IMG/VR virus record: IMGVR_UViG_3300049795_000023
Coordinates: 1 to 57,828 of that record
Direction: 5' to 3' (one strand)
DNA: 57,828 nt
Source: a virus
Made by a program: the position numbers and the translations under genes
In this document: positions 1 through 57,828 of the stretch, piece by piece
How the letters are laid out: each line of letters starts with the position of its first letter
Position numbering within the stretch: the first letter of the stretch is position 1
Notes under the pieces: generated by a model
What the model saw: the letters and a program-made list of their open reading frames with translations, nothing else
Told to the model about the DNA's origin: nothing
The model's database searches: none

Positions 1-127
1 CAGCGCCGGGCGCCAGCTGGCTGGAGTTCAGCGCCGGGCGCCAGCAGGACAGCGCCGGGCGCCAGCTGGCTGGAGTTCAGCGCCGGGCGCCAGCAGGACA
101 GCGCCGGGCGCCAGCTGGCTGGAGTTC
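1..127. repeat. 127-bp exact terminal direct repeat (left copy)
   Basis: Bases 1-127 (units A-B-A-B-A plus one C) are identical to bases 57702-57828. An exact 127-base end overlap equals a commonly used largest assembler k-mer, so it most likely marks a circular or circularly permuted molecule and not physical ends. Removing one copy leaves 57,701 bp. Confidence 0.9.
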
Positions 128-163
128 AGCGCCGGGCGCCAGCTGGCTGGAGTTCAGCGCCGG
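1..163. repeat. Left end of terminal tandem-repeat array
   Basis: Two unit types alternate: a 28-bp unit (A) starting CAGCGCCGGGCGCC and ending GGAGTT, and a 21-bp unit (B) with the same first 17 bases but ending AGGA. The order is A (1-28), B (29-49), A (50-77), B (78-98), A (99-126), A (127-154), then a 9-base fragment. Each unit carries the palindrome GGCGCC and the imperfect palindrome GCGCCGGGCGC; A also carries CCAGCTGG. There are no unique spacers, so this is not a CRISPR array. It lies beside the iteron region and a strong hairpin at 57566-57615, so an origin or partition role is possible but only inferred. Confidence 0.95.
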
Positions 164-169
164 TGGGCA

Positions 170-575
170 GGCGAATGAAAGTGAGCGCTCTTTAACCAAA
201 AATCCCGCATTATGAAAATTTCATAATGCAAAATTATCATTTACCTGATTTCTAACGGCCTGATTTCTCGTTTAGATGCGTTCGTCTGGCCAGGTCGCTG
301 CGCCGAGCGAGAGTTAAACGAAAAATCACGATCTAAACGAAAATTCATATCGCTATAAATCTGAAAAGCGATCCTGTTCAAAATTTTTGAAATCTTCTAG
401 CGCTTAATCTAAAATTCGCCCTGTCATAAATTTCACAATGAAAACGCACAGACATCTAAACGAAAAATCACTAGGCTAAACAAATAATCATGTGTGATTT
501 TTCGTTTGCAATGTAGATTTTTAAGCCGTATCACGCTAAACTTCAAGACACCACTCTTCAACGAAGGAACCAATC
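170..575. other. AT-rich, iteron-containing candidate replication origin
   Basis: This gene-free stretch is much richer in A and T than its surroundings. It holds a palindrome with 11-base arms (207-229) and several copies of a TAAACGAAAAatCA-like element: direct copies near 314-327, 332-346 and 455-469, and inverted copies near 261-276 and 494-507. The same element forms a tandem array at 1088-1174. Iterons, AT-richness and a nearby replication gene block are what an initiator-controlled origin looks like. No clear DnaA box was recognised. The initiator protein is unknown; the nearest candidates are the products of 576-953 and 1175-1771. Confidence 0.6.
207..229. repeat. Palindrome with 11-bp arms in origin region
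   Basis: GCATTATGAAA is followed by one central A and then by its exact inverse complement. It lies between the terminal array and the first iterons, and could be an operator or part of the origin. Confidence 0.75.
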
Positions 576-953
576 GTGGACATTAACGAGGAAATGCAGG
601 CGGGCATGCAGAAGCTGATAGCCGACTACCCGGTCGACGCTGTGATGTCGGTGTCAATGGTGAACCTGGTCGTTCAGACAAGCATGCGATTCGCAAAGGA
701 TGTTGGTGACCCCACCCTGATCAGCGCAACGCTGACGGCACATCATCACGTCATAAGCAACGCCATCACAAACGCAAGTCTGCACGGGTGTTCTCCAGAC
801 CTATACACCAAGTGCTTCGCTGCGTTCGTCAAGTACAAAGAGTCAATTCAATTTCTGTCACAAGTACCAGACGATTGTGATGTTCACGCAGAGCTGATGA
901 AGCACGCGTCAAGGTTCGGCAATGCAGGCAAGCCCTCATCGGGACAGGTGTAG
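576..953 (+). CDS. Hypothetical protein, 125 aa, in the origin region
   Basis: No family was recognised. The frame starts with GTG at 576, preceded by AAGGA at 564-568 with good spacing. The product is soluble and mostly helical-looking, with no obvious membrane segment. It sits alone on the plus strand between two groups of iterons (170-510 and 1088-1174). That position would suit an origin-binding or copy-control protein, but this is inferred from location only. The reverse-strand frame overlapping its 3' end translates the iteron array and is not a gene. Confidence 0.55.
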   Translation: MDINEEMQAGMQKLIADYPVDAVMSVSMVNLVVQTSMRFAKDVGDPTLISATLTAHHHVISNAITNASLHGCSPDLYTKCFAAFVKYKESIQFLSQVPDDCDVHAELMKHASRFGNAGKPSSGQV

Positions 954-1087
954 TTCGAGCAGGCCGGATGCTTGCATCTTGGCCAGGGTTGGGCCCGGCA
1001 AGCGCTGTACACCACCGGCGCTCATAGGCAAAAGACACCGGGCCTGAGCCGGTCACCGAGCGCAGCAGAGCACCACGAAAAGCAGGT

Positions 1088-1174
1088 CTAAACGAAAATA
1101 TCAAGCTAAACGAAAAGATCAAGCTAAACGAAAAGATCAAGCTAAACGAAAAGATCAAGCTAAACGAAAACTTA
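1088..1174. repeat. Five tandem 18-bp iterons
   Basis: The unit CTAAACGAAAAGATCAAG is repeated at 1088-1105 (one base different), 1106-1123, 1124-1141 and 1142-1159, with a partial fifth copy from 1160. The core TAAACGAAAA is shared with the scattered elements at 255-510. A related TTAAACGAGAACTCA lies at the start of the next gene near 1757-1771. Regular 18-bp spacing without interruption is typical of iterons bound by a replication initiator. Confidence 0.85.
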
Positions 1175-1771
1175 CTACCAAGCCGGCCGTTTGCCACGAA
1201 CGACCGGCTTTTTAACTTTCAGTCCTGAATTTCCGTTAAGACCCCGGGTTTCCTGGGTGGGTTTTCCTGGGGACTTTTGAATGGTAGATTCAGGGGGTGG
1301 GTTTTCCTGGGGACTTCCATTTGAAATTTCGTCATAGCCAGCCTCATCTTCAAACGTCATTGGCAGCATTCCCATCTTTTCAGCCCGTTTCTGGAGCTTG
1401 TATACGTGTGTCTGTGCCATTCCAGATATCCTACCCACCTCTACCCTACCCCAGCCTTCTTTCAGCATGCCCACGATCATCCTGTCACGTCTGTCATTCT
1501 CTCGCTGGATGTTCATCCCGATCCAAACCCGCCGAACGCTGCCTTTATCTCCCGTTTGGAATGTTCCCAAAGCTTCATGTCTATCCATCCATTTGACCAG
1601 GTGGGCCGCCGCCGGCATTCCGATGATTTGCGCAATAGGGTGGGTTTCGTGTATGACTTCTGGTATGAACAATCGAGCGCCTCCAAACCAATCAACTAGG
1701 CTGTTTGTGGCTGTGTATCCGATCTCATTGGCTAATTCTTCCAAAAGACCATATTTTAAACGAGAACTCAT
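1175..1771 (-). CDS. Mor-like transcriptional regulator
   Basis: The 198-residue product looks like the Mor (Mu middle operon regulator) family. It has an N-terminal segment with GGARLFIP (about residues 30-37) and a HP-x-A-x-x-x-G-x-x-A-A pattern, then a helix-turn-helix at about residues 95-130 (RRDRMIVGML ... GRISGMAQTHVYKL). The C-terminal tail of about 60 residues is charged, proline-rich and probably disordered. The ATG at 1771 is preceded by TAGGAG. The gene lies between the iteron array and a 27-bp inverted repeat (1794-1908) that may be its operator. Mor proteins usually activate phage middle or late promoters. Because it is next to the iterons, an origin-binding role is an alternative. 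Confidence 0.7.
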   Translation of the reverse strand: MSSRLKYGLLEELANEIGYTATNSLVDWFGGARLFIPEVIHETHPIAQIIGMPAAAHLVKWMDRHEALGTFQTGDKGSVRRVWIGMNIQRENDRRDRMIVGMLKEGWGRVEVGRISGMAQTHVYKLQKRAEKMGMLPMTFEDEAGYDEISNGSPQENPPPESTIQKSPGKPTQETRGLNGNSGLKVKKPVVRGKRPAW

Positions 1772-1793
1772 GTTTTGATCTCCTACATTCGTT

Positions 1794-1908
1794 TCTAGAA
1801 TTGCTGACGCATCTGACGCATTTTCGCCTTTTTCCCTTTAGCATCGACGCGTATTAGCTTCCAAACTTAAAAACCCCATATTGCGTCAGATGCGTCAGCA
1901 ATTCTAGA
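1794..1908. promoter_or_regulatory. 27-bp perfect inverted repeat, probable operator
   Basis: The arms 1794-1820 and 1882-1908 are exact inverse complements, each 27 bases long, separated by 61 bases. Each arm holds two direct copies of TGCGTCAG (or its complement), giving four sites. The element is immediately upstream of the minus-strand Mor-like gene (start 1771) and downstream of the primase-helicase gene (end 1985). Four half-sites in two arms fit a looping repressor or activator. The sequence itself is directly seen; the role is inferred. Confidence 0.8.
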
Positions 1909-1984
1909 TCCGTCAATGTAATACATAGGAACTTTAAGGGTTATCCCTACCTAAATTAAAATCACTGCGCTATCGCTAAATGAC

Positions 1985-4603
1985 TCAATCAAAAGCGTCA
2001 ATGACTGATTTTTCCGTTTGACCACCATCGCGTAAACGGATACCTCTACGCAAACGAGTACCGTCACTGTCTCTAGCTGCAGGGAAGCGACTGTCTAATT
2101 TTCGGCTTAGGGAAGTGGCGTTCTTTATGTAGGTTAACAGCCCGCGTTCCTTAGCGAAAAATTCCCATGATTTCCACAGATTGTTTGATCTTTCCATATA
2201 GCCTTCCCCAACGTCACAGCACTCATCCAGCCATTCAGCAAGCAGGTCCATGTCTGACCGATAGGCTTCACGAGCAGCCTTAACGCAGGATGGCTGGGCC
2301 AGGCCCTGGCCAAAGTAAAGCATCGCCCCCTCTACGCACCAGGCTAGGACCCCTTCAAGCTCTCCTGCAAGCTTTGATTCACGATCTGGATCTTTTGCAA
2401 TCCATATGTCGGATTCAAAGTTCCTCAAGAAGGGAATCAGCGTCAAGCGCCGCCATATGCCGGTGTCCGATCCCTTGACGATTGGCTTGTGATTTGTGGG
2501 TAAGAAAACGACCCATGACGGCATGATCTCGATCGACGCCAGCGCGTGCACCCCGCGGGCCGTGATCGCATCGCCCCCGGACATGCTCTTCACAGCCCCT
2601 TCCCGCAATTCGCCGTTCTCATCCGGCTCGTTCACATAGACCATGCGCGCTCCCTTGAGCCTGACCAGGTCTTCCCTTGGGCCACCGGCCGACGCCCCCA
2701 TCTTGCTATCGGCGACAAACGTACCGGCCTCCGCCGCCCGGGCGTAGCTCCCGAACATCCGGCGAATGATCCCAAGCACCGTGCTCTTTCCGTTCGATCC
2801 ATTGCCGTGCGGAATCACCATCATGTCGAGCGTCGGATCGCCCATTGCGGTGTAGCCGATCAGCCTCTGGAAGAAGTCCACCAGCTCCATGTCATTTGAG
2901 AAAACATCCAGTAGCGTCTGCTTCCACAGCTTCGCCTCAGCGGCAGCCCCTGGCCGGTAATTGGTGCTGCAGCATTTCGTAATTCGCAGACTCGGGTCGG
3001 GTACACGCAGCTCGCCAGTACGCAGATCCACCACGCCGTTTTGCACACAGAGCAGGCCGGGTTTCTGATCGAGATTTTCCGCAGGCACCATGACCCTGGG
3101 GTCCGATACGGCCAGGGCGATCATGTTGTGCACCATGCGTACCTGCTGACACAACGCGCAGAACTCAAAGAACGCTCCCGCGTCCCGGTGCTGCCCGGCT
3201 TCTTTCGGCAATTCGCGAATTGTCTCCTTCGCGTACCACTCGATCTCAACGCGCGTGGTAGCTCGCCAATACACCCCCGTCCAGACATGCCATTGCGCCA
3301 TCTCGGGTACATACATCAAGGTGCTACCCCACTGGTCAAGCATCCTCTCCATCATCCCGAATTCGGTCAGTGGCCTGGCCATCCGCACGACGGGGATGTG
3401 AACTTCAGGCGGCGCAATCAGCTTGCGGATCTGCCCGAGCGGAAGCTTGATATTCAGATTCCAGAATCGGTCTTTAAGATCGGCGGCGAGCGCTTCACGC
3501 TCGATGTCGGTCAGCCGATCGTCGCGCGCTATCTCTGCGCAGACCTTCTCACGTAATTCGAAATCATCGACAGCAGCGACGACACGCGCTTTCCACTCGC
3601 GCAGTCCTTCATAACGTGCAGCAACCTGAGCGACCTTACCATGCTTGAGCAAATAAGCTGCAGTGATCGGGCGACCGCGGAAGCGCCCGAAGCCGGACCA
3701 TTTGGTATCGACAACATCGTCTCCAACATACGCATTTGACTTGCCATCTGGGCCAGTCGTATACCGCTTGGACCATTCGCGCCAGATTTCAAGAGATGCC
3801 GCACTTCCCCCGAACTCGTGATGTAGTGCCTGACCTGCCCAAATCCACTCTTGATAGGAGCAGTTCGGGTCCATCGCCCCGAGCATCGCGGTTGCTTGTT
3901 CAATTGATAGACCGATGGGAGGCGAAGCGATCCAGTTTTCGTCGTTTGCGGAACTGCCGCCCGTGGACGAGCCCTGGCCAAAGTAGTTTTCATAAAGTCG
4001 CCTGATCGTGTCGTTTAGAGGTGCTACCTGTCGGTCCCAGCCCCAGGCCGACCAGCCGGGCAGCACGTTGCCGGTGACGGTCAGGTATCCGCTGCCATGG
4101 AAGACCTCCAGCGATACCTCGGCCTTGATGTCCTTGCGGTCGGGCAGCGACCCCAGGAAGAAGGCCCGCACCCCGCTGCCGCTGGGCGAGAACTCAGCGT
4201 AGGTGCCTTGCAGCACGCCCAGTACCCGCGGATCGACGACGCCGTCAAGCACGCAATCATCGAAATCGAGCCCGACGATTCCATTGCTGGCGATCATGGC
4301 CAGGCCAACGCCGGTGTACTTGTTCCGGCTCGATACCACAGCGCAGGCGCGGTCCAGGCTTACCAATGAGCCCAGGTCTTCAGGCGTGCCCTGGCCGCCT
4401 TCGCGCACTTTGCCAGAAGCGTAATAAGGGATCTTGGGGGGCTTGCGGCCGGGTTCTGCTGGCATCAATCGCCAGACCAGCCAGGTGGGTAGTTTGGCCA
4501 GGGCCTGCGGCAGCGCAGGGGCGTGGAATGAATGGTTAAGTGGAATTCCGCTCACGGTGTCAGCTCCCGATCGACGAATTAGCTCCTTTGTCGTCACGAT
4601 CAT
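1985..4603 (-). CDS. P4-type primase-helicase (bifunctional replication protein)
   Basis: This 872-residue protein combines an N-terminal prim-pol-like domain with a C-terminal superfamily 3 helicase, as in phage P4 alpha and D5-type proteins. The prim-pol acidic motif GLDFDDCV lies near residue 113. A PriCT-like segment follows (about 225-300) and then a D5_N-like segment (about 430-560). The Walker A GNGSNGKST is near residues 600-608, a Walker B-like strand VYVNEPDE near 655, and the motif C-like LPTNHKP near 700. It would prime and unwind DNA at the nearby iteron origin. The ATG at 4603 overlaps the end of the upstream gene by 44 bases. The only doubt is the exact start. Confidence 0.9.
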   Translation of the reverse strand: MIVTTKELIRRSGADTVSGIPLNHSFHAPALPQALAKLPTWLVWRLMPAEPGRKPPKIPYYASGKVREGGQGTPEDLGSLVSLDRACAVVSSRNKYTGVGLAMIASNGIVGLDFDDCVLDGVVDPRVLGVLQGTYAEFSPSGSGVRAFFLGSLPDRKDIKAEVSLEVFHGSGYLTVTGNVLPGWSAWGWDRQVAPLNDTIRRLYENYFGQGSSTGGSSANDENWIASPPIGLSIEQATAMLGAMDPNCSYQEWIWAGQALHHEFGGSAASLEIWREWSKRYTTGPDGKSNAYVGDDVVDTKWSGFGRFRGRPITAAYLLKHGKVAQVAARYEGLREWKARVVAAVDDFELREKVCAEIARDDRLTDIEREALAADLKDRFWNLNIKLPLGQIRKLIAPPEVHIPVVRMARPLTEFGMMERMLDQWGSTLMYVPEMAQWHVWTGVYWRATTRVEIEWYAKETIRELPKEAGQHRDAGAFFEFCALCQQVRMVHNMIALAVSDPRVMVPAENLDQKPGLLCVQNGVVDLRTGELRVPDPSLRITKCCSTNYRPGAAAEAKLWKQTLLDVFSNDMELVDFFQRLIGYTAMGDPTLDMMVIPHGNGSNGKSTVLGIIRRMFGSYARAAEAGTFVADSKMGASAGGPREDLVRLKGARMVYVNEPDENGELREGAVKSMSGGDAITARGVHALASIEIMPSWVVFLPTNHKPIVKGSDTGIWRRLTLIPFLRNFESDIWIAKDPDRESKLAGELEGVLAWCVEGAMLYFGQGLAQPSCVKAAREAYRSDMDLLAEWLDECCDVGEGYMERSNNLWKSWEFFAKERGLLTYIKNATSLSRKLDSRFPAARDSDGTRLRRGIRLRDGGQTEKSVIDAFD

Positions 4604-5048
4604 CTACAAGCGCACCCGCAAGATCTGGCAATTTCAATTGTTCATCGACATGATATTTGTCCCTGCGGCCGCGCGCCCACGTCAGCGGCTCATAACGCCA
4701 GGATCTCGGATTCCACCGTTTAGGCAGCCGGGTGCACGGCACCATTGCGCCTTCGTACACGCTGCCGGCGACACCGATCTGCATGAACGCGACGGGGTCG
4801 CCCGGATCACGCTTGCGGTCCCGGATCTGTTTTGACGCTTCCGAAGACAATTTCGGATCGAGAGCACAAGCCTGTGCCCAGCGGAGCAGCTTGGCCACAG
4901 CGCTCGAAGCAAGATCATCAGGGCCTAGGCCACCTAGCCCTACTGACACCAGCGCATTGTCAACGGCATCCCGCCATGCGTCGTCGGGACAATTTGAGTT
5001 CTGCGCAGTCGGGCGCTGGGCGCGGATGCGTTTCTGGTCTGTACACAT
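4560..5048 (-). CDS. Hypothetical protein upstream of primase-helicase
   Basis: No family was recognised. The 162-residue product is hydrophilic, with a basic patch (RNPRSWRYEPLTWARGRR) near residue 125. I chose the ATG at 5048; an in-frame TTG at 5060 is an alternative. The 3' end overlaps the primase-helicase start by 44 bases, so the two are probably translated together. Reading-frame length and operon position support it more than any motif does. Confidence 0.55.
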   Translation of the reverse strand: MCTDQKRIRAQRPTAQNSNCPDDAWRDAVDNALVSVGLGGLGPDDLASSAVAKLLRWAQACALDPKLSSEASKQIRDRKRDPGDPVAFMQIGVAGSVYEGAMVPCTRLPKRWNPRSWRYEPLTWARGRRDKYHVDEQLKLPDLAGALVDDRDDKGANSSIGS

Positions 5049-5229
5049 GGCAGTAGTCAATCGTCTAAGTGGTTGGTCCGTATAGACTATCAGGAACTAG
5101 GGGAGGCGCTGCGAACTTTCTTACAGCGCACCCCTTGAGTCTTGTGCTATTCACGCGCGGGCGTGTACACATGCACATACGCGCACCGGCGCGCGCCTAC
5201 GTTCCAGTATGCAAATACGGAACGCCAAA

Positions 5230-5262
5230 AGAAAAGCGCCCGACGAATCGGGCGCTTCCTCT
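5230..5262 (-). terminator. Rho-independent terminator for the minus-strand early genes
   Basis: AAGCGCCCGA (5234-5243), a CGAA loop and TCGGGCGCTT (5248-5257) form a 10-bp stem. Read on the minus strand it is followed by a T-rich run (TTTTCTTTTGG). It would end transcripts coming from the 10.2-5.4 kb genes, so the primase-helicase pair needs its own promoter. The rest of the 5049-5426 gap shows no gene or clear promoter. Confidence 0.8.
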
Positions 5263-5426
5263 TCAGAATTCCGCTTTCGCGAGGGGTCTGTCGCCACCCC
5301 TTCCTTCACGCCGGCATCATCGGCTTGCTAGAGCGAGCCTGTTCACCTACCCACTACTACCCAACACCACTACCGTAACAGACCGGCCTAGCTGCGAACG
5401 CGCAGGCGTGAAGCACCGCCTAAGGC

Positions 5427-6071
5427 TCAGGCTGTGTTGCGCCCGTCGTTGCCAGCGCCACTATCACCGCCAACCACACTACCGGCGCTAAAAGCACCGC
5501 CAGTAAGGTCAACATCAGCACCAGCCGACCCGAGCGCCCCTTCCCAGGGAGTCGGCGTAGCGGCGGGCGCTGCGCTTTCGGTGTTTCCAGTCGTGTCAGA
5601 AGCCGGGGCAGCAGGTACGCCTCCAAGCTCACCCTGGCCAGGTTGCGGCGCCGGTGCGTCGTCGTTCAGATCGTCGACTTCCTGCAGCTTGTTCAGGGCG
5701 CCCTGCAACTGGCCGCCGGCCGTGCTCAGCGTCTCACGCATGGTCTGGATGCTCCTGCCATGCGCGTTGATGGCCTGAACGATGTCGCTGGGAATCGCAT
5801 CGCCGGACTGACTGATCTTGTCCTTGATGATTCGCACTTCTTCGTAGACCTTGCTCAGCTGGCTGCCCATGCTGCCGATCGTCGTGCCCATCGTATTCAG
5901 CACTGTGTTTGCGTCTTCCAGCAGTGCGTTTTGATCTGCCAACTTCTGTTTCGTGTCGTCGAGTTCACTCAAGATTTTCTCCAGTAAGGGTTTTAGGCGT
6001 TTCAAGGTACCGGCGCCCCCGAAGTTGAAAACAGCATCGCCGGCAATCTCAAATTTAACGGTGTCACTCAT
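5427..6071 (-). CDS. Coiled-coil protein with low-complexity tail
   Basis: The start is the ATG at 6071, preceded by GGAG; an in-frame upstream extension to 6137 lacks this support. Residues about 25-140 read as a coiled coil (LKPLLEKILSELDDTKQKLA and similar heptads). The last 75 residues are rich in Ala, Pro and Gly (APAPQPGQGELG ... GAGNDG) and probably disordered. No enzymatic motif was seen. It is the last gene before the terminator at 5230-5262. Function is unknown; a structural or scaffold-like role in the early complex is possible. Confidence 0.7.
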   Translation of the reverse strand: MSDTVKFEIAGDAVFNFGGAGTLKRLKPLLEKILSELDDTKQKLADQNALLEDANTVLNTMGTTIGSMGSQLSKVYEEVRIIKDKISQSGDAIPSDIVQAINAHGRSIQTMRETLSTAGGQLQGALNKLQEVDDLNDDAPAPQPGQGELGGVPAAPASDTTGNTESAAPAATPTPWEGALGSAGADVDLTGGAFSAGSVVGGDSGAGNDGRNTA

Positions 6072-6144
6072 GGTACAGAACTCCGGGGTAGATGGCGGCA
6101 CGTAGTGTGCCACAGCCTGCTGAATCTGGGGTATCAAATTCGCT

Positions 6145-6528
6145 TTACGCAGCGAACGTCCCGGGTAGAGGCGCGCGGTAGTTGTTACCGATTACAGTTT
6201 CGTTCGTATTGCGAACCGTCAGGCATTCGCGACAGAAATAGCGATCGAAGTAGACCCGCTCCTTCGCGCTGCTACCTGGCACGTCGTGGCCATCCTTGTA
6301 ATAGCGTCCCTGCCAGGCCCACATATGGCCGAAATTGCCAACAGGACCGCAGTGCTCGACTTCCGGCATAACCGCAATCGCATAGTCGTAGAAGCCAACT
6401 TCGTTATCGTGCTGTTTCAATTCGATAAGCAGCGCAGCGTTTTCGCTATTCTGCATGGCATCTGTTACTGCAGCCCGGAACTCGATCCAGCAGGCCGCTT
6501 GTTGAGTAGACAAAATAGTGTGTTTCAT
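6145..6528 (-). CDS. Hypothetical protein, 127 aa, with Cys pair
   Basis: Translation begins at ATG 6528, preceded by GGAGAG, and this ATG overlaps the stop of the upstream gene (ATGA). A C-terminal CRECL could be half of a metal site, but no second Cys pair is present. There is no recognised family, and the protein looks soluble. It belongs to the coupled minus-strand chain 10281-5427. Confidence 0.65.
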   Translation of the reverse strand: MKHTILSTQQAACWIEFRAAVTDAMQNSENAALLIELKQHDNEVGFYDYAIAVMPEVEHCGPVGNFGHMWAWQGRYYKDGHDVPGSSAKERVYFDRYFCRECLTVRNTNETVIGNNYRAPLPGTFAA

Positions 6529-6893
6529 GCCATCTCTCCACCCAACCACTCGCCCATGTCAAAGACAAACCAGACTTTCGATTCGTCCGGTGTCATCACG
6601 CTGCAGACGAACTCGCCAGCATCGTCAGGAAGCGTTTCGCCTACGCCAGCCATCCACAAATAGCGCGTGCAAATCGGAGCACTCGGATCGACGCTGGCCC
6701 ACAGGTAAAGACTGCCGCGCAGAACGCCAATTCCGAGGATCTTTGCGCCTTTCTGAATCCTGATTTCAGGGTCTTCGCGAAACCAGAATTCAACCTGCTT
6801 GATGCAACGCACGTTGCTTGGTGGTATCAGGAACGGCTCAGCCGCGTCTGACAGCTGCCCAGGATCAAAAAGAGAATCTACATTATCGGGCAT
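6525..6893 (-). CDS. Hypothetical protein, 122 aa
   Basis: ATG at 6893 follows AAAGGAAC. The product is acidic and looks beta-rich in its centre (IRIQKGAKILGIGVLRGSLYLWASVD). No family was recognised. Its 3' end overlaps the next gene as ATGA, and its 5' end is one base from the stop of the upstream gene, so it is part of a tightly coupled operon. Confidence 0.65.
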   Translation of the reverse strand: MPDNVDSLFDPGQLSDAAEPFLIPPSNVRCIKQVEFWFREDPEIRIQKGAKILGIGVLRGSLYLWASVDPSAPICTRYLWMAGVGETLPDDAGEFVCSVMTPDESKVWFVFDMGEWLGGEMA

Positions 6894-6894
6894 T

Positions 6895-7158
6895 TCATGT
6901 TCCTTTCGGTGATGCGATCATCGCGATTTGACGCGCGCTGATGAGTGGTAGCCGCCCTCCTGTCTCATCGTGCATTATTCGGAATGCGTCCTCCATCTGG
7001 AAGGCACGGCGCGCGGACGGGCAGCCTCGATAGCTGCTAGCGATCTGGTAGAGGTAGGTGGGAGTTTTGCAGCCAATCAGCTCGGCTGCACGCTTACGCT
7101 CCGCGGTGCTGGCCAGGCGCAGCCAGTCAGCAAGCGGATTGTGATGTTCGGCTGCCAC
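6895..7158 (-). CDS. Small probable helix-turn-helix protein
   Basis: The 87-residue product resembles short Cro/YdaS-type phage DNA-binding proteins: a helix pair around LIGCKTPTYLYQIASSYRG (about residues 27-46) and a second helical part with RRAFQMEDAFRIM. It starts with GTG at 7158 and has only a weak ribosome binding site. If real as a DNA-binding protein it may regulate the early operon or the divergent promoters at 10.3 kb. The assignment rests on pattern only. Confidence 0.5.
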   Translation of the reverse strand: MAAEHHNPLADWLRLASTAERKRAAELIGCKTPTYLYQIASSYRGCPSARRAFQMEDAFRIMHDETGGRLPLISARQIAMIASPKGT

Positions 7159-7173
7159 GCTCAGAGCACCAGT

Positions 7174-7653
7174 TCAATGCGGGACATCTCCCGCTCCAGG
7201 TACGTTGAGCCCGACCGCACGCAGCAAAGCCTCACCTGCTGAATTGATGGATGCGCTGTCCTGTATCATTCTTTTCAGAAAATACATGGCCGCGTGATCT
7301 TCATAAGCACCCAGTTCTGTCATGGCGCCAACGCCTGCCTTGAAGCCTGCGAAGAACACTGCAGCAGCGATTGCCTTTTCGCGGTCGGGGAGCTGTTCAA
7401 TGCCGACGCCTTCGCTGTAAGTTTTCCAGCGAGATGCGATGCTATCGAACTCGGGAGACGGGGTCTTGGCCGCAGCGTCAGCCGGTGAGGTAGGCTGCTT
7501 TTTCGTTTCGTCGTTCATGATTACTTTCTCCAATTGATTACTTGTGCAAGCTGCTCGACCGCAGCTTGCGCATCCATTTTCTGAATCGTCGCAGTCGACA
7601 CCTTCTATCATGTCGTCCTGCGCCCGGTACTGCATGTCACGCTCTTGAGACAT
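7174..7653 (-). CDS. Hypothetical protein with optional Cys-rich N-terminus
   Basis: Two starts are plausible. The ATG at 7653 (AGGGGC upstream) gives 159 residues with an acidic Cys-bearing N-terminal part (ENGCASCGRAAC). An internal in-frame ATG at 7518 follows a better site (GGAGAAA) and gives 114 residues. The shared C-terminal part is helical and Ala-rich (EKAIAAAVFFAGFKAGVGAM). No family was recognised. Both products may be made. Confidence 0.6.
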   Translation of the reverse strand: MSQERDMQYRAQDDMIEGVDCDDSENGCASCGRAACTSNQLEKVIMNDETKKQPTSPADAAAKTPSPEFDSIASRWKTYSEGVGIEQLPDREKAIAAAVFFAGFKAGVGAMTELGAYEDHAAMYFLKRMIQDSASINSAGEALLRAVGLNVPGAGDVPH

Positions 7654-7697
7654 GATTTCTAGCCCCTGGTCAAGCATCGGGCGTCAGGCGTCAAACA

Positions 7698-8534
7698 TCA
7701 GGCGTCTGGCATGAGGTGTTCAAAACGGCCGTCGTAGAAGTCGTCATGAGACATAGCCCAAACCTGGCCACTGCCCTCGGATCTGTAAATGACGACCGAC
7801 TTCTTCTCGTCAGCGGGGTACTTGGCCAGGGTCATGTACACGAAGGTTTTGCCGGTATCGCGATGCCTGAACCTGGCACAGCGGTTAGGTGCAGCACTCT
7901 CAAGCGCGGCGCCAAGCTTTCGCAGCGCCGGTAAGCGCTCCTCCGGCTTATCCCTCGCCCACAGTACGACGCGTTCTGCAAATTTGAAAACGCCGATGTC
8001 GGACAGACCTACTTTGTTGTAATACTGGTAGATAGCTTCGGCAAGAAAGCCTTCTGCTTCGCTGCGGAGTGCTGGGAACCAGTCATTAGGGTCGCCATCG
8101 TCCTCGCCATGAGTCTTGAGTTCGGTCACGCCGACAGTTGGCACATCTGCTGGGCGCCAAATGAAGCCGCAGCGAGTGCACAAATGGCTCGTGTGCAGCC
8201 TGAAATCCGCGTCGTCAATGTGCTGGATGTAGCACATCGGACAATGCAGAATCATCGGTATGGACTCGATGATGTCCTTCGTCAGGTCAACATCGACCGG
8301 CGCCACAGCAGTTGGGGCTTCGTTAACGCTGCGCCACGTCTGCAAGGCGCGCAACACGCCGCGATCGAACGCATTGCGTGTACCGAAATCTGCTGCGGAC
8401 TCGACGAAGCGCTCAACGCTGTTGATATGTCCCTGTTCCATCAGGCTTTTTGCCCAGTCGTACCCGGCTCGTTCCTCCTGACGCTTGTAGCGTTCGTCCC
8501 ACTCACCGTACCAGCGTTTCAGCAATTCAAACAT
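7698..8534 (-). CDS. Multi-domain protein: zinc ribbon plus DUF1653-like C-terminus
   Basis: The ATG at 8534 is preceded by AAGGCGG and lies 3 bases from the upstream stop. The 278-residue product has three parts: a helical N-terminus (1-95), a zinc-ribbon-like centre with CPMC and CTRC about 20 residues apart, and a C-terminal part whose pattern FRHRDTGKTFVYM ... VVIYRSEGSGQVWAMSHDDF resembles DUF1653. DUF1653 is usually a small stand-alone domain of unknown role, so the fusion is unusual. A nucleic-acid-related role is possible because of the ribbon, but not shown. Confidence 0.6.
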   Translation of the reverse strand: MFELLKRWYGEWDERYKRQEERAGYDWAKSLMEQGHINSVERFVESAADFGTRNAFDRGVLRALQTWRSVNEAPTAVAPVDVDLTKDIIESIPMILHCPMCYIQHIDDADFRLHTSHLCTRCGFIWRPADVPTVGVTELKTHGEDDGDPNDWFPALRSEAEGFLAEAIYQYYNKVGLSDIGVFKFAERVVLWARDKPEERLPALRKLGAALESAAPNRCARFRHRDTGKTFVYMTLAKYPADEKKSVVIYRSEGSGQVWAMSHDDFYDGRFEHLMPDA

Positions 8535-8536
8535 GA

Positions 8537-9238
8537 TCAACCGCCTTTCATGCCGGATTTGATGGCCTCTTCAATGCTGCTTCCTCTGTACCATCCTCCT
8601 CCGACACTGACGAAACACTCATGGGTAGCATCGTCTTGAGAAAGGCTTACCGTCTTGTAAGTGCCGTCCCGAGTCGAGCCGCACTGCTCGATCAGCCAGT
8701 CAAACATGGCTACCTTCTCTTTGCACTTCGTTAATTCCGCGCTGTCTTCTTTGACCAATTCCGACATTGTTAAAATTGTCTTTTTGTGATCTTCAACCAA
8801 TTTCGCCAAAGCGTCACAATTCCGTTCCAGAAACTCATTCCTGTCAGACAGCGTATCGCAACGCTTGTTGGCCGCGTCACGCTGCTTCAGCGCCGAACGC
8901 ACCATTGCGCTGTTAGCAGACGGCGCGTCAGGCGGCAGCGACTTCGTGATGTGCGTCCACATGTCTGCTGCTGTGATGTCGATTCCACGATCAATCGCCC
9001 GCGTCAGTTCCAGTGCGGTAGTCATGACGTTGATTTCCAGCAGAGGGTCTGTACTGGTGGTTTCGCCGCGAGTTACGACCTTACCCTCCGCGTCGTAAGC
9101 TGCAAAGACAATAACGTCTTTGCGATCGGACGCTCGAACCTGGTCAACTGTCGCAAGGATGCTGCGGACGCCTGCAACGTGCCTCACGGTAGGCTCGATG
9201 CCTGCCGCTTCCATGATGGATTCAATATCGAGTTTCAT
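8537..9238 (-). CDS. Coiled-coil hypothetical protein, 233 aa
   Basis: The ATG at 9238 follows GGAAGG. The N-terminal 100 residues look globular. A coiled coil follows at about residues 115-180 (ALKQRDAANKRCDTLSDRNE), and the C-terminus has an FVSVGGGWYRGSSIEEAIKSG segment. This architecture is common in early phage proteins of unknown function. The gene is coupled at both ends with its neighbours. Confidence 0.65.
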   Translation of the reverse strand: MKLDIESIMEAAGIEPTVRHVAGVRSILATVDQVRASDRKDVIVFAAYDAEGKVVTRGETTSTDPLLEINVMTTALELTRAIDRGIDITAADMWTHITKSLPPDAPSANSAMVRSALKQRDAANKRCDTLSDRNEFLERNCDALAKLVEDHKKTILTMSELVKEDSAELTKCKEKVAMFDWLIEQCGSTRDGTYKTVSLSQDDATHECFVSVGGGWYRGSSIEEAIKSGMKGG

Positions 9239-9239
9239 G

Positions 9240-9656
9240 TCAAGCCTTCCAGCTTAAATTGAGATTTCCAAAAACAACGTCAAAGCCGTGACTGACTAGC
9301 ACACCGGATTCGACGGACCAGGGCCATATTTGGCCAAAGACGGGTACACCTGCTTCGCGCAGCTCCTGCAGGACGTAAAGACCTTTGCGAAAGTCGTTGC
9401 GTGACCATTGGAAAACGTCAAGGCTGACATGCTTGTCAAAGCTGGCCAGGTCAACGCTTCGTAAGTCGTGCCAGGTGAAAGTGCACGTGCCCCACAAGGC
9501 ATCCTGCTGCATCTCCAGCACGCCTGACGTAACGGCCCACGGCCACCCGTCGCCAATCACGGGCACGCCAAGATCACGCAACCTGCGCAGCACGACGAAA
9601 CCCTGATCAATCTCACGCCCAACGAAATCAGAAATCTTGAATGTAATTTGTTTCAT
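9240..9656 (-). CDS. Hypothetical protein built from a tandem duplication
   Basis: Translation starts at ATG 9656, overlapping the upstream stop (ATGA). The 138 residues contain two related halves. FVVLRRLRDLGVPVIGDGWP, AVTSGVLE and CTFTW in the first half match LYVLQELREAGVPVFGQIWP, SVESGVLV and LNLSW in the second. The shared signature is VL-x-x-LR-x-x-GVPV-x-G-x-x-WPW-x-V-x-SGVL. No family was recognised; the motif may be a small alpha/beta module. Confidence 0.65.
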   Translation of the reverse strand: MKQITFKISDFVGREIDQGFVVLRRLRDLGVPVIGDGWPWAVTSGVLEMQQDALWGTCTFTWHDLRSVDLASFDKHVSLDVFQWSRNDFRKGLYVLQELREAGVPVFGQIWPWSVESGVLVSHGFDVVFGNLNLSWKA

Positions 9657-9928
9657 GATTCTGGAATCAATAGCCAAACCAGCATAACCACCCAGGATGC
9701 CATTAGTGTGTATTCTCCAGGCTCGTCTAGGCCGAACGAGAAGCACACAAGGAACAAGACCAGGTAAGGCAAATAGTCTTTGAGCATGGCTTGCAAAATC
9801 CTATAACCAGCGGCCTGAACGGCCAGTGCCAAAAAGACGCCAACCAGCGCACACGACCTCGCGGTTTCGTCCTGGACTAGCAGGAGGCTCGCGCCAATTG
9901 CTACTATGTGAAGCAGCCAGAGGCTCAC
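9653..9928 (-). CDS. Small multi-pass membrane protein
   Basis: The 91 residues are dominated by hydrophobic stretches: about 3-20, 25-45, 50-68 and 74-88, so three to four membrane segments. GTG at 9928 overlaps the upstream stop (TAGTG). It is far from the endolysin, so a holin role is only one option; an early membrane protein acting on the host is another. No family was recognised. Confidence 0.6.
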   Translation of the reverse strand: MSLWLLHIVAIGASLLLVQDETARSCALVGVFLALAVQAAGYRILQAMLKDYLPYLVLFLVCFSFGLDEPGEYTLMASWVVMLVWLLIPES

Positions 9929-10281
9929 TACCTCACCTCTTTGACCAGGTTGAGATGCATCGGGTCAGACGACACGATGTAAGCCCTGCTCATCATGATT
10001 TTGAAACGGAACGGGGCCGGCTGTGGAATTTGCTCGACAAGGTCCTCGAACGCGTAGACGCTATTCTGGATACGCTTGGCCAGGTCCACACCCACATACC
10101 ATACGTAATTGTCAACCACGAAGTACCGGTCGGTAGTCATCACCATCCGTCGCAGCAGACGCATGCGCAGGATCGCCTCCCGGATCTCGATGATTTCGTC
10201 AATTGCCTTTTCTCGTGGGCTCTGCACAGCAAGCTCGCAGCTCGCCTCTCCTGAGAACTGTTGGCCGTCGTCCTTTGGCAT
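9928..10281 (-). CDS. First gene of the minus-strand early operon, hypothetical
   Basis: ATG at 10281 follows GGAAG. The 117-residue product is charged, with a helical centre (REKAIDEIIEIREAILRMRL) and no recognised family. It is the first gene after the divergent promoter region 10282-10463, so it should be among the earliest expressed minus-strand genes. Confidence 0.65.
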   Translation of the reverse strand: MPKDDGQQFSGEASCELAVQSPREKAIDEIIEIREAILRMRLLRRMVMTTDRYFVVDNYVWYVGVDLAKRIQNSVYAFEDLVEQIPQPAPFRFKIMMSRAYIVSSDPMHLNLVKEVR

Positions 10282-10463
10282 GATTACACTTCCGATCGCA
10301 GTGTTTAGGTGATTGCATTGTTAGCTAAAGCGAACTGAAGTGCAAGGGGTCATAAAAACAAAATTAGCTATAAAAATTCTGGACAGATCAATTCGATTTT
10401 TGCTAGAGTCCGATCCGCCGACAGAGATTGTCGGATTCACAACCACTCACGAGGCAAACCCGA
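10282..10463. promoter_or_regulatory. Divergent promoter region between the two early blocks
   Basis: On the plus strand TGGACA (10380-10385), an 18-base spacer and TAGAGT (10404-10409) form a plausible sigma70 promoter. It is followed by a small inverted repeat CCGACA-GAGAT-TGTCGG (10418-10434) at the presumed start of the transcript. On the minus strand TTGCAC, 16 bases and TAACAA fit a second promoter. TTAGCTA occurs twice (10321 and 10364). This is the only point where the two early blocks diverge, so it is the likely early switch. Confidence 0.6.
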
Positions 10464-10871
10464 ATGTCTACGCAACTTTTGATCACGATTCCCGACCTGG
10501 CAACCCTGGGCAAGGTCGCACAAGCCCTGGCCGCACTTGGCGTGCTGGGAAACGTTCCCGGGTCTGCAGGATCGACGGCACAGAATGTCGCTTCTACGCA
10601 TACTGCGCAGGTGGCCCAGCAGGTCGCTGCGCCCGCGCCGGCCCCCGATCCGTTCGCAGCTCAGGTGCAGCAGCAAGCACCGCTGACCTGGGAGCAGTTC
10701 ATGACCAGGGCGCAGGCCTGGACGAAGATTGGCAACAATGCCGCTGAATTCGTCCCGAAGATGAACGCCTTCGGCGCCGCGAACCAGGTGGCACTGCCGA
10801 ACGTCCCTGCAATGCAGCCGATGGGGCCGCAGAAGTGGGCCGAATTCCTGGCCATGCTGCCAGGGGCCTGA
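10464..10871 (+). CDS. Hypothetical protein with DPF linker
   Basis: I chose the ATG at 10464, preceded by ACGAGG, over an in-frame TTG at 10428. The 135-residue product has an N-terminal helical part (STQLLITIPDLATLGKVAQA), an Ala/Pro/Gln-rich linker containing APAPDPFAAQ, and a C-terminal helical part with TWEQFMTRAQAW. The DPF tract recurs in the ssDNA-binding-like protein (12543-13286) and in 20744-21148. As the first gene of the replication operon it may be an accessory of that complex; no family was recognised. Confidence 0.65.
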   Translation: MSTQLLITIPDLATLGKVAQALAALGVLGNVPGSAGSTAQNVASTHTAQVAQQVAAPAPAPDPFAAQVQQQAPLTWEQFMTRAQAWTKIGNNAAEFVPKMNAFGAANQVALPNVPAMQPMGPQKWAEFLAMLPGA

Positions 10872-10926
10872 GCAACCCCTGCTGCGCGCCGGCATAGATC
10901 CCTGACAATTCAGAAAGGCCGATATC

Positions 10927-11175
10927 ATGGCGAAGTCACGATTCACAACCTGGTTCAAACCGAATGAGCCGCCTGTCGTGTCAGGGGTCTTCCAGCGCGA
11001 GATGGAAGATGGCCAGCGCGTCTACAACTACTTCGATCCCACAGGGACTGACGGATGGTTTACGTCCGGGCACAACGCAAAGGCTGCGCTCGAGCAGTAC
11101 AACAGGTTCAAGACCCCATCGGCGCACCAGAAAAAGGGCTTTGTCTGGCGCGGTTGCACTGACGCGAAAGGCTAA
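10927..11175 (+). CDS. Hypothetical small protein, 82 aa
   Basis: ATG at 10927 follows AGAAAGG. The short soluble product has no recognised family. Its C-terminus is basic and carries one Cys. It lies directly upstream of the DUF2800 nuclease gene (gap of 3 bases), so it is cotranslated with the recombination and replication set. Confidence 0.6.
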   Translation: MAKSRFTTWFKPNEPPVVSGVFQREMEDGQRVYNYFDPTGTDGWFTSGHNAKAALEQYNRFKTPSAHQKKGFVWRGCTDAKG

Positions 11176-11178
11176 GCT

Positions 11179-12528
11179 GTGGCCGGTGCTCATGCGAAGC
11201 GTTCACCGAGCGGCTCGCCCGCTTGGACGCTGTGTCTCGCGAAGCTGAATCGGGAAGCTGGAATTCCCGATCTCAGAGACAAGTCAGAAGCCGAAAAAGG
11301 CACGATCTGCCACGACATCAGTGCCCGGGTCTTGCAGGGCGAATCGTGGGCGATCGAAGCCACGCTGGGTAAGAACGCCCTGGTAAACGATGCGACCGGC
11401 GATGTCCTCTACCGCATGCCCTCCGCCGGCACTGTAGACGGCCACACGGTAGACCAGAACATCGTCAACTCGGCCAGGGCCTACACGGGCTTCGTGCAGC
11501 AGCTGGCCATCGGCGGGGAACTTGCGATCGAGCAGCCTGTACCCATCGACCACATCACCGGCGAGAAGGGCGCGAAGGGAACCTCGGATGCAATCATCCT
11601 GTTTCCCGAACGCGCTCCGGGTACGGGGGCGGAAGTTTGCGTCGTCGATCTGAAGTCAGGCCGTGAGCCGGTGTTCGCAAAGACAGCAATTGACGAAGCC
11701 CTGGCCGCAGTCACCGGCCAGGTTGTCGGTTCATGGATGCCAAATACTCAGCTGGTGATGTACGCATCCGGCAGCGTCATCAAGCACATGCTGTGGCACA
11801 ACATCAAGCGCGTGCGCCTGATCATTGTTCAGCCGCCGCTCGATCACGTTGACGAAGTTGTTTTGACAATTGACGAATTCGTCTGGTGGGTCGATTGGAT
11901 CAGACAGCGGGCAGAACTCAGCAAAGACCCGAAGGCACCGGCAACGCCAGGCGAGAAGCAGTGCAAATACTGCAGGTTCGCGGTTAACTGTCCAGAGCTT
12001 AAGGAATTCTCGATCGCAACGGCGCTCGCTAATTTCGACAGCCCTGGCCAAACACCAGTCGTGCGTGCAGTCAGCTCCGCCGAAATGCCGAAGATCTACG
12101 GCGTGCTGGACCTGATCGAAGGATGGTGCCAGAGCATGCGTCACCGCATGTTCATGGAGCTGAACAGCGGCACGCTGGATGAACGCTCGGGTTGGAAGCT
12201 GGTTCGCGGCCGGCTTGGCAATCGTTACTGGACAGACGAAGAACGGGCTAAGGCGCTGATGGAGCAAGCCGGCACGGCGCACGCGCTGATGTACGGGCCG
12301 CCGCAGCTGATCTCTCCTACCACGGCAGACGGAAATTTTGCAAAGACGAATCCGAAATTGTGGGAGAATTTGAAAGCGATAGTGGACCGCGCTGACGGTA
12401 AGCTCACCGTCGCCCCGGTCAGCGATGAACGTCCTGCAGTCCGGCCGGCGCACGACGCAATTTCGGCATTTGACTTGCCGGCAAACCCGCCTGCCGGTGC
12501 AGCCATCGACATAACCGGCTTTTTCTAA
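11179..12528 (+). CDS. DUF2800 family PD-(D/E)XK nuclease with Fe-S-type Cys set
   Basis: The 449-residue protein matches the phage DUF2800 pattern. The nuclease core has an acidic residue in GTSDAIILF and the D-x-K motif VVDLKSG. A Cys at residue 19 and the trio C-x2-C-x5-C near residues 261-270 (CKYCRFAVNC) resemble the split Fe-S ligand set of AddB and Cas4 nucleases. It probably acts as an exonuclease in phage recombination or replication. GTG at 11179 is taken as start because it follows the previous stop directly. DUF2815 follows, which is a familiar phage pairing. Confidence 0.85.
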   Translation: MAGAHAKRSPSGSPAWTLCLAKLNREAGIPDLRDKSEAEKGTICHDISARVLQGESWAIEATLGKNALVNDATGDVLYRMPSAGTVDGHTVDQNIVNSARAYTGFVQQLAIGGELAIEQPVPIDHITGEKGAKGTSDAIILFPERAPGTGAEVCVVDLKSGREPVFAKTAIDEALAAVTGQVVGSWMPNTQLVMYASGSVIKHMLWHNIKRVRLIIVQPPLDHVDEVVLTIDEFVWWVDWIRQRAELSKDPKAPATPGEKQCKYCRFAVNCPELKEFSIATALANFDSPGQTPVVRAVSSAEMPKIYGVLDLIEGWCQSMRHRMFMELNSGTLDERSGWKLVRGRLGNRYWTDEERAKALMEQAGTAHALMYGPPQLISPTTADGNFAKTNPKLWENLKAIVDRADGKLTVAPVSDERPAVRPAHDAISAFDLPANPPAGAAIDITGFF

Positions 12529-12542
12529 TTGGAGATTTCACC

Positions 12543-13286
12543 ATGCTTGTTGTCCTTAAAATCGTTCGCATTGCCTTTCCTGAAATCTACGTCGCGAAGC
12601 CATTCGGCGGCACAGGGGCTTCGCGATGCTCCGCGATGTTCCTGATGGACCCGGCCACGCCACACGGTGCTGCCAACATCTCACAAATGCAAAAGGCAAT
12701 CGTGCAGGTGGCAACCGACAAGTGGAAGGACAAAGCCCGGGACATGGTTCGGTCTTTCGCTGCGAAGGCGGAACTTTGCCTGCACGAAGGCAACGAGAAG
12801 TCTGAATACGAAGGCTTTGCCGGCATGAAGTTCGTCAGTGCGAGCAACGATCAGCCGCCTGTCGTCGTTGACGAAAACAAGCGCATCCTGACACCGCAGA
12901 ATCATCAAAACAAGATCTACAGCGGCTGCTACGTGAATGCTCAGGTTGACGTGTGGGCACAGGACAACCAGTACGGCAAGAAGATCAACGCCAAGTTGAT
13001 TGCAGTTCAGTATCAAGGCCAGGGTGTTGCGTTCAGCGGTGGCGCCGGTTATGACGATTCGCTTTTCACAGCCGCCGACCCGAGTGCTGGTGCCACGGGT
13101 AGCGACTTCTTTGGCCAAGGTGGTGGCGATCCGTTTGCAGGGCTGTCATCACAGCCTGCGAACAACTCGATGGCCGGAATGTTCGGCGGCAACGCAGACC
13201 CGTTTGCATCGCCTGCGCCGGCAGTGAGTGCTGATAGTTTTTTCGGGGCACCTGCTTCGACGAACCCAGGCAACATGCCCTGGTAA
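12543..13286 (+). CDS. DUF2815 family ssDNA-binding protein
   Basis: The first 160 residues fit DUF2815, a T7 gp2.5-like OB-fold group (SRCSAMFLMDP near the N-terminus; NKIYSGCYVNAQVDVWAQDN and INAKLIAVQYQ before the tail). The C-terminal 80 residues are Gly/Ala-rich with repeated DPF (DPFAGLS, DPFASP) and end in NMPW. SSB-like proteins often recruit partners through their tails. ATG at 12543 follows GGAGATTTCACC. It is expected to coat ssDNA for the phage polymerase and nucleases. Confidence 0.8.
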   Translation: MLVVLKIVRIAFPEIYVAKPFGGTGASRCSAMFLMDPATPHGAANISQMQKAIVQVATDKWKDKARDMVRSFAAKAELCLHEGNEKSEYEGFAGMKFVSASNDQPPVVVDENKRILTPQNHQNKIYSGCYVNAQVDVWAQDNQYGKKINAKLIAVQYQGQGVAFSGGAGYDDSLFTAADPSAGATGSDFFGQGGGDPFAGLSSQPANNSMAGMFGGNADPFASPAPAVSADSFFGAPASTNPGNMPW

Positions 13287-13527
13287 CCCCCTGGTCGACG
13301 CTGACCTGGCTTTTCATTGACGAATCAGAAGTACCGTTTTGAGGTTGGCGCAGTAAAAGCCGTGCAAAGTTCTGGCTGATTCAGCGGCTAGAACGTACCT
13401 ACGGGCCATTGATAAAATCCTCTGGCTCTGAGCGGACCGCACTATGTAGGAACCGATGCACGCCGCGTTGCAATTGCAAAAACATACGCACTGCGCTAAC
13501 CTTTCTTTTTCACGTAGGAGTCGCGAA

Positions 13528-13725
13528 ATGATGGAATTCAGCAAGATCAAAGTAGGGGCCACGTACAGCTACAGGCTGCCGCGCGGCCGTGAGCAGGCGT
13601 CCCCGCGCTGCAAGGTCATGAACGTTGAGCCCGAGCGCAAGGGCGGCCCGATGGTCACGGTTTACGACAAGGAACTGGACCGTGTTGTTCAAGTACGTCC
13701 GGCCATGCTGTCGCCCGCCGGCTGA
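13528..13725 (+). CDS. Small basic protein, 65 aa
   Basis: The start ATG 13528 follows TAGGAG. The product looks like a small beta-barrel (IKVGATYSYRL ... KVMNVEPER ... MVTVYDKELDRVVQVRPAML), possibly SH3-like, with net positive charge. No family was recognised. A gap of about 240 bases upstream has no gene but contains TTGCAA and TAACCT boxes near 13469-13503 that could be a promoter. A terminator follows at once, so it may be a separate transcript. Confidence 0.65.
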   Translation: MMEFSKIKVGATYSYRLPRGREQASPRCKVMNVEPERKGGPMVTVYDKELDRVVQVRPAMLSPAG

Positions 13726-13743
13726 CACGCTTCAACCCTGCAG

Positions 13744-13783
13744 CGCCCCGATCGGCATTTACTGATCGGGGCGTTTCTATTTC
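13744..13783 (+). terminator. Rho-independent terminator before the polymerase gene
   Basis: CGCCCCGATC (13744-13753) pairs with GATCGGGGCG (13764-13773), followed by TTTCTATTT. The polymerase start codon is only 12 bases further on, so polymerase expression probably depends on read-through or antitermination. Confidence 0.85.
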
Positions 13784-13794
13784 TGGATGGCAAG

Positions 13795-15675
13795 ATGATA
13801 ACGAATCGACCGAAGGCGACGTTTGACATTGAGTGCTTTTCCGATTACTTCCTGGCGATGTTCGAGCGCATCGACACGCGTGAACGCCGCTGGTTCGATG
13901 CCTACCCGGGCAAGTCCCTGGACACGCGGGGAATCATTGCGTGCATGCAGAGCCTGCAGCTCATCACGTTCAACGGCCGGAACTACGACATTCCAATGGC
14001 GCTGTTTGCGCACCGCTTCGGCGCCGACTGCACACGACTGAAAGCCCTGTCGCACGAAATTATCAAGGGTGAAGACGGCAAGGGGTCGCGCGGCTGGCAG
14101 ATTCTCAAGAAGTACCAGATCCAGGAACCCGAGTGGCTCGACCACATCGACCTGCAGGAAATCATGCCTGGCATGGTGAGCCTGAAGATCTACGGTGGGC
14201 GCATGCACTGCCGCAAGCTACAGGATCTGCCTTATCACTTTGACGCTTCAATCCTGCCCGAGCAGCGCCAGACGGTCATTGAGTATTGTGGAAACGACCA
14301 AGATCTGACGAATGCCTCGGCCAGGAAGTTCGCTCCGCATTTGAAATTGCGGACTGAGATGTCTGCGCAGTACGGGTCTGATCTACGCAGCAAGTCAGAT
14401 GCGCAGATAGCAGAAGCGGTCATCCGCTCCGAGCTGCAGAAGGTCATGCATGGCCGATACATTGAAAAGCCAGGCGTTGTGCCTGGCTTTTTCAAGTACC
14501 GCGCGCCCGACTTCCTGGCCAACGCAACCGGTGCTGCCGCAGAAGCTGTGCAGCTAGCGTGTCAAGCCGAGTTCGAGATTCAGGCAAGCGGCAAGGTCAA
14601 GATGCCGGAAGAATTGGATAAACGAGAAATAAGAATTGGCCAGGGGATCTACCGCATGGGCATCGGCGGACTGCACAGCAGCGAAAGCAGTCAAGCTTAT
14701 GTAGTAGATAGGGACTGGATGATCTGCGATATCGACGTGAAGTCGTTCTATCCTGCAATCATAATTATCACAAGGCTGTTTCCAAAACACATAGGCGACG
14801 TGTTCCTGGTTGTCTTCACCGAGATTTTCAAAACTAGACTTGACGCTAAGGAGCGTGCTAAGTACAACAAGATTCAGAAACAGATTGCAGAGACTCTTAA
14901 GATTGTGCTTAACGGGTCTTTTGGCAAATTTGGAAACGCATACTCCATGCTGTTTTCCCCTGAGCTGCTGATCGCAGTCACAGTCACCGGCCAGCTGGTG
15001 CTGCTGATGTTGATCGCTGCGATTGAAGCCTGGTCACCCGACATGCATGTAATTTCGGCAAACACCGATGGCATCGTCGTGCGATGCAGGCGTCATGCAT
15101 ACGACACGTTAAGGCTTTGCGTTACAACCTGGGAGCGCCGCACCGGGTTCGAGATGGAAGAGACTCGCTATCAGGGGATCTACAGCCGCGATGTAAACAA
15201 TTACATTGCCATCAAATCCGAAGACTACGGCGTCAAGCTCAAGGGCGCCTACGCGCCGCCCGAGCCGGTGGCGTCCTCCTGGCCAAGTCCACACAATCAA
15301 ATCTGCATAACCGCGGTCACCGAGATGCTGCGCTGGGGTATGCCGATTGAACGCACCATCCGCGAATGCAAAGACATCCGTCAGTTCGTCGAAGTCCGCG
15401 GTGTCAAGGGTGGATCGACATGGTGCGGCGAATACCTGGGCAAAGCTGTGCGCTGGATCAAGGCCAGGGGCGGCGCCCCGATCATGACCTTGAACACCAC
15501 CGTAAAGGGAAATCACACTCAGGTTGCCGGAACTGAAAGCTGCAGACCTTTGATGGAACTACCGGATGAAATTCCGTTTGACCTGGATCACGACGCGTAC
15601 ATCCGAGACGCGTACGAAATTTTAAGAGACATCGGGGTTAACCCGACTGGAATTCCTCGTTTAGCCGAACGATGA
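13795..15675 (+). CDS. Family B DNA polymerase with 3'-5' exonuclease
   Basis: All key motifs are visible in 626 residues. Exo I is FDIECFSDY (10-18), Exo II FNGRNYDIP (about 59-67) and Exo III YCGNDQDLT (about 163-171). Polymerase motif A is DIDVKSFYP (about 311-319), motif B KIVLNGSFGKFG (about 369-380), and motif C SANTDGIVV (about 421-429), where TDG replaces the usual DTDS-type loop. It is shorter than T4-like enzymes and close to protein-primed ones in length, but I saw no evidence for a terminal protein. With a P4-type primase present, RNA priming is more likely. ATG at 13795 follows TGGATGGCAAG. Confidence 0.93.
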   Translation: MITNRPKATFDIECFSDYFLAMFERIDTRERRWFDAYPGKSLDTRGIIACMQSLQLITFNGRNYDIPMALFAHRFGADCTRLKALSHEIIKGEDGKGSRGWQILKKYQIQEPEWLDHIDLQEIMPGMVSLKIYGGRMHCRKLQDLPYHFDASILPEQRQTVIEYCGNDQDLTNASARKFAPHLKLRTEMSAQYGSDLRSKSDAQIAEAVIRSELQKVMHGRYIEKPGVVPGFFKYRAPDFLANATGAAAEAVQLACQAEFEIQASGKVKMPEELDKREIRIGQGIYRMGIGGLHSSESSQAYVVDRDWMICDIDVKSFYPAIIIITRLFPKHIGDVFLVVFTEIFKTRLDAKERAKYNKIQKQIAETLKIVLNGSFGKFGNAYSMLFSPELLIAVTVTGQLVLLMLIAAIEAWSPDMHVISANTDGIVVRCRRHAYDTLRLCVTTWERRTGFEMEETRYQGIYSRDVNNYIAIKSEDYGVKLKGAYAPPEPVASSWPSPHNQICITAVTEMLRWGMPIERTIRECKDIRQFVEVRGVKGGSTWCGEYLGKAVRWIKARGGAPIMTLNTTVKGNHTQVAGTESCRPLMELPDEIPFDLDHDAYIRDAYEILRDIGVNPTGIPRLAER

Positions 15676-15945
15676 TTGACTACATGCACACACGAACCAG
15701 CACCTAGTGATGACGATTTCATTTTGTTTTGCGTTCGGCTTTTGTTCCAGTGGCTTTTTAATTCGCGTGCGGCAAGACCCGCAATTCAAATACATGGCAA
15801 CTGCTGCAGGGGGAATTGCAGCCTCGCAACCCGCCCACCGGCCGGCGCAAAAGCCGTCGTCCTATGGCTAGCGTCGATGTCGACTTCAAGTCAATGTGAC
15901 GATACTCGCGGCGCCAGGTGGCGCTGCTACTTTCGGGAATTGAAA

Positions 15946-16488
15946 ATGACAGCCAGCCGCAAGATCAAGAACGAATTCGGATTGACGCAACGGCAAATGG
16001 AAATCGTAAGACGTGTCGCTGACGGCTATTCAAACAAAGAAATCGCGCGCGACTTCAACATAAGCGAGGCCACAGTCTTGTGCCACGTCAACTCTGCAAA
16101 GCGCATATTGAGAATTAAAAGCCGCGTTCTACTGGCTGTCTGGGTAGTTAGAAACAAGCTGGACGAAGCGCCGGCCGCGGCAACGCAAGTCACAGTGATA
16201 CCTAAAAGTCCCGAACATCGTTCCCGTGAAATGTTCGAGACTCGCCTGTTGGAATTGCAGAAGGCCGGCAACTCATGCTTACGGATTCAGTCAGTGATGA
16301 GCTTGCTTGCTCTCTGCGACAGCATCGTATCGAGAGAAGTGTATAAAAGTCCCGAACAACATTCCCGCGAACTGTTTGAAGCCCGTCTGTTGGAATTACA
16401 GAAGGCCGGTGAGTCATGCTTGAGGATTCAGTCACTGACGAGCTTGCTTGATCTATGCGACAGGATCACATCAAGAGAAGGTTCATGA
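15946..16488 (+). CDS. LuxR-type HTH protein with duplicated C-terminal module
   Basis: Residues 10-65 are a clear LuxR/FixJ-type helix-turn-helix (LTQRQMEIVRRVADGYSNKE followed by IARDFNISEATV). Two near-identical copies of a 47-residue module follow (about 87-133 and 134-180), each with KSPE-x-x-SRE-x-FE-x-RLLELQKAG. ATG at 15946 has GGGAA upstream. The open frame runs back to 15676, but that part lacks a good start. No receiver or ligand domain is present, so it is probably a phage-encoded DNA-binding regulator. The last codon overlaps the next ATG (ATGA). Confidence 0.8.
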   Translation: MTASRKIKNEFGLTQRQMEIVRRVADGYSNKEIARDFNISEATVLCHVNSAKRILRIKSRVLLAVWVVRNKLDEAPAAATQVTVIPKSPEHRSREMFETRLLELQKAGNSCLRIQSVMSLLALCDSIVSREVYKSPEQHSRELFEARLLELQKAGESCLRIQSLTSLLDLCDRITSREGS

Positions 16489-16589
16489 AGCGCTACGCAA
16501 TCGCAACGCTTGTCTTTTTCGCATTCCTCGTAGCCGTGAAGATCCTCGGGGAAGCCATTTACGTAATTACCGTAGGCATTGCACCATGA
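16485..16589 (+). CDS. 34-residue single-pass membrane peptide
   Basis: The frame ATG 16485 to TGA 16589 overlaps the upstream gene by ATGA and the downstream gene by ATGA again. It encodes a short basic start (MKRYAIAT), then about 25 hydrophobic residues with LVFFAFLVAVKILG and IYVITVGIA. Coupling on both sides makes it a convincing gene despite its size. No family was recognised; it probably inserts in the inner membrane. Confidence 0.7.
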   Translation: MKRYAIATLVFFAFLVAVKILGEAIYVITVGIAP

Positions 16590-17191
16590 ACAGCGTTGAC
16601 CACCTATTCAGCGCCGGCCTGATTGCGCCGACTCAGTTCCCGGATGTAATGCTCGATCTGGAAACGATGGGCACGGCGCCAAATTCCCCCATTATCGCGA
16701 TCGGGGCGGTCACGTTCAGCGAAGAGCTTGAGCAGCTGGGCGAGTTCTTCTACCGCAACGTGAATTTACAATCATCAGTTGACCAGGGGGCCGTGATCGA
16801 CGCCGACACCGTCCAATGGTGGATGCAACAGAGCGAAGCGGCTCGTGCGCGGCTGATGAAGGACCGGGTTCACATCACGCAGGCGTTAAGCGAGTTCAAG
16901 ACCTGGTGCGAGAAGTACGCCGGCAACGTCAAGGCTGTGAAGATCTACGGCTGCGACCCGTCGTTTGACAACACCATATTGCGCGAGCACTACCGGCGCG
17001 CAGGCATCGTTCCGCCGTGGCTACACACCGGCAACCGCTGTTTCAGAACGCTGAAGGGTCGGCATCCGATGCAGGAATGGGTGAGCGATCCGGCAAACCA
17101 TGTCGGAACCTACCACAACGCGACTGACGATTGCGTTTTTCAAATTCACTATTTGTTTGCCATCAACCGCAAGCTTGGGCGAAAAGCATGA
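16586..17191 (+). CDS. DEDD-family 3'-5' exonuclease
   Basis: Start ATG 16586 overlaps the preceding stop. The 201-residue product has the DEDDh signature: D-x-E in MLDLETMG (Asp24, Glu26), a second Asp in YGCDPSFDN, and H-x-x-x-D in YHNATDD. The spacing and the ETMG-x-x-x-x-x-PIIAIGAV start are like the phage and Rv2179c-like exonucleases. The substrate may be RNA or DNA. It sits in the replication operon, so trimming of nucleic acid ends or host RNA turnover are both possible. Confidence 0.85.
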   Translation: MNSVDHLFSAGLIAPTQFPDVMLDLETMGTAPNSPIIAIGAVTFSEELEQLGEFFYRNVNLQSSVDQGAVIDADTVQWWMQQSEAARARLMKDRVHITQALSEFKTWCEKYAGNVKAVKIYGCDPSFDNTILREHYRRAGIVPPWLHTGNRCFRTLKGRHPMQEWVSDPANHVGTYHNATDDCVFQIHYLFAINRKLGRKA

Positions 17192-17760
17192 GCAACGCGA
17201 TACCCGTGGAACCATGGATGAGCAGTTATGGTGTCCGCATCGGACGTGACAACGCCAACTGCATCGACTTGGTTTTCACGAAGGTCGGTCAGCACGAATA
17301 CCAGCTTTACCACAACGAAGCGGAATACCTGCGCGATCTTCTTATCGCTGCACTTCCGGCGCCACTTCCGGATGCCTGGCAGGAGCGACAGATGGTCAGA
17401 CCTGGGGAGTGGACGCCGTGGTATGGGTGCCCCGACAGGATGCTCCGCATGCCACGTTCGCAGGATGTCGGCGGGATTCCGTTCGAGTGGCGCCCGCTGT
17501 ACACCGCTAAGCCGCCACCGCGACAGCTGCTGTCCGACAGCGAGCAGGCTTGGCTAATGACTAATCCATACGCGCTGCGTCTGCTTATGGACCGCGAAGA
17601 CTCTCAGTTCACCGAGGCTGAAGCTGTAGCAGAGCCGGGCATATGTCCTAACTGGCCTACTGCCCGCTGGACTGCGTTGCGCGAACGGGGCCGTAGCATC
17701 ATGGCCGAGGATCTTGAAATATGGTCCGATGAGCTGCTGCGTGCATTCGGATTCAAATAA
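17188..17760 (+). CDS. Hypothetical protein, 190 aa
   Basis: ATG 17188 overlaps the exonuclease stop (ATGA); an upstream in-frame extension is less likely. The sequence has an MSNAIPVEPWMSSYG start and a central REWTP-like patch (PGEWTPWYGCPDRM) seen in assorted phage proteins of unknown role. It looks soluble, with no catalytic motif recognised. Confidence 0.65.
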   Translation: MSNAIPVEPWMSSYGVRIGRDNANCIDLVFTKVGQHEYQLYHNEAEYLRDLLIAALPAPLPDAWQERQMVRPGEWTPWYGCPDRMLRMPRSQDVGGIPFEWRPLYTAKPPPRQLLSDSEQAWLMTNPYALRLLMDREDSQFTEAEAVAEPGICPNWPTARWTALRERGRSIMAEDLEIWSDELLRAFGFK

Positions 17761-17780
17761 TTACCGCGCAAGGATGTAAC

Positions 17781-18410
17781 ATGAATAATCAATCAGACAA
17801 CGAATCCGCAGCAACGCTAAGCGAGGAAGACATTTACTTCCTCATCGGCGCAGCGCATGGCCCCTACCTGGCTGTGTGGACCAGGCTGCCGGCAACGTTG
17901 CTTAAGCTAGCGGGAAAGATGGCCGAACACGTCGGCAACCCTGGCCTGGCCAGGCGCTGCAACGAGCTGCGATTGGCACTCGAATTTGAGCCGGTAACGC
18001 TCGATTCTGAAAAGCACGATCCGCTGAACCAGACGCCTCAGGCCACGCTGGAATCCTTGCTGACATGGCTGCCGCGGGCAATCATCTACGGTGGAGAAGT
18101 CAGGATCGACGGCGTTTACCACTGCCACACCAGCGATCCGCTGGTGCCGCTGTCGGCTGTGCGAAAGACGTTTGAAGCGTTGGAGGCACAGCGCACGCCG
18201 GTCGACCCCGAGCTGGAGGAGGCCAGGGTGGGTACCCTGAACTATCGCGGCAATACGGTTTCCTATATGTATGACCGGGCACGTTGCTACAACGACACGC
18301 TAAGCGAAGTCTGGAGCGTCTTGACCAGGCACGGCTTTCCTGTAGATGGCAATAGCAGTGTCGTCGACGCTGTCGACGCTGCGCTAACCGCATTAAAGGT
18401 TATGAAATGA
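17781..18410 (+). CDS. Hypothetical protein, 209 aa
   Basis: ATG 17781 follows CAAGGATGTAAC. The product is mostly helical and acidic, without recognised domains. Its stop overlaps the next start (ATGA), placing it in the coupled chain that carries the VRR-NUC and MazG-like genes. Confidence 0.65.
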   Translation: MNNQSDNESAATLSEEDIYFLIGAAHGPYLAVWTRLPATLLKLAGKMAEHVGNPGLARRCNELRLALEFEPVTLDSEKHDPLNQTPQATLESLLTWLPRAIIYGGEVRIDGVYHCHTSDPLVPLSAVRKTFEALEAQRTPVDPELEEARVGTLNYRGNTVSYMYDRARCYNDTLSEVWSVLTRHGFPVDGNSSVVDAVDAALTALKVMK

Positions 18411-18652
18411 ACGCAGATATTAAGCTGATTTCAGAAATGTGGAACTGGCCGACCAGTAGCCTGCAGTTGCTTGCTGCCAAGTCAAATAGGAAGCCTGAAG
18501 CCGGCACGTGGACGCTGACTTCACCGAGCGGAATTAGCTTCACAGGTGACGCGCCCATCATATGCATGCGCAAGGAAATAAATTCCCGCGTAAGGCACGA
18601 TGTAGCCCTGGCCAGGGTCATCCTTGGCGTTCGGGGAGAAGATCTGAAATGA
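18407..18652 (+). CDS. Hypothetical protein, 81 aa
   Basis: The gene overlaps both neighbours by ATGA. The product is small and soluble-looking (LTSPSGISFTGDAPIICMRK centre), with no family recognised. Coupling is the main support. Confidence 0.6.
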   Translation: MNADIKLISEMWNWPTSSLQLLAAKSNRKPEAGTWTLTSPSGISFTGDAPIICMRKEINSRVRHDVALARVILGVRGEDLK

Positions 18653-19107
18653 GCGACCTTCTTTCCAAAATCTACGCAGCCCAGCGCGATGCTGCTGAGC
18701 GTGCAGTCATCGAGCATTTGGAATCGACCATATGGAAGGAGCCTAACGTCGAAGCACTTAGGCCGAAAGCAAAATTCATGAACCCCATCAGTCGTGATCT
18801 CCGCCACTGCCCACCTGGCCAGTGGAAAGTCGTCCGCGTAAACGGCGTGATAGAAGTACACCTAAGCAAGCCGACGATGGCTGCCGTGCAGGATGTACTA
18901 GACACTTCTCGTCTGGAAAAAATAGGCTTTCTGAATACTTCTACCGGCGAGCACCTAGGGATTCTGATGCTCGCAGACTACCTCGGCTTTAACGAACGCC
19001 TACCTTTCAACAAGCTTGCTAGCGAAGCATATCGAGCGCAAGTTGATGACAAATATGCGTCAATTTACGGCGACGTAGCAATAGTCAACGACGCGGATTT
19101 CAAATAG
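18649..19107 (+). CDS. Hypothetical protein, 152 aa
   Basis: I chose ATG 18649, which overlaps the upstream stop (ATGA); the open frame extends back to 18562 without support. The sequence has an amphipathic N-terminal helix (LLSKIYAAQRDAAERAVIEH). The C-terminal half is compact. No recognised family. Confidence 0.6.
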   Translation: MSDLLSKIYAAQRDAAERAVIEHLESTIWKEPNVEALRPKAKFMNPISRDLRHCPPGQWKVVRVNGVIEVHLSKPTMAAVQDVLDTSRLEKIGFLNTSTGEHLGILMLADYLGFNERLPFNKLASEAYRAQVDDKYASIYGDVAIVNDADFK

Positions 19108-19122
19108 ACAGGAACTGGACAC

Positions 19123-19395
19123 ATGACGGCCCGTCCTTTAACAAATAACGAATGGGCCAACATTGTCGAGATGGCCCGCCTAGCCTGTGAGAATCGTAGA
19201 AAAGGCAAAGCTCTGCAGGCGGTCGGTTTAAACGAATCCGCGAAACGCTGTTTCCTAATCGCCAAGACGATGGAACGCCAAATCATTCAGGAAGGATGCG
19301 ACCATGACACCGGAAGGCAAAGTACGAGAATTCCTAAAAAGGCGAGTCGAAGAGCTAGGCGGCGAGATTCGCGCGATTCGCTACATCGGCCGTAG
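19123..19395 (+). CDS. Hypothetical protein overlapping VRR-NUC gene
   Basis: ATG 19123 follows CAGGAAC. The 90-residue frame runs 92 bases into the VRR-NUC gene in another frame, and its last 30 residues are Arg-rich (KASRRARRRDSR), as expected from a shadow translation of nuclease code. The first 55 residues look real (helical, CENRRKGKALQAVGLNESAK). It may be a true overlapping gene or a frame that lost its original stop. Confidence 0.45.
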   Translation: MTARPLTNNEWANIVEMARLACENRRKGKALQAVGLNESAKRCFLIAKTMERQIIQEGCDHDTGRQSTRIPKKASRRARRRDSRDSLHRP

Positions 19396-19630
19396 TCACT
19401 GCCCCGATGTAAAGGTCATGTTCCCGCCGATGAGCCGCGGTGCCAACCTGGCCAGCAGCACTAGGATTGACTCTGGCTTAGGCTGGCAGTGCGAGGTGGA
19501 AACGAAAGCCCCGGGCAAGCGGCCGCGTCCTGGCCAGGCTCGCGAGCACGTAAGGTTGCGCATGTGCGGTGTCGACGTTCGGGTTTGCGCAACGATCGAG
19601 CAGGTTGACGCTGAGTTTCCGCTGAAATGA
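19304..19630 (+). CDS. VRR-NUC domain nuclease
   Basis: ATG 19304 follows AGGAAGG. The 108-residue single-domain protein fits the VRR-NUC fold: an N-terminal helix (GKVREFLKRRVEELGGE), GRSHCPDVKVMF with the catalytic Asp, the E-x-K motif VETKAPG, and a C-terminal strand-helix (RLRMCGVDVRVCA). Stand-alone phage VRR-NUC proteins cut branched DNA, as in Holliday-junction resolvases. Cysteine-containing GRSHCPD replaces the more common GxxGxPD. It probably resolves recombination intermediates before packaging. Confidence 0.85.
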   Translation: MTPEGKVREFLKRRVEELGGEIRAIRYIGRSHCPDVKVMFPPMSRGANLASSTRIDSGLGWQCEVETKAPGKRPRPGQAREHVRLRMCGVDVRVCATIEQVDAEFPLK

Positions 19631-19884
19631 GCACGCAGATCGACTTCAGCAAGCCTCATCCGCGCACTGTGCTATGGATCAAGCAAAGCTCGCGCTGCAA
19701 CAAATGCATTTTTCAATTCAGCCCTGCTGCCGCTTATGACTACACCGGTCTGCGATGCAAGGCAACGAGAACCGAAGGCGCTGCGCGCGAAGGTGGTAAG
19801 TACGCTTACTGCATTGACGCTCGCGAGCCTGGTCAACCCTGCGGCCCGAAGGCTGCCCTTTTCCTACCGAAAGTGGAATCGTGA
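19627..19884 (+). CDS. Small Cys-containing protein, possible zinc binder
   Basis: ATG 19627 overlaps the VRR-NUC stop. Cysteines occur as C-x2-C (CNKC near residue 24) and singly at about 44, 62 and 72, a spacing that could bind a metal. No family was recognised. Strong coupling to the nuclease suggests a related role. Confidence 0.6.
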   Translation: MSTQIDFSKPHPRTVLWIKQSSRCNKCIFQFSPAAAYDYTGLRCKATRTEGAAREGGKYAYCIDAREPGQPCGPKAALFLPKVES

Positions 19885-20090
19885 ACGAAGTCGAAGAAGC
19901 AATTCGCTGGCTGAGTGACGAGACACGGGCAGAGCATGCCGAATGCAAGTTTGTGGCAAATCTGATTTTTGCAGAACTTCATCGTCTGCGCAGTGGGTAC
20001 CAGCGTCTTTACGATTCGTCGGACAAGGAAATGCGCGATGGAGACTTAGCGCGAGACATTGCTAAAGCGATGTTGAATCTACCCACTTAG
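19881..20090 (+). CDS. Hypothetical small helical protein, 69 aa
   Basis: GTG 19881 overlaps the previous stop (GTGA). The product is helical throughout and acidic (VEEAIRWLSDETRAEHAECK), without recognised family. Confidence 0.55.
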   Translation: MNEVEEAIRWLSDETRAEHAECKFVANLIFAELHRLRSGYQRLYDSSDKEMRDGDLARDIAKAMLNLPT

Positions 20091-20101
20091 GAATTAAAAT
20101 C

Positions 20102-20707
20102 ATGAACTTCAAAGAGTACTACCCGCTGGCCTTGCGTACCTGCAAGATGTTCCCAACTCTCGAACAGAACCTGCGCCATGCCGTCATGGGCATGATTACA
20201 GAAGCCGGCGAGATGATGACGGGCATCAAGCGATGGGAAATCTACAACAAAGAGTTAGATGCTGCGATGCGCTCAGACTTGCTCGAAGAACTCGGCGACT
20301 TTCAGTGGTATGTCCCGGTGGCCATGATGGCTATCGGACGCACCGAACTTCCAGAAGTGCCGCAAATCATGCTCGATGCCCATAGAAGCCGGCTGCACAA
20401 CGCGGGTGACTACGTCATCGCTCTAAATGGGCTGACGAGTGCCGTATCCATCACGCTGTTCACAACGGAACAAGGCGATGTGCCAACGCCGGGCAAGCTT
20501 ACCTACAATTCGATAAATAAAATCGTGGCTGCATGCGTGATGATGAACGATTCAATCGAAAGCCTGGCCGAACAGCTGTGCACGACCGGCGACGAAGTCA
20601 GGCGACTCAATATCGAAAAGCTTCGCAAACGCTTTCCAGTCGCATACACTGACGAAGCAGCAGAAGCGCGGGCAGACAAAGGCGGTCTTGACGCGCGTCA
20701 CTCCTGA
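20102..20707 (+). CDS. MazG-like nucleotide pyrophosphohydrolase
   Basis: The 201-residue product has the all-alpha NTP pyrophosphatase signature: E-x-x-E in MITEAGEMMTGIKRW and E-x-x-D in LLEELGDFQWYV, which bind metal. The C-terminal end NIEKLRKRFPVAYTDEAAEA is typical of phage MazG-like proteins. A segment of about 60 residues (90-150) between the two core halves is an insertion compared with the shortest members. It hydrolyses NTPs or dNTPs, or lowers (p)ppGpp-type signals; which one cannot be told here. ATG 20102 has a weak upstream site. Confidence 0.85.
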   Translation: MNFKEYYPLALRTCKMFPTLEQNLRHAVMGMITEAGEMMTGIKRWEIYNKELDAAMRSDLLEELGDFQWYVPVAMMAIGRTELPEVPQIMLDAHRSRLHNAGDYVIALNGLTSAVSITLFTTEQGDVPTPGKLTYNSINKIVAACVMMNDSIESLAEQLCTTGDEVRRLNIEKLRKRFPVAYTDEAAEARADKGGLDARHS

Positions 20708-20743
20708 CACCTAAACGCCAACTCTCTCGAAAGGAGAATTTCA

Positions 20744-21148
20744 ATGTCCTCAGTCCCAGTGAACATGATCAACATCGTGCAGATTCAGGCTGCACTGCTG
20801 GTCCCAGTAAATGCAAATTTCATTTCCGAAAAGCTTGGCTTCAAGCCCGCACGCACGGACAAGCGCGCGATGTTCTGGAACGCGTCCGAGTACCCGAAGA
20901 TGTGCGATGCCCTGGTGCGCTGGATCGAACATCAGAAGCGCATGGACCCGACGAAGCTGACCGGCGAGCGGCCGAAAAGTGCAGAACCGGAAGTGAAAGC
21001 AGGCAACGGCGCTGCGCCAGAGCAAGCCCAACCCTTCGTCGGCCAGGTATCGAATCCCTTCGGCGCGGCCGCAGATCCTTTCGGCGCAGCACCGGACCCT
21101 TTCGCAGCGGCGCCGGCAGCACCCGACCTGTCAAACCTTTTCGGCTAG
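20744..21148 (+). CDS. Hypothetical protein with DPF-repeat tail
   Basis: ATG 20744 follows AAAGGAG. Residues 1-70 look globular; the tail from about 75 is Ala/Pro-rich with NPFGAAADPFGAAPDPFAAA and ends in LSNLFG. The DPF repeats match those of the ssDNA-binding-like protein and the 10464-10871 product. A shared partner or an SSB-style interaction tail is a reasonable guess. No family was recognised for the N-terminal part. Confidence 0.65.
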   Translation: MSSVPVNMINIVQIQAALLVPVNANFISEKLGFKPARTDKRAMFWNASEYPKMCDALVRWIEHQKRMDPTKLTGERPKSAEPEVKAGNGAAPEQAQPFVGQVSNPFGAAADPFGAAPDPFAAAPAAPDLSNLFG

Positions 21149-21156
21149 AACCGGCG

Positions 21157-21801
21157 ATGTCGGACGCCGAAGAACTCCAGCCACCGGAGCTTAAGCAGGT
21201 GGCAGTCGTCAACCAGGACAGTCTTCGGGCTGTGCTGCGTGAATACGCGATCGACTCGCGGTCCGGCGATACGGCAAGCTACCGCGAAACCGCTGAGATG
21301 AGCATTGAACAGCTCGTTGAAACTTCGTTCGCGCATATGTGGGCGAAGTTTGAAGCGGCAGGGCTTGTTGTAAAGTTGCAAAGCATCGTTGACGACGGGA
21401 CGGCTGTGCCTGGCGAACTCGACGAAGCCATGAATCAAGAATTCGTCGCTATCCGGCCAGGGCGTGACGTACTTCTGGCAAGTGAGGATATTGCTGCCGG
21501 TCAGTTGTGCGTGCTCGATCTAGGTTTGCAAATTCGAGTAGCTACAGATGAGGAAGTCGCTGCCGCCAAGAACGAAATAGCCGAAGGCGAAGACTTGCAG
21601 GAAGAGGTAGGACTGCGGGACGCGCCTGAAGCCGAGGAAGCTGTGTCGGGAGACATGCCGCAATTCGACGCGCCCACGCCAAAAATAGGCGATATGCCAA
21701 ACCCCGTCGACACCGAAAGCAGGACGGCTGAGCCAGAGCTGACGCCGGAAACCACGACGCTCAGTTCACCGGACGTGCTTGCGCTATTCGGACTGACTTG
21801 A
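21157..21801 (+). CDS. Acidic hypothetical protein, 214 aa
   Basis: ATG 21157 lies 8 bases after the upstream stop; the longer frame from 20902 is a shadow of the previous gene. The product is strongly acidic in its last 80 residues (AEGEDLQEEVGL and similar) and ends in VLALFGLT, faintly like the LSNLFG end of its neighbour. Function unknown; an acidic tail could mimic DNA. Confidence 0.6.
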   Translation: MSDAEELQPPELKQVAVVNQDSLRAVLREYAIDSRSGDTASYRETAEMSIEQLVETSFAHMWAKFEAAGLVVKLQSIVDDGTAVPGELDEAMNQEFVAIRPGRDVLLASEDIAAGQLCVLDLGLQIRVATDEEVAAAKNEIAEGEDLQEEVGLRDAPEAEEAVSGDMPQFDAPTPKIGDMPNPVDTESRTAEPELTPETTTLSSPDVLALFGLT

Positions 21802-21804
21802 CCA

Positions 21805-21832
21805 GGTAGGGCGGCAGGTGCGCCCTACCATT
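21805..21832 (+). terminator. Hairpin after 21801, weak terminator or attenuator
   Basis: GGTAGGGCG (21805-21813) pairs exactly with CGCCCTACC (21821-21829) across a 7-base loop; only ATTTTC follows. It ends 18 bases before the helicase start codon. Partial termination is more likely than a full stop. Confidence 0.6.
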
Positions 21833-21846
21833 TTCACAATTGCAAA

Positions 21847-23304
21847 ATGGCCCTACCTGTACTGAACCCCCGCACCTATCAAGCCGCCCTGCGCAATTTT
21901 GCGCTGGACAATCGACGCTGCAACTGGTGGGCCGGCACGGGCACAGGCAAGACAGTTGCCGGGCTGCTGACCTACGACCTTCTGCGCACGTTCGGTGAAG
22001 GTGACCGCATCCTGATTGTCACAACGAAGAACGTGGCCACTCTGGTCTGGCCGCGCGAAGTGTTGCGCTGGGAGAACTTCGAGCGCTACAGCGTAGCCGT
22101 CTGCGTTGGGCCACTCAAGGATCGCTTGGCTGCCCTGGCCAAAATGGCAGAAATCACAACTGTCAATTTTGAAAATCTACCTTGGCTAATCGACACTGTC
22201 GGCATTGACACTTGGCCGTGGCGCATTGTCATCGCTGACGAATCCACTGAGCTGCGAGGCCTGCGTATCGACATGCGCCGGTCTTCCAAGGGAAACGAAT
22301 ATCTGCGCAAGGCCGGCGGCAGCGCGCGGGCCATGAAGATTGCACGCGTTGCACACAAGAAGGTTGTCTGGTGGATCAACGCCACCGGCGAGCCTGCACC
22401 GAACGGCTTGATCGACCTCTGGGGGCAATGCTGGTTCATTGACGCAGGAGGCGCACTGGGCAGCCACTTCAGCGCATTTGAAGCACGCTGGTTCCAGAAC
22501 ATCCGAATTGGTAGTGATGCCTGGGACGTTCGCCTTGTGCCAACGCAGTGGGCTGACGCACAGATCAAGGAGGCAATCCGCCCCTACACCATGACGGTCG
22601 ACGCGCGAGATTACTTCGACCTGGCGACAGACCTGGTCAACACGATCAAGGTGCCGCTGCCGGACTCGGCTAAGGATGCGTATCGTGAAATGGAAAAGGA
22701 CATGTTCGCGGTTGTGAAAACGCTCGCAAGCGAAGTTGAAATTGAAGTATTCGCAGCTGGCGCCAAGAGCATGAAATTAAGGCAGTTCGCATCGGGCGCG
22801 GCATACCTGAAGGTGGGTGAGCCTGAATGGGTGCTGGTGCATGACAACAAGCTCGAAGCCGTGAAGGACATCGTTAACGAACTTGGCGGCCGGCCTGTGA
22901 TCATTGCCTACGAATTCCGCAGCGATCTGGAACGACTGCAGAAGGCTTTCCCGAAGTCGGTTCACTTCGACGGCAATTCGCTAACCCTGGCCAGGTTCTG
23001 CCGTGGTGAGATTGGCCAGCTGCTGTGCCATCCGAAGTCTGCTGCCCACGGGATCGACGGCATGCAGGAGGTTTGCCAAGACGTGATCTGGTTTTCGATG
23101 ACGTGGCGGCTAGATCTATTTCGGCAATTGAATGAACGCATAGGCGCCATGCGCCAATTCTCAGCAGGCTTCGGTAATACGCGACAAACTAGAATTCACC
23201 TACTGGTCGCTGAAGGAACGCTGGAAGAAGAAATGGTAGAGCGAGTCGAGAACAAAGGCAGCGTCAACGATGCGCTAAAAATAGCGATGAAGCGAAGGGG
23301 TTGA
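21847..23304 (+). CDS. SNF2-like DNA helicase/ATPase
   Basis: The 485-residue protein is a compact superfamily 2 helicase of the phage SNF2-like type. Motif I is GTGTGKT (30-36), motif II ADEST (about 127-131, DEST instead of DEAH), and motif III INATGEPAPNGL where others have LTGTPxPNGL. The C-terminal half has a motif VI-like LNERIGAMRQ, less basic than the usual QxxxRxxRxGQ. Such proteins remodel or unwind phage DNA. Divergence at motifs II and VI may mean altered activity. ATG 21847 follows no strong site. Confidence 0.85.
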   Translation: MALPVLNPRTYQAALRNFALDNRRCNWWAGTGTGKTVAGLLTYDLLRTFGEGDRILIVTTKNVATLVWPREVLRWENFERYSVAVCVGPLKDRLAALAKMAEITTVNFENLPWLIDTVGIDTWPWRIVIADESTELRGLRIDMRRSSKGNEYLRKAGGSARAMKIARVAHKKVVWWINATGEPAPNGLIDLWGQCWFIDAGGALGSHFSAFEARWFQNIRIGSDAWDVRLVPTQWADAQIKEAIRPYTMTVDARDYFDLATDLVNTIKVPLPDSAKDAYREMEKDMFAVVKTLASEVEIEVFAAGAKSMKLRQFASGAAYLKVGEPEWVLVHDNKLEAVKDIVNELGGRPVIIAYEFRSDLERLQKAFPKSVHFDGNSLTLARFCRGEIGQLLCHPKSAAHGIDGMQEVCQDVIWFSMTWRLDLFRQLNERIGAMRQFSAGFGNTRQTRIHLLVAEGTLEEEMVERVENKGSVNDALKIAMKRRG

Positions 23305-23306
23305 TC

Positions 23307-23534
23307 GTGAGCCGAGTCTTCTCTGCCAAGCTAGTGCGCTACCTAAGCGTGCCTCCGCGTCCGCTGACTGTAAAGGCAATCGCGATTGATCTCGACGTAC
23401 CTGAAAGCTCAATTCGCGAATGGCTTTACGAATTCCAGCGAGCCGAGCTGGTGAACATCGTCGGGCGTGTACACCGGCCACCTGGCCAGGGGCGGGGGCT
23501 TAGCGCTTCGGCTCTCTGGCAGTGGCGTAGCTGA
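23307..23534 (+). CDS. Small winged-helix-like DNA-binding protein
   Basis: I chose GTG 23307, spaced 8 bases from GAAGGGG; TTG 23301 is too close. The 75-residue product has a helix-turn-helix pattern (LTVKAIAIDLDVPESSIREW) followed by a wing-like end. It closes the plus-strand block and may repress or activate a nearby promoter. Confidence 0.65.
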   Translation: MSRVFSAKLVRYLSVPPRPLTVKAIAIDLDVPESSIREWLYEFQRAELVNIVGRVHRPPGQGRGLSASALWQWRS

Positions 23535-23538
23535 AACG

Positions 23539-23571
23539 AAAAAAGCCACCAGCGTCAGCGGGTGGCTTTTT
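23539..23571. terminator. Bidirectional terminator between replication and late blocks
   Basis: AAAAAGCCACC pairs with GGTGGCTTTTT around AGCGTCAGCG. It has an A-run on the left and a T-run on the right, so it works in both directions. It separates the converging plus-strand block and the minus-strand late operon. Confidence 0.9.
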
Positions 23572-23638
23572 CAGGTCTTGACCAGGGAGTGCCAAGACCT
23601 GCTGCGTCCGAAGACACAGCGCGCGCAGTCTAGCACAG

Positions 23639-23980
23639 TTACTTCGTTGCTTCCGTCCTGGTAGGTTTGATTAGCCTGCTGCACGTAGCGCTAACCGGAA
23701 CCCATGCCGCGGTGCCGTCTGGAAGCTGCGTGCACTGGAACGTGCGGCTTCCGACCAGGGGCGTGACGCGGTCGTATACCGTAGCCTGTGCGCCGAATAG
23801 TCCTGCCGGCAGGATTTGATTGGCAGTAGGCGTACACCAGCCGCCGCGGAAGTCGCTCGCGGCTTTGTACCATTTGCCACCCGGCCCCGAGGCCTTGCAA
23901 TCCATCTTTGGGGCAGCCAACGCAGCAGCGCCGAACAGCGCCGCGCAAACCGCAATCACAGATACCTTAAAGCTTTCCAC
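23639..23980 (-). CDS. Secreted Cys-containing small protein
   Basis: The start is GTG 23980, with AAGGAG 7 bases before; the longer frame to 24040 lacks support. Residues 1-25 are a signal peptide (VESFKVSVIAVCAALFGAAALA, cleavage after ALA). The mature part of about 88 residues has four Cys (MDCK, GGWC, FQCT, ATCS), likely two disulfides in the periplasm. It is the last gene of the late operon beside the lysis genes. A periplasmic lysis accessory or superinfection factor is possible; no family was recognised. Confidence 0.65.
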   Translation of the reverse strand: MESFKVSVIAVCAALFGAAALAAPKMDCKASGPGGKWYKAASDFRGGWCTPTANQILPAGLFGAQATVYDRVTPLVGSRTFQCTQLPDGTAAWVPVSATCSRLIKPTRTEATK

Positions 23981-23993
23981 AATTATCTCCTTT

Positions 23994-24341
23994 TCAATAT
24001 CGACTTTCCAAAAGCACGCGTTCGTGCTTACGACGTTCAACCCAAATCGGTAACGGTAAAATCATATTGCTGAATCTTGAATCCTTTGTCTGGTCGGTGT
24101 ACTCAATGCGCCCATCGCGTATGGAGTACACACACTTGTGATGGTCCTTGTCAATGCTTGGCGCAATGCTGGGTAGATAAGGATGATGATTCCAGACCCA
24201 GACTGCGCCGCGTATGTCAGGCTTCTCAACAGCTATTTCGTGGACGGCGCCGCACGACGGGCACCAGTGTGCAATGACCTCGCCGCGCAGCGACCCGAGC
24301 GGGCTCACCTCGTACAGCGATGGAGAGATGAGCTTGCCCAT
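23994..24341 (-). CDS. DUF6527-like protein
   Basis: The 115-residue product resembles DUF6527, a phage family with a WCPxCG knuckle, a W-x-W-N/D pattern, P-S-I-x-P-S and a C-x-S-x-x-x-DGR-I segment. Here these appear as WCPSCG, VWVWNHHP, SIAPSI and CVYSIRDGRIEY. Such genes often sit near phage lysis genes; the function is not known. A weak ribosome binding site precedes ATG 24341. Confidence 0.65.
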   Translation of the reverse strand: MGKLISPSLYEVSPLGSLRGEVIAHWCPSCGAVHEIAVEKPDIRGAVWVWNHHPYLPSIAPSIDKDHHKCVYSIRDGRIEYTDQTKDSRFSNMILPLPIWVERRKHERVLLESRY

Positions 24342-24347
24342 GGTGTT

Positions 24348-24500
24348 CTAGCGATACAGATTGCGAATTCGTTGCCAGTCAGCGTCTTCGCGCTTGCGAA
24401 TATGCGCGTCTCGCTGGCAGCTACTCGCACGGGCAGCAGCAACTAGCATCGGATTGCAGCCTGACCACATCGTCTTTATTTTACGTTTACGCATTGTCAT
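24348..24500 (-). CDS. Possible small basic protein overlapping endolysin end
   Basis: The ATG at 24500 (or 24494) lies inside the last codons of the endolysin gene, giving a 50-residue Arg/Lys-rich product (MRKRKIKTMW ...). No membrane segment and no lipobox, so it is not a typical Rz1. The coupling makes it plausible, but it could be a chance frame. Confidence 0.35.
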   Translation of the reverse strand: MTMRKRKIKTMWSGCNPMLVAAARASSCQRDAHIRKREDADWQRIRNLYR

Positions 24501-25035
24501 TTTGTGGCCCGCCAGACTGCGAAAAGATTGATCCCCCTGCGCCGATGTAGGCAGCGATGGAACTGCGCAGCTGCATCGTCGGCTGTCCCGTTGTGGCACC
24601 AGGCAGGCTGGCCCAGATCGGGCGCAGCTTGATGATGGCCAACTCGATATTGCCGGCGACGATGTCGCTTACCGCTTTCTTCTCCAGGATCAGCGCGACA
24701 GCCATCAGATCCTGAGTCTCAGGTGAGAAATCAGAAAAGCCGTACTGCTTGACCAGGGCGCGGTAGGTAGTATTGGTGATCTGGTATGCGCCGGCCGCGG
24801 TCGTGAAGTCAAGCTTGCCATTGCGCACAAACTGGCCGTCGTAGCGCTCGTATGTCTTGACATTCGGATGATCCGCGAAGCTCTCGAACAGCAAGGGCTT
24901 CGCTGCGGTCGAACCGAACAGCCACTGGTAGGCCTCAGGCATCACGCTCGATTCGCCGTAGCGAATCATGATCAGCGCTGCCTTGATGTTGGGTTCAGCA
25001 GCGATTGCTTTCAGTCTTTGCATTTGCGTTGGCAT
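24487..25035 (-). CDS. Endolysin, lambda R-like lytic transglycosylase (GH104)
   Basis: The 182-residue product fits the lambda R group. It has an N-terminal helix LIMIRYGESS with the presumed catalytic Glu28, then LLFESFADHPNVK ... TAAGAYQITNTTY and FSPETQDLMAVALI, which are family hallmarks. It would cleave peptidoglycan between MurNAc and GlcNAc. There is no signal peptide, so a holin must release it. Nearby membrane peptides (26060-26173) are candidates. The C-terminal 15 residues are extra compared with lambda R. Confidence 0.9.
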   Translation of the reverse strand: MPTQMQRLKAIAAEPNIKAALIMIRYGESSVMPEAYQWLFGSTAAKPLLFESFADHPNVKTYERYDGQFVRNGKLDFTTAAGAYQITNTTYRALVKQYGFSDFSPETQDLMAVALILEKKAVSDIVAGNIELAIIKLRPIWASLPGATTGQPTMQLRSSIAAYIGAGGSIFSQSGGPQNDNA

Positions 25036-25050
25036 GTCAATCCTTAATTG

Positions 25051-25272
25051 TCAGATGTCGATAAGAACAACCGTCAGGGCTGGGGCTTGCCCTTCAATCA
25101 AGCCGTTGCGCACGAAGACTTCCTGGCCAACAGTCGCTTGTCCCCTGGCCTGGATCTGTCCGCCGCCAGGCAATTCGATAAGCCAGCTATCCCCGGCCAG
25201 GGAAGCGACGACTTCGCCTACTTCCAGGGGTGGATCTGACAGCAGGCCGCGCAAGGCTTTATAGCTGTTCAT
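25051..25272 (-). CDS. Small phage protein, 73 aa
   Basis: ATG 25272 overlaps the upstream stop (ATGA), which decides the start. The product is a beta-rich domain (VGEVVASLAGDSWLIELPGG ... GQEVFVRNGLIEGQAP). Similar short proteins accompany tail tip and lysis genes of several phages as I recall, without known function. Confidence 0.65.
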   Translation of the reverse strand: MNSYKALRGLLSDPPLEVGEVVASLAGDSWLIELPGGGQIQARGQATVGQEVFVRNGLIEGQAPALTVVLIDI

Positions 25273-26063
25273 AGTCCGCACCCGAATGATGAGCCGCAGC
25301 CCTGGTCAGATGGCAATTCTGCTTCGTGATTTTTACCATATTGTGCCCACATCATGACACCGTAGATACCCATTGCATCGAATCGCTTTGGACGGAACAT
25401 CGGCTTTCCGATTTCAACTTCGAGCGAACTGACTTTGCTAATGTCTGTCACAGTGAGTCGCTTGAAATCGTCACGATTCGCGTTTACGCATGGGCTACAT
25501 TCACTGCTGCGATGGGGTAAAACTTCAAAGCCTGCTCTATCTAACAAGCCGTCGCGTAAATCGTCGTCGTGCAGATAAAGCGGATGCCATACCTTTCGAT
25601 CCCCGTGCACTTCGCTGCGCTCGATAAACTCGGGTGTATCGCGCCTAGCAATGCTTTCGGCTCGACGCTTGCCGATAAGCACTGTTGCTTGTCGCTGCGG
25701 ATCGACGTTATCAATCCAATTCAGGAACGGCACGATTTTCAGATGCGTGGTACAAAATTGCATGCCGTTGCCTGGAAATCCCTTCTTGAGCCTAACCAGG
25801 TCGCTCATACCCATTGAAGGGATCTCTACTGTCTCGAATCCGCAACGCTCAGCGAATGCGGAAACCGTTTTGATTCTGCTGTCCCAACCGGGCGCGGACC
25901 ATCCTGTGTTGCAGTAGGCGACAACAACCGGCGAAGTAAACGCTAGAGCGTTCTCGAACGCCCACTGAATGAGTGCTGTTGAGTCGTTTCCGGCTGACGA
26001 CGAAATCACAAACCGCGGCCCAGCCCATGGCTTCAGTTCTTGAAACAGCAAATCGAGGTTCAC
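25269..26063 (-). CDS. PAPS reductase-like PP-loop protein
   Basis: The 264-residue product carries the PP-loop SSSAGNDST (21-29), a C-x-x-H segment (FCTTHLKIVPF), GKRRAESIARR and a CSPC pair near residue 190, as in phage phosphoadenosine phosphosulfate reductase-like enzymes. The family activates substrates by adenylation; members take part in sulfate reduction, tRNA thiolation and DNA phosphorothioation (DndC). The Cys pairs may bind Fe-S. No other dnd gene is nearby. GTG 26063 overlaps the previous stop. Confidence 0.8.
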   Translation of the reverse strand: MNLDLLFQELKPWAGPRFVISSSAGNDSTALIQWAFENALAFTSPVVVAYCNTGWSAPGWDSRIKTVSAFAERCGFETVEIPSMGMSDLVRLKKGFPGNGMQFCTTHLKIVPFLNWIDNVDPQRQATVLIGKRRAESIARRDTPEFIERSEVHGDRKVWHPLYLHDDDLRDGLLDRAGFEVLPHRSSECSPCVNANRDDFKRLTVTDISKVSSLEVEIGKPMFRPKRFDAMGIYGVMMWAQYGKNHEAELPSDQGCGSSFGCGL

Positions 26064-26173
26064 GATTTCTCCTTACGATCACGAAAGATCCAATCAATGA
26101 TCCACCAATCGATCGCTCCACCTACAAGAACGGCCACGATCGTGAAGAACGCAGACAAGTCGCCATCGGTCAT
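26060..26173 (-). CDS. 37-residue single-pass membrane peptide, possible holin
   Basis: This frame starts at ATG 26173, overlapping the tail gene stop (ATGA), and stops at 26060, overlapping the PAPS reductase-like start (GTGA). It encodes an acidic start (MTDGDLSAFF), a hydrophobic segment (TIVAVLVGGAIDWWIIDWIF) and a basic end (RDRKEKS). This layout fits a small N-out membrane peptide, and its place two genes from the endolysin makes it a holin candidate. Size is at the low end for holins. Confidence 0.7.
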   Translation of the reverse strand: MTDGDLSAFFTIVAVLVGGAIDWWIIDWIFRDRKEKS

Positions 26174-28059
26174 TCGTGTGTCTCCAGCACGAGAGTTTGC
26201 CAGACATTATCCAAGCCTTGTGCCTCGACGCCCACGCTGCGCACCAGGCCCAGGCGAGAAGTCACGCCCTCAACGTAGGAAACGAAACTGCCAGGCTTGA
26301 TGATCCCGGTTTCAGGCAGCACCGGCATGCGCAGCGTGTAGGGTGCCTGCCGGCCCGTGTCGCCGAGGATGGCCAGGCCACGCTGGCGCGCAACGACTTC
26401 GTCGGTGATGAGCGCGTCGACCGCCATGGGCGCCACGAGCGAGCCGTCGCTGCCGTCCTTCGTGATGCGCCCGAGAACGCCCTGCGTGACGCCGCTGACG
26501 TACACCCGATTGAATTCCTGTTTCGTCGTCCATCCGACCGTTTCGCCAACCGCGATGTCCGCGGGGATCGAGTAGTCGGGTACCACCTCTGCGGCCCAGT
26601 TCCACGGTGCTATTGGATAACGCGGAAGTATTCGCAGCGTCATGTCGGTGTCGTGTGGTTGTACGTAGCCACCGGCCGCCGCCGCAATGCGCGTTACCGC
26701 ATCCATGTAGCTGCCGCGGGAATTCCACACGCCGGCCGGCACCGCCCAATCTTCCATTCTGAAATCCAGATCCCAGCCCAGGGGGACGCCGTTGAAAGTC
26801 AACGCGTCTTCCATCAGTTGCTGCGCGGTGCGCTCGAACTCATTGGTAAATGTCAAAACCGGTGACCAGCGGTCGGCCAGGTAGGCATTCTTCCCGCGCC
26901 CGGTAACCGATAGACGAACCTGGCCAAACGACCTGTCGCGCTGAACGTCCTCAGCTAGCACACGGTACGCGTGCCCGTTGATCGTGGCTTCCAACTCCAC
27001 CGGCACGCCGTCGCTGTACTGCAGGTCGCTGAACGCCGACGAGTGCACGCTTGCCCGGAAGCCCCAGGTCCAAGAGTCCATGTCGAGCGTCAACGACATC
27101 CCGAAGCAGGTGATGGGAAGGTTGCCGTCGACTTTGCGTAAATCAAGGGTGTTGATCACGATGTATGCCTGTTTAACTGGAACAACAATTGTCCCGCTAG
27201 GTGGTTGCGCCGGGTGACGCTCGCAGTAGAACACCAGCTGCGTCGTGCCGGCCGGATCTTTGAATGTCAGCGCAACTGCGTCTGCCGGCGGCGGGATGTA
27301 GCAGCGATCATCTTCTGGCTGTGGCACAACCGGAAGTGCAATGCCCGCGGGCGGCGGGATACCGTCTTGATATTTGACGTAGGTCCACAGCTCCAGCGGC
27401 AGCGCAATGCCCCATCCGCCATCAAACGTACTGATGAGGCGAATGGCGTCCTGGTAGCGTCCTGTGGCCCATGCCCCGATGTAATTGAGCATGTCGGCGT
27501 AGCGCCCGACGACTTCGCCCACTGTCGGCAGTAAACAATCCTGGTAGCGCCCGGCGACCTGGTCATACACCGGCAGCCCGTCTTGATAGCGAGCAGTCAT
27601 CTCACCGTCGACGAAGATGCCATCTTGGTAATTGACGATAAGGTCGCTACCCCGGCTCAAGCCGTCTTGATGCGCTGCGATTGCCTCGCCGTCCAAACGC
27701 AAACTATCCTGATGTTTGGCTGCGAATGATTCCTGCATTGACAGCCCGTCTTGGTACAGGCCGTCAAAGCTCGCAAAATCACTCAGGCAATCTTGAAATT
27801 TAGAACTGACCTCTTCGGCCAGGGGGCGGTCGACGTTGATGTCAAACGTCGCTTCCGCACTAAAGCCTGGCAGCGGGACGGCAGCTGCCAGATCAGCGTC
27901 GTAGTTGATGCTGACAACCGCAGCGAACGCCGGCAGTGGAAGCGTCCCCAGCAAGACGGCTTCGTAGTCGGTCGGTTCGTGGGCTTCACCGAAGACGAGG
28001 CGGAGTGCAGACCCATCCGTCGACGCCGGCTGCTGGAAGACAAGACGGAAGATTGTCAT
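26170..28059 (-). CDS. Tail tip protein with YQDGL repeats
   Basis: The 629-residue product has an unusual region at about residues 85-230 with some ten copies of a short element [YHF]-Q-D-[GCSA]-[LI], spaced about 13-18 residues. Further on, residues 250-629 look like a phage tail protein with beta domains and segments such as NRVYVSGVTQGVLGRITKDG. It is the last large tail gene, so it may be exposed at the tail tip or fibre. ATG 28059 has no strong ribosome binding site. Confidence 0.7.
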   Translation of the reverse strand: MTIFRLVFQQPASTDGSALRLVFGEAHEPTDYEAVLLGTLPLPAFAAVVSINYDADLAAAVPLPGFSAEATFDINVDRPLAEEVSSKFQDCLSDFASFDGLYQDGLSMQESFAAKHQDSLRLDGEAIAAHQDGLSRGSDLIVNYQDGIFVDGEMTARYQDGLPVYDQVAGRYQDCLLPTVGEVVGRYADMLNYIGAWATGRYQDAIRLISTFDGGWGIALPLELWTYVKYQDGIPPPAGIALPVVPQPEDDRCYIPPPADAVALTFKDPAGTTQLVFYCERHPAQPPSGTIVVPVKQAYIVINTLDLRKVDGNLPITCFGMSLTLDMDSWTWGFRASVHSSAFSDLQYSDGVPVELEATINGHAYRVLAEDVQRDRSFGQVRLSVTGRGKNAYLADRWSPVLTFTNEFERTAQQLMEDALTFNGVPLGWDLDFRMEDWAVPAGVWNSRGSYMDAVTRIAAAAGGYVQPHDTDMTLRILPRYPIAPWNWAAEVVPDYSIPADIAVGETVGWTTKQEFNRVYVSGVTQGVLGRITKDGSDGSLVAPMAVDALITDEVVARQRGLAILGDTGRQAPYTLRMPVLPETGIIKPGSFVSYVEGVTSRLGLVRSVGVEAQGLDNVWQTLVLETHE

Positions 28060-28060
28060 T

Positions 28061-28468
28061 TCAGAATTGGAATCTAGCAGATGTCAGACTTACCAGGCCG
28101 CCCGCAAAGATAGGGTCGCCGTCTGAAACTGACAGCTTCACCGCGCCGGTGCCGTCCGCGCCGCTTGCGTCAAAATCGACAAACGCCTGCGAGTTGCCAT
28201 CGAAGAGTAGCGCCCACTGCGGGACACCTGAAGCCAGCACCATGGACGATGCGCCAGCGGTAACCAGATCGAGAGCTACATCACCTTCGTCAATGGTGCC
28301 CGCCGGATCGTCAAGCGTGAAGACCACCAACGCAGTGGACGCCCCCAGGTTGTTGCGCGTGCCGGTATAGACGACAAGCACCGGCGCATCGCTTCCATCC
28401 TGCATCTTGGCCAGGAGTCCTTCGAGCAAGCCGATCTTGGCCAAGCTTGTGAAATGTGAATCAGCCAT
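28061..28468 (-). CDS. Tail-associated structural protein, 135 aa
   Basis: ATG 28468 follows GAGGTGATGTGAC. The product is beta-rich (VLVVYTGTRNNLGASTALVV) and lies between tail genes with 1-2 base gaps. No recognised family; a tail tip or fibre component is likely from position. Confidence 0.6.
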   Translation of the reverse strand: MADSHFTSLAKIGLLEGLLAKMQDGSDAPVLVVYTGTRNNLGASTALVVFTLDDPAGTIDEGDVALDLVTAGASSMVLASGVPQWALLFDGNSQAFVDFDASGADGTGAVKLSVSDGDPIFAGGLVSLTSARFQF

Positions 28469-28469
28469 G

Positions 28470-28859
28470 TCACATCACCTCTGGGACAACGCCGTCCGCA
28501 ATTACCGCGCGGAACGTCGGCACGGTGTTGTAAAACGCAATGACGACGTATTTGCGGGTCGCATCAATGTACGTGAATTCCCATTCGCCATCAGCATCGC
28601 TGGTAACCATGTCGATGGCAATCATGGTTAGCTGATCTATCAGGTAGACCCGTCGATCGGCAATCGGCAAATCTGGAAAGCCATCTACCTCAGTCGTGCC
28701 GCTTATCTTGCCTTGTCCCTTGAAATTTATATTTCTGAAAACGGTGATGAAGCGATCCCCTACCCGCTCTAACTCGACCCGAGTTGGCTTGGCCAGGGTT
28801 GGGGTGATCTGTATAGAAGGCTGGAAGACCTCCAGCACAGCGGCAACGACATCAGCCAT
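28470..28859 (-). CDS. Tail-associated protein with Ig-like feature, 129 aa
   Basis: The 129 residues contain FKGQGKISGTTEVDGFPDLP ... ADGEWEFTYIDATRKYVVIA, a pattern typical of a carboxypeptidase-regulatory or Ig-like beta sandwich found in phage tail fibres. ATG 28859 has a weak ribosome binding site. It is followed immediately by the 28468 gene. Confidence 0.6.
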   Translation of the reverse strand: MADVVAAVLEVFQPSIQITPTLAKPTRVELERVGDRFITVFRNINFKGQGKISGTTEVDGFPDLPIADRRVYLIDQLTMIAIDMVTSDADGEWEFTYIDATRKYVVIAFYNTVPTFRAVIADGVVPEVM

Positions 28860-28863
28860 GGCA

Positions 28864-30075
28864 TCAAGCCCACGGGCCGGTGAAGTCGATCGCGCCGCAC
28901 GCCGAACTCGGCAGCCCGAGTATTACCAGCTTGCGCCCGGTGAGCCCCACCGTGGAACTGACCTTGTCCTTGTGGGCAAGCCCGCCGGCTATCGGGCCGT
29001 TATGCGGAATGAAATAGATGCCGCGCAGCGAGCCGCGCCATGCGCCGATCGACACGCTGGTCATGTCAGCTACCATTATCGGAGACACAACCAGAGCGTT
29101 GTCTGCCGGATTCGGATATGTCAAGGCAAGAGTGCCATTCGGCGTACCGCTCATGCCGCTATTCGTCGGGTCGGATATGGGGCTGCTGGCATGGCGAGTC
29201 GATTTGATGGCTGACCCTACTCCTGAAATTGCTCGCGGTAGGTAGAACCCGTCAGCCAATGTGCTGTTGGCATTGCTGCAACTGAAAAATACATCGTAGG
29301 TGCTTGCGCCACTGCCGCCCGTTGCTGCAGTAGAACTCGAATAGTTGATGAACGCGCAGTAGGCGTCTGAGGATTTTCGCGAAGCAAAATCGCCAAAGCC
29401 TACCGTCAAGCCGGTAGTCAATGCTGCATTCGTCGGAGTCATCCACAGGTAGAACGTCTTGTCGTCGCCGACGAGTACCCATTGCCGCGCAGTTGAATCT
29501 GCCGTCGACGACTTCGGCCAGTAGCCTCCGCCACTGAGTTGAGCAGCAGTCGGAAACGGGCCGCTTCCCGTATTGATGTCCGTCATTGCCTCGTAGCCGA
29601 CGACACGTGCACTTGTCGTGCCGGTGTCGTCGACGCGCAGAATCATTCCGCTGGCCAGGCCGTTTGATGACTTGTAGGCGACAACGTTGGTACCGGCCGT
29701 GACTGGCGCGTTATTCCATCCAAGCGGCGCGAACTTCGCAGTGATTGTGCCGCCTGCAGTCTGATTTGAAATTCCCGTGGCATCGAATGTGAACACGTTG
29801 GCGCTGGGCACGGTCAGCACCTTGACTTCACCATTGATGCTTCCGCCGCTGACGGTTGCGCCCGCAATCAGCGCGATCGAATCGACCTCGAACGGATGCC
29901 CGGCGCTGCGCGTTGCGGTTGCGATGCCGCCGCTGATGACAAGTGAATCCAGCGTCACCGATCCGAAGCCGTCTGTCAGCACGGCATTCAACAGCGACAC
30001 CATGGCACCAGCCTGGCCAGACAGCGCAGGCGCACCCGTCAGCGCGCTGTGCAGATACTTAACGACGTTGCTCAT
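28864..30075 (-). CDS. Putative tail fibre or receptor-binding protein, 403 aa
   Basis: ATG 30075 follows GAGGAAAC. The protein is rich in Gly, Ser, Thr and Ala (GGIATATRSAG, SSSTAATGGSGAST) and looks beta-structured throughout. It begins with a helical stretch MSNVVKYLHSALTGAPALSG. It shows no enzyme motif. Position beside the large tip protein suggests a surface-exposed tail component. Confidence 0.65.
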   Translation of the reverse strand: MSNVVKYLHSALTGAPALSGQAGAMVSLLNAVLTDGFGSVTLDSLVISGGIATATRSAGHPFEVDSIALIAGATVSGGSINGEVKVLTVPSANVFTFDATGISNQTAGGTITAKFAPLGWNNAPVTAGTNVVAYKSSNGLASGMILRVDDTGTTSARVVGYEAMTDINTGSGPFPTAAQLSGGGYWPKSSTADSTARQWVLVGDDKTFYLWMTPTNAALTTGLTVGFGDFASRKSSDAYCAFINYSSSTAATGGSGASTYDVFFSCSNANSTLADGFYLPRAISGVGSAIKSTRHASSPISDPTNSGMSGTPNGTLALTYPNPADNALVVSPIMVADMTSVSIGAWRGSLRGIYFIPHNGPIAGGLAHKDKVSSTVGLTGRKLVILGLPSSACGAIDFTGPWA

Positions 30076-30105
30076 TTCAAGTTTCCTCTTTGTTAATCGT
30101 CAAAT

Positions 30106-33100
30106 TCAGATCGGATTGTCGACGCTACCGCGGGCCAGGATTACAAACTTGTCGTCTGTCACCGTTGCCGCTCCCTGCTGCACAGTCTGCAGTACCCACG
30201 CCGGGTAGTAGCCGCCCACTGTGTTGAAGCGGAACACGTTGCCGGTGGCCCAGCCCAGGCCCCAGCCTTCGCTTGGGATTTCAAAATAAGGCTCACCGCT
30301 CGCAGGATTCAGCGGAGCGCAGTCGTCGGAGGTGTTGCCTACTGCGATAACGCCGACGTGTTCACCGATCACCTGGAAGGCGCTCGTGTTCGTGAACTTG
30401 ACCGCCCAGCGCTCAGTCAAGCAGCCCTTGTTTGTCACGACAATTGGATAAGCCGCGTTGTTGAACGTACCGGGCGCAGGATCTCCCTGCTGAACATTGC
30501 TCCAAGATGGGTGGAACGTCGCTTCATCAAACACAATCGACACGCGGGCCTTGATGTCTCCCATGATCAGCGCACTCGACACGTAGGTATCGTCGATTGG
30601 GTAATCGTGGCTGACTGCGGACGTGAGCTTCAGCGAACCGTCGATCAGGGCTTCGGCAATCTGCCGCATGTCTTCAATGCGATGCTCGACGTGTACCGGC
30701 TGGGAGTAGCCTGTGACATCCGTGAATGTCAGAACGCCGGTGTTCAGATTGACCGTGTAGCCGGCCGAGATGACGACACCGTTATTGCCGATGAGACGTG
30801 CGCGTGACAGCCGCTCGCGGCCGCAATTGACTGTGCCCCCGTTGGTTGCTGTGGCCGGCGAAGTGCTTTGCGTGTTACCAATGACGACGAACTTACCTGG
30901 CCGGAATATGGGCACGCGGCCATCCTGCGGCAGCCGCACAGGATCGAGCCCAAGGATCTCAGCGTCCAACGGCAAGTAGAAATATGCCACCGCGTTGTAG
31001 CGCATCGTTTCTGGATCAATTGGATGAGGTTTCCAGATCTTGCTATCCGACACGCGGATGTCATCTACGTTGTACCACCACTGCGTTTTTTCTTCGGCAG
31101 TCAATCCTGAATCAAGCACGTAAGAGCCGAACTGCACTTCGACCAGACCGCTTTGATAGTCGATCTTGCCGTGAATGAAATCTCCGGCCAGGTTTCCGTC
31201 ATTGTCTGATGTGCCGATCAACTGCTGGCCACTCACGTCCAAGACGCTGAACACCAGGCCGCTAGGCTGCAGCGGTGCAAGGATCGCATTGAATGTGATG
31301 TTCGCAATGTGCTCGCGCGGCTTACGCGTCCACAGACTGTTGAGCGTAAGCGCTGACGCCGGGCCGTCGACAACGTAGTAAGCCATCTTCGCCGTGCCGG
31401 CTGTGTAATCCATCGAGCCACAGCCAATTCCAGGATCGAAATTTGTACGGTTGATGTAGATCGTACCCTCGAAGTCGTCGTACACGTTGTTCATCCAGGT
31501 GAAGCGAACGCTTCCAGGCACGACCGTATCGGATGTGTACGGGCACAGATCCAGCACGACACCCGGTGGCTGATAAGTCATCGTGTGCGAAGTAGCACTC
31601 GGGCTGCCCGTTTGGTAGCGCACGACCAGGGAGTCTTCGCCGAAGGTTTCCTTGCAAGTGGCGTTGTTGAATTCACCACCCTTCGCTGTCGCGCTGCCCC
31701 CGCCACCACTGGCCGCAGTAGTGCTTGCACCACCACCTGCAGTCGTTGTAGCTTGGCCAGTTTCGTTCATTGACTCGAACTCTTTGGCTTCTTCGTAATT
31801 AGACTCGTATGCCTTTTCGGAATAGTCGTTGCGTACCTTCAGCGTGAAAGTCTTGTCGCCGTAAAGGATTTCGCCGAACGTGCCAAACCAGCTGCCGTCA
31901 CCATCGTCGGTTATCTGGTGCGCGACAGTTACGGAATTCTTCGCCGTCTGTGATGACGACGTACTGTAAGTCGCGCCCTGCGACGTGCTTGCACTGCCTG
32001 TGCCACTGGTGCTGCTGCTGGTTGTCGTTGTGACGGGTGCCTTGGTCGTCACCGCGTACTCGATACCTGTTGGCATGTTCCATGACGGCGACGAGGTTCC
32101 GGTGGCTGCATACATGCTGTAGCTGTCCGGGTAGGTAACGCTGCTGGCCACTACCGACGATTGCTCTTTCGGCATGTTGTAGGCTGCAGCGACCTCGGGC
32201 GTATACGAACGGTAATTCTTCGTCGTGTCCACCATGGCAGTCGTCGTCGCAGTCGTGTTGCTGCTTGACGAATTCGTCATGCTGGATTTGTTCGTGCTTC
32301 CCGATGCCGATGTTGCGCCGCTGCTAATCGACGTTTCACGCACTGTCAACCATTCGGCGCGCAGCGTGCCGGCAACCGGGACCGCATCAAGTTCAATGTT
32401 TATCGTGCCGGTGCTATCAGGGCTTAACCCAGTGAACGATTGTTCCTCCATCGTCTTGTAGTTATAGGTGATCGAGAACTCTCCGCCGGCATCAATCATG
32501 CTGTTAGGCACAATTGTCAAAATGCCTGTCTGATAGACGATAGAGCCCGTGGCGTCCCCTGTCAGCTTGCCGGTGCCGTTGTCGCTCGCGTTGACGACAT
32601 CCCCTGCAGATGTCCATTCGATCGCCAGACTACTCGGAACAATATTGTCGTGATCTAGATCGAATGTATAACTTGGCTTGCGAAAGTCGGCCAGCTGTCC
32701 TTGACGGTTCGTATACGCAGTGTTCGGACCGAAGTAGATGATGACTGCGGAACGATCGTCAGGCATGGCGCCAAGCGTCACCTGAATACTGCCGGTGGTG
32801 TAGTTGATGGTGCCGCTACCGCTGCCTGTTAGCGCGCCTTCGCCGTCATCGGTCACGACGTAGTTGCTCCCCTGTGCCCGGAAGTGCACAAAGACCGAGC
32901 CCGGCGCAGGAAGCGGGCTGAGAATCGAAACGTAATTGAATGAACGATTCTCCTGGCCAATCTTTACCCGTTGCGAAAATGTCGAGCCGCCTACTTCGAC
33001 TTCGCGCGGGGACAGTGCTAGCGTTTGAGAAAACTGTGCAGACGGCCGGCGATCAAGTAGTGCAGTTTCCGTTCGCGAGCTTGGGACCAGGGGGACAAAG

Positions 33101-33858
33101 ATGTCTTCGACCTTGATTGCAAATTCACCAAGATCTATTTCCTGAGACAGCTTTACCGTACCGTGATAGTCGGCTGCGTCCGCGACAATCGTGTCTCTGA
33201 CAATTGTCTGAGTGCCGCCTCGCGTGAACGAGCGATTAGCAGCCGTACCAGGAAAGTCGAAACTCAGCGGGCTGCTGATGTCGAGCGTGACGATGTTGGC
33301 TTGATAATCATGATCGTCGTTGTAGGTGAAGGTGCGTTCCTCTACCGTTACGTCAATGACGCGCACGTATTGTTCCTTCTGATCCCCTTCGCCCTCATGC
33401 CAACGCAGGCAGAGCGTGCGGCCGATGGGTGGGATGCTGGCATTCAGGCGTTGAAACAGCTGGATCGAGCGCTGCCCGGCAATGTGATTTTCATAGAGAA
33501 AGCCTGGCCATTCATTGGCCGCGTTGAGATACGCTTCGACGCGGCTCGTCGCTTCTGCGCGCGTGTCGAAGATATCTCCGGTCGTGAAAAGTGTATTGCT
33601 GACCAGGGGGTCTGCCGGTGGAATGGCAATTATCAAATTACTTCCGGCGTATTTGTCCGTATCATCCGTCTGCACTGCGACGAAGATCTTTCGTGCCTTG
33701 ACCTGGCCGCCGGCGCGGGCCAGCTCGCTGATGTCGTCGAATATTTCGTTGCTGACAGCGCTCACAATGACATCGCTAGATGGCGGACCCCCGCCCTCAG
33801 GAACGTCATCCATGACCGACGACTTAATCAGTTTTACGTCGCCTTGTAGAATTGCCAT
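30106..33858 (-). CDS. Large tail tip/fibre protein, 1250 aa
   Basis: AGGAG lies 11 bases before ATG 33858, which overlaps the upstream stop (TAATG). A repeated signature D-[DN]-G-x-G-x-L-x-G ... G-x-I-x-Y-x-[TS]-G appears near residues 334-355 and 423-443, and a weaker copy near 883-903, so the protein contains at least three related beta domains. The stretch from about 505 to 640 is Ser/Thr-rich and probably disordered. Its size and place after the tape measure gene suggest the central tail tip or fibre. Family not identified. Confidence 0.75.
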   Translation of the reverse strand: MAILQGDVKLIKSSVMDDVPEGGGPPSSDVIVSAVSNEIFDDISELARAGGQVKARKIFVAVQTDDTDKYAGSNLIIAIPPADPLVSNTLFTTGDIFDTRAEATSRVEAYLNAANEWPGFLYENHIAGQRSIQLFQRLNASIPPIGRTLCLRWHEGEGDQKEQYVRVIDVTVEERTFTYNDDHDYQANIVTLDISSPLSFDFPGTAANRSFTRGGTQTIVRDTIVADAADYHGTVKLSQEIDLGEFAIKVEDIFVPLVPSSRTETALLDRRPSAQFSQTLALSPREVEVGGSTFSQRVKIGQENRSFNYVSILSPLPAPGSVFVHFRAQGSNYVVTDDGEGALTGSGSGTINYTTGSIQVTLGAMPDDRSAVIIYFGPNTAYTNRQGQLADFRKPSYTFDLDHDNIVPSSLAIEWTSAGDVVNASDNGTGKLTGDATGSIVYQTGILTIVPNSMIDAGGEFSITYNYKTMEEQSFTGLSPDSTGTINIELDAVPVAGTLRAEWLTVRETSISSGATSASGSTNKSSMTNSSSSNTTATTTAMVDTTKNYRSYTPEVAAAYNMPKEQSSVVASSVTYPDSYSMYAATGTSSPSWNMPTGIEYAVTTKAPVTTTTSSSTSGTGSASTSQGATYSTSSSQTAKNSVTVAHQITDDGDGSWFGTFGEILYGDKTFTLKVRNDYSEKAYESNYEEAKEFESMNETGQATTTAGGGASTTAASGGGGSATAKGGEFNNATCKETFGEDSLVVRYQTGSPSATSHTMTYQPPGVVLDLCPYTSDTVVPGSVRFTWMNNVYDDFEGTIYINRTNFDPGIGCGSMDYTAGTAKMAYYVVDGPASALTLNSLWTRKPREHIANITFNAILAPLQPSGLVFSVLDVSGQQLIGTSDNDGNLAGDFIHGKIDYQSGLVEVQFGSYVLDSGLTAEEKTQWWYNVDDIRVSDSKIWKPHPIDPETMRYNAVAYFYLPLDAEILGLDPVRLPQDGRVPIFRPGKFVVIGNTQSTSPATATNGGTVNCGRERLSRARLIGNNGVVISAGYTVNLNTGVLTFTDVTGYSQPVHVEHRIEDMRQIAEALIDGSLKLTSAVSHDYPIDDTYVSSALIMGDIKARVSIVFDEATFHPSWSNVQQGDPAPGTFNNAAYPIVVTNKGCLTERWAVKFTNTSAFQVIGEHVGVIAVGNTSDDCAPLNPASGEPYFEIPSEGWGLGWATGNVFRFNTVGGYYPAWVLQTVQQGAATVTDDKFVILARGSVDNPI

Positions 33859-34268
33859 TATTCAATCTCCTGCAAACGGATTGTGACCAGATAGAAGTCA
33901 GTTGTTTCGACATCATCGGCGCGGTAGAAAACAACCGGGACCGCTTCGACGCCCGGACCGTCTTGATGGCGGAACATCACGTTTTTCGTGACGCCGCCAA
34001 TGCTCAAGCTCATCACTCTGCCGGCCACGTTAGCCCAGCTGCGCAGCACGGCCAGGGTTGCGCCCGACATCCACGCACTGCTTTCGTCGGGTGGATGTAG
34101 CGTGATTGGCTGCCCCAGCAGCATCTGGCCGGTCTGCACGATCAGCGCGCCGGTGATGCTGCGCTGCGCGGTCTGAATGACGGCTTGCCAGCTGTGCTCT
34201 TCGCTCCATTGCATGTCCGGGTGCAGCACACACGGGGTGCTGTCGTAGGTGAGCGTGATTCCTGGCAT
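33858..34268 (-). CDS. Tail protein between tape measure and tip, 136 aa
   Basis: ATG 34268 follows AGGAG. The product looks beta-rich (MPGITLTYDSTPCVLHPDMQ) and lies where distal tail proteins such as lambda gpM are encoded. The family match is not certain. Confidence 0.7.
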   Translation of the reverse strand: MPGITLTYDSTPCVLHPDMQWSEEHSWQAVIQTAQRSITGALIVQTGQMLLGQPITLHPPDESSAWMSGATLAVLRSWANVAGRVMSLSIGGVTKNVMFRHQDGPGVEAVPVVFYRADDVETTDFYLVTIRLQEIE

Positions 34269-37200
34269 TTAAGAAGCTCCTGCGCGTGAGGCTGCGTTTG
34301 CGATGTTTCTGACCGTCGATTCCAGCGCGCGTAGATCGGCCAGGGAGGCTACATTGATGCGCGACGACTGCCCGTCGATGACGATCGTCGTGCTGTAGCT
34401 TAAGGCCGCCGCCCGTGCGCCGGCAGACGATCCCCCTACGGTAGCACCACCTGTCGCTGCGCTGCCTGACGTTGCGCCAGCGCCCCCCGTATCTACGGTG
34501 CTGCCGCCCAGCGCTGCACCGGATGTAGCGCCTGTGTCTGCAACCGCGCCAGTATCGGTGGCAGATCCGGTCGAATCATGCCCGATGTGAACCTTGTCGC
34601 CTGTCTGCGTTTTGAATTTCAATTCGCCGTTATCGACATCGAGTGTCAAACCTAGCTGACTGGCGAAAGAGCGAAGTTCAGATGTTGGCTGGCCGTTGTT
34701 TGCGGCAAATACCAATTGCGCGTACTTGGCAAAAGCAGCTTGCTTTATCGCCATTGACGCGCTTGAATTCAGGATTGAAGTGAATGCAGTCCTGGCCGCG
34801 TTCGCATTGCTGTCGATCGTGCTTGGCGAATCGAGCCCCAACACCTCGTAGGGATCTGTGGGAGGAGGCGGCGCAGGTGACGCAGGCGGAGTTGACGGAC
34901 GAACCCCAGCACCGCCGGAACCGAACACGCTCCCCAGTCCGCCCGTATTGCTCGTGTCGCCGGCGGACCTGCCACCGCCTACCGACCCGCCACTCTTGCG
35001 AAGCCAGTAGCCGACACCAGGGACGTTGTAATTGGATTTAGCTGTCGAGCGACTGTTAGCAGCATCTGAAACAAACTCCCAGTCCCCCGACGAATCTGGC
35101 GGTTGAAGCTGCGAACCTGCCGTGATGCGTTGCCCATTGCTGTCAGTCGCGAAGCCTTGCTTGTCGTAGGTTGCGCCGCCGACTGTGCTTCGGACCTTCG
35201 CATTCTGTTCGGTGATGCCGTCCAGCTTGGAAAAGTTGTTGCCCGCAGAACCTGGCGCAGAGCTGGCTATCAGTTGCTTGCGCCTAAGCGCGTCAATTTC
35301 TGCGTCGATGCCCTTGATTCCCTCCCTGCGCTGTCCGTTCTCAAGCCTCATCGCATCTGCATTAAGCTCGCGCAATTTCAATTCGTCTTGCTTTGCCTGC
35401 GTCAGCGGCCCCGTCGCCTCGTATTCGGCACGCGTCTTCTCAGTCTGTTCGACGTACTGCGCGATCTGCCTGTCCTTGCTCGCGATGCTTTCTAGTTGAA
35501 TCTTCTGCTCAAGCTGGCGGATTGTTATCGCAGAGGAAAGCGCGTCGACCTCGTTGCCGGTCGCCTTCGCAATAGCTTCGCTGGTTTTCGCTTTCGCAAT
35601 CGAAATATCAACTGTCGCGGTGCTAACCTTGTTCGATGCAACTTCAATTTCGGTTTTGCGCGATATAGCTGCAATTGCGTCTTTATAGGCATCTTGTTCC
35701 AGTATCAATGCACGTGATGCTGCAGCAACTCCCTTTGCATAATCTTCCTGGCTTATCCGGCCGGCAACAAGTAGCTTTGTCAATTCTGAAATCGTTATGC
35801 GCGCCTTATCTCCAGCCGCCTTGAACTCATCCAGCCTGGACGCGTTGTCACGATAGACTTCGGCAGCCAGCTTGCGAGCTTCCATTTCAAGCCTGGCCGA
35901 CTCTGCTGACGCCTTGTCTTTCGCGACAAGCTCTTCTGTCTTGGCGATTTGCAGGTCTAACTTGGCAACCGCCTTGGTTCGCTCGCCGTTAACATCGCCC
36001 ATGCTGATAATCAAGAACTGCATTTGATTGCGTTCGGAAATCATCGAATCGACTTGCTTCTGGCGCGTTGCCGCCAAGTCAGCTTCAGCGGCCATCGTCA
36101 GGCGAGAAGCTTCAGTCAGCCCCTGGAGAATTGATTCCTGATTTGTCGAAACCTTATTCAGTTCTTCGATTGACTTGACCTGCTGCTTCACCGCTTCCGT
36201 GTGCAGCTCTGCAGTCTTGACCTGTGCATCAAGAATGACATTTGCCTTGTCATATGCAAGGCCTAATTGAATCCATTTATTGCCGGCGCCACTCGCTTGT
36301 GTGCCGGCAGATTCAGTCGCAGCTCCGACTTTTGTCTGAGCGGTTGCGTTGCTTGTCGCGGCACCGGCGGCAGACGTATGAGCAGCCGCATTGGCCTTGA
36401 CCCCGTCTACTGCACCCGCATGAGCTTCGCCGGCTGACTCCGCCGCTGCGCCTGACTTGACCAGGGTCGTCGTTGTCTTTGCGGCAGCTGTGCCTAGGCT
36501 CTCAAGACTTTTGCCCGTCTCTCCAGACGCGAGCGTTATCGCGTTGTATGAATCGACATTGCGCGAAGTCGCCTCGCCAAGCTTGTTCCAACGGGCCTCG
36601 CTGCGCTTTGTATAATCTGCTTCTATGTCGTTGGCTTGTTTCAGAGCTTCACGCAGATTCAGGTCTATCATCCCAGCAATGAGCGTTGCTGCCTGTCGTA
36701 TACGCGTGGTCAGACCATCGAACGTACTGCCAATTACAAAACCAATTGTAGACAGTATCTGGCTGACACCTAGCAACACGACTTTAAGCGTGTCCCACGC
36801 GCCAGTGTCTGCGACTTGCGTAGAGACATCTGCAATTGAATTCTTCAGATTGGCCCAGATCTGCGACATCGTCGACGCAGCTTCGCCTGTCTTGTCGAAT
36901 GCATTCGCCATTGCCGGAAGCAGATCGCTGGCCAGCAACTTACCTTCGCTAGTCAGCTTCAACAGGTCCTGCAGCGTGATCCCGAGTGCATCGGCAGCGC
37001 GCTTCAGCGCACCGGGCAGTGCATCGCCCAGCTGGTTTTTCAATTCCTCAAGCTGGACGGTGCCCTTCGACGCGATCTGTCCGAATGCGTTGAGGATGTT
37101 GCTGACCTTGTCGGTCGACAGACCCAGCCTGGACGCTTCGTTTGCAACGCCTTTGAACAGATCGTTCGTCAGCTGCAGCCCGTATCCGCTCGTATGCATT

Positions 37201-38840
37201 GCAGCTGTAAATTTAACAAACTCGCCGGATATCCCACTAACCTCAAGGCCAGCTGCTTTAGCCGTCGCGTTAAGAAATTTGATTTGCGAAGCCGCAGTGC
37301 CTGCATCCTTGTAAATCGCATTTAAGCCGCGCGACAGATTCTCAGCCTGAATGTTGGCTTTCAGGAATTGCTGGCCAAGCTCCTGGATCGCCTGGACCAG
37401 GACGAAGCCTGCGGCAAACTGCCCGAACGTGCTTTTCATCAGGCCGGCTGCGCGGTCCATCAGCGTCAGCTGACCGGTTGCTTCGCGCAGCTGCAGCTCA
37501 AGCTGCTGGATCTTCCTGTTACCGTCGTCAAACGCCTGGGTAAGCTGCTTACCTGTCAATTCGCTGTTGGTTCGCAGAAACTGCATTGCCTCGCGAACGA
37601 GGGCGATTTCAGAACGCAGATCATTCGCCGCCTTCACCCCCGTCCTGGAAAACGCGTCCTGCAGCCTGTCGGCCAGGGTTTGCGCTTCCGCTCGCGCCTT
37701 CTTGATGTTGTCGGTGATTTGATCGAGTGCGTAGACCTGCTTCTGCGCTGCGGCCGCAGCCTGGTCCGCGGACAGCTTCTCTGCAGCACCGGCGCGCTGC
37801 GCGGCACTGATCCGCGCATCAGCTGCCGCCTTCGCCATGGCCACAGCTTTCGCATTTGCCGTTGCGACATAGTTGGCCAACGCCGTACGCTGTCCTAGTT
37901 CTTGCTCTGTGGCCAGCTTTTCGGCAAGCGCACGTTGCTCGATGATTTCCTGCAGCACACGCTCATTTGCCACTTCGTCATTTGTGGCTTTTGTGCGGGC
38001 TTCCGCCGCAGCCCTGGCCTGAGCCACTGCACGCTCATTGGCTGCGGCAACTTTCTCGGCCAGGGTTTGCGCCTGCGTCTGCGCGGCAATGAAACCGTTC
38101 ACAGCCTCGCGCGCATCATCCAGGGATGCGGCGACATGCTGTTCAGCCTGCGCAAGCGTGTTGGCTTCAACGCCCAGTTGCGCCATCGTGGCCTTAGCGC
38201 CATCGAGCGCGGTCTTCTGCGTAGTCAGGTTGCTGCTGAACTGCGAAGCCTTGGCATTGGCGTCGTTGTATGCGCCGGCCGCATCCTTTAGCTTTGCATT
38301 CGACTCAGCGAGCGCCGCGTTTGCAGCCTTGCTGGCGCGGACTTGCTCATCCCGCAGATTGCGCTCATTGGCAATCTTTGCGTTTAGTTCGTCTAATTTG
38401 TCGTTATAGGCCTGCGTTCCCTTCGTCAAGCCAGCTTGTTCTGATTTAAGCAAGCGCAGCTGCGCTTGTGTTTTGTCGATTGATTCCTTAGTTTCATTTA
38501 AGGCGTTCTTCGCCTTCTTCTGAGATTCGGCAAACTGATTTGTCTCATCGGCTTGCTTGTCGTAAGCAGCCTTCAGCTCAGCGACGACGGCTGCCTGCGA
38601 TTGGAGCGCTGCGGTAGCTTGCGTGACCTCACCGTCAAGCTCTTTGAATGTCTGCAATGCTCCTGACTGTTTTCCTAGATCCCGCAAGGACTCGGACAGC
38701 TGCAGGATTTCAGGCGATGCGGCGCCGCCTTCTTTTGCTAATGCGTGCAATGCATCTGCAATTACCTTGACTTGCTCGCCACCGGAAGCGGCAATCTTCA
38801 AATTTAGAGCTACGTCTTTGACATTGTCTGATGTTGCCAT
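34269..38840 (-). CDS. Tape measure protein
   Basis: The 1523-residue protein has long coiled-coil stretches (about 50-450, Ala/Gln/Lys/Glu-rich) and the conserved tape measure domain at about 500-650 (SRGLNAIYKDAGTAASQIKF, TDKVSNILNAFGQIASKGTV, QLEELKNQLGDALPGALKR). Further coiled coil follows to about 1250, then a Gly/Ala/Ser tail ending in a STVRNIANAASR helix. By the lambda rule of about 0.15 nm per residue this length suggests a tail near 220-230 nm. ATG 38840 follows CGAGG. Confidence 0.95.
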   Translation of the reverse strand: MATSDNVKDVALNLKIAASGGEQVKVIADALHALAKEGGAASPEILQLSESLRDLGKQSGALQTFKELDGEVTQATAALQSQAAVVAELKAAYDKQADETNQFAESQKKAKNALNETKESIDKTQAQLRLLKSEQAGLTKGTQAYNDKLDELNAKIANERNLRDEQVRASKAANAALAESNAKLKDAAGAYNDANAKASQFSSNLTTQKTALDGAKATMAQLGVEANTLAQAEQHVAASLDDAREAVNGFIAAQTQAQTLAEKVAAANERAVAQARAAAEARTKATNDEVANERVLQEIIEQRALAEKLATEQELGQRTALANYVATANAKAVAMAKAAADARISAAQRAGAAEKLSADQAAAAAQKQVYALDQITDNIKKARAEAQTLADRLQDAFSRTGVKAANDLRSEIALVREAMQFLRTNSELTGKQLTQAFDDGNRKIQQLELQLREATGQLTLMDRAAGLMKSTFGQFAAGFVLVQAIQELGQQFLKANIQAENLSRGLNAIYKDAGTAASQIKFLNATAKAAGLEVSGISGEFVKFTAAMHTSGYGLQLTNDLFKGVANEASRLGLSTDKVSNILNAFGQIASKGTVQLEELKNQLGDALPGALKRAADALGITLQDLLKLTSEGKLLASDLLPAMANAFDKTGEAASTMSQIWANLKNSIADVSTQVADTGAWDTLKVVLLGVSQILSTIGFVIGSTFDGLTTRIRQAATLIAGMIDLNLREALKQANDIEADYTKRSEARWNKLGEATSRNVDSYNAITLASGETGKSLESLGTAAAKTTTTLVKSGAAAESAGEAHAGAVDGVKANAAAHTSAAGAATSNATAQTKVGAATESAGTQASGAGNKWIQLGLAYDKANVILDAQVKTAELHTEAVKQQVKSIEELNKVSTNQESILQGLTEASRLTMAAEADLAATRQKQVDSMISERNQMQFLIISMGDVNGERTKAVAKLDLQIAKTEELVAKDKASAESARLEMEARKLAAEVYRDNASRLDEFKAAGDKARITISELTKLLVAGRISQEDYAKGVAAASRALILEQDAYKDAIAAISRKTEIEVASNKVSTATVDISIAKAKTSEAIAKATGNEVDALSSAITIRQLEQKIQLESIASKDRQIAQYVEQTEKTRAEYEATGPLTQAKQDELKLRELNADAMRLENGQRREGIKGIDAEIDALRRKQLIASSAPGSAGNNFSKLDGITEQNAKVRSTVGGATYDKQGFATDSNGQRITAGSQLQPPDSSGDWEFVSDAANSRSTAKSNYNVPGVGYWLRKSGGSVGGGRSAGDTSNTGGLGSVFGSGGAGVRPSTPPASPAPPPPTDPYEVLGLDSPSTIDSNANAARTAFTSILNSSASMAIKQAAFAKYAQLVFAANNGQPTSELRSFASQLGLTLDVDNGELKFKTQTGDKVHIGHDSTGSATDTGAVADTGATSGAALGGSTVDTGGAGATSGSAATGGATVGGSSAGARAAALSYSTTIVIDGQSSRINVASLADLRALESTVRNIANAASRAGAS

Positions 38841-38861
38841 TTAGAACCTCGACCGCCTGAA

Positions 38862-38895
38862 TGAAAAACGGGATCAGAGTTGCCGCTGATCCCGT
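38862..38895 (-). terminator. Terminator between tail tube and tape measure genes
   Basis: ACGGGATCAG and CTGATCCCGT (about 38868-38893) form a 10-bp stem; read on the minus strand it is followed by TTTTT. It would lower tape measure expression relative to the abundant tail tube protein made just upstream. Confidence 0.85.
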
Positions 38896-38936
38896 GAAAG
38901 CAGGGGATCACCCCGCTTGTATCGAAGCTACCTTGA

Positions 38937-39713
38937 TCAAGTAGTCCGAAGCACGACTTCAAACGGGTTGTCCTTGCCCACAGGGGTCTTCATGTCGCCG
39001 TTCAACGTGACCTTGTTGAAATCGTCGGCCAGGAAGTCAAAAGCCCCGGACGATGTCAGGATCGCTTCCCACACGTTGACCGTCACCGGTAGCTGATCGA
39101 CTTGGTTGATGCCATCGAAATAGAAGGCTGCCCGGACCTGCGCGTTCGTCGAGCCCTTGATCTTGACCCCGCTCGACACGGCATAGGTGTAGCTGGCGTG
39201 CAGCGTGATCGGCGAGCCGCCTGGCACTACATCGCCGCCGGGCAGCAGCTTGATCCAGCCAAGTTCAGCATTCACCTGGTAGTCTTCACCCTCGACGTAG
39301 GTTGTCGCGTTCGTGACATCCTTGATAACGACCGACGTGGTCTTGAAGTGAGCGAGTGGATACCACGAGTCGACGCTTGCATTGGCCGGAATCGTGACAC
39401 TCTCTGGCGAGCCTGAAGACACCGTGCCGGCCGACTGCGTTTCGGCTGCTTCCGTGCCGAGGAACGCGAGTACCAATGCTTCCTTGTCGATACGGACAAA
39501 TTCGCAGGAGAAAGTTGGCGGCTGAGCAATAGCCACCGCTTCGACCGTCTGCCCGTAAGTCGTCTTGCCCTTGGATGACAGACGCTTCAAATCTGACGAC
39601 GTTGTCAGCTCGAACTTGTTGGCCAGGTAGGGCCCCTTCATAGACTGCTGGACAGAGCCAACATATCGCGCGACGTAAAGATCACCTGCGCCTATAAAAC
39701 CTTGTGCAGCCAT
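38937..39713 (-). CDS. Major tail tube protein
   Basis: ATG 39713 follows GGAG. The 258-residue product looks like a lambda gpV/phage tail tube protein: an N-terminal FIGAGDLYVARYVGS strand, an LTTSSDLKRLSSKGKTTYGQ loop, a central LTSS-type core and an added beta domain at about 85-185. Position upstream of the tape measure gene supports it. It is followed by the terminator at 38862-38895, consistent with high expression. Confidence 0.85.
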   Translation of the reverse strand: MAAQGFIGAGDLYVARYVGSVQQSMKGPYLANKFELTTSSDLKRLSSKGKTTYGQTVEAVAIAQPPTFSCEFVRIDKEALVLAFLGTEAAETQSAGTVSSGSPESVTIPANASVDSWYPLAHFKTTSVVIKDVTNATTYVEGEDYQVNAELGWIKLLPGGDVVPGGSPITLHASYTYAVSSGVKIKGSTNAQVRAAFYFDGINQVDQLPVTVNVWEAILTSSGAFDFLADDFNKVTLNGDMKTPVGKDNPFEVVLRTT

Positions 39714-39741
39714 TGCTATTGCTCCAATTTAAGATTGCCAA

Positions 39742-40191
39742 TTAAGGCGCCGAGAGAGTTTCAGTGTATTCGACACTGAAAAGCACAATTGCAGAAACGA
39801 CCGTGCTGCCGTCTAGCCGGACACCGATTGAGCGGCCGCGGTATGTGAGATTCCTGAAGTTCTTCGGGAATGTTAGATCCCTAAGGAAGATCGCCCGTTT
39901 GATATCTGAAATTATCTTGTGCGCGGTGTCGTTCGGGTTGTTGATGTCTTCGGCTTCCATGAAGCCTTCGACGCCGTAATACTGTTCAATGATCACCTCA
40001 TATTCGCGCTTTGTCTGGTCCTTCGGCTTGTCTTCGCCCTCGAAGATGACGCAGCACGGTATGGCGTCCAGCGCCACATCACGCCGGCCGCGCATCACGT
40101 TCGCGCCAATCGACGTTTCATACGAGCCGCCACCATTGATTGCGCTCAGGCGTTCGGTGAAGAACTCGGCCAGGGCTGACGCTGTGCTCAT
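39742..40191 (-). CDS. Tail terminator-like protein (gpU-type)
   Basis: The 149-residue product has an alpha/beta pattern (ALAEFFTERLSAINGGGSYE ... IPCCVIFEGEDKP ... IISDIKRAIF) like the tail terminator or minor tail protein encoded before the tail tube. It overlaps the upstream gene by ATGA. Likely caps the growing tail tube. Confidence 0.75.
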   Translation of the reverse strand: MSTASALAEFFTERLSAINGGGSYETSIGANVMRGRRDVALDAIPCCVIFEGEDKPKDQTKREYEVIIEQYYGVEGFMEAEDINNPNDTAHKIISDIKRAIFLRDLTFPKNFRNLTYRGRSIGVRLDGSTVVSAIVLFSVEYTETLSAP

Positions 40192-40889
40192 TTCAAAACC
40201 CGATCGACTTCAGAATTCAGATCAGCTGCAAATTTGGAATCTAGTTCCAACAGCGCACGCGCGGCCAGGACGCCAAGATTGTGGCGGAACAGCTGCAGCA
40301 CGGACGGGCCGTACAGCGCCGCGCCGAGACGCCCCTTGCCTTTGACGCTTCGATTGATCTTCACGGGCAGCAGGCGGCCCCGTACCGGAATCAGCGTTGC
40401 GTAGGTATTGGCAGTGGGGAAGCTGGTCCGCACTCCGCGCTTCACCGATGCGCTGAAGCCTGCGAACTTCTCACCGGCAGGAATTCCGCGTTTGGAGTCG
40501 CCCTTGCGTAAGGTCCAGAGCGGCCATGGGCCAATGGGCACTCCGAGTGCCGCGATGCGCTCATTGCTCCAGTTGACCGGCCGGGTTTCGACCTTGACGC
40601 CGTAGCTGGCCAGGGTGGTCCCGCGCGAGTCGTGCTTAGCCGCGACGATGGAACCTTGTGGGCGGGCCGAATCATTCGCGGAATTAATACGAAGGCGCTG
40701 GCGCACATCGGCCTCGCTCATATTAATTCCGCCAATCATCAGGTCGATTGCCTGGGGGTATATGCTTTCCAAAGTACTGTTGATGGACTTTAGCGCTGTC
40801 TGCGCGACGACTTCGCCGGTGAGCTTGCGCACTGCAGCTGCCGCCAATTCCAGCGCTTTGAAATTGCTTTCGACTGAAATTGACGGCAT
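40188..40889 (-). CDS. Minor tail/completion protein (gpZ-type)
   Basis: The 233 residues resemble lambda gpZ-like proteins: long N-terminal helices (FKALELAAAAVRKLTGEVVA), then a basic domain (KRGIPAGEKFAGFSASVKRG) and a C-terminal helix. It sits between the gpFII-like and gpU-like genes, matching lambda order. Start ATG 40889. Confidence 0.75.
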   Translation of the reverse strand: MPSISVESNFKALELAAAAVRKLTGEVVAQTALKSINSTLESIYPQAIDLMIGGINMSEADVRQRLRINSANDSARPQGSIVAAKHDSRGTTLASYGVKVETRPVNWSNERIAALGVPIGPWPLWTLRKGDSKRGIPAGEKFAGFSASVKRGVRTSFPTANTYATLIPVRGRLLPVKINRSVKGKGRLGAALYGPSVLQLFRHNLGVLAARALLELDSKFAADLNSEVDRVLK

Positions 40890-40890
40890 G

Positions 40891-41208
40891 TCAGGCTTTC
40901 ACCAATACCCAGTGCTGAGAGAATCCGCTGTCGCTCACTTTGGCGTCTAGCGTGTAGCTGGTACCGCCAGTGAGAACGTCGTCGACCAGCGCGCCGCCGA
41001 TCACGAGCGCATCGCCGTCCTGTGGCGCATCGGTAGCGTTGATCACGACTTCGGTTCGCAGGCCAACGACCTGGCCATACTCGCCGATGATCTCGACGCC
41101 CTCGATCACGTGCGCAGTGATTTCCTCGCCGCGCAGAAAAACGCCATGGCCGGCGGACCGGCCCAGGACAGTTTTCGTTGCACCGGCGAGAATGCTGGCC
41201 CAGGACAT
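40891..41208 (-). CDS. Head-tail joining protein (gpFII-type)
   Basis: The 105-residue product is beta-rich (GHGVFLRGEEITAHVIEGVE ... GDALVIGGALVDDVLTGG) and lies just after the capsid gene, as lambda FII does. Sequence similarity is weak by eye; position and size carry the call. Confidence 0.7.
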   Translation of the reverse strand: MSWASILAGATKTVLGRSAGHGVFLRGEEITAHVIEGVEIIGEYGQVVGLRTEVVINATDAPQDGDALVIGGALVDDVLTGGTSYTLDAKVSDSGFSQHWVLVKA

Positions 41209-41210
41209 GA

Positions 41211-42224
41211 TCAGGTCAGCGTCAATTTCACAACCGCATCAGGCTGTGTGTTGACGATCAGCGGATTGGATTGCGACTCGATTTCGACGCCCTTGTCGAA
41301 ACGCTCGCGTTCCATCTTCGCGTAGTACGGCAGCCCCATGGTGTTGACCGTTTCCATGTAGTCGGCCGGCGCGAACTTCGAGATGAACAGACCCGGGACG
41401 CCTTCCGGCACCAGGTAGGCGCAGTTCGTTTCGATCATCGCAGTGCCGTTGATGTTGCCGCGGTACTCCTCCCACCAGATATCCCCGTAGTAGAAGCCGC
41501 CCGGCCCTTTCTGGCTGGCCCCAAGATCCGTGCGCAGCCAGGCACCACCCTGGAATTGCTCGTAGGTCTTCTTGACATCGGCATTGCCGATAAATGCGTC
41601 GAAGAAGCCGGACGAACAGATTGCCCTCAGGCTGGTATACGGCTTGGCACCTAGCTTGGCTTCGACCAGGCGCCGCGCCGCAGTACACATGCTGCGCACG
41701 TCGGTCGTGGTCTGGTCCAGCTCCATCGAAAAGACTTGCTGGGTGTAGCCGAACAGCGTGAAGAAGTCCCACAGAACATCCGTGCCGTTGGCATCGTAGA
41801 CGATGCCCTTCATCGCGCCAACGCGCTGGACTTCCAACGTGATGTCAAGATCTTGGCGCAGGACATTCAGCTTTTCCTGCACCAGACTTTGTGCAGTCAT
41901 CAGCTCGTTCATCGTGCCGAATGCGCGCACGTTCTGCACTTCGTCTGCGTTGACGTGCGCACGCTGCGGCAAGTGCACCGCCGCGATCGGAAACATTGTT
42001 CCCTTGGTGACGCTCTTGGGCGTGGCCGGCGCGCCGCGAGGCATTGACGGGACCAGCGCAAGCGTCATGCCCTTGCGCTCAATCATGGTCGTTGTCGTGG
42101 TCATGCCGCTCGACTGGAACCAGCCGAGTTGAGCCAGGCGCGACGGGATGTAGGGGGCGTCGTTGATCGCAGCGGTGAGGCCGGACAGCGCGAACGCGTC
42201 GTTATTGAAAATGTCGAAATTCAC
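41211..42224 (-). CDS. Major capsid protein, lambda gpE family
   Basis: The start is GTG 42224, nine bases after AGGAG. The 337-residue product matches the gpE family (HK97 fold) closely: IFNNDAFALSGLTAAINDAP at the N-terminus, TTTTTMIERKGMTLALVPS, WWEEYRGNINGTAMIETNCA and an AKMERERFDKG segment near the C-terminus. Order protease-decoration-capsid is as in lambda. Confidence 0.95.
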   Translation of the reverse strand: MNFDIFNNDAFALSGLTAAINDAPYIPSRLAQLGWFQSSGMTTTTTMIERKGMTLALVPSMPRGAPATPKSVTKGTMFPIAAVHLPQRAHVNADEVQNVRAFGTMNELMTAQSLVQEKLNVLRQDLDITLEVQRVGAMKGIVYDANGTDVLWDFFTLFGYTQQVFSMELDQTTTDVRSMCTAARRLVEAKLGAKPYTSLRAICSSGFFDAFIGNADVKKTYEQFQGGAWLRTDLGASQKGPGGFYYGDIWWEEYRGNINGTAMIETNCAYLVPEGVPGLFISKFAPADYMETVNTMGLPYYAKMERERFDKGVEIESQSNPLIVNTQPDAVVKLTLT

Positions 42225-42261
42225 GGCGTTGTGCTCCTGATTTGGTTGAATGCCGCGACGA

Positions 42262-42609
42262 TCACGGACGGCAGATGATGCCCAGAGCCAGCAAGTCGGC
42301 TCGACCGTTAGCGTCCAAACCAGTGAGCAGCGAAGTCATTACCTCGCAGTCCCGGGCCAGGTAGGTGACGGCCTGGTCAGAAGCCGAATCCGGCGCCCGG
42401 CCGTAGAGGATGCCGATCGCAACCCCCGTGCCGTCGACGGCCGCATCGCTGTACGCCAGCAACTTGCCGCCGCTGGTTAGCTTGCCCAGGACTGTGCCTG
42501 GTACCAGCGCGGCCGCAGCCGCCGCCAGCGTACCCTTCTCGCGCGAGCGCTGGCCGCGAGCTTCGGACAAAATGAATTCTCCGACGCGCTTACCTTCTGT
42601 GAGTGACAT
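42262..42609 (-). CDS. Head decoration protein, gpD family
   Basis: ATG 42609 follows GGAG. The 115 residues resemble lambda gpD: SEARGQRSREKGTLA near the N-terminus, then VLGKLTSGGKLLAY and a C-terminal strand. Decoration trimers stabilise the expanded capsid. The position just upstream of the capsid gene is conserved. Confidence 0.9.
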   Translation of the reverse strand: MSLTEGKRVGEFILSEARGQRSREKGTLAAAAAALVPGTVLGKLTSGGKLLAYSDAAVDGTGVAIGILYGRAPDSASDQAVTYLARDCEVMTSLLTGLDANGRADLLALGIICRP

Positions 42610-42647
42610 TTCGTGTTTACTCCGGTTTGGTTTTCAATACTGTCGGC

Positions 42648-43691
42648 TTAAGTCTTCGTCGCCGAGCGGTTGCCGTTGAAGTTGTCGTAGATCTTGCGCA
42701 GGTCGACATTTGCCCAGCCGCCCCCGCTCGAACGCTGCTGCTTGCCGGCGGCCTGCGCCTGCAGATTGGTTTGCTGCGACGTGTCGGTGTCCTCGTCGGC
42801 CTTCGCCAGCGCTGCCTTGATGTCGGCCTTCACATCAGCGACAGCCTTTCCCGAGCGGATGTAGGCGCTGGCCTTGTCGGGCATCTTGGCCAGGGTACAG
42901 AAAGCCTTGATTTCCTTCGCGCTGTTGATCGCCGTTTTGGCTTCGTCCACGGTCGCGCAATTCATGGCGATGAACGGGGCGTATTCCTCGACGCCGGCAG
43001 CTTTTGCGATGGCGGACACTTCTTCAGCGAATGCAGTCACGGTCTTAACTCCTTCGGGGGTTGGTTCGGCAGGCTTTGCCGCGGATGCCTTGAACATCTG
43101 CCGGACCTTGTCCGGCAGGTTGTCGAGCGCAAAGCAGGCCGTCACCTTGGCTTCGTCGGTGACCTTCGTCGCGAAGCCGAGATTCAGCGCTTCGGCTGCG
43201 GTCATGTAGGTTTCGGCGCTCATCAGCTTTTTCACATCGGCTTCGGATTTGCCGGTGCGCGCCATGTAGGTTGCGGTGATTGATGCGTCCATCTTCTTCA
43301 GGACTTCGATCACATCGGCCAACTCTGCGGCATTTCCGAAAACGCCAGCTGACGCGTTGTGAATCATCATCATCGAATTGACCGGCATCGAAATCGTCTT
43401 GCCGACCATGGCGATAACTGAGGCCATTGACGCGGCGATGCCCATCACCGTTACGTCAATTTCCAGGCCCGAATGCTTGAGTGCGTTGAAGATGGCAAAC
43501 CCATCAAAGACTGAGCCGCCTGGCGAATTGAGCATCAGCCTTGCCTTCTTGGCAGCGCCCTTCTTCGCTTCGAGTTCCGTGATGAAGTCTTTTGCTGTGA
43601 CGCCCCAGAAGCCAATTTCATCGTAAATGGCTAGATCAACGATCGGTTCGTCATTGACCTTCTTCGCTTCGATCGTGTACCAAGAGGACAT
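42648..43691 (-). CDS. ClpP-like prohead protease with scaffold-like tail
   Basis: Residues 1-180 are a peptidase S14 domain: RLMLNSPGGSVFDGFAIFNA, the nucleophile in GIAASMAS (Ser88) and MMIHNASAG (His111). The C-terminal 165 residues are Ala/Lys-rich and helical with a Gln/Gly-rich stretch, as expected for a fused scaffold. Lambda gpC works in the same way with a different catalytic arrangement. ATG 43691 follows GAGG. Confidence 0.92.
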   Translation of the reverse strand: MSSWYTIEAKKVNDEPIVDLAIYDEIGFWGVTAKDFITELEAKKGAAKKARLMLNSPGGSVFDGFAIFNALKHSGLEIDVTVMGIAASMASVIAMVGKTISMPVNSMMMIHNASAGVFGNAAELADVIEVLKKMDASITATYMARTGKSEADVKKLMSAETYMTAAEALNLGFATKVTDEAKVTACFALDNLPDKVRQMFKASAAKPAEPTPEGVKTVTAFAEEVSAIAKAAGVEEYAPFIAMNCATVDEAKTAINSAKEIKAFCTLAKMPDKASAYIRSGKAVADVKADIKAALAKADEDTDTSQQTNLQAQAAGKQQRSSGGGWANVDLRKIYDNFNGNRSATKT

Positions 43692-43753
43692 GAGAAGTTA
43701 CCTCGATTTAGTTGAAAGTTTAGACCGGTGATTACTGGAATTGCGGTCAGTTA

Positions 43754-44215
43754 CTAGCCTACATGTTTTCCTTCATCCTGAATGTCTCCAAAGTCTGTAG
43801 GTATGCCTGCGTCGTTAAGCGTTCTTTCGATTAGGTTTTGTCGAGAATTCATCATCGCCAGTCTTTTCAATGTATGAATTTCACGTTCTGTGCAGTCCCG
43901 TTGCTGCTGTTCAACGCGTTTTAGTTGCTCTCGCAGGAACTCGCGCATTTCGTCTTGAGCGCCATCCAGCTTGTGCTGCAAACGCAAATACAGTCGCGTT
44001 CCTACGCCACCGATTACCGCCAGCGCGATGGCCAGCACCAGGCCGAACATGGCCAGGGTATTGCCCATAAGACTTGGGATCGCCGTATCCAGGTGCTGGT
44101 ATACGTATAGAAGACTCAAGCTGGCCAGCCCAGCTGCGATGCCGATCAAGACTCTTGACCAGGTCAATTGTTTGAGAATTGCCCATCCACGATCTGTATC
44201 CATGTCCATGCTCAT
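43754..44215 (-). CDS. Two-pass membrane protein with coiled coil
   Basis: The 153-residue product has two hydrophobic segments (about 20-42, VLIGIAAGLASLSLLYVY, and 52-75, LAMFGLVLAIALAVIGGVGT), then a charged coiled coil (HKLDGAQDEMREFLREQLKR). A membrane protein is out of place inside a head operon. It may be a holin, or an injection or exclusion factor. No family was recognised. Confidence 0.65.
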   Translation of the reverse strand: MSMDMDTDRGWAILKQLTWSRVLIGIAAGLASLSLLYVYQHLDTAIPSLMGNTLAMFGLVLAIALAVIGGVGTRLYLRLQHKLDGAQDEMREFLREQLKRVEQQQRDCTEREIHTLKRLAMMNSRQNLIERTLNDAGIPTDFGDIQDEGKHVG

Positions 44216-44225
44216 GATTTACCGT

Positions 44226-44420
44226 TTAGCGAAGTAGAAAAATCAAGACTTCTTCATCGTCGCGCGTCCTGCGCTGCACCCGCTGCTTTGTGCCATGACG
44301 CTGGTATGCACCGTCCGCCCCGCCACCCGCAACGCTAGCTGCGTCGTTCGGCAGAACGTCGCGAAACTGGCGCAGCGCGAATTGACGCTGCCCAAACTGC
44401 CGTTGACCGAATTGCCTCAT
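44226..44420 (-). CDS. Short protein with FGQRQ repeats
   Basis: ATG 44420 overlaps the upstream stop (ATGA). The 64 residues start with MRQFGQRQFGQRQFALRQF, a perfect short repeat, followed by a Gly-rich and then a basic acidic-mixed end. It is probably a real coupled gene because of the overlap, but the composition is unusual. Function unknown. Confidence 0.5.
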   Translation of the reverse strand: MRQFGQRQFGQRQFALRQFRDVLPNDAASVAGGGADGAYQRHGTKQRVQRRTRDDEEVLIFLLR

Positions 44421-45688
44421 GAGCCATCGAGCGTGGCGCTTTGGCGATTACCACTGCTGTCGAAGGTTGTGAGCACCCGGTACTTCGAGCCGTCAACAGA
44501 CTTGAAGCCTTCCGTTGCGCTGCCGGCGCCCGTCGTGCGCCCGGTCGTAGCTGCAAGGATGATTCGCAAGACATCGGCAAACGCGTGTCCACCTTCGAGC
44601 GTCCGCGTCATCAGCTCGTCGACAATTTCGCCAGCTGTCGGGCAATCACCGCCACCGGCCGAAGCGCTAATTCTGAAGTCCTGACTGATATCGCGCACGA
44701 CTGCAGCGCTTATGGCAAAGCCCTGTGTGCTGTCAAAGCTGACGGCGTTATACAGCGCAAAATCCTGGCCAATGTCGATCTGGACGCCCGTTTGCAGCGC
44801 GAAGCCCTGAGCACAATCGACGCCGACCGCGTTGTAAACCGCGAAGTCCTGAGTGCAGTCGACGCTAAGCGTGGCGCGTACCGCGAAATCTTGGGCAAGG
44901 TCGACGCTTACTGAGCCGGTGGCGTCAATGTCGAAGTCTTGCGCAGCGTCGAGCGTTACGGCATTCAGCACGGCAAAGCTACCGCTCACATCTGCCGTTA
45001 CTGAAGTGTAGACCGCGAAATCCTGAGCCACGTCAACGGCTACTGCGCTAAGCACTGCAAAGCTGCCGCTCACATCAACTGTTACTGACGTGTAGACTGC
45101 AAATCCTTGCGTCACGTCGACGTTAACTGCATTTTGAACCGCGAATCCCTGCACGGCATCGACCGTCACAGCATTCTGAACAGCGAACCCCTGAACGGCA
45201 TCGACCGTCACAGCGTTCTGCGCTGCAAAGCTGCCGCTCACATCGACCGTTACTGATGTGTAGACTGCAAAGCTGCCGCTCACATCGACTGTTACTGAGT
45301 TGTAGACTGTAAAGCCCTGAACTATGTCAACGAAAATATCGCCGACGACAAATTCAACAGTCAGCGCGCCCAGATTCGTGACGATGGGGACCGCGGGGTC
45401 GTATTCCCACAGATCGCCGACAAGGTAGTAAGTGCCGTCTGCTCCGGGCGTATAAACCAGCGTCAGGTCTTCTGCGACCTCGACCGTCCCGGAACTTGGC
45501 CAGGACGTTATTTCAAATCTATATTCCTTGGCTGCATCTGCCGGCAAGGACAGGCTTGCGTAGACGAATGACGGATTGATGCCGCCGCCCCCGGCAGCTA
45601 TCGCATCACCGCGAACGCCAAAACCGTCGTAAAGAGATACGACGGTTTTGCCCGAAATCAGGCTGAGGATGTCGACGCGAAATGTCAC
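44417..45688 (-). CDS. Repeat protein of 14-residue FAVYxxVTVD units
   Basis: The start is GTG 45688, overlapping the upstream stop (GTGA). From about residue 110 to 335 the protein is made of some 15 units of about 14 residues with consensus F-A-[VL]-[YQ]-[NT]-[AS]-V-[TS]-V-D-[VCA]-[SAT]-[GQ]-[SGD]. Such regular beta-strand repeats suggest a solenoid or a fibre shaft. The N-terminal 100 residues form a beta domain and the last 80 are mixed. The nearest copy elsewhere is a single unit in 47210-47392. Probably a head-attached or tail-attached fibre. Confidence 0.75.
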   Translation of the reverse strand: MTFRVDILSLISGKTVVSLYDGFGVRGDAIAAGGGGINPSFVYASLSLPADAAKEYRFEITSWPSSGTVEVAEDLTLVYTPGADGTYYLVGDLWEYDPAVPIVTNLGALTVEFVVGDIFVDIVQGFTVYNSVTVDVSGSFAVYTSVTVDVSGSFAAQNAVTVDAVQGFAVQNAVTVDAVQGFAVQNAVNVDVTQGFAVYTSVTVDVSGSFAVLSAVAVDVAQDFAVYTSVTADVSGSFAVLNAVTLDAAQDFDIDATGSVSVDLAQDFAVRATLSVDCTQDFAVYNAVGVDCAQGFALQTGVQIDIGQDFALYNAVSFDSTQGFAISAAVVRDISQDFRISASAGGGDCPTAGEIVDELMTRTLEGGHAFADVLRIILAATTGRTTGAGSATEGFKSVDGSKYRVLTTFDSSGNRQSATLDGS

Positions 45689-45996
45689 GTTGCTGTCAGC
45701 CTGAAATTACCACGCGGGCCTGACCCGAGCCGGATGAAGCCTTCGTAAGTCGTGCCGGGAACTAGCGAAGGACTGACCAGGGCCAGGTCTGCGCCGCTGT
45801 CTGTCGTGCCGGACAGCGTGAAGAGGTAGGTTGCCCCGGTCGTGTCGAAGACATGCACCACCAGAGCCTGTGAAGTCTGAGCAGTCGCGTTGTTCAGCAC
45901 GAAATCTGTAAATGTCAAAGTACCAGCCTTGCGGCTTGGCGGAAACCGCGCAACGACCCGCGCGGGCCAGTAGGGGACGCTGCGAAACAACGGCAT
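45685..45996 (-). CDS. Small beta-rich structural protein, 103 aa
   Basis: The product is beta-rich (GTLTFTDFVLNNATAQTSQA ... DTTGATYLFTLSGTT), with a basic N-terminus. It overlaps the downstream gene (GTGA) and lies 3 bases from the upstream stop. No recognised family; part of the portal-protease cassette. Confidence 0.6.
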   Translation of the reverse strand: MPLFRSVPYWPARVVARFPPSRKAGTLTFTDFVLNNATAQTSQALVVHVFDTTGATYLFTLSGTTDSGADLALVSPSLVPGTTYEGFIRLGSGPRGNFRLTAT

Positions 45997-45999
45997 GGC

Positions 46000-46464
46000 T
46001 TAACGCTCAAGCACGTAGATCGTCGCGCTGTAGGTGAGCGAATCTGACGGCGCTGTCAGCTTGCCGACGATCGTAGTGTTGCCCTGGTTCGCCTTCGGCC
46101 GGCAGATTTCAGGAAACCACTGGATATAGCCGGCGCGCACATTGAAGACGTGTTCCGTGAGCGCAACCAGTGTGCCAGAGCTGGCCTGGGTCGTATTCGC
46201 AACCTCAGCCGTAAACCCAGCGGCAGCGTCGTTCGGTTCCATCGGAATAGGCGTGGGGCCAGACCCGCCCGAACCGCTGGTGGCATTGCCGCGCCCGATG
46301 CTCAGGCGAATCTGTTCGTCCTGAGCATCGCCGCTGTCTGATGTCTGACCAATCTCGAAGCCAATGATCTCGATGGGTTTGTCGTCAGCCGGTGTCAGCT
46401 CGAACAGATCAACTGCGGCGGTGACCGCTACGGCTTGCAGGACGACGGTGTAAACGCGTGGCAT
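46000..46464 (-). CDS. Conserved phage structural protein, 154 aa
   Basis: The ATG at 46464 (site AAGGGG) is preferred over the longer frame to 46509. The sequence MPRVYTVVLQAVAVTAAVDL, FELTPADDKPIEIIGF, a RGNATSGSGGSGPTPIP loop and EPNDAAAGFTAE match a family of phage beta-sandwich proteins that I recall but cannot name. Their role is unknown. Here it is in the cassette between portal and protease. Confidence 0.7.
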   Translation of the reverse strand: MPRVYTVVLQAVAVTAAVDLFELTPADDKPIEIIGFEIGQTSDSGDAQDEQIRLSIGRGNATSGSGGSGPTPIPMEPNDAAAGFTAEVANTTQASSGTLVALTEHVFNVRAGYIQWFPEICRPKANQGNTTIVGKLTAPSDSLTYSATIYVLER

Positions 46465-46475
46465 GAAATACCCCT

Positions 46476-47174
46476 TCAGTGATTGAGAATTGAAAACGGA
46501 AATTTGCAACGTAGAGCATCTGACGGCGTAGACGCACTCGCAGGATTGATGGCAAAGCCAACTAGTGTCGCCTGCGTGTTGCCGTTAGTAAATGTTACGC
46601 TCAAGTCATTTGCGTTTACTTTATAGAAATGCAGCAAGTCGCGTGATGAAGCTGACGAACGGGCGGCGAAATCGACTTCTGGCGAAACTGACGCTGTTAG
46701 TTGGCCATCTCCGTAAACGCCAGCGCCGCCGACAAGAATGCCACCTGCAGGACATGCAAGCGTCACTGACATGGGCGAAAACTGATTGCTGTCCGCAGAT
46801 GTCACTGGCGTTGTGTCTGGCGTCGTTTGATCGACGTTTTCAGCACAGAACGCCATGAATTTTGCACCCCAGCCAGTCCAAGCCGAAACCGAAACTTGCA
46901 GAGTGCGTGTGCCAGGCGATGGTGCCAATATCCTGTACACATAGGTGTTTGTGTTTTGAGCAAATGACGAATTGCGTACCGCAGTCATCGGTACACCGTC
47001 TAATGTCGGTGTATTCCATGTCCCGTCATCTCCTCCACCGAATAAACCGACGAGTAGATATATTGCTAGATTGGAACCAGAACTAACAACGACTGACAAA
47101 TCCTGACTCAGTGGACTCGGACCTACAGCGCCGACGTATTCGACAATGCTACCGGATTGAATTGTGACTGACAT
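46476..47174 (-). CDS. Putative surface structural protein, 232 aa
   Basis: ATG 47174 follows AAAGGACG. The product looks like a jelly-roll protein (VSSGSNLAIYLLVGLFGGGD ... TLDGVPMTAVRNSSFAQNTN). This arrangement (x-x-VTLDGVPMT, AVxxG, WxG-type end strands) recurs in phage fibre-like proteins. No catalytic motif; host surface or glycan binding is a guess. Confidence 0.6.
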   Translation of the reverse strand: MSVTIQSGSIVEYVGAVGPSPLSQDLSVVVSSGSNLAIYLLVGLFGGGDDGTWNTPTLDGVPMTAVRNSSFAQNTNTYVYRILAPSPGTRTLQVSVSAWTGWGAKFMAFCAENVDQTTPDTTPVTSADSNQFSPMSVTLACPAGGILVGGAGVYGDGQLTASVSPEVDFAARSSASSRDLLHFYKVNANDLSVTFTNGNTQATLVGFAINPASASTPSDALRCKFPFSILNH

Positions 47175-47209
47175 ATCGTCCTTTAATTGTGACGCAGCTC
47201 GACAGCCAT

Positions 47210-47392
47210 CTACGGCGCTGCGCGCCCGACATACAGGACGACACCGCTGGACGTATGAAAACTAACATTCACTGGCACTTTGTTGTAAACCGCAAAGTTC
47301 TGTGTAATGTCGACCGTCAACGATGCCGGCACATTTAACTTAGCGGAATCGCCAATTGGAACAGAAGCTAGAGGATAGTTGCCGAGTAACAT
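47210..47392 (-). CDS. Small structural protein with single FAVY unit
   Basis: The 60-residue product contains LTVDITQNFAVYNKVPVNV, which is one unit of the repeat making up the 44417-45688 protein, here at residues 28-46. There is no strong ribosome binding site; the gene is separated by 1 base from the upstream stop. The shared unit suggests it contacts or caps the repeat protein. Confidence 0.55.
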   Translation of the reverse strand: MLLGNYPLASVPIGDSAKLNVPASLTVDITQNFAVYNKVPVNVSFHTSSGVVLYVGRAAP

Positions 47393-47393
47393 A

Positions 47394-48431
47394 TCAGTTA
47401 CTCAACATGATCTGCCAGTTGCTATTATCGGACTGAAGCAGCGCCCACTTGCCAGCAGTCGCCGCCAGGATGGCAGTTCCTGCTGAGCCTCCAGCCTGCG
47501 GAACAACGTTGCTCGATGCCGAAACCACGAGCTGAGCCTGATGATTCTTGATGAACAACCAACGACCAGGGTAGCTCGCTGCCGCCGGCAATGTGGCAGT
47601 GCAAGTAGAGCCTGACTTGTTGTTGATGATTGAAGTTTCGGTGGCGACCACGGTGAAGTCGGCCGTCTTCGTGACTGGGACACCCGTGCCGAGTGCACTG
47701 CCGGTGAGCTGGCCGAGCGCAGCCACCTCTGTGTCGCTTATCGTAAGCGACTGCACTCTGGTCGTAGAGCCAATGGGCGTAGTGCCGATACGAGCCTGGC
47801 AACCCGTAGCAGTGTCAGTCCAATTCTCACTCGCATTGAACGAAAACGCGCCGGCATTGCCGCTGTAGACAGTCGCTTTGTAGCCGGAAGCGAGGAATGA
47901 GAAAAACGATGCACCGGTGACGATTGCGCTTTTCGAGGCATTGGTTCCGTTCGCCCGGCGCATCACCACCTGAGGGGTAGTCGCAAAGGAATCAATTCCA
48001 ATTCCGCTGGCAACGCCGTCCGCTCCGCCCACCTGGATGCGCTGCACAGGTGACCACGCTGGCAAGTCGACAGCGTTGCCGTTGCAGACGATCGTAGAGG
48101 GCGTTGCGGCAGCGACCTTGGCTGCGGTTACCGCGAGCCCTACGCGCTTGGTGCCGGCTGCAAATGAGACTGCAGCGCCAGCATTGGAGCTGGCGTGCAC
48201 CGTTGTCCGGGTGAAGACGCCTCCTGTGCCCCACGTACCAATTCCAGTTTCCCAGGCGCCAGTCGGGACGCCTGACGCGTCGACCTCTTCGGCATAGTAG
48301 TAGGCTGTATCGCCGTTTGCGCACACTGAGGCGAATGTGCGAAAGCCCACCACCGCACCGGCCAGCGTCAATGCGCCGGTGCCGGTGGTGGTTGTCGTCT
48401 CCAGGACGCGGTCAGCGACAATTTCAGTCAT
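47394..48431 (-). CDS. Fibre-like protein, 345 aa
   Basis: The N-terminal 100 residues (DRVLETTTTTGTGALTLAGA, TVHASSNAGAAVSFAAGTKR) resemble a domain I recall at the base of phage fibre proteins. The rest is Gly/Thr/Ser-rich with short beta stretches and ends in WALLQSDNSNWQIML, similar to fibre C-termini. It probably binds a capsid or connector at its N-terminus and exposes a receptor or glycan-binding part. Confidence 0.65.
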   Translation of the reverse strand: MTEIVADRVLETTTTTGTGALTLAGAVVGFRTFASVCANGDTAYYYAEEVDASGVPTGAWETGIGTWGTGGVFTRTTVHASSNAGAAVSFAAGTKRVGLAVTAAKVAAATPSTIVCNGNAVDLPAWSPVQRIQVGGADGVASGIGIDSFATTPQVVMRRANGTNASKSAIVTGASFFSFLASGYKATVYSGNAGAFSFNASENWTDTATGCQARIGTTPIGSTTRVQSLTISDTEVAALGQLTGSALGTGVPVTKTADFTVVATETSIINNKSGSTCTATLPAAASYPGRWLFIKNHQAQLVVSASSNVVPQAGGSAGTAILAATAGKWALLQSDNSNWQIMLSN

Positions 48432-48443
48432 GGCGCCGCCGGC

Positions 48444-48941
48444 TTACAGCGTGTCGAACTTGAATCGGATTGACCAGGGGTTTGACGCTCCCGCGGCCGC
48501 CGACGCGTTGATGATCCGCTTGAACCAGAATGCCTTCGCCTGGCCAGGGGGGATATCCGCGCCCAACGCCACCGAAGCGCCCTCGCTGGCACCAGCTGAG
48601 AACGTCACGCCGGACGGCGCTGTATTCTCGTTGGCGATTGCGGTTTCGTTGGCGTTGACCGCGGCCGCGCCCCAGCCGAACTCAATTGACGAATCCGAAG
48701 CAGGCGTGTCTGAAAGAACCCAGGCCTTTGGTGACAGCATCGACAGCGTTGCATGGGCGTTGTGCACGTAGACGCAGCGGTATTCCGTGTCGCCGGCAAG
48801 CGCTTCCGCGCTGGAAACCGTGTCGAAGATGTTCCCCGACAGCACGGTCGACGACTTGGCGCCGCCAATCGACGCATCCTTGTCGGTGTTGCTCGATCCG
48901 CCGCTTAGACGGATCTCGATATCGCCAGATACGATTGACAT
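48444..48941 (-). CDS. Structural protein after the portal gene, 165 aa
   Basis: ATG 48941 follows AAGGA. Beta-rich with SGDIEIRLSGGSSNTDKDAS at the start and TEYRCVYVHNAHATLSML in the centre, and a PPGQAKAFWFKR end. This fits a phage minor structural protein family; no more precise name. First gene of the cassette. Confidence 0.65.
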   Translation of the reverse strand: MSIVSGDIEIRLSGGSSNTDKDASIGGAKSSTVLSGNIFDTVSSAEALAGDTEYRCVYVHNAHATLSMLSPKAWVLSDTPASDSSIEFGWGAAAVNANETAIANENTAPSGVTFSAGASEGASVALGADIPPGQAKAFWFKRIINASAAAGASNPWSIRFKFDTL

Positions 48942-48949
48942 GACAGTCC

Positions 48950-51004
48950 TTATTGAATAGTGGTTTCAACGGCAGTGGATTTGATGATGTTTCCGTAAAC
49001 GTCTCGCTCAACCGTGGTTTCTGTCTGACGGTTAGGCAATTCGACGACGACATCGGGCGGCTGCACGGTATTGTTGACGATGACTTCCGGCGCCGGCAGG
49101 TTGTTCACGACAACCTCAGTCGGCTTGACATCGTTTGTCACCTCGACCTTGACTTCCGGCGCCGGCAGGTTGTTCACGACAACCTCAGTCGGCTCGACAT
49201 CGTTTGTCACCTCGACCTTGACTTCCGGCGCCGGTAGGTTGTTGTGCACGTTGAACACCGGCGCTGCGAGCGGCTCGGGCTTGTTCGCCGTCATCAGCGC
49301 TGCCGTGCCGGCGAACAGCTTTGCGACCAGATCGACAACGTCAATTTCATTCTTCCAAGCTGGCTTGTCGCTCTTGACCGGCTTCTTTTGGCCAGGGTCG
49401 GGCTTGCCGGTCTTCGGATCAACTTGAAGCGGGTCGGGCGGCCCCAGGCCGAACGCGTCTTCGCGTTCCTTGTCTTCCTTGCGCTCTTCGTCGACTGTTA
49501 CGGCGTCTTCTCCGCGCTCCGCGATGACGGATTGCCGCGAACGGAAGCCAGCATCGACTTCCATCTGTCGGCCTTGAATGTCCTGGAACGGGTGAATGTC
49601 TGGCCAGGCATCCGTTGCCCATTCGCAATTCTGCCAATCCTTGGCGTCTTCCAGCGGAATGACATCGTACGCAACGCCGACCGCGACCCATGCGTCACGC
49701 ACCTTCTGGCAGAACTGTGGAATTAGAATCAACCATTGGCGTTGCTCGCAGAAACGGCGCCATTCGTTGATGATGATCCGCAGCGTCCGGTCGGATATGT
49801 TGACCAGGTCACCGCTGAAAATCTCATTCGGCAGGTTGCGCCCGGCGGCAAGCGCCATGTTTTCGGTTCTGACGTATTCGCTGTAGGTCGTGCCGGCTTC
49901 CGGCGGATTGCTCCACGTCATATCCTCGTTAGGCCCCAGCACATTCAGCGCGCCTGGTTCCATCGCAATGCTCGCCGTGCCGTCCGTGTTCATATTGAGT
50001 GGCATGCCAGTCAGCGGGTCGTGCGTTGGCGACATGGCTGTACCGGTCGTCTGCTTGATAAAGCCAACCAGCAGATTCGCGAGCTTTTGACGTTCCAGGA
50101 CTGAGCCGCGGTAGTCAAGCATCTCGCGCATGTAGGTTAAGACAGGCGCAGCATCGGGAACGCCGCGAATCTGCCCCGCGCGCAGCGGCTCATACAGGTG
50201 ACACACGTCACTAGCCGGTATGCGCACCAGATCGCTCATGTTGACCGACGCTGTAACGCCGTCAGTGGGGTGTTCTTTGTAGAAATAGTAGGCAACGCGG
50301 CGCCCGCGTTTGTCGAATTCGATCCCCTGACGCACCCTGTTGCCGACCATCGCTTGCGGCCAGTAGTCAGAATCCAGCTCGACAGGACAGTAATCGCTTT
50401 CCAGAATCTGCAATTGCAGTGGGATCTTCATCCCAAACGAGTCGTCCCGATAGCGAAATCGGATGAACGCCTCGCCAGAAACCATCCATTCCAAGGTAGA
50501 CAGCAATTCCAGCCCATAGAAGTCCAGAACACAGTCGGCGTCAGCCTGCTTGCACCACTCGATCCACTCTTCGACCTGACGAGCACGTTTCTCTTTGGCC
50601 AGGCCTCGCTTTGGACGCGGCATGATCCCCACGCCGATGAGCGCCGATCCCCAGCGCCGATCTGCCGCACTGCTGCCCCAGTCGTTGCGCGAGGCATCGC
50701 GCGACCGGTCCTGCAGCTTCTGTAAACCCATCGTCGCGACGTTGGGACCGGACCGCGGCGGGTTCCAACCCCTCAACCTGCGTCCGTTGCCTGCCCCATC
50801 GTAGCGGTTGACCGCCGAAACCAGCCCGTTTTCTGAAACATCAAAACCCTGAGCAGTTTTTTCTTTTGACGGTGCTGATTTCGGCGATGACTTTGACGGC
50901 TTGCTACGCGGTTGCTGCGCTTGTGAAGACTGTGAATCGCCGAAAAGATGCCTGACGCTCTTCTCGGCCAGGGGCGGCCGGCCGGGCTTTCGTCCGCCAG
51001 CCAT
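48950..51004 (-). CDS. Portal protein, lambda family, with repeated tail
   Basis: Start ATG 51004 overlaps the upstream stop (TGATG); a GTG at 51013 is an alternative. The 684-residue product fits lambda gpB-like portals (WNPPRSGPN, LEWMVSGEAFIRFRYRDDSF, RGVPDAAPVLTYMREMLDY, LAAGRNLPNEIFSGDLVNIS). Its first 60 residues are a basic, disordered-looking extension, and the C-terminus (about 585-645) carries 2.5 copies of a 23-residue repeat NNLPAPEVKVEVTNDV plus a linker. The dodecameric ring is the packaging channel. Confidence 0.93.
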   Translation of the reverse strand: MAGGRKPGRPPLAEKSVRHLFGDSQSSQAQQPRSKPSKSSPKSAPSKEKTAQGFDVSENGLVSAVNRYDGAGNGRRLRGWNPPRSGPNVATMGLQKLQDRSRDASRNDWGSSAADRRWGSALIGVGIMPRPKRGLAKEKRARQVEEWIEWCKQADADCVLDFYGLELLSTLEWMVSGEAFIRFRYRDDSFGMKIPLQLQILESDYCPVELDSDYWPQAMVGNRVRQGIEFDKRGRRVAYYFYKEHPTDGVTASVNMSDLVRIPASDVCHLYEPLRAGQIRGVPDAAPVLTYMREMLDYRGSVLERQKLANLLVGFIKQTTGTAMSPTHDPLTGMPLNMNTDGTASIAMEPGALNVLGPNEDMTWSNPPEAGTTYSEYVRTENMALAAGRNLPNEIFSGDLVNISDRTLRIIINEWRRFCEQRQWLILIPQFCQKVRDAWVAVGVAYDVIPLEDAKDWQNCEWATDAWPDIHPFQDIQGRQMEVDAGFRSRQSVIAERGEDAVTVDEERKEDKEREDAFGLGPPDPLQVDPKTGKPDPGQKKPVKSDKPAWKNEIDVVDLVAKLFAGTAALMTANKPEPLAAPVFNVHNNLPAPEVKVEVTNDVEPTEVVVNNLPAPEVKVEVTNDVKPTEVVVNNLPAPEVIVNNTVQPPDVVVELPNRQTETTVERDVYGNIIKSTAVETTIQ

Positions 51005-51234
51005 CACCTGCACCCTGAATCATCGAACCCACGACCGCCGAAATACGCCCTGAACGTGCGAATCGGTGGCGTTGTACCTTCGGCTACCGCCAGCTCATCC
51101 ATGATGATCTGGCGAGCCGTCTTAAGCTCTTCCATGGAGCGGTAACTTACGCTCTGATTGCCAATTGTGACTTGCTTTGCCCCGCTGGCAATGGCTTCGT
51201 TCACATTTATCAGGTCTTGCGTGGTAAATGCCAT
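51004..51234 (-). CDS. gpW-like head-tail connector protein
   Basis: I chose ATG 51234; the in-frame TTG at 51246 is less likely. The 76-residue product resembles lambda gpW: AFTTQDLINVNEAIASGAKQ, VSYRSMEELKTARQIIMDEL. gpW helps connect the filled head to the tail. It lies directly upstream of the portal gene, as in lambda. Confidence 0.85.
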   Translation of the reverse strand: MAFTTQDLINVNEAIASGAKQVTIGNQSVSYRSMEELKTARQIIMDELAVAEGTTPPIRTFRAYFGGRGFDDSGCR

Positions 51235-51342
51235 GCGAATTTCCAAAAATGCCGAAGATTTCGCACAGATTCTAGGGAGCTAGCTCTAAATTTCGCGGTC
51301 AGCCACTACGCAAAAATCACCCTTAATTTTCAAAATTGGTCG

Positions 51343-53520
51343 TTAATTGTTCATGTAATTCGACCTTACGACGCGTCTGGCAGGGGCCGGTTTAGGCGTT
51401 GCCGGGGTGATTTGCCTGTTTTTCCAGTCGATCCGCGTGTTTTCCTGCAATTCGCGCCGAATGTCGGACGTTACGCAGTCGCTGTTGTCTGGCATTGGCT
51501 CTGCCCAGCTCGGGGGATTTAGCCAGGAGATGTGATCGACCCCCAGGCGCAGGCAGCATGCCCTGATGTAGACCGAGCAGTCAAACGCCTCGTTGCGCGC
51601 TCGAATCTGCACCCATGTACCATTTTCCTGGCGTATTTCCGATCCAAATTCATCGAGCATGGACTGCGTCATCCAGGCTGGAATATGGATGTAGCCTGGC
51701 CCGGGTGTCGGTCGCTTCAATCCCTTGTCTACAGCGTCCTTTAGCTTGTTTGAATTCAACCTGAACAGCTGGATGTCTCCTACTTCCTTGCCAGAGCGCC
51801 CACCAACCCATGTTTCAACAATCATGGCCATGACTGAATCTGATTTTTTACCTTCACCTTTGACCAGGATGAAGCGATCCCCAAAGCCTTCGGCGCGCGC
51901 CCGGCGCGACCAGTCGTATGCTTTGTCCGTCACCCCGTCTTCGCCGCCCGAGTCGACCGCAGTCATGCGCACGCGCAGCTCAATCCCTTCACACTGAGTG
52001 CGGTAGGTAGCCCGCAAGACCTTTTCCGTAATCAAATCCCAGTCTTCTGCGTAGCGGGCAGGGTCTAACGGCGCTTTTGGACCGTCCGGACCCTCAGTGC
52101 CCTCGCGCATTGACTCACGAATTGAAAAACGATCAATTGGCCACTGTTCCAGATAAGGCCCAACTGCGTGCACCTGCACCACAAAATGAGGGTTTCGGCC
52201 GCCCTGAATGTCCACAGCAGCTGCAATAAATCGCGTTTCTTCCGGGCAAACGTAGCGAATCAGGCCAGGTTCCTTGCGCTGCGCAGGGTCTAACGCAGTG
52301 CGTTTGGCCTCCAGCAGCCGGCGGCTCATGTAGCAAGCCCCCTGGTCAACGTTCGTCGTGGTTTTCAGCTGCGTTTCCTCGCCGGTGACCGCGTAATGAC
52401 GCAAGGCGTTAAGGTGCTTCTCCAGCAATGACGCCCAGGACTGGTATGCCGCTGCAATACCGCCAAGCCAGAACGTTGCCGATGCGGATTCACGTGGCGT
52501 GCCGATAAGCTCGTCTCTGCACGTCAGTATGTGACCTTCGCGCAGCCACCGGCCGCGTAAATTCATTTCGTATTTGGCTTTCGGTCCGATTTGACAGCGG
52601 TTGTGCGGGCAGATAATGCGATTGTGTTCCTGCACAATCGTGTAAATGTTCGCATCTCGAATTGTCTCGATCAGAACGTCGTCAGGCGGCAGCTCGAACA
52701 GACTCAAATCTGGTTTTGGCTCGAACCAGTAGCCGCAAAGCGGGCATTTCCAGTACCAACGACGCCTGTCACCGGCGTTATACAGCCCGATGATCCCCGT
52801 CACGTTGGGGCCTTCGTGCGCACCGCTGGGAATAAAATTCGGGTCTGTGATTTCTCCGCCCGGCGATGATTCGGCCAGGGCCATACCTCTGGATTTGTAG
52901 GTCTGCGTCCGCTTCAACAGCAGGTTGAACAGCGGGCCTTCGCCGTCAACGTCTTCTCGATTCACGATCCGATCCAGATCGGTTACCGCGCCATAGCGGA
53001 AGCTGGAGGATGACAAATTGGCGATTGTTGGCCAGCCAATCTTTAGCAATGTCCCGTTGCGGAACACCTTGTCATAAACGTTGTCGGCATGCTTCGACGG
53101 CGTCAGCTCTGCCTTCAGGTTGTCCGACGCGAGTGCTCTCTTTATGTCTGACTTCGAGAAGTCGCGAGCTTTCACCTCAGTCATTTGCACAATCAACATA
53201 TCGCCCGGGTCACTGGTCACTGCGTGCGTAAGCAGCCCCAGCAATAGCGCCGCGGATTTGCCTGTGCGTGCCGGCCCGACGAATATTTCAGACTCGTGTC
53301 GGCGAGACATCAGCACGTCCATCGGCTCGACCATGTAAGGCGTGCGGCTTGAATCCCAGAATCCGGCTACTTGGCCAGGGGAACTGAAATACAAATTCTG
53401 CGCCGCACTCTGTGACACCGTCAGCCGCTTTGACGGCAGCATGGCCTTCCAGCCAAACGCCACATCATGTGCAGCTCGACGCCCATGGTCAACATCGTCA
53501 ATCATCGAATCCGAGTTCAT
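51343..53520 (-). CDS. Terminase large subunit, gpA family
   Basis: The 725-residue product is lambda gpA-like: the Walker A-type VGPARTGKS (81-89), an ARDFSKSDIKRAL segment, a CPLCGYW ... CPHNRC zinc pair in the middle and a nuclease half with AAVDIQGGR and MTAVDSGGED acidic motifs. ATG 53520 follows GAGG and overlaps the upstream stop (ATGA). With the small subunit it cuts the phage DNA and drives packaging; gpA-type enzymes usually act at cos sites. Confidence 0.95.
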   Translation of the reverse strand: MNSDSMIDDVDHGRRAAHDVAFGWKAMLPSKRLTVSQSAAQNLYFSSPGQVAGFWDSSRTPYMVEPMDVLMSRRHESEIFVGPARTGKSAALLLGLLTHAVTSDPGDMLIVQMTEVKARDFSKSDIKRALASDNLKAELTPSKHADNVYDKVFRNGTLLKIGWPTIANLSSSSFRYGAVTDLDRIVNREDVDGEGPLFNLLLKRTQTYKSRGMALAESSPGGEITDPNFIPSGAHEGPNVTGIIGLYNAGDRRRWYWKCPLCGYWFEPKPDLSLFELPPDDVLIETIRDANIYTIVQEHNRIICPHNRCQIGPKAKYEMNLRGRWLREGHILTCRDELIGTPRESASATFWLGGIAAAYQSWASLLEKHLNALRHYAVTGEETQLKTTTNVDQGACYMSRRLLEAKRTALDPAQRKEPGLIRYVCPEETRFIAAAVDIQGGRNPHFVVQVHAVGPYLEQWPIDRFSIRESMREGTEGPDGPKAPLDPARYAEDWDLITEKVLRATYRTQCEGIELRVRMTAVDSGGEDGVTDKAYDWSRRARAEGFGDRFILVKGEGKKSDSVMAMIVETWVGGRSGKEVGDIQLFRLNSNKLKDAVDKGLKRPTPGPGYIHIPAWMTQSMLDEFGSEIRQENGTWVQIRARNEAFDCSVYIRACCLRLGVDHISWLNPPSWAEPMPDNSDCVTSDIRRELQENTRIDWKNRQITPATPKPAPARRVVRSNYMNN

Positions 53521-54023
53521 GGCTGCGCTTCCTCATCTTCGCCTTCCAGGAACATGTCTCGGAGCTTGTTTGCGAGGTTCTGCTTTGCCGAATCAATGAA
53601 CGCGCGAATCCCTTCGACCAGGTCAAGGTCGAGCCCAAACTTGGCTTCCAGTTCGTCTGGGATTGCATCTAGCGACTGCGAACACATGGCAAACGCCCGC
53701 GTTGATTTGAGCTGCACGTCTTCACGGTAGACCAGGCGACCGGCCATCACGCCGGTATCCATCTCAGCCTTTTCGGCAGCTGCTGTTTCCCTGCGCGCCC
53801 GTCCTTTCTCGTACTTCTGGTATTCCGTATACCCCAGGTCGGACAGTTCGTCGTAGGACTTTTCAGAGCGCTTCTTCCTTGCGCCCGCACGCGATTTTTT
53901 ACCGCTGCTTCCCATTGCGATGAGCTGGTCTGCAGGGCTGTTGAACAGCATTTCTGGATGCTGTAGCGCCGGATTGAATATCGAATCAAGGTTGTTCATA
54001 TAAAGGCCACTGGTTGTGTCCAT
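53517..54023 (-). CDS. Terminase small subunit-like protein
   Basis: The 168-residue product resembles DUF1441-type small terminases: a basic region (SSGKKSRAGARKKRSEKSYD), a coiled-coil part (YTEYQKYEKGRARRETAAAE) and a C-terminal helix interacting part. Neither ATG 54023 nor ATG 53999 has a clear ribosome binding site; a promoter-like pair at 54035-54063 on the minus strand would leave almost no leader before 54023, which favours 53999. Confidence 0.8.
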   Translation of the reverse strand: MDTTSGLYMNNLDSIFNPALQHPEMLFNSPADQLIAMGSSGKKSRAGARKKRSEKSYDELSDLGYTEYQKYEKGRARRETAAAEKAEMDTGVMAGRLVYREDVQLKSTRAFAMCSQSLDAIPDELEAKFGLDLDLVEGIRAFIDSAKQNLANKLRDMFLEGEDEEAQP

Positions 54024-54398
54024 AGGATTGGCGCATTTTATTGGTGTTTGGAATTAGTGGAAACCCTTATTTTGGCCAGGGTCGATTTCGTTTTCAGTCC
54101 AAAAATAAGCATCTGAATGAAAATCACATAAATTTGCGTTTAAAGCGCTCTCCGTTACCCGCATGAAAAGCATTCATACAGGGTCCCCTGGGGTAAACCA
54201 CTATTTACTAATCTAATGGATCAGAAACGAATGTGATAGATCAGATCTGATTCAAAAACATTCAAATTCTGATCGCAAATTTCAAAAAGCCATTCGCGAA
54301 GATCTGAACGTTGCTCTAAACCATATTCCTATATGAATCGCATAGATCAAGAATCAACCGAGAAGTTCAAAGCATCATGAAAACCATTCATGATGAAG
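54024..54398. promoter_or_regulatory. Non-coding region next to terminase: late promoter and possible cos
   Basis: No gene was found. On the minus strand TTTCCA (54058-54063), 17 bases and TAAAAT (54035-54040) form a plausible late promoter. An inverted repeat CTTATTTTGG/CCAAAAATAAG (54066-54109) encloses a TGGCCAGG site. The 12-base palindrome ATCAGATCTGAT lies at 54240-54251, a GGGTCCCCTGGGG run at 54181-54193, and CATCATGA/TCATGATG arms at 54373-54395. Terminase genes normally border the packaging site, so cos is expected here, but no nick site could be proven. Confidence 0.5.
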
Positions 54399-54530
54399 CA
54401 CCCACCACCATGCACCCACCACCATGCACCCACCACCATGCACCCACCACCATGCACCCACCACCATGCACCCACCACCATGCACCCACCACCATGCACC
54501 CACCACCATGCACCCACCACCATGCACCCA
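54399..54530. repeat. 14-bp tandem repeat, nine copies
   Basis: CACCCACCACCATG is repeated exactly nine times from 54399 to 54524, with a 6-base partial copy. Its length is not a multiple of three, so open frames through it (HHHAPTT- or WWVHGGG-type) are translation shadows. The position beside the terminase genes and upstream of the plus-strand accessory genes makes it a candidate packaging or regulatory repeat. Confidence 0.95.
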
Positions 54531-54626
54531 GCTCGGCCATACCTATGAAGTGTGGAGAATTCCACTTGCGAGACAATTCCAATTTGGATTAGAATTGCTC
54601 ATCGCAAACCACTGAGACACCCCACC
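54531..54626 (+). promoter_or_regulatory. Promoter-like region for plus-strand accessory genes
   Basis: TTGCGA, an 18-base spacer and TAGAAT (about 54567-54596) fit a sigma70-type promoter, 30 bases before the 54627 ATG. The following 54841 and 55105 leaders share a TAGAAT/TAAGAAT element. Confidence 0.45.
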
Positions 54627-54836
54627 ATGGCCCTAATCCTCAATCTGACGAAGACAGCCGATCACGCAGTACGTTATGCGTCGACCATCTCCAAGCTGTC
54701 CACATTGCGCCGCACTGCACCAGTCCAGATGCATGCAGCTGTCGAGCAAGCACTGATTGCCCGTTTGCAAGATGATGCTTTGCGCGATGAACGCGAGCGT
54801 AAAGGCTGGGGCGTCCTCCACCCCCTTGATATTTGA
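54627..54836 (+). CDS. Hypothetical small protein, 69 aa
   Basis: The ATG at 54627 starts a helical, charged product (AVRYASTISKLSTLRRTAPV ... LIARLQDDALRDERERKGW). No strong ribosome binding site and no recognised family. Likely first gene of the accessory block. Confidence 0.55.
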   Translation: MALILNLTKTADHAVRYASTISKLSTLRRTAPVQMHAAVEQALIARLQDDALRDERERKGWGVLHPLDI

Positions 54837-54840
54837 AGCA

Positions 54841-54908
54841 AACCTAGGGTTCACCCGGGATACGAATTAAGAATTAACAATTCATAATTGACTCACGCAA
54901 ACAGGAGC
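54841..54908 (+). promoter_or_regulatory. Duplicated leader, copy 1
   Basis: AACCTAGGGTTCACCCGGGA, then TACGAATTAAGAATT and an ATAATTGACT element, ending in AACAGGAGC, precede the gene at 54916. The same 68-base leader is repeated at 55105-55172 before the next gene. GGGTTCACCC is an interrupted palindrome that may be an operator; a ribosome binding site is included. Confidence 0.75.
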
Positions 54909-54915
54909 AAGCAAC

Positions 54916-55092
54916 ATGCCGACAGACTACACCGCCGCTTCGATTAGCCGTTACCTTAGCATCCTGCAGCGGAGCCGCATCCGGTACGCCGCCGCCCTTG
55001 AAACGAATGACACGAACGTGATGCTTGCCCAAAATTGCAAAATCAAAACGTGCCTTTTGCTACTGGAAGAACTGGGTGTCTGTCCACTCTAA
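54916..55092 (+). CDS. Hypothetical small protein, 58 aa
   Basis: ATG 54916 follows CAGGAGCAAGC. The product (MPTDYTAASISRYLSILQRS ... LLLLEELGV) is helical, without recognised domains. A strong ribosome binding site and its own duplicated leader make it a credible gene. Confidence 0.65.
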   Translation: MPTDYTAASISRYLSILQRSRIRYAAALETNDTNVMLAQNCKIKTCLLLLEELGVCPL

Positions 55093-55104
55093 TGTTGAGC
55101 CCAG

Positions 55105-55172
55105 AACCTAGGGTTCACCCGGGATACGAATTTAGAATTGTCGATCAATAATTGACTTATCGAAACAGGAGC
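55105..55172 (+). promoter_or_regulatory. Duplicated leader, copy 2
   Basis: This copy matches 54841-54908 at most positions (AACCTAGGGTTCACCCGGGA and TACGAATTTAGAATT identical or nearly so; the AATAATTGACTTA end differs by a few bases). It precedes the gene at 55180. Independent leaders suggest separately regulated small genes. Confidence 0.75.
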
Positions 55173-55179
55173 CACCACC

Positions 55180-55320
55180 ATGATCCGTCTTATCGTACTA
55201 ATCGCAGTAGTTGCAGCAGCTACCATCATCTGTCTTGACTACGCAACTGATGTGCAAGCTAACGCTTCCCGCACAACAGCATCTGCACTTAGCACTCGCA
55301 TGAATCAGGCCGGACTCTAA
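55180..55320 (+). CDS. Short membrane or exported peptide, 46 aa
   Basis: ATG 55180 follows CAGGAGCC. The product has a hydrophobic N-terminal segment (IRLIVLIAVVAAATIICL) and a polar C-terminal half (DYATDVQANASRTTASALST). It looks like an anchored or exported peptide, possibly with a host-takeover or exclusion role. Family unknown. Confidence 0.65.
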   Translation: MIRLIVLIAVVAAATIICLDYATDVQANASRTTASALSTRMNQAGL

Positions 55321-55332
55321 TCGTCAGATCCT

Positions 55333-55361
55333 ACTGGCTTGCGCAACAAGCGTAAGCCAGT
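55333..55361. terminator. Hairpin after the 55320 gene
   Basis: ACTGGCTTGCGC and its near-inverse GCGTAAGCCAGT form a 12-bp stem with a G-T step. No T-run follows on the plus strand, so it may be an attenuator or RNA-stabilising hairpin more than a terminator. Confidence 0.5.
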
Positions 55362-55415
55362 GCGATTTCCGCACACTGCCGCTCACATTGAGCGAAACAA
55401 TTAGGATTGACGAAA

Positions 55416-56489
55416 ATGGCACACGAACTAACGACCCGCGCAAATGGTCAGACCGAAATGGCCTTTGTTGGTGAGACACCCTGGCACGGCCTAGGCCAGC
55501 GGGTAACGCAAGGCGCGACAATCGAAGTCTGGGCACGCGAAGCCGGTCTGGACTGGACTGCCAAGCGCAGTGCAGTGCAATACCCGTTCGGCGACACAAT
55601 GCGCGAATTCGGTGACAAGCACGTGATTTATCGCTCTGACACCGGCGCCCCGCTCGCTACGGTATCGAAGGACTACAAACTGGTCCAGCCCCTGGAAGTC
55701 CTTGAATTCTTTCGCGATCTGACTGAAGCCGGTGACTGGCATATCCACACGGCTGGCACGATGCAAGGTGGTCGCCGCCTTTGGGCCTTAGCTTCAAATC
55801 ACACTGAAGGCTTAGTCGCCCCCGGCGATCGAGTGCGTGGCAATCTCCTACTCGCTACGTCCCTGGATGGGACAATGCGCACAATGGCCGCAATGACTAG
55901 CATAAGGGTCGTATGCGCTAACACGATGCGCACGGCATTTGCCGATGTAGGCGCATCTTCCACCGGCAAAGTTGCGAAAGGCACGAAAGGTGCCATCAGC
56001 GTATCGCATCGCTCAGAATTTGACGCGGCGAGCGTAAAGGAGCATCTAGGCGTAGCGCGTCAGTCCTTTGACCAGTTCATGAATCAGGCCCGCGAAATGG
56101 CTAATTCGGGAATCAGCAAGGCCGATGCCGTGGGAGTGCTTCGCGAGCTATTCGGCCAGCCGAAGCCGGTGGTTTCGAGTGTCGCGCCCGCACCTGCCCC
56201 ACAAATGTCTGACGCTTCAATTTTGGACATGGTACTTTCACAGCCGGTGGGGGAGCAACGCGAACACCGTAACATCCCAAAGGTCATGTCCCTTTTTGAG
56301 GGCGCAGGCCGTGGCGCAGATCATCCGGGTGCAGCAGGTACCAAATGGGGCTTGTTCAACGCTGTAACCGAATTCATCGACCATTCGGCAAGCCGCACGC
56401 AAGACACTAGGCTTACCTCGGCTTGGTTTGGCCAGGGGCACGAGCTAAAGGTTAAGGCACTCGAATTGCTTACGGTGGGAGCGCGTTGA
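55416..56489 (+). CDS. DUF932 phage/plasmid-like protein
   Basis: Start ATG 55416 follows TAGGATTGACG. The 357-residue protein matches DUF932 (TIGR03299-type): GETPWHGLGQRVT, RSDTGAPLATVSKDYKLVQP, VCANTMRTAF and a C-terminal NAVTEFIDH segment. This family is common on plasmids and phages and has no established function. Here it heads the largest accessory gene. Confidence 0.9.
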   Translation: MAHELTTRANGQTEMAFVGETPWHGLGQRVTQGATIEVWAREAGLDWTAKRSAVQYPFGDTMREFGDKHVIYRSDTGAPLATVSKDYKLVQPLEVLEFFRDLTEAGDWHIHTAGTMQGGRRLWALASNHTEGLVAPGDRVRGNLLLATSLDGTMRTMAAMTSIRVVCANTMRTAFADVGASSTGKVAKGTKGAISVSHRSEFDAASVKEHLGVARQSFDQFMNQAREMANSGISKADAVGVLRELFGQPKPVVSSVAPAPAPQMSDASILDMVLSQPVGEQREHRNIPKVMSLFEGAGRGADHPGAAGTKWGLFNAVTEFIDHSASRTQDTRLTSAWFGQGHELKVKALELLTVGAR

Positions 56490-56491
56490 TC

Positions 56492-56803
56492 ATGGCCTAT
56501 CTAGATAGCCGCGCGGTAGTCATCGTCAAATGGGTGTCAGCGACAAATACAAAGCCGAATCGTTATTCGGTGAAGATCCCACAGATACTGGATTCCACAA
56601 AGCTGTATTCGGCCGAAAGGCTGATGAATGATCCATTGGCACCAGAAAGCTTGCTGCACAGAGCGCAGTATTTCGCAGAATTGCGTATCAAGGAATTAGG
56701 ACTTCGCTGGACAATTGCAGCGCACACTACAGCACGGGGCAATTCGACAGATGGCATCCCAGTGGTAGGCTTTTCTACAGCATGCTCTCAGGTAACGACA
56801 TAA
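56492..56803 (+). CDS. Hypothetical protein, 103 aa
   Basis: ATG 56492, after GGTGGGAGCG, is preferred to an in-frame start at 56486. The product is a small alpha/beta domain (SRAVVIVKWVSATNTKPNRY ... LHRAQYFAELRIKELGL). Proteins like it commonly follow DUF932 genes on plasmids and phages, though I cannot name the family. Confidence 0.65.
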   Translation: MAYLDSRAVVIVKWVSATNTKPNRYSVKIPQILDSTKLYSAERLMNDPLAPESLLHRAQYFAELRIKELGLRWTIAAHTTARGNSTDGIPVVGFSTACSQVTT

Positions 56804-56815
56804 TCTCGAAAGCCG

Positions 56816-57058
56816 ATGATGACGAATAAGCACGCACAGCAGATCGCCGATGACTCGCAAGTATTGTTGACCCAGGAACGCATATACGCATGCGCAGTAA
56901 GCCGCACAGCTTACTATCCGGCAATCAATGCAGACTTCAGCGCGTCCGGGTGTATCGACGCGCCCTCGTGGCTACCTAATGGCAATTTCGGCGCATGGCC
57001 TCACACTGGCATGCAGGTAGTGTGTAGAGACGAACTGCAAGGGGCCAACAATGCATAA
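56816..57058 (+). CDS. Hypothetical protein, 80 aa
   Basis: ATG 56816 has no strong ribosome binding site. Product contains two Cys (YACAVS, ASGCID) and a third near the end (VVCRD). No recognised family. Overlaps the next start by 8 bases. Confidence 0.55.
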   Translation: MMTNKHAQQIADDSQVLLTQERIYACAVSRTAYYPAINADFSASGCIDAPSWLPNGNFGAWPHTGMQVVCRDELQGANNA

Positions 57059-57221
57059 ATTCGCAAGGCCGATCAAATGGCGCGTAAGCTGGCAAGCTCA
57101 TGCGGACGGTACACCGGCCGGTCACTCGGACTTCGTACAGCGGCATAGTGCACGCGGCTTTTTGATGATTCGCAAAGCTAGCGGCTTCGTTTGCGAAATT
57201 ACACCTATCTGGGGCAATTGA
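57051..57221 (+). CDS. Hypothetical small basic protein, 56 aa
   Basis: ATG 57051 lies inside the previous gene's last codons (8-base overlap). The 56-residue product is rich in aromatic, His and basic residues (MHKFARPIKWRVSWQAHADG). Coupling to both neighbours supports it. Function unknown. Confidence 0.55.
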   Translation: MHKFARPIKWRVSWQAHADGTPAGHSDFVQRHSARGFLMIRKASGFVCEITPIWGN

Positions 57222-57222
57222 A

Positions 57223-57435
57223 ATGAACAAACTGCAAAATTGGAAAGTAAGCGTCAAAATAGCAGACGGCGATTGCACGTCAATCGAACCTGTAGCCGCT
57301 CGCAGTGCAGCGGGGGCCATCGCAAAGATTGCAGCAAGCCTAAGCGATGCCGAAGGCGCAGTAAGCGTATCTGCAACGCCAATTAAGCCGCTATCGCCGA
57401 ACTCATGGACTCGCCGAAGGCTGGCATCAAAATAG
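57223..57435 (+). CDS. Hypothetical protein, 70 aa
   Basis: ATG 57223 follows GGGGC. The product shows a small alpha/beta pattern (LQNWKVSVKIADGDCTSIEP, AAGAIAKIAASLSDAE). It precedes a strong terminator, so it is the last gene of this block. Confidence 0.6.
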   Translation: MNKLQNWKVSVKIADGDCTSIEPVAARSAAGAIAKIAASLSDAEGAVSVSATPIKPLSPNSWTRRRLASK

Positions 57436-57439
57436 CCCA

Positions 57440-57491
57440 AGACCAAAAAGCAAAATGCCCGACTAGTTCGGGCTTTTTGCTTTTTGTGGTC
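57440..57491. terminator. Strong bidirectional terminator
   Basis: GACCAAAAAGCAAAATGCCC pairs with GGGCTTTTTGCTTTTTGTGGTC-type sequence around CTAG; the arms are about 20 bases with a few mismatches and the right arm is followed by more T-rich bases. It ends the plus-strand accessory block. Confidence 0.9.
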
Positions 57492-57565
57492 ACGAAACGA
57501 CAATTGCCGATAGACACCTGACCGTCTGATTTTGCCGATGCGCTAGCCGCGCACCGAACTCGCCT

Positions 57566-57615
57566 AGGGGCTTCAGCTCCTCGCATTCCACCGGATGTGA
57601 GGAGCTGAAGCCCCT
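57566..57615. repeat. 21-bp-arm hairpin before the terminal array
   Basis: The arms 57566-57586 and 57595-57615 pair with one mismatch across an 8-base loop; TTTTGCTTTT follows the right arm. It could be a second terminator. Its length and place next to the tandem array and, on the circle, near the iterons also fit a single-strand initiation or partition structure. Confidence 0.85.
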
Positions 57616-57624
57616 TTTGCTTTT

Positions 57625-57828
57625 CAGCGCCGGGCGCCAGCTGGCTGGAGTTCAGCGCCGGGCGCCAGCTGGCTGGAGTTCAGCGCCGGGCGCCAGCAGG
57701 ACAGCGCCGGGCGCCAGCTGGCTGGAGTTCAGCGCCGGGCGCCAGCAGGACAGCGCCGGGCGCCAGCTGGCTGGAGTTCAGCGCCGGGCGCCAGCAGGAC
57801 AGCGCCGGGCGCCAGCTGGCTGGAGTTC
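57625..57828. repeat. Right end of terminal tandem-repeat array
   Basis: The same 28-bp (A) and 21-bp (B) units as at the left end, in the order A A B A B A B A, plus one C. The last 127 bases equal the first 127 of the window. Joined as a circle the array would hold nine full units and a partial one, but its copy number is uncertain because assemblers collapse such repeats. Confidence 0.95.

Follow-up and report, generated by a model that had tools for sequence, protein, structure and literature searches.

A dispersed octamer in a phage genome as the probable start site of the phage's own NrS-1-related primase

The NrS-1 PrimPol recognizes 5'-TTTGGTTA-3', an unusually long site of 8 nt, and starts at the base 5' of this site; GTG is also used by NrSPol, as the stronger site (PMC8718748, PMC7102993). 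The NrS-1 genome contains two copies of its octamer, which were read as possible origin marks (PMC7102993). Other AEP primases, pRN1 ORF904 (GTG) and lactococcal phage GP55 (CCAAC), likewise have a defined template motif, to which a helical accessory domain binds, but these motifs are far shorter than the octamer described here, and no description of genome-wide motif enrichment was found in the literature on them. The T7 and T4 primases are DnaG-type enzymes with trinucleotide sites, which chance alone makes abundant without any enrichment; like the present octamer, these priming sites are dispersed on both strands. Octamers or longer words, asymmetric or palindromic, that occur far above expectation across bacterial genomes are known as Chi, DUS, and HIP1. 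Those words belong to bacterial species, whereas the phage word discussed below changes with the primase within one host.

Here we analyzed a window of 57,828 nucleotides, the whole stretch of viral DNA taken from IMG/VR record IMGVR_UViG_3300049795_000023. It contains 81 copies of TGRCCAGG/CCTGGYCA on both strands (56 TGGCCAGG and 25 TGACCAGG), whereas a second-order Markov model, which accounts for trinucleotide composition, expects about 7 (4.0 and 2.9, respectively). A previous sequence-only reading had estimated about 70 copies against 3 to 5 expected; the enrichment is real and stronger than stated. Under the same model, CCTGGCCA/TGGCCAGG has the highest z score of all octamers in the window. 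The enrichment is also sharp, as most one-mismatch neighbors of CCTGGYCA are near expectation and some are partly relaxed (CCTGGYCG, 35 observed and 15 expected; GCTGGYCA, 20 and 8.4; CTTGGYCA, 15 and 8.7). The density is 1.40 sites per kb, which corresponds to a site about every 0.7 kb when both strands are counted and about every 1.2 to 1.7 kb on each strand, and it extends over the whole genome, compared to the two sites of NrS-1. Because NrS-1 holds only two copies, dispersal over the whole genome is not general. The spread had been described as fairly even, which holds only if random placement is meant (the coefficient of variation, CV, of the spacing is 0.94, within the random range of 0.79 to 1.20) and not regular spacing. 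We found no report of such an octamer enrichment in the literature.

Table 1. Octamer sites (all 81, by sequence match) and the primase gene in the window
Octamer or gene	Position	Strand	Remark
CCTGGCCA	287..294	-	intergenic
CCTGGCCA	980..987	-	intergenic
CCTGGTCA	1594..1601	-	conserved in G013
NrS-1-like archaeo-eukaryotic primase, 872 aa, proposed octamer reader	1985..4603	-	Pfam, PDB, profile matches
CCTGGCCA	2305..2312	+	
CCTGGTCA	2662..2669	-	
CCTGGCCA	3374..3381	+	
CCTGGCCA	3973..3980	+	
CCTGGCCA	4297..4304	-	
CCTGGCCA	4495..4502	-	
CCTGGCCA	5633..5640	+	
CCTGGCCA	5635..5642	-	
CCTGGCCA	7110..7117	-	
CCTGGTCA	7665..7672	+	
CCTGGCCA	7763..7770	+	
CCTGGCCA	7823..7830	-	
CCTGGTCA	9139..9146	+	
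CCTGGCCA	9443..9450	-	
CCTGGTCA	9942..9949	-	
CCTGGCCA	10077..10084	-	
CCTGGTCA	10702..10709	-	
CCTGGCCA	10847..10854	+	
CCTGGCCA	12043..12050	+	
CCTGGCCA	14514..14521	+	
CCTGGCCA	14637..14644	-	
CCTGGTCA	15029..15036	+	
CCTGGCCA	15278..15285	+	conserved in G013
CCTGGTCA	16780..16787	-	
CCTGGCCA	17945..17952	+	
CCTGGCCA	17947..17954	-	
CCTGGTCA	18322..18329	-	
CCTGGCCA	18607..18614	+	
CCTGGCCA	18609..18616	-	
CCTGGCCA	18814..18821	+	
CCTGGCCA	19447..19454	+	
CCTGGCCA	19529..19536	+	
CCTGGCCA	19531..19538	-	
CCTGGTCA	19828..19835	+	
CCTGGTCA	21799..21806	-	
CCTGGCCA	22134..22141	+	
CCTGGTCA	22632..22639	+	
CCTGGCCA	22986..22993	+	
CCTGGCCA	22988..22995	-	
CCTGGCCA	23481..23488	+	
CCTGGCCA	23483..23490	-	
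CCTGGTCA	23579..23586	-	
CCTGGTCA	24750..24757	-	
CCTGGCCA	25122..25129	+	
CCTGGTCA	25301..25308	+	
CCTGGCCA	26370..26377	-	
CCTGGCCA	26919..26926	+	
CCTGGTCA	27558..27565	+	
CCTGGCCA	28408..28415	-	
CCTGGCCA	28790..28797	-	
CCTGGCCA	29652..29659	-	
CCTGGCCA	30012..30019	+	
CCTGGCCA	32952..32959	+	
CCTGGCCA	33503..33510	+	
CCTGGTCA	33600..33607	-	
CCTGGTCA	36458..36465	-	
CCTGGCCA	39620..39627	-	
CCTGGCCA	40607..40614	-	
CCTGGCCA	41070..41077	+	
CCTGGTCA	42372..42379	+	
CCTGGCCA	42887..42894	-	
CCTGGCCA	44050..44057	-	
CCTGGTCA	44156..44163	-	
CCTGGCCA	44764..44771	+	
CCTGGCCA	45497..45504	-	
CCTGGTCA	45774..45781	-	
CCTGGTCA	48471..48478	-	
CCTGGCCA	48539..48546	+	
CCTGGCCA	48541..48548	-	
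CCTGGCCA	49389..49396	-	
CCTGGCCA	49601..49608	-	
CCTGGTCA	49801..49808	-	
CCTGGCCA	50596..50603	-	
CCTGGTCA	51861..51868	-	
CCTGGTCA	52341..52348	+	
CCTGGCCA	53372..53379	-	
CCTGGCCA	54073..54080	-	intergenic; overlapping then following one arm of weak 8-nt inverted repeat
CCTGGCCA	56429..56436	-	

The primase of the window has a Prim/Pol-like N-terminal domain (aa 28-183), a PriCT_2 domain (aa 239-319), and a D5_N/helicase C terminus. PriCT_2 (PF08707) and D5_N (4.9e-30) were matched in a Pfam search, a PDB sequence search with the single sequence returned 7ola and NrS-1 6a9w (E 1.6e-5), and a family profile matched the NrS-1 catalytic domain (6a9w, 3.7e-10) and the NrS-1 C-terminal helicase ring (6k9e, 3.3e-5). 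The resemblance to NrS-1 (PDB 6a9w, 6jon) lies in a homologous Prim/Pol-like N terminus, in the D5-type helicase C terminus, and in the form of the octamer, as both TTTGGTTA and CCTGGYCA match NNTGGNYA. There are clear differences as well. The window octamer has CC at positions 1 and 2 and contains no GTG, the primase does not match the NrS-1 helix bundle domain (HBD) model (PF22763) but matches PriCT_2 instead, and the window carries a separate phage DNA polymerase gene (13795-15675). The metal-binding DxD of motif I is present as LDFD and is invariant within the primase subgroup. Motif II reads SPSGxGxR, with Arg in place of the His of SxH, in all four subgroup members (the window, G013, PCA1, and GB2A); the His is present in the primases of Seurat, Ab26, Halfdan, and others. 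Because this His is missing, the enzyme is, as judged from its sequence, a divergent relative of the NrS-1-type primase-polymerases and not a canonical member. A single-sequence AlphaFold model of the Prim/Pol domain had a pLDDT of 35, too low for reading the fold.

Octamers of the form NNTGGNYA co-occur with NrS-1-like primases in distant phages. This form was defined from NrS-1, Seurat, and the window alone, and 9g, Halfdan, Ab26, Kmi2C, JG054, AQKL99, M39, BAPIC4, and PBAB25 were examined after it had been fixed. The top octamers of Seurat (TGTGGTTA, 38 versus 2.0 expected), 9g (TGTGGTCA, 30 versus 1.9), and Halfdan (TGTGGGCA, 20 versus 0.4), all by the Markov model, and of M39 (TGTGGACA, 17 versus 1.5) are all of this form. 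TGTGGTCA is also the top octamer in JG054 (30 versus 2.0) and AQKL99 (29 versus 2.1), and TGTGGGCA is that of Kmi2C (12 versus 0.3) and Ab26. In 12 of 17 genomes with NrS-1-like primases, at least one null model placed the NNTGGNYA class first; these genomes are not fully independent (the primases of Ab26 and BAPIC4 are 98% identical). Among 90 control loci, a single one had the class in first place, with 10 copies and a z score of 4.6. For Ab26, BAPIC4, and PBAB25 the octamer was top by the Markov null only, and PBAB25 yielded no long primase ORF. No clear NNTGGNYA octamer was present in Acjo_20, in Enterococcus phage 4995_2, or in PCA1 and GB2A, which belong to the primase subgroup of the window, and Erebus has CTGTGGA in its place.

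We consider it probable that the phage's own NrS-1-related primase uses CCTGGYCA as its template recognition (start) site, most likely by recognizing the octamer directly; among the explanations offered earlier, binding by a phage protein is one that fits. What was observed, and supports this reading, is a sharp enrichment that does not depend on codons or reading frame, a turnover of sites between relatives, a form matching the biochemically established NrS-1 octamer, and occurrence alongside NrS-1-like primases in distant phages, with a variant in each. When the octamer is exposed as single-stranded template, the helical PriCT_2 domain, which presumably corresponds to the helix bundle domain of NrS-1, would hold it, and primer synthesis by the Prim/Pol domain would begin opposite a base immediately 5' of the octamer. 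The primer may then be extended by the separate DNA polymerase and helpers. Frequent sites would permit frequent lagging-strand or restart priming, and therefore selection would keep generating new sites where the encoded protein tolerates them. The random spacing, the Arg in motif II, and the match to PriCT_2 and not to the HBD model count against a primase site, as do the lack of a clear NNTGGNYA octamer in PCA1, GB2A, Acjo_20, and phage 4995_2, the different word of Erebus, the top rank by the Markov null only in Ab26, BAPIC4, and PBAB25, the low copy number in NrS-1, and the missing GTG.

With somewhat less confidence, we favor the existence of a genome-wide primase code, in which many siphophages with NrS-1-like primases would have evolved whole genomes with dozens of copies of the octamer of their own primase (TGTGGTTA, TGTGGTCA, TGTGGGCA, TGTGGACA, and CCTGGYCA), with rapid turnover of sites and coevolution of enzyme and word. 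As related phages have their own version of the word, the preferred start site of a primase, and with such a code also the predicted Okazaki starts, may be readable from the genome sequence alone. If phages related only via the primase carry dozens of copies of their own variant octamer, replication by priming at long, dispersed sites would be general, and whole phage genomes, codons included, would be shaped by selection for such sites. Primase specificity might then be predicted by sequence only, for which the E. coli phages Seurat, 9g, and Halfdan are suitable test cases, and the natural octamer variants could help to show how the template is read by the helical domain.

The relative G013 is collinear with the window (47% protein identity) and has the replication module in common with it, with a primase that is 51% identical over 859 aa. 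Its top octamer is likewise CCTGGCCA, and CCTGGYCA occurs 27 times versus 4.9 expected. When codons were aligned, 2 of 39 alignable window sites coincided with G013 sites; the sites turn over, and the enrichment is found in a relative at nonaligned positions, the opposite of what the sequence-only reading had named as a refuting outcome. The primase is co-inherited with other genes of a module (polymerase, SSB-like protein, helicase, and exonucleases), which would fit an octamer bound by another conserved replication or recombination protein traveling with the primase (single-stranded DNA-binding protein, helicase, polymerase clamp, or exonuclease). This is unlikely, as Acidovorax phage ACF1 shares the polymerase (47%), helicase (43%), exonuclease, and SSB with the window, but no homologue of the window's primase is detectable in it, and CCTGGYCA is not enriched there (3 versus 7.1 expected). 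AchV4 and AH2 also have this polymerase type (42 to 47% for the three phages) and no such octamer, and, among the proteins of the module, only for the NrS-1 primase has an 8-nt site of such form been published. Gene content and counts together indicate that the octamer tracks the primase and not the remainder of the replication module.

It is still less probable that the octamer is a Chi-like or other host-driven signal that protects the phage against a host machine for recombination or uptake, or recruits such a machine. The CTGG core is that of E. coli Chi (GCTGGTGG), and in many Burkholderiales genomes CCTGGYCA is more frequent than its reversed control, but the densest of 200 such genomes, a set that may not include the host, has about 0.47 sites per kb (G034, 844 in 1.8 Mb) compared to 1.40 in the window. 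Moreover, within the wider family, the top octamers of the three E. coli phages Seurat, 9g, and Halfdan all differ, and none is Chi; in these phages of one host the octamer therefore goes with the phage and not with the host. Two P. aeruginosa phages also have two different top octamers.

A packaging, partition, or DNA modification signal, proposed earlier and compatible with the MscI and Dcm targets inside the octamer and with its genome-wide dispersal, is very improbable. G001 has the terminase, portal, capsid, and tail genes of the window and not its replication module, and CCTGGYCA is near expectation there (15 versus 13.5), and neither an MscI nor a Dcm target is present in sister octamers, for example TGTGGTTA. 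The inverted repeat at 54066-54109 beside the terminase genes, to which meaning had been attached, is present but not special, because its arms are only 8 nt and other pairs of similar size lie close by.

That codon or peptide bias (Leu-Ala/Leu-Val) yields the count has a negligible probability and is refuted by the shuffles and by the frame and strand classes, even though the largest class, 30 sites, reads in frame as C-CTG-GYC-A. The earlier judgment that codon bias is insufficient was correct: synonymous-codon shuffles inside the 60 predicted genes, with intergenic sites left unshuffled, gave a mean of 20.4 copies (standard deviation, 3.3; maximum, 32 in 300 runs), and a stricter version that also held the first base of the following codon fixed gave 27.7 (maximum, 37), compared to the 81 observed. 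A codon shuffle reproducing the count, which that reading had named as refuting, was thus not obtained. Nine of the 81 sites are intergenic, including those at 287, 980, and 54073, as had been noted, and 15% of the window is noncoding. CCTGGYCA is above expectation in all six coding classes (observed/expected by shuffle, 8/1.8, 6/0.6, and 30/4.3 in the sense frames and 1/0.2, 5/0.7, and 22/3.9 in the antisense frames), and the classes other than the largest are enriched about 4- to 10-fold.

CCTGGYCA (TGRCCAGG on the other strand) is present in the window as 56 copies of TGGCCAGG and 25 copies of TGACCAGG, and when all octamers are compared, CCTGGCCA/TGGCCAGG is the most over-represented. The sequence-only reading had argued that codon bias alone does not explain this abundance, and we agree, as two codon shuffles fall short of the observed count and rule out codon bias as its cause: a within-gene synonymous-codon shuffle gives 20.4 copies (standard deviation, 3.3; maximum, 32), and a stricter one gives 27.7. 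When only coding DNA is considered, there are 72 sites versus 11.5 expected, with enrichment in all three sense and all three antisense frames. One-base neighbours of CCTGGYCA are mostly at expectation, with a partial relaxation at positions one, two, and last, and A or G is preferred as the ninth base, directly after the octamer. The inverted repeat at 54066-54109, in whose loop the sequence-only reading placed one copy, turned out to be weak and one among several. A second octamer, CACCGGCA/TGCCGGTG, occurs at 19 places in the window versus 4.2 after codon shuffle and is unexplained; it is also raised in PCA1, a phage of the window primase's own subgroup (19 versus 5.7).

The window, a 57,828-base virus record in IMG/VR, is a siphophage with lambda-type terminase, portal, and tail genes and a replication module consisting of a primase, exonucleases, a Gp2.5-like SSB, a DNA polymerase, and a helicase. 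A near-DNA search of phages with the window gave no match, and viral scans with its exonuclease and primase as queries gave nothing useful. The relative G013 (IMGVR_UViG_3300009194_000013; 57,216 bases) is collinear with the window, and where the two align their proteins are 47% identical. In G013, CCTGGCCA is the first-ranked octamer under codon shuffle (22 copies versus 3.8 expected), and CCTGGYCA occurs 27 times versus 4.9 expected. Only 2 of the 39 window sites in codons alignable to G013 are sites there, and since both genomes are enriched, the word persists although its sites change position. The enrichment is thus found in a relative at non-aligned positions, so that this check, proposed in the earlier reading, does not refute it. 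G001, the closest relative by terminase, has the structural genes of the window and none of its replication module, and CCTGGYCA is not enriched in it (15 versus 13.5 expected). The word tracks the replication module, and the proposal of a packaging signal, or of any structural link, is rejected on G001. In G001 and G004, some octamers scored highly under the Markov null but lost their excess after codon shuffle.

Acidovorax phage ACF1 has the polymerase, helicase, exonuclease, and SSB in common with the window, sequence comparison detects no relation between the two primases, and CCTGGYCA is not enriched in ACF1 (3 versus 7.1 expected). Because this phage has the module without a related primase and without enrichment, the primase is the best candidate for the reader of the octamer. 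The shared polymerase is made unlikely as the reader by ACF1 and by AH2 and AchV4, which have the same polymerase type and no such octamer. The window primase has a Prim/Pol-like N terminus, PriCT_2, and a D5 helicase and matches the NrS-1 structure 6a9w by sequence (1.6e-5); a four-member primase profile matches NrS-1 in the catalytic domain (3.7e-10) and the C-terminal ring (3.3e-5). The primase-polymerase of phage NrS-1 recognises the 8-nt template 5'-TTTGGTTA-3', which has two copies in the NrS-1 genome, and starts at the first base 5' of the site (PMC8718748, PMC7102993). A primase recognition octamer is already known from this phage, but as two sites. In the searchable open-access literature, we found no report of genome-wide enrichment, of the word CCTGGYCA, or of a family of such words.

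The primase of the E. coli phage Seurat matches NrS-1 and carries its helix bundle domain, and the Seurat octamer TGTGGTTA (38 copies versus 2.0 expected) was seen before any class was set. The class NNTGGNYA was drawn from NrS-1, Seurat, and the window, and further phages with NrS-1-like primases were fetched afterwards. Under one or both of two null models, a member of this class ranks first in 12 of 17 such genomes and in 1 of 90 control loci, that one with 10 copies and a z of 4.6. The octamer is TGTGGTCA in 9g, JG054, and AQKL99, TGTGGGCA in Halfdan, Ab26, BAPIC4, Kmi2C, and PBAB25, and TGTGGACA in M39; the Erebus word is CTGTGGA. PBAB25 is the weakest of the twelve, because its record was chosen on a partial match only and a long primase ORF was looked for there without success. 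The Pfam HBD model matched in Seurat, Ab26, and Halfdan and weakly in JG054 and Kmi2C. PriCT_2 is present in the window and G013 primases, in keeping with their more divergent word CCTGGYCA. A viral scan with the Seurat primase returned a near-identical contig as its sole match.

In a cross-table of phages and words, every phage carries many copies of its own word and, for the most part, few of any other. A Chi sequence or another host-driven signal is unlikely, since none of 200 Burkholderiales genomes scanned approaches the octamer density of the window and phages of the same host carry different octamers in this table. Apparent support from CCTGGCCA in phiAxp-2 and G006 was weak and unspecific after codon control and was not counted, and the top words of L090 and L010 are local repeats or are not dispersed. 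Achromobacter phage phiAxp-2 contains the octamer GCCGGCCG (44 copies versus 11.7 and 13.2 expected). Besides TGTGGTCA, Vibrio phage AQKL99 contains 48 copies of the heptamer GCCTGGC versus 12.3 (codon shuffle) and 2.7 (Markov).

Most likely, the octamer is the start site of strands made by the phage primase. Once exposed on the template, it would be held by the primase helical domain, synthesis would begin just 5' of it, and the phage polymerase would extend the primer. With both strands counted, sites lie about 0.7 kb apart on average, a density that would suit lagging-strand priming. The direct recognition of the octamer, the assignment to this domain, and the role in vivo are what we infer. 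If the primase reads the octamer, CCTGGCCA and CCTGGTCA templates would prime, and CCTGGACA and CCTGGCTA would do so poorly. The main weaknesses of the primase reading are the spacing of the sites, which is random, so that a regular arrangement was rejected; PCA1, GB2A (of the same subgroup), Acjo_20, and Enterococcus phage 4995_2, in which no clear octamer was seen; and motif II of the window primase, which has Arg where His is expected. Three members of the TGTGGGCA group (L207, L208, and L212) show a strong base preference just 5' of the octamer, with A at -2 and A or T at -1; by analogy with NrS-1, primers would be started there.

Other features of the window are listed in the table. As the same tandem repeat lies at both ends, the record is probably broken inside one repeat array, and the genome is probably circular or circularly permuted. 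The AAGCTAAACGAAAAGATC and CTAAACGA repeats are possibly regulatory, and the CACCCACCACCATG region is a possible origin or control region.

Repeats and an additional gene in the window
Feature	Position	Context
GC-rich tandem repeat (GAACTCCAGCCAGCTGGCGCCCGG...)	1-160 and 57640-57828	both ends
Further CTAAACGA copies	268, 333, 456	
18-bp unit AAGCTAAACGAAAAGATC, five tandem copies	1088-1175	non-coding DNA
Protein with LuxR-type (GerE) helix-turn-helix	15676-16488	immediately after the DNA polymerase gene
CACCCACCACCATG tandem repeat, about 10 copies	about 54390-54540	non-coding, adjoins the terminase genes
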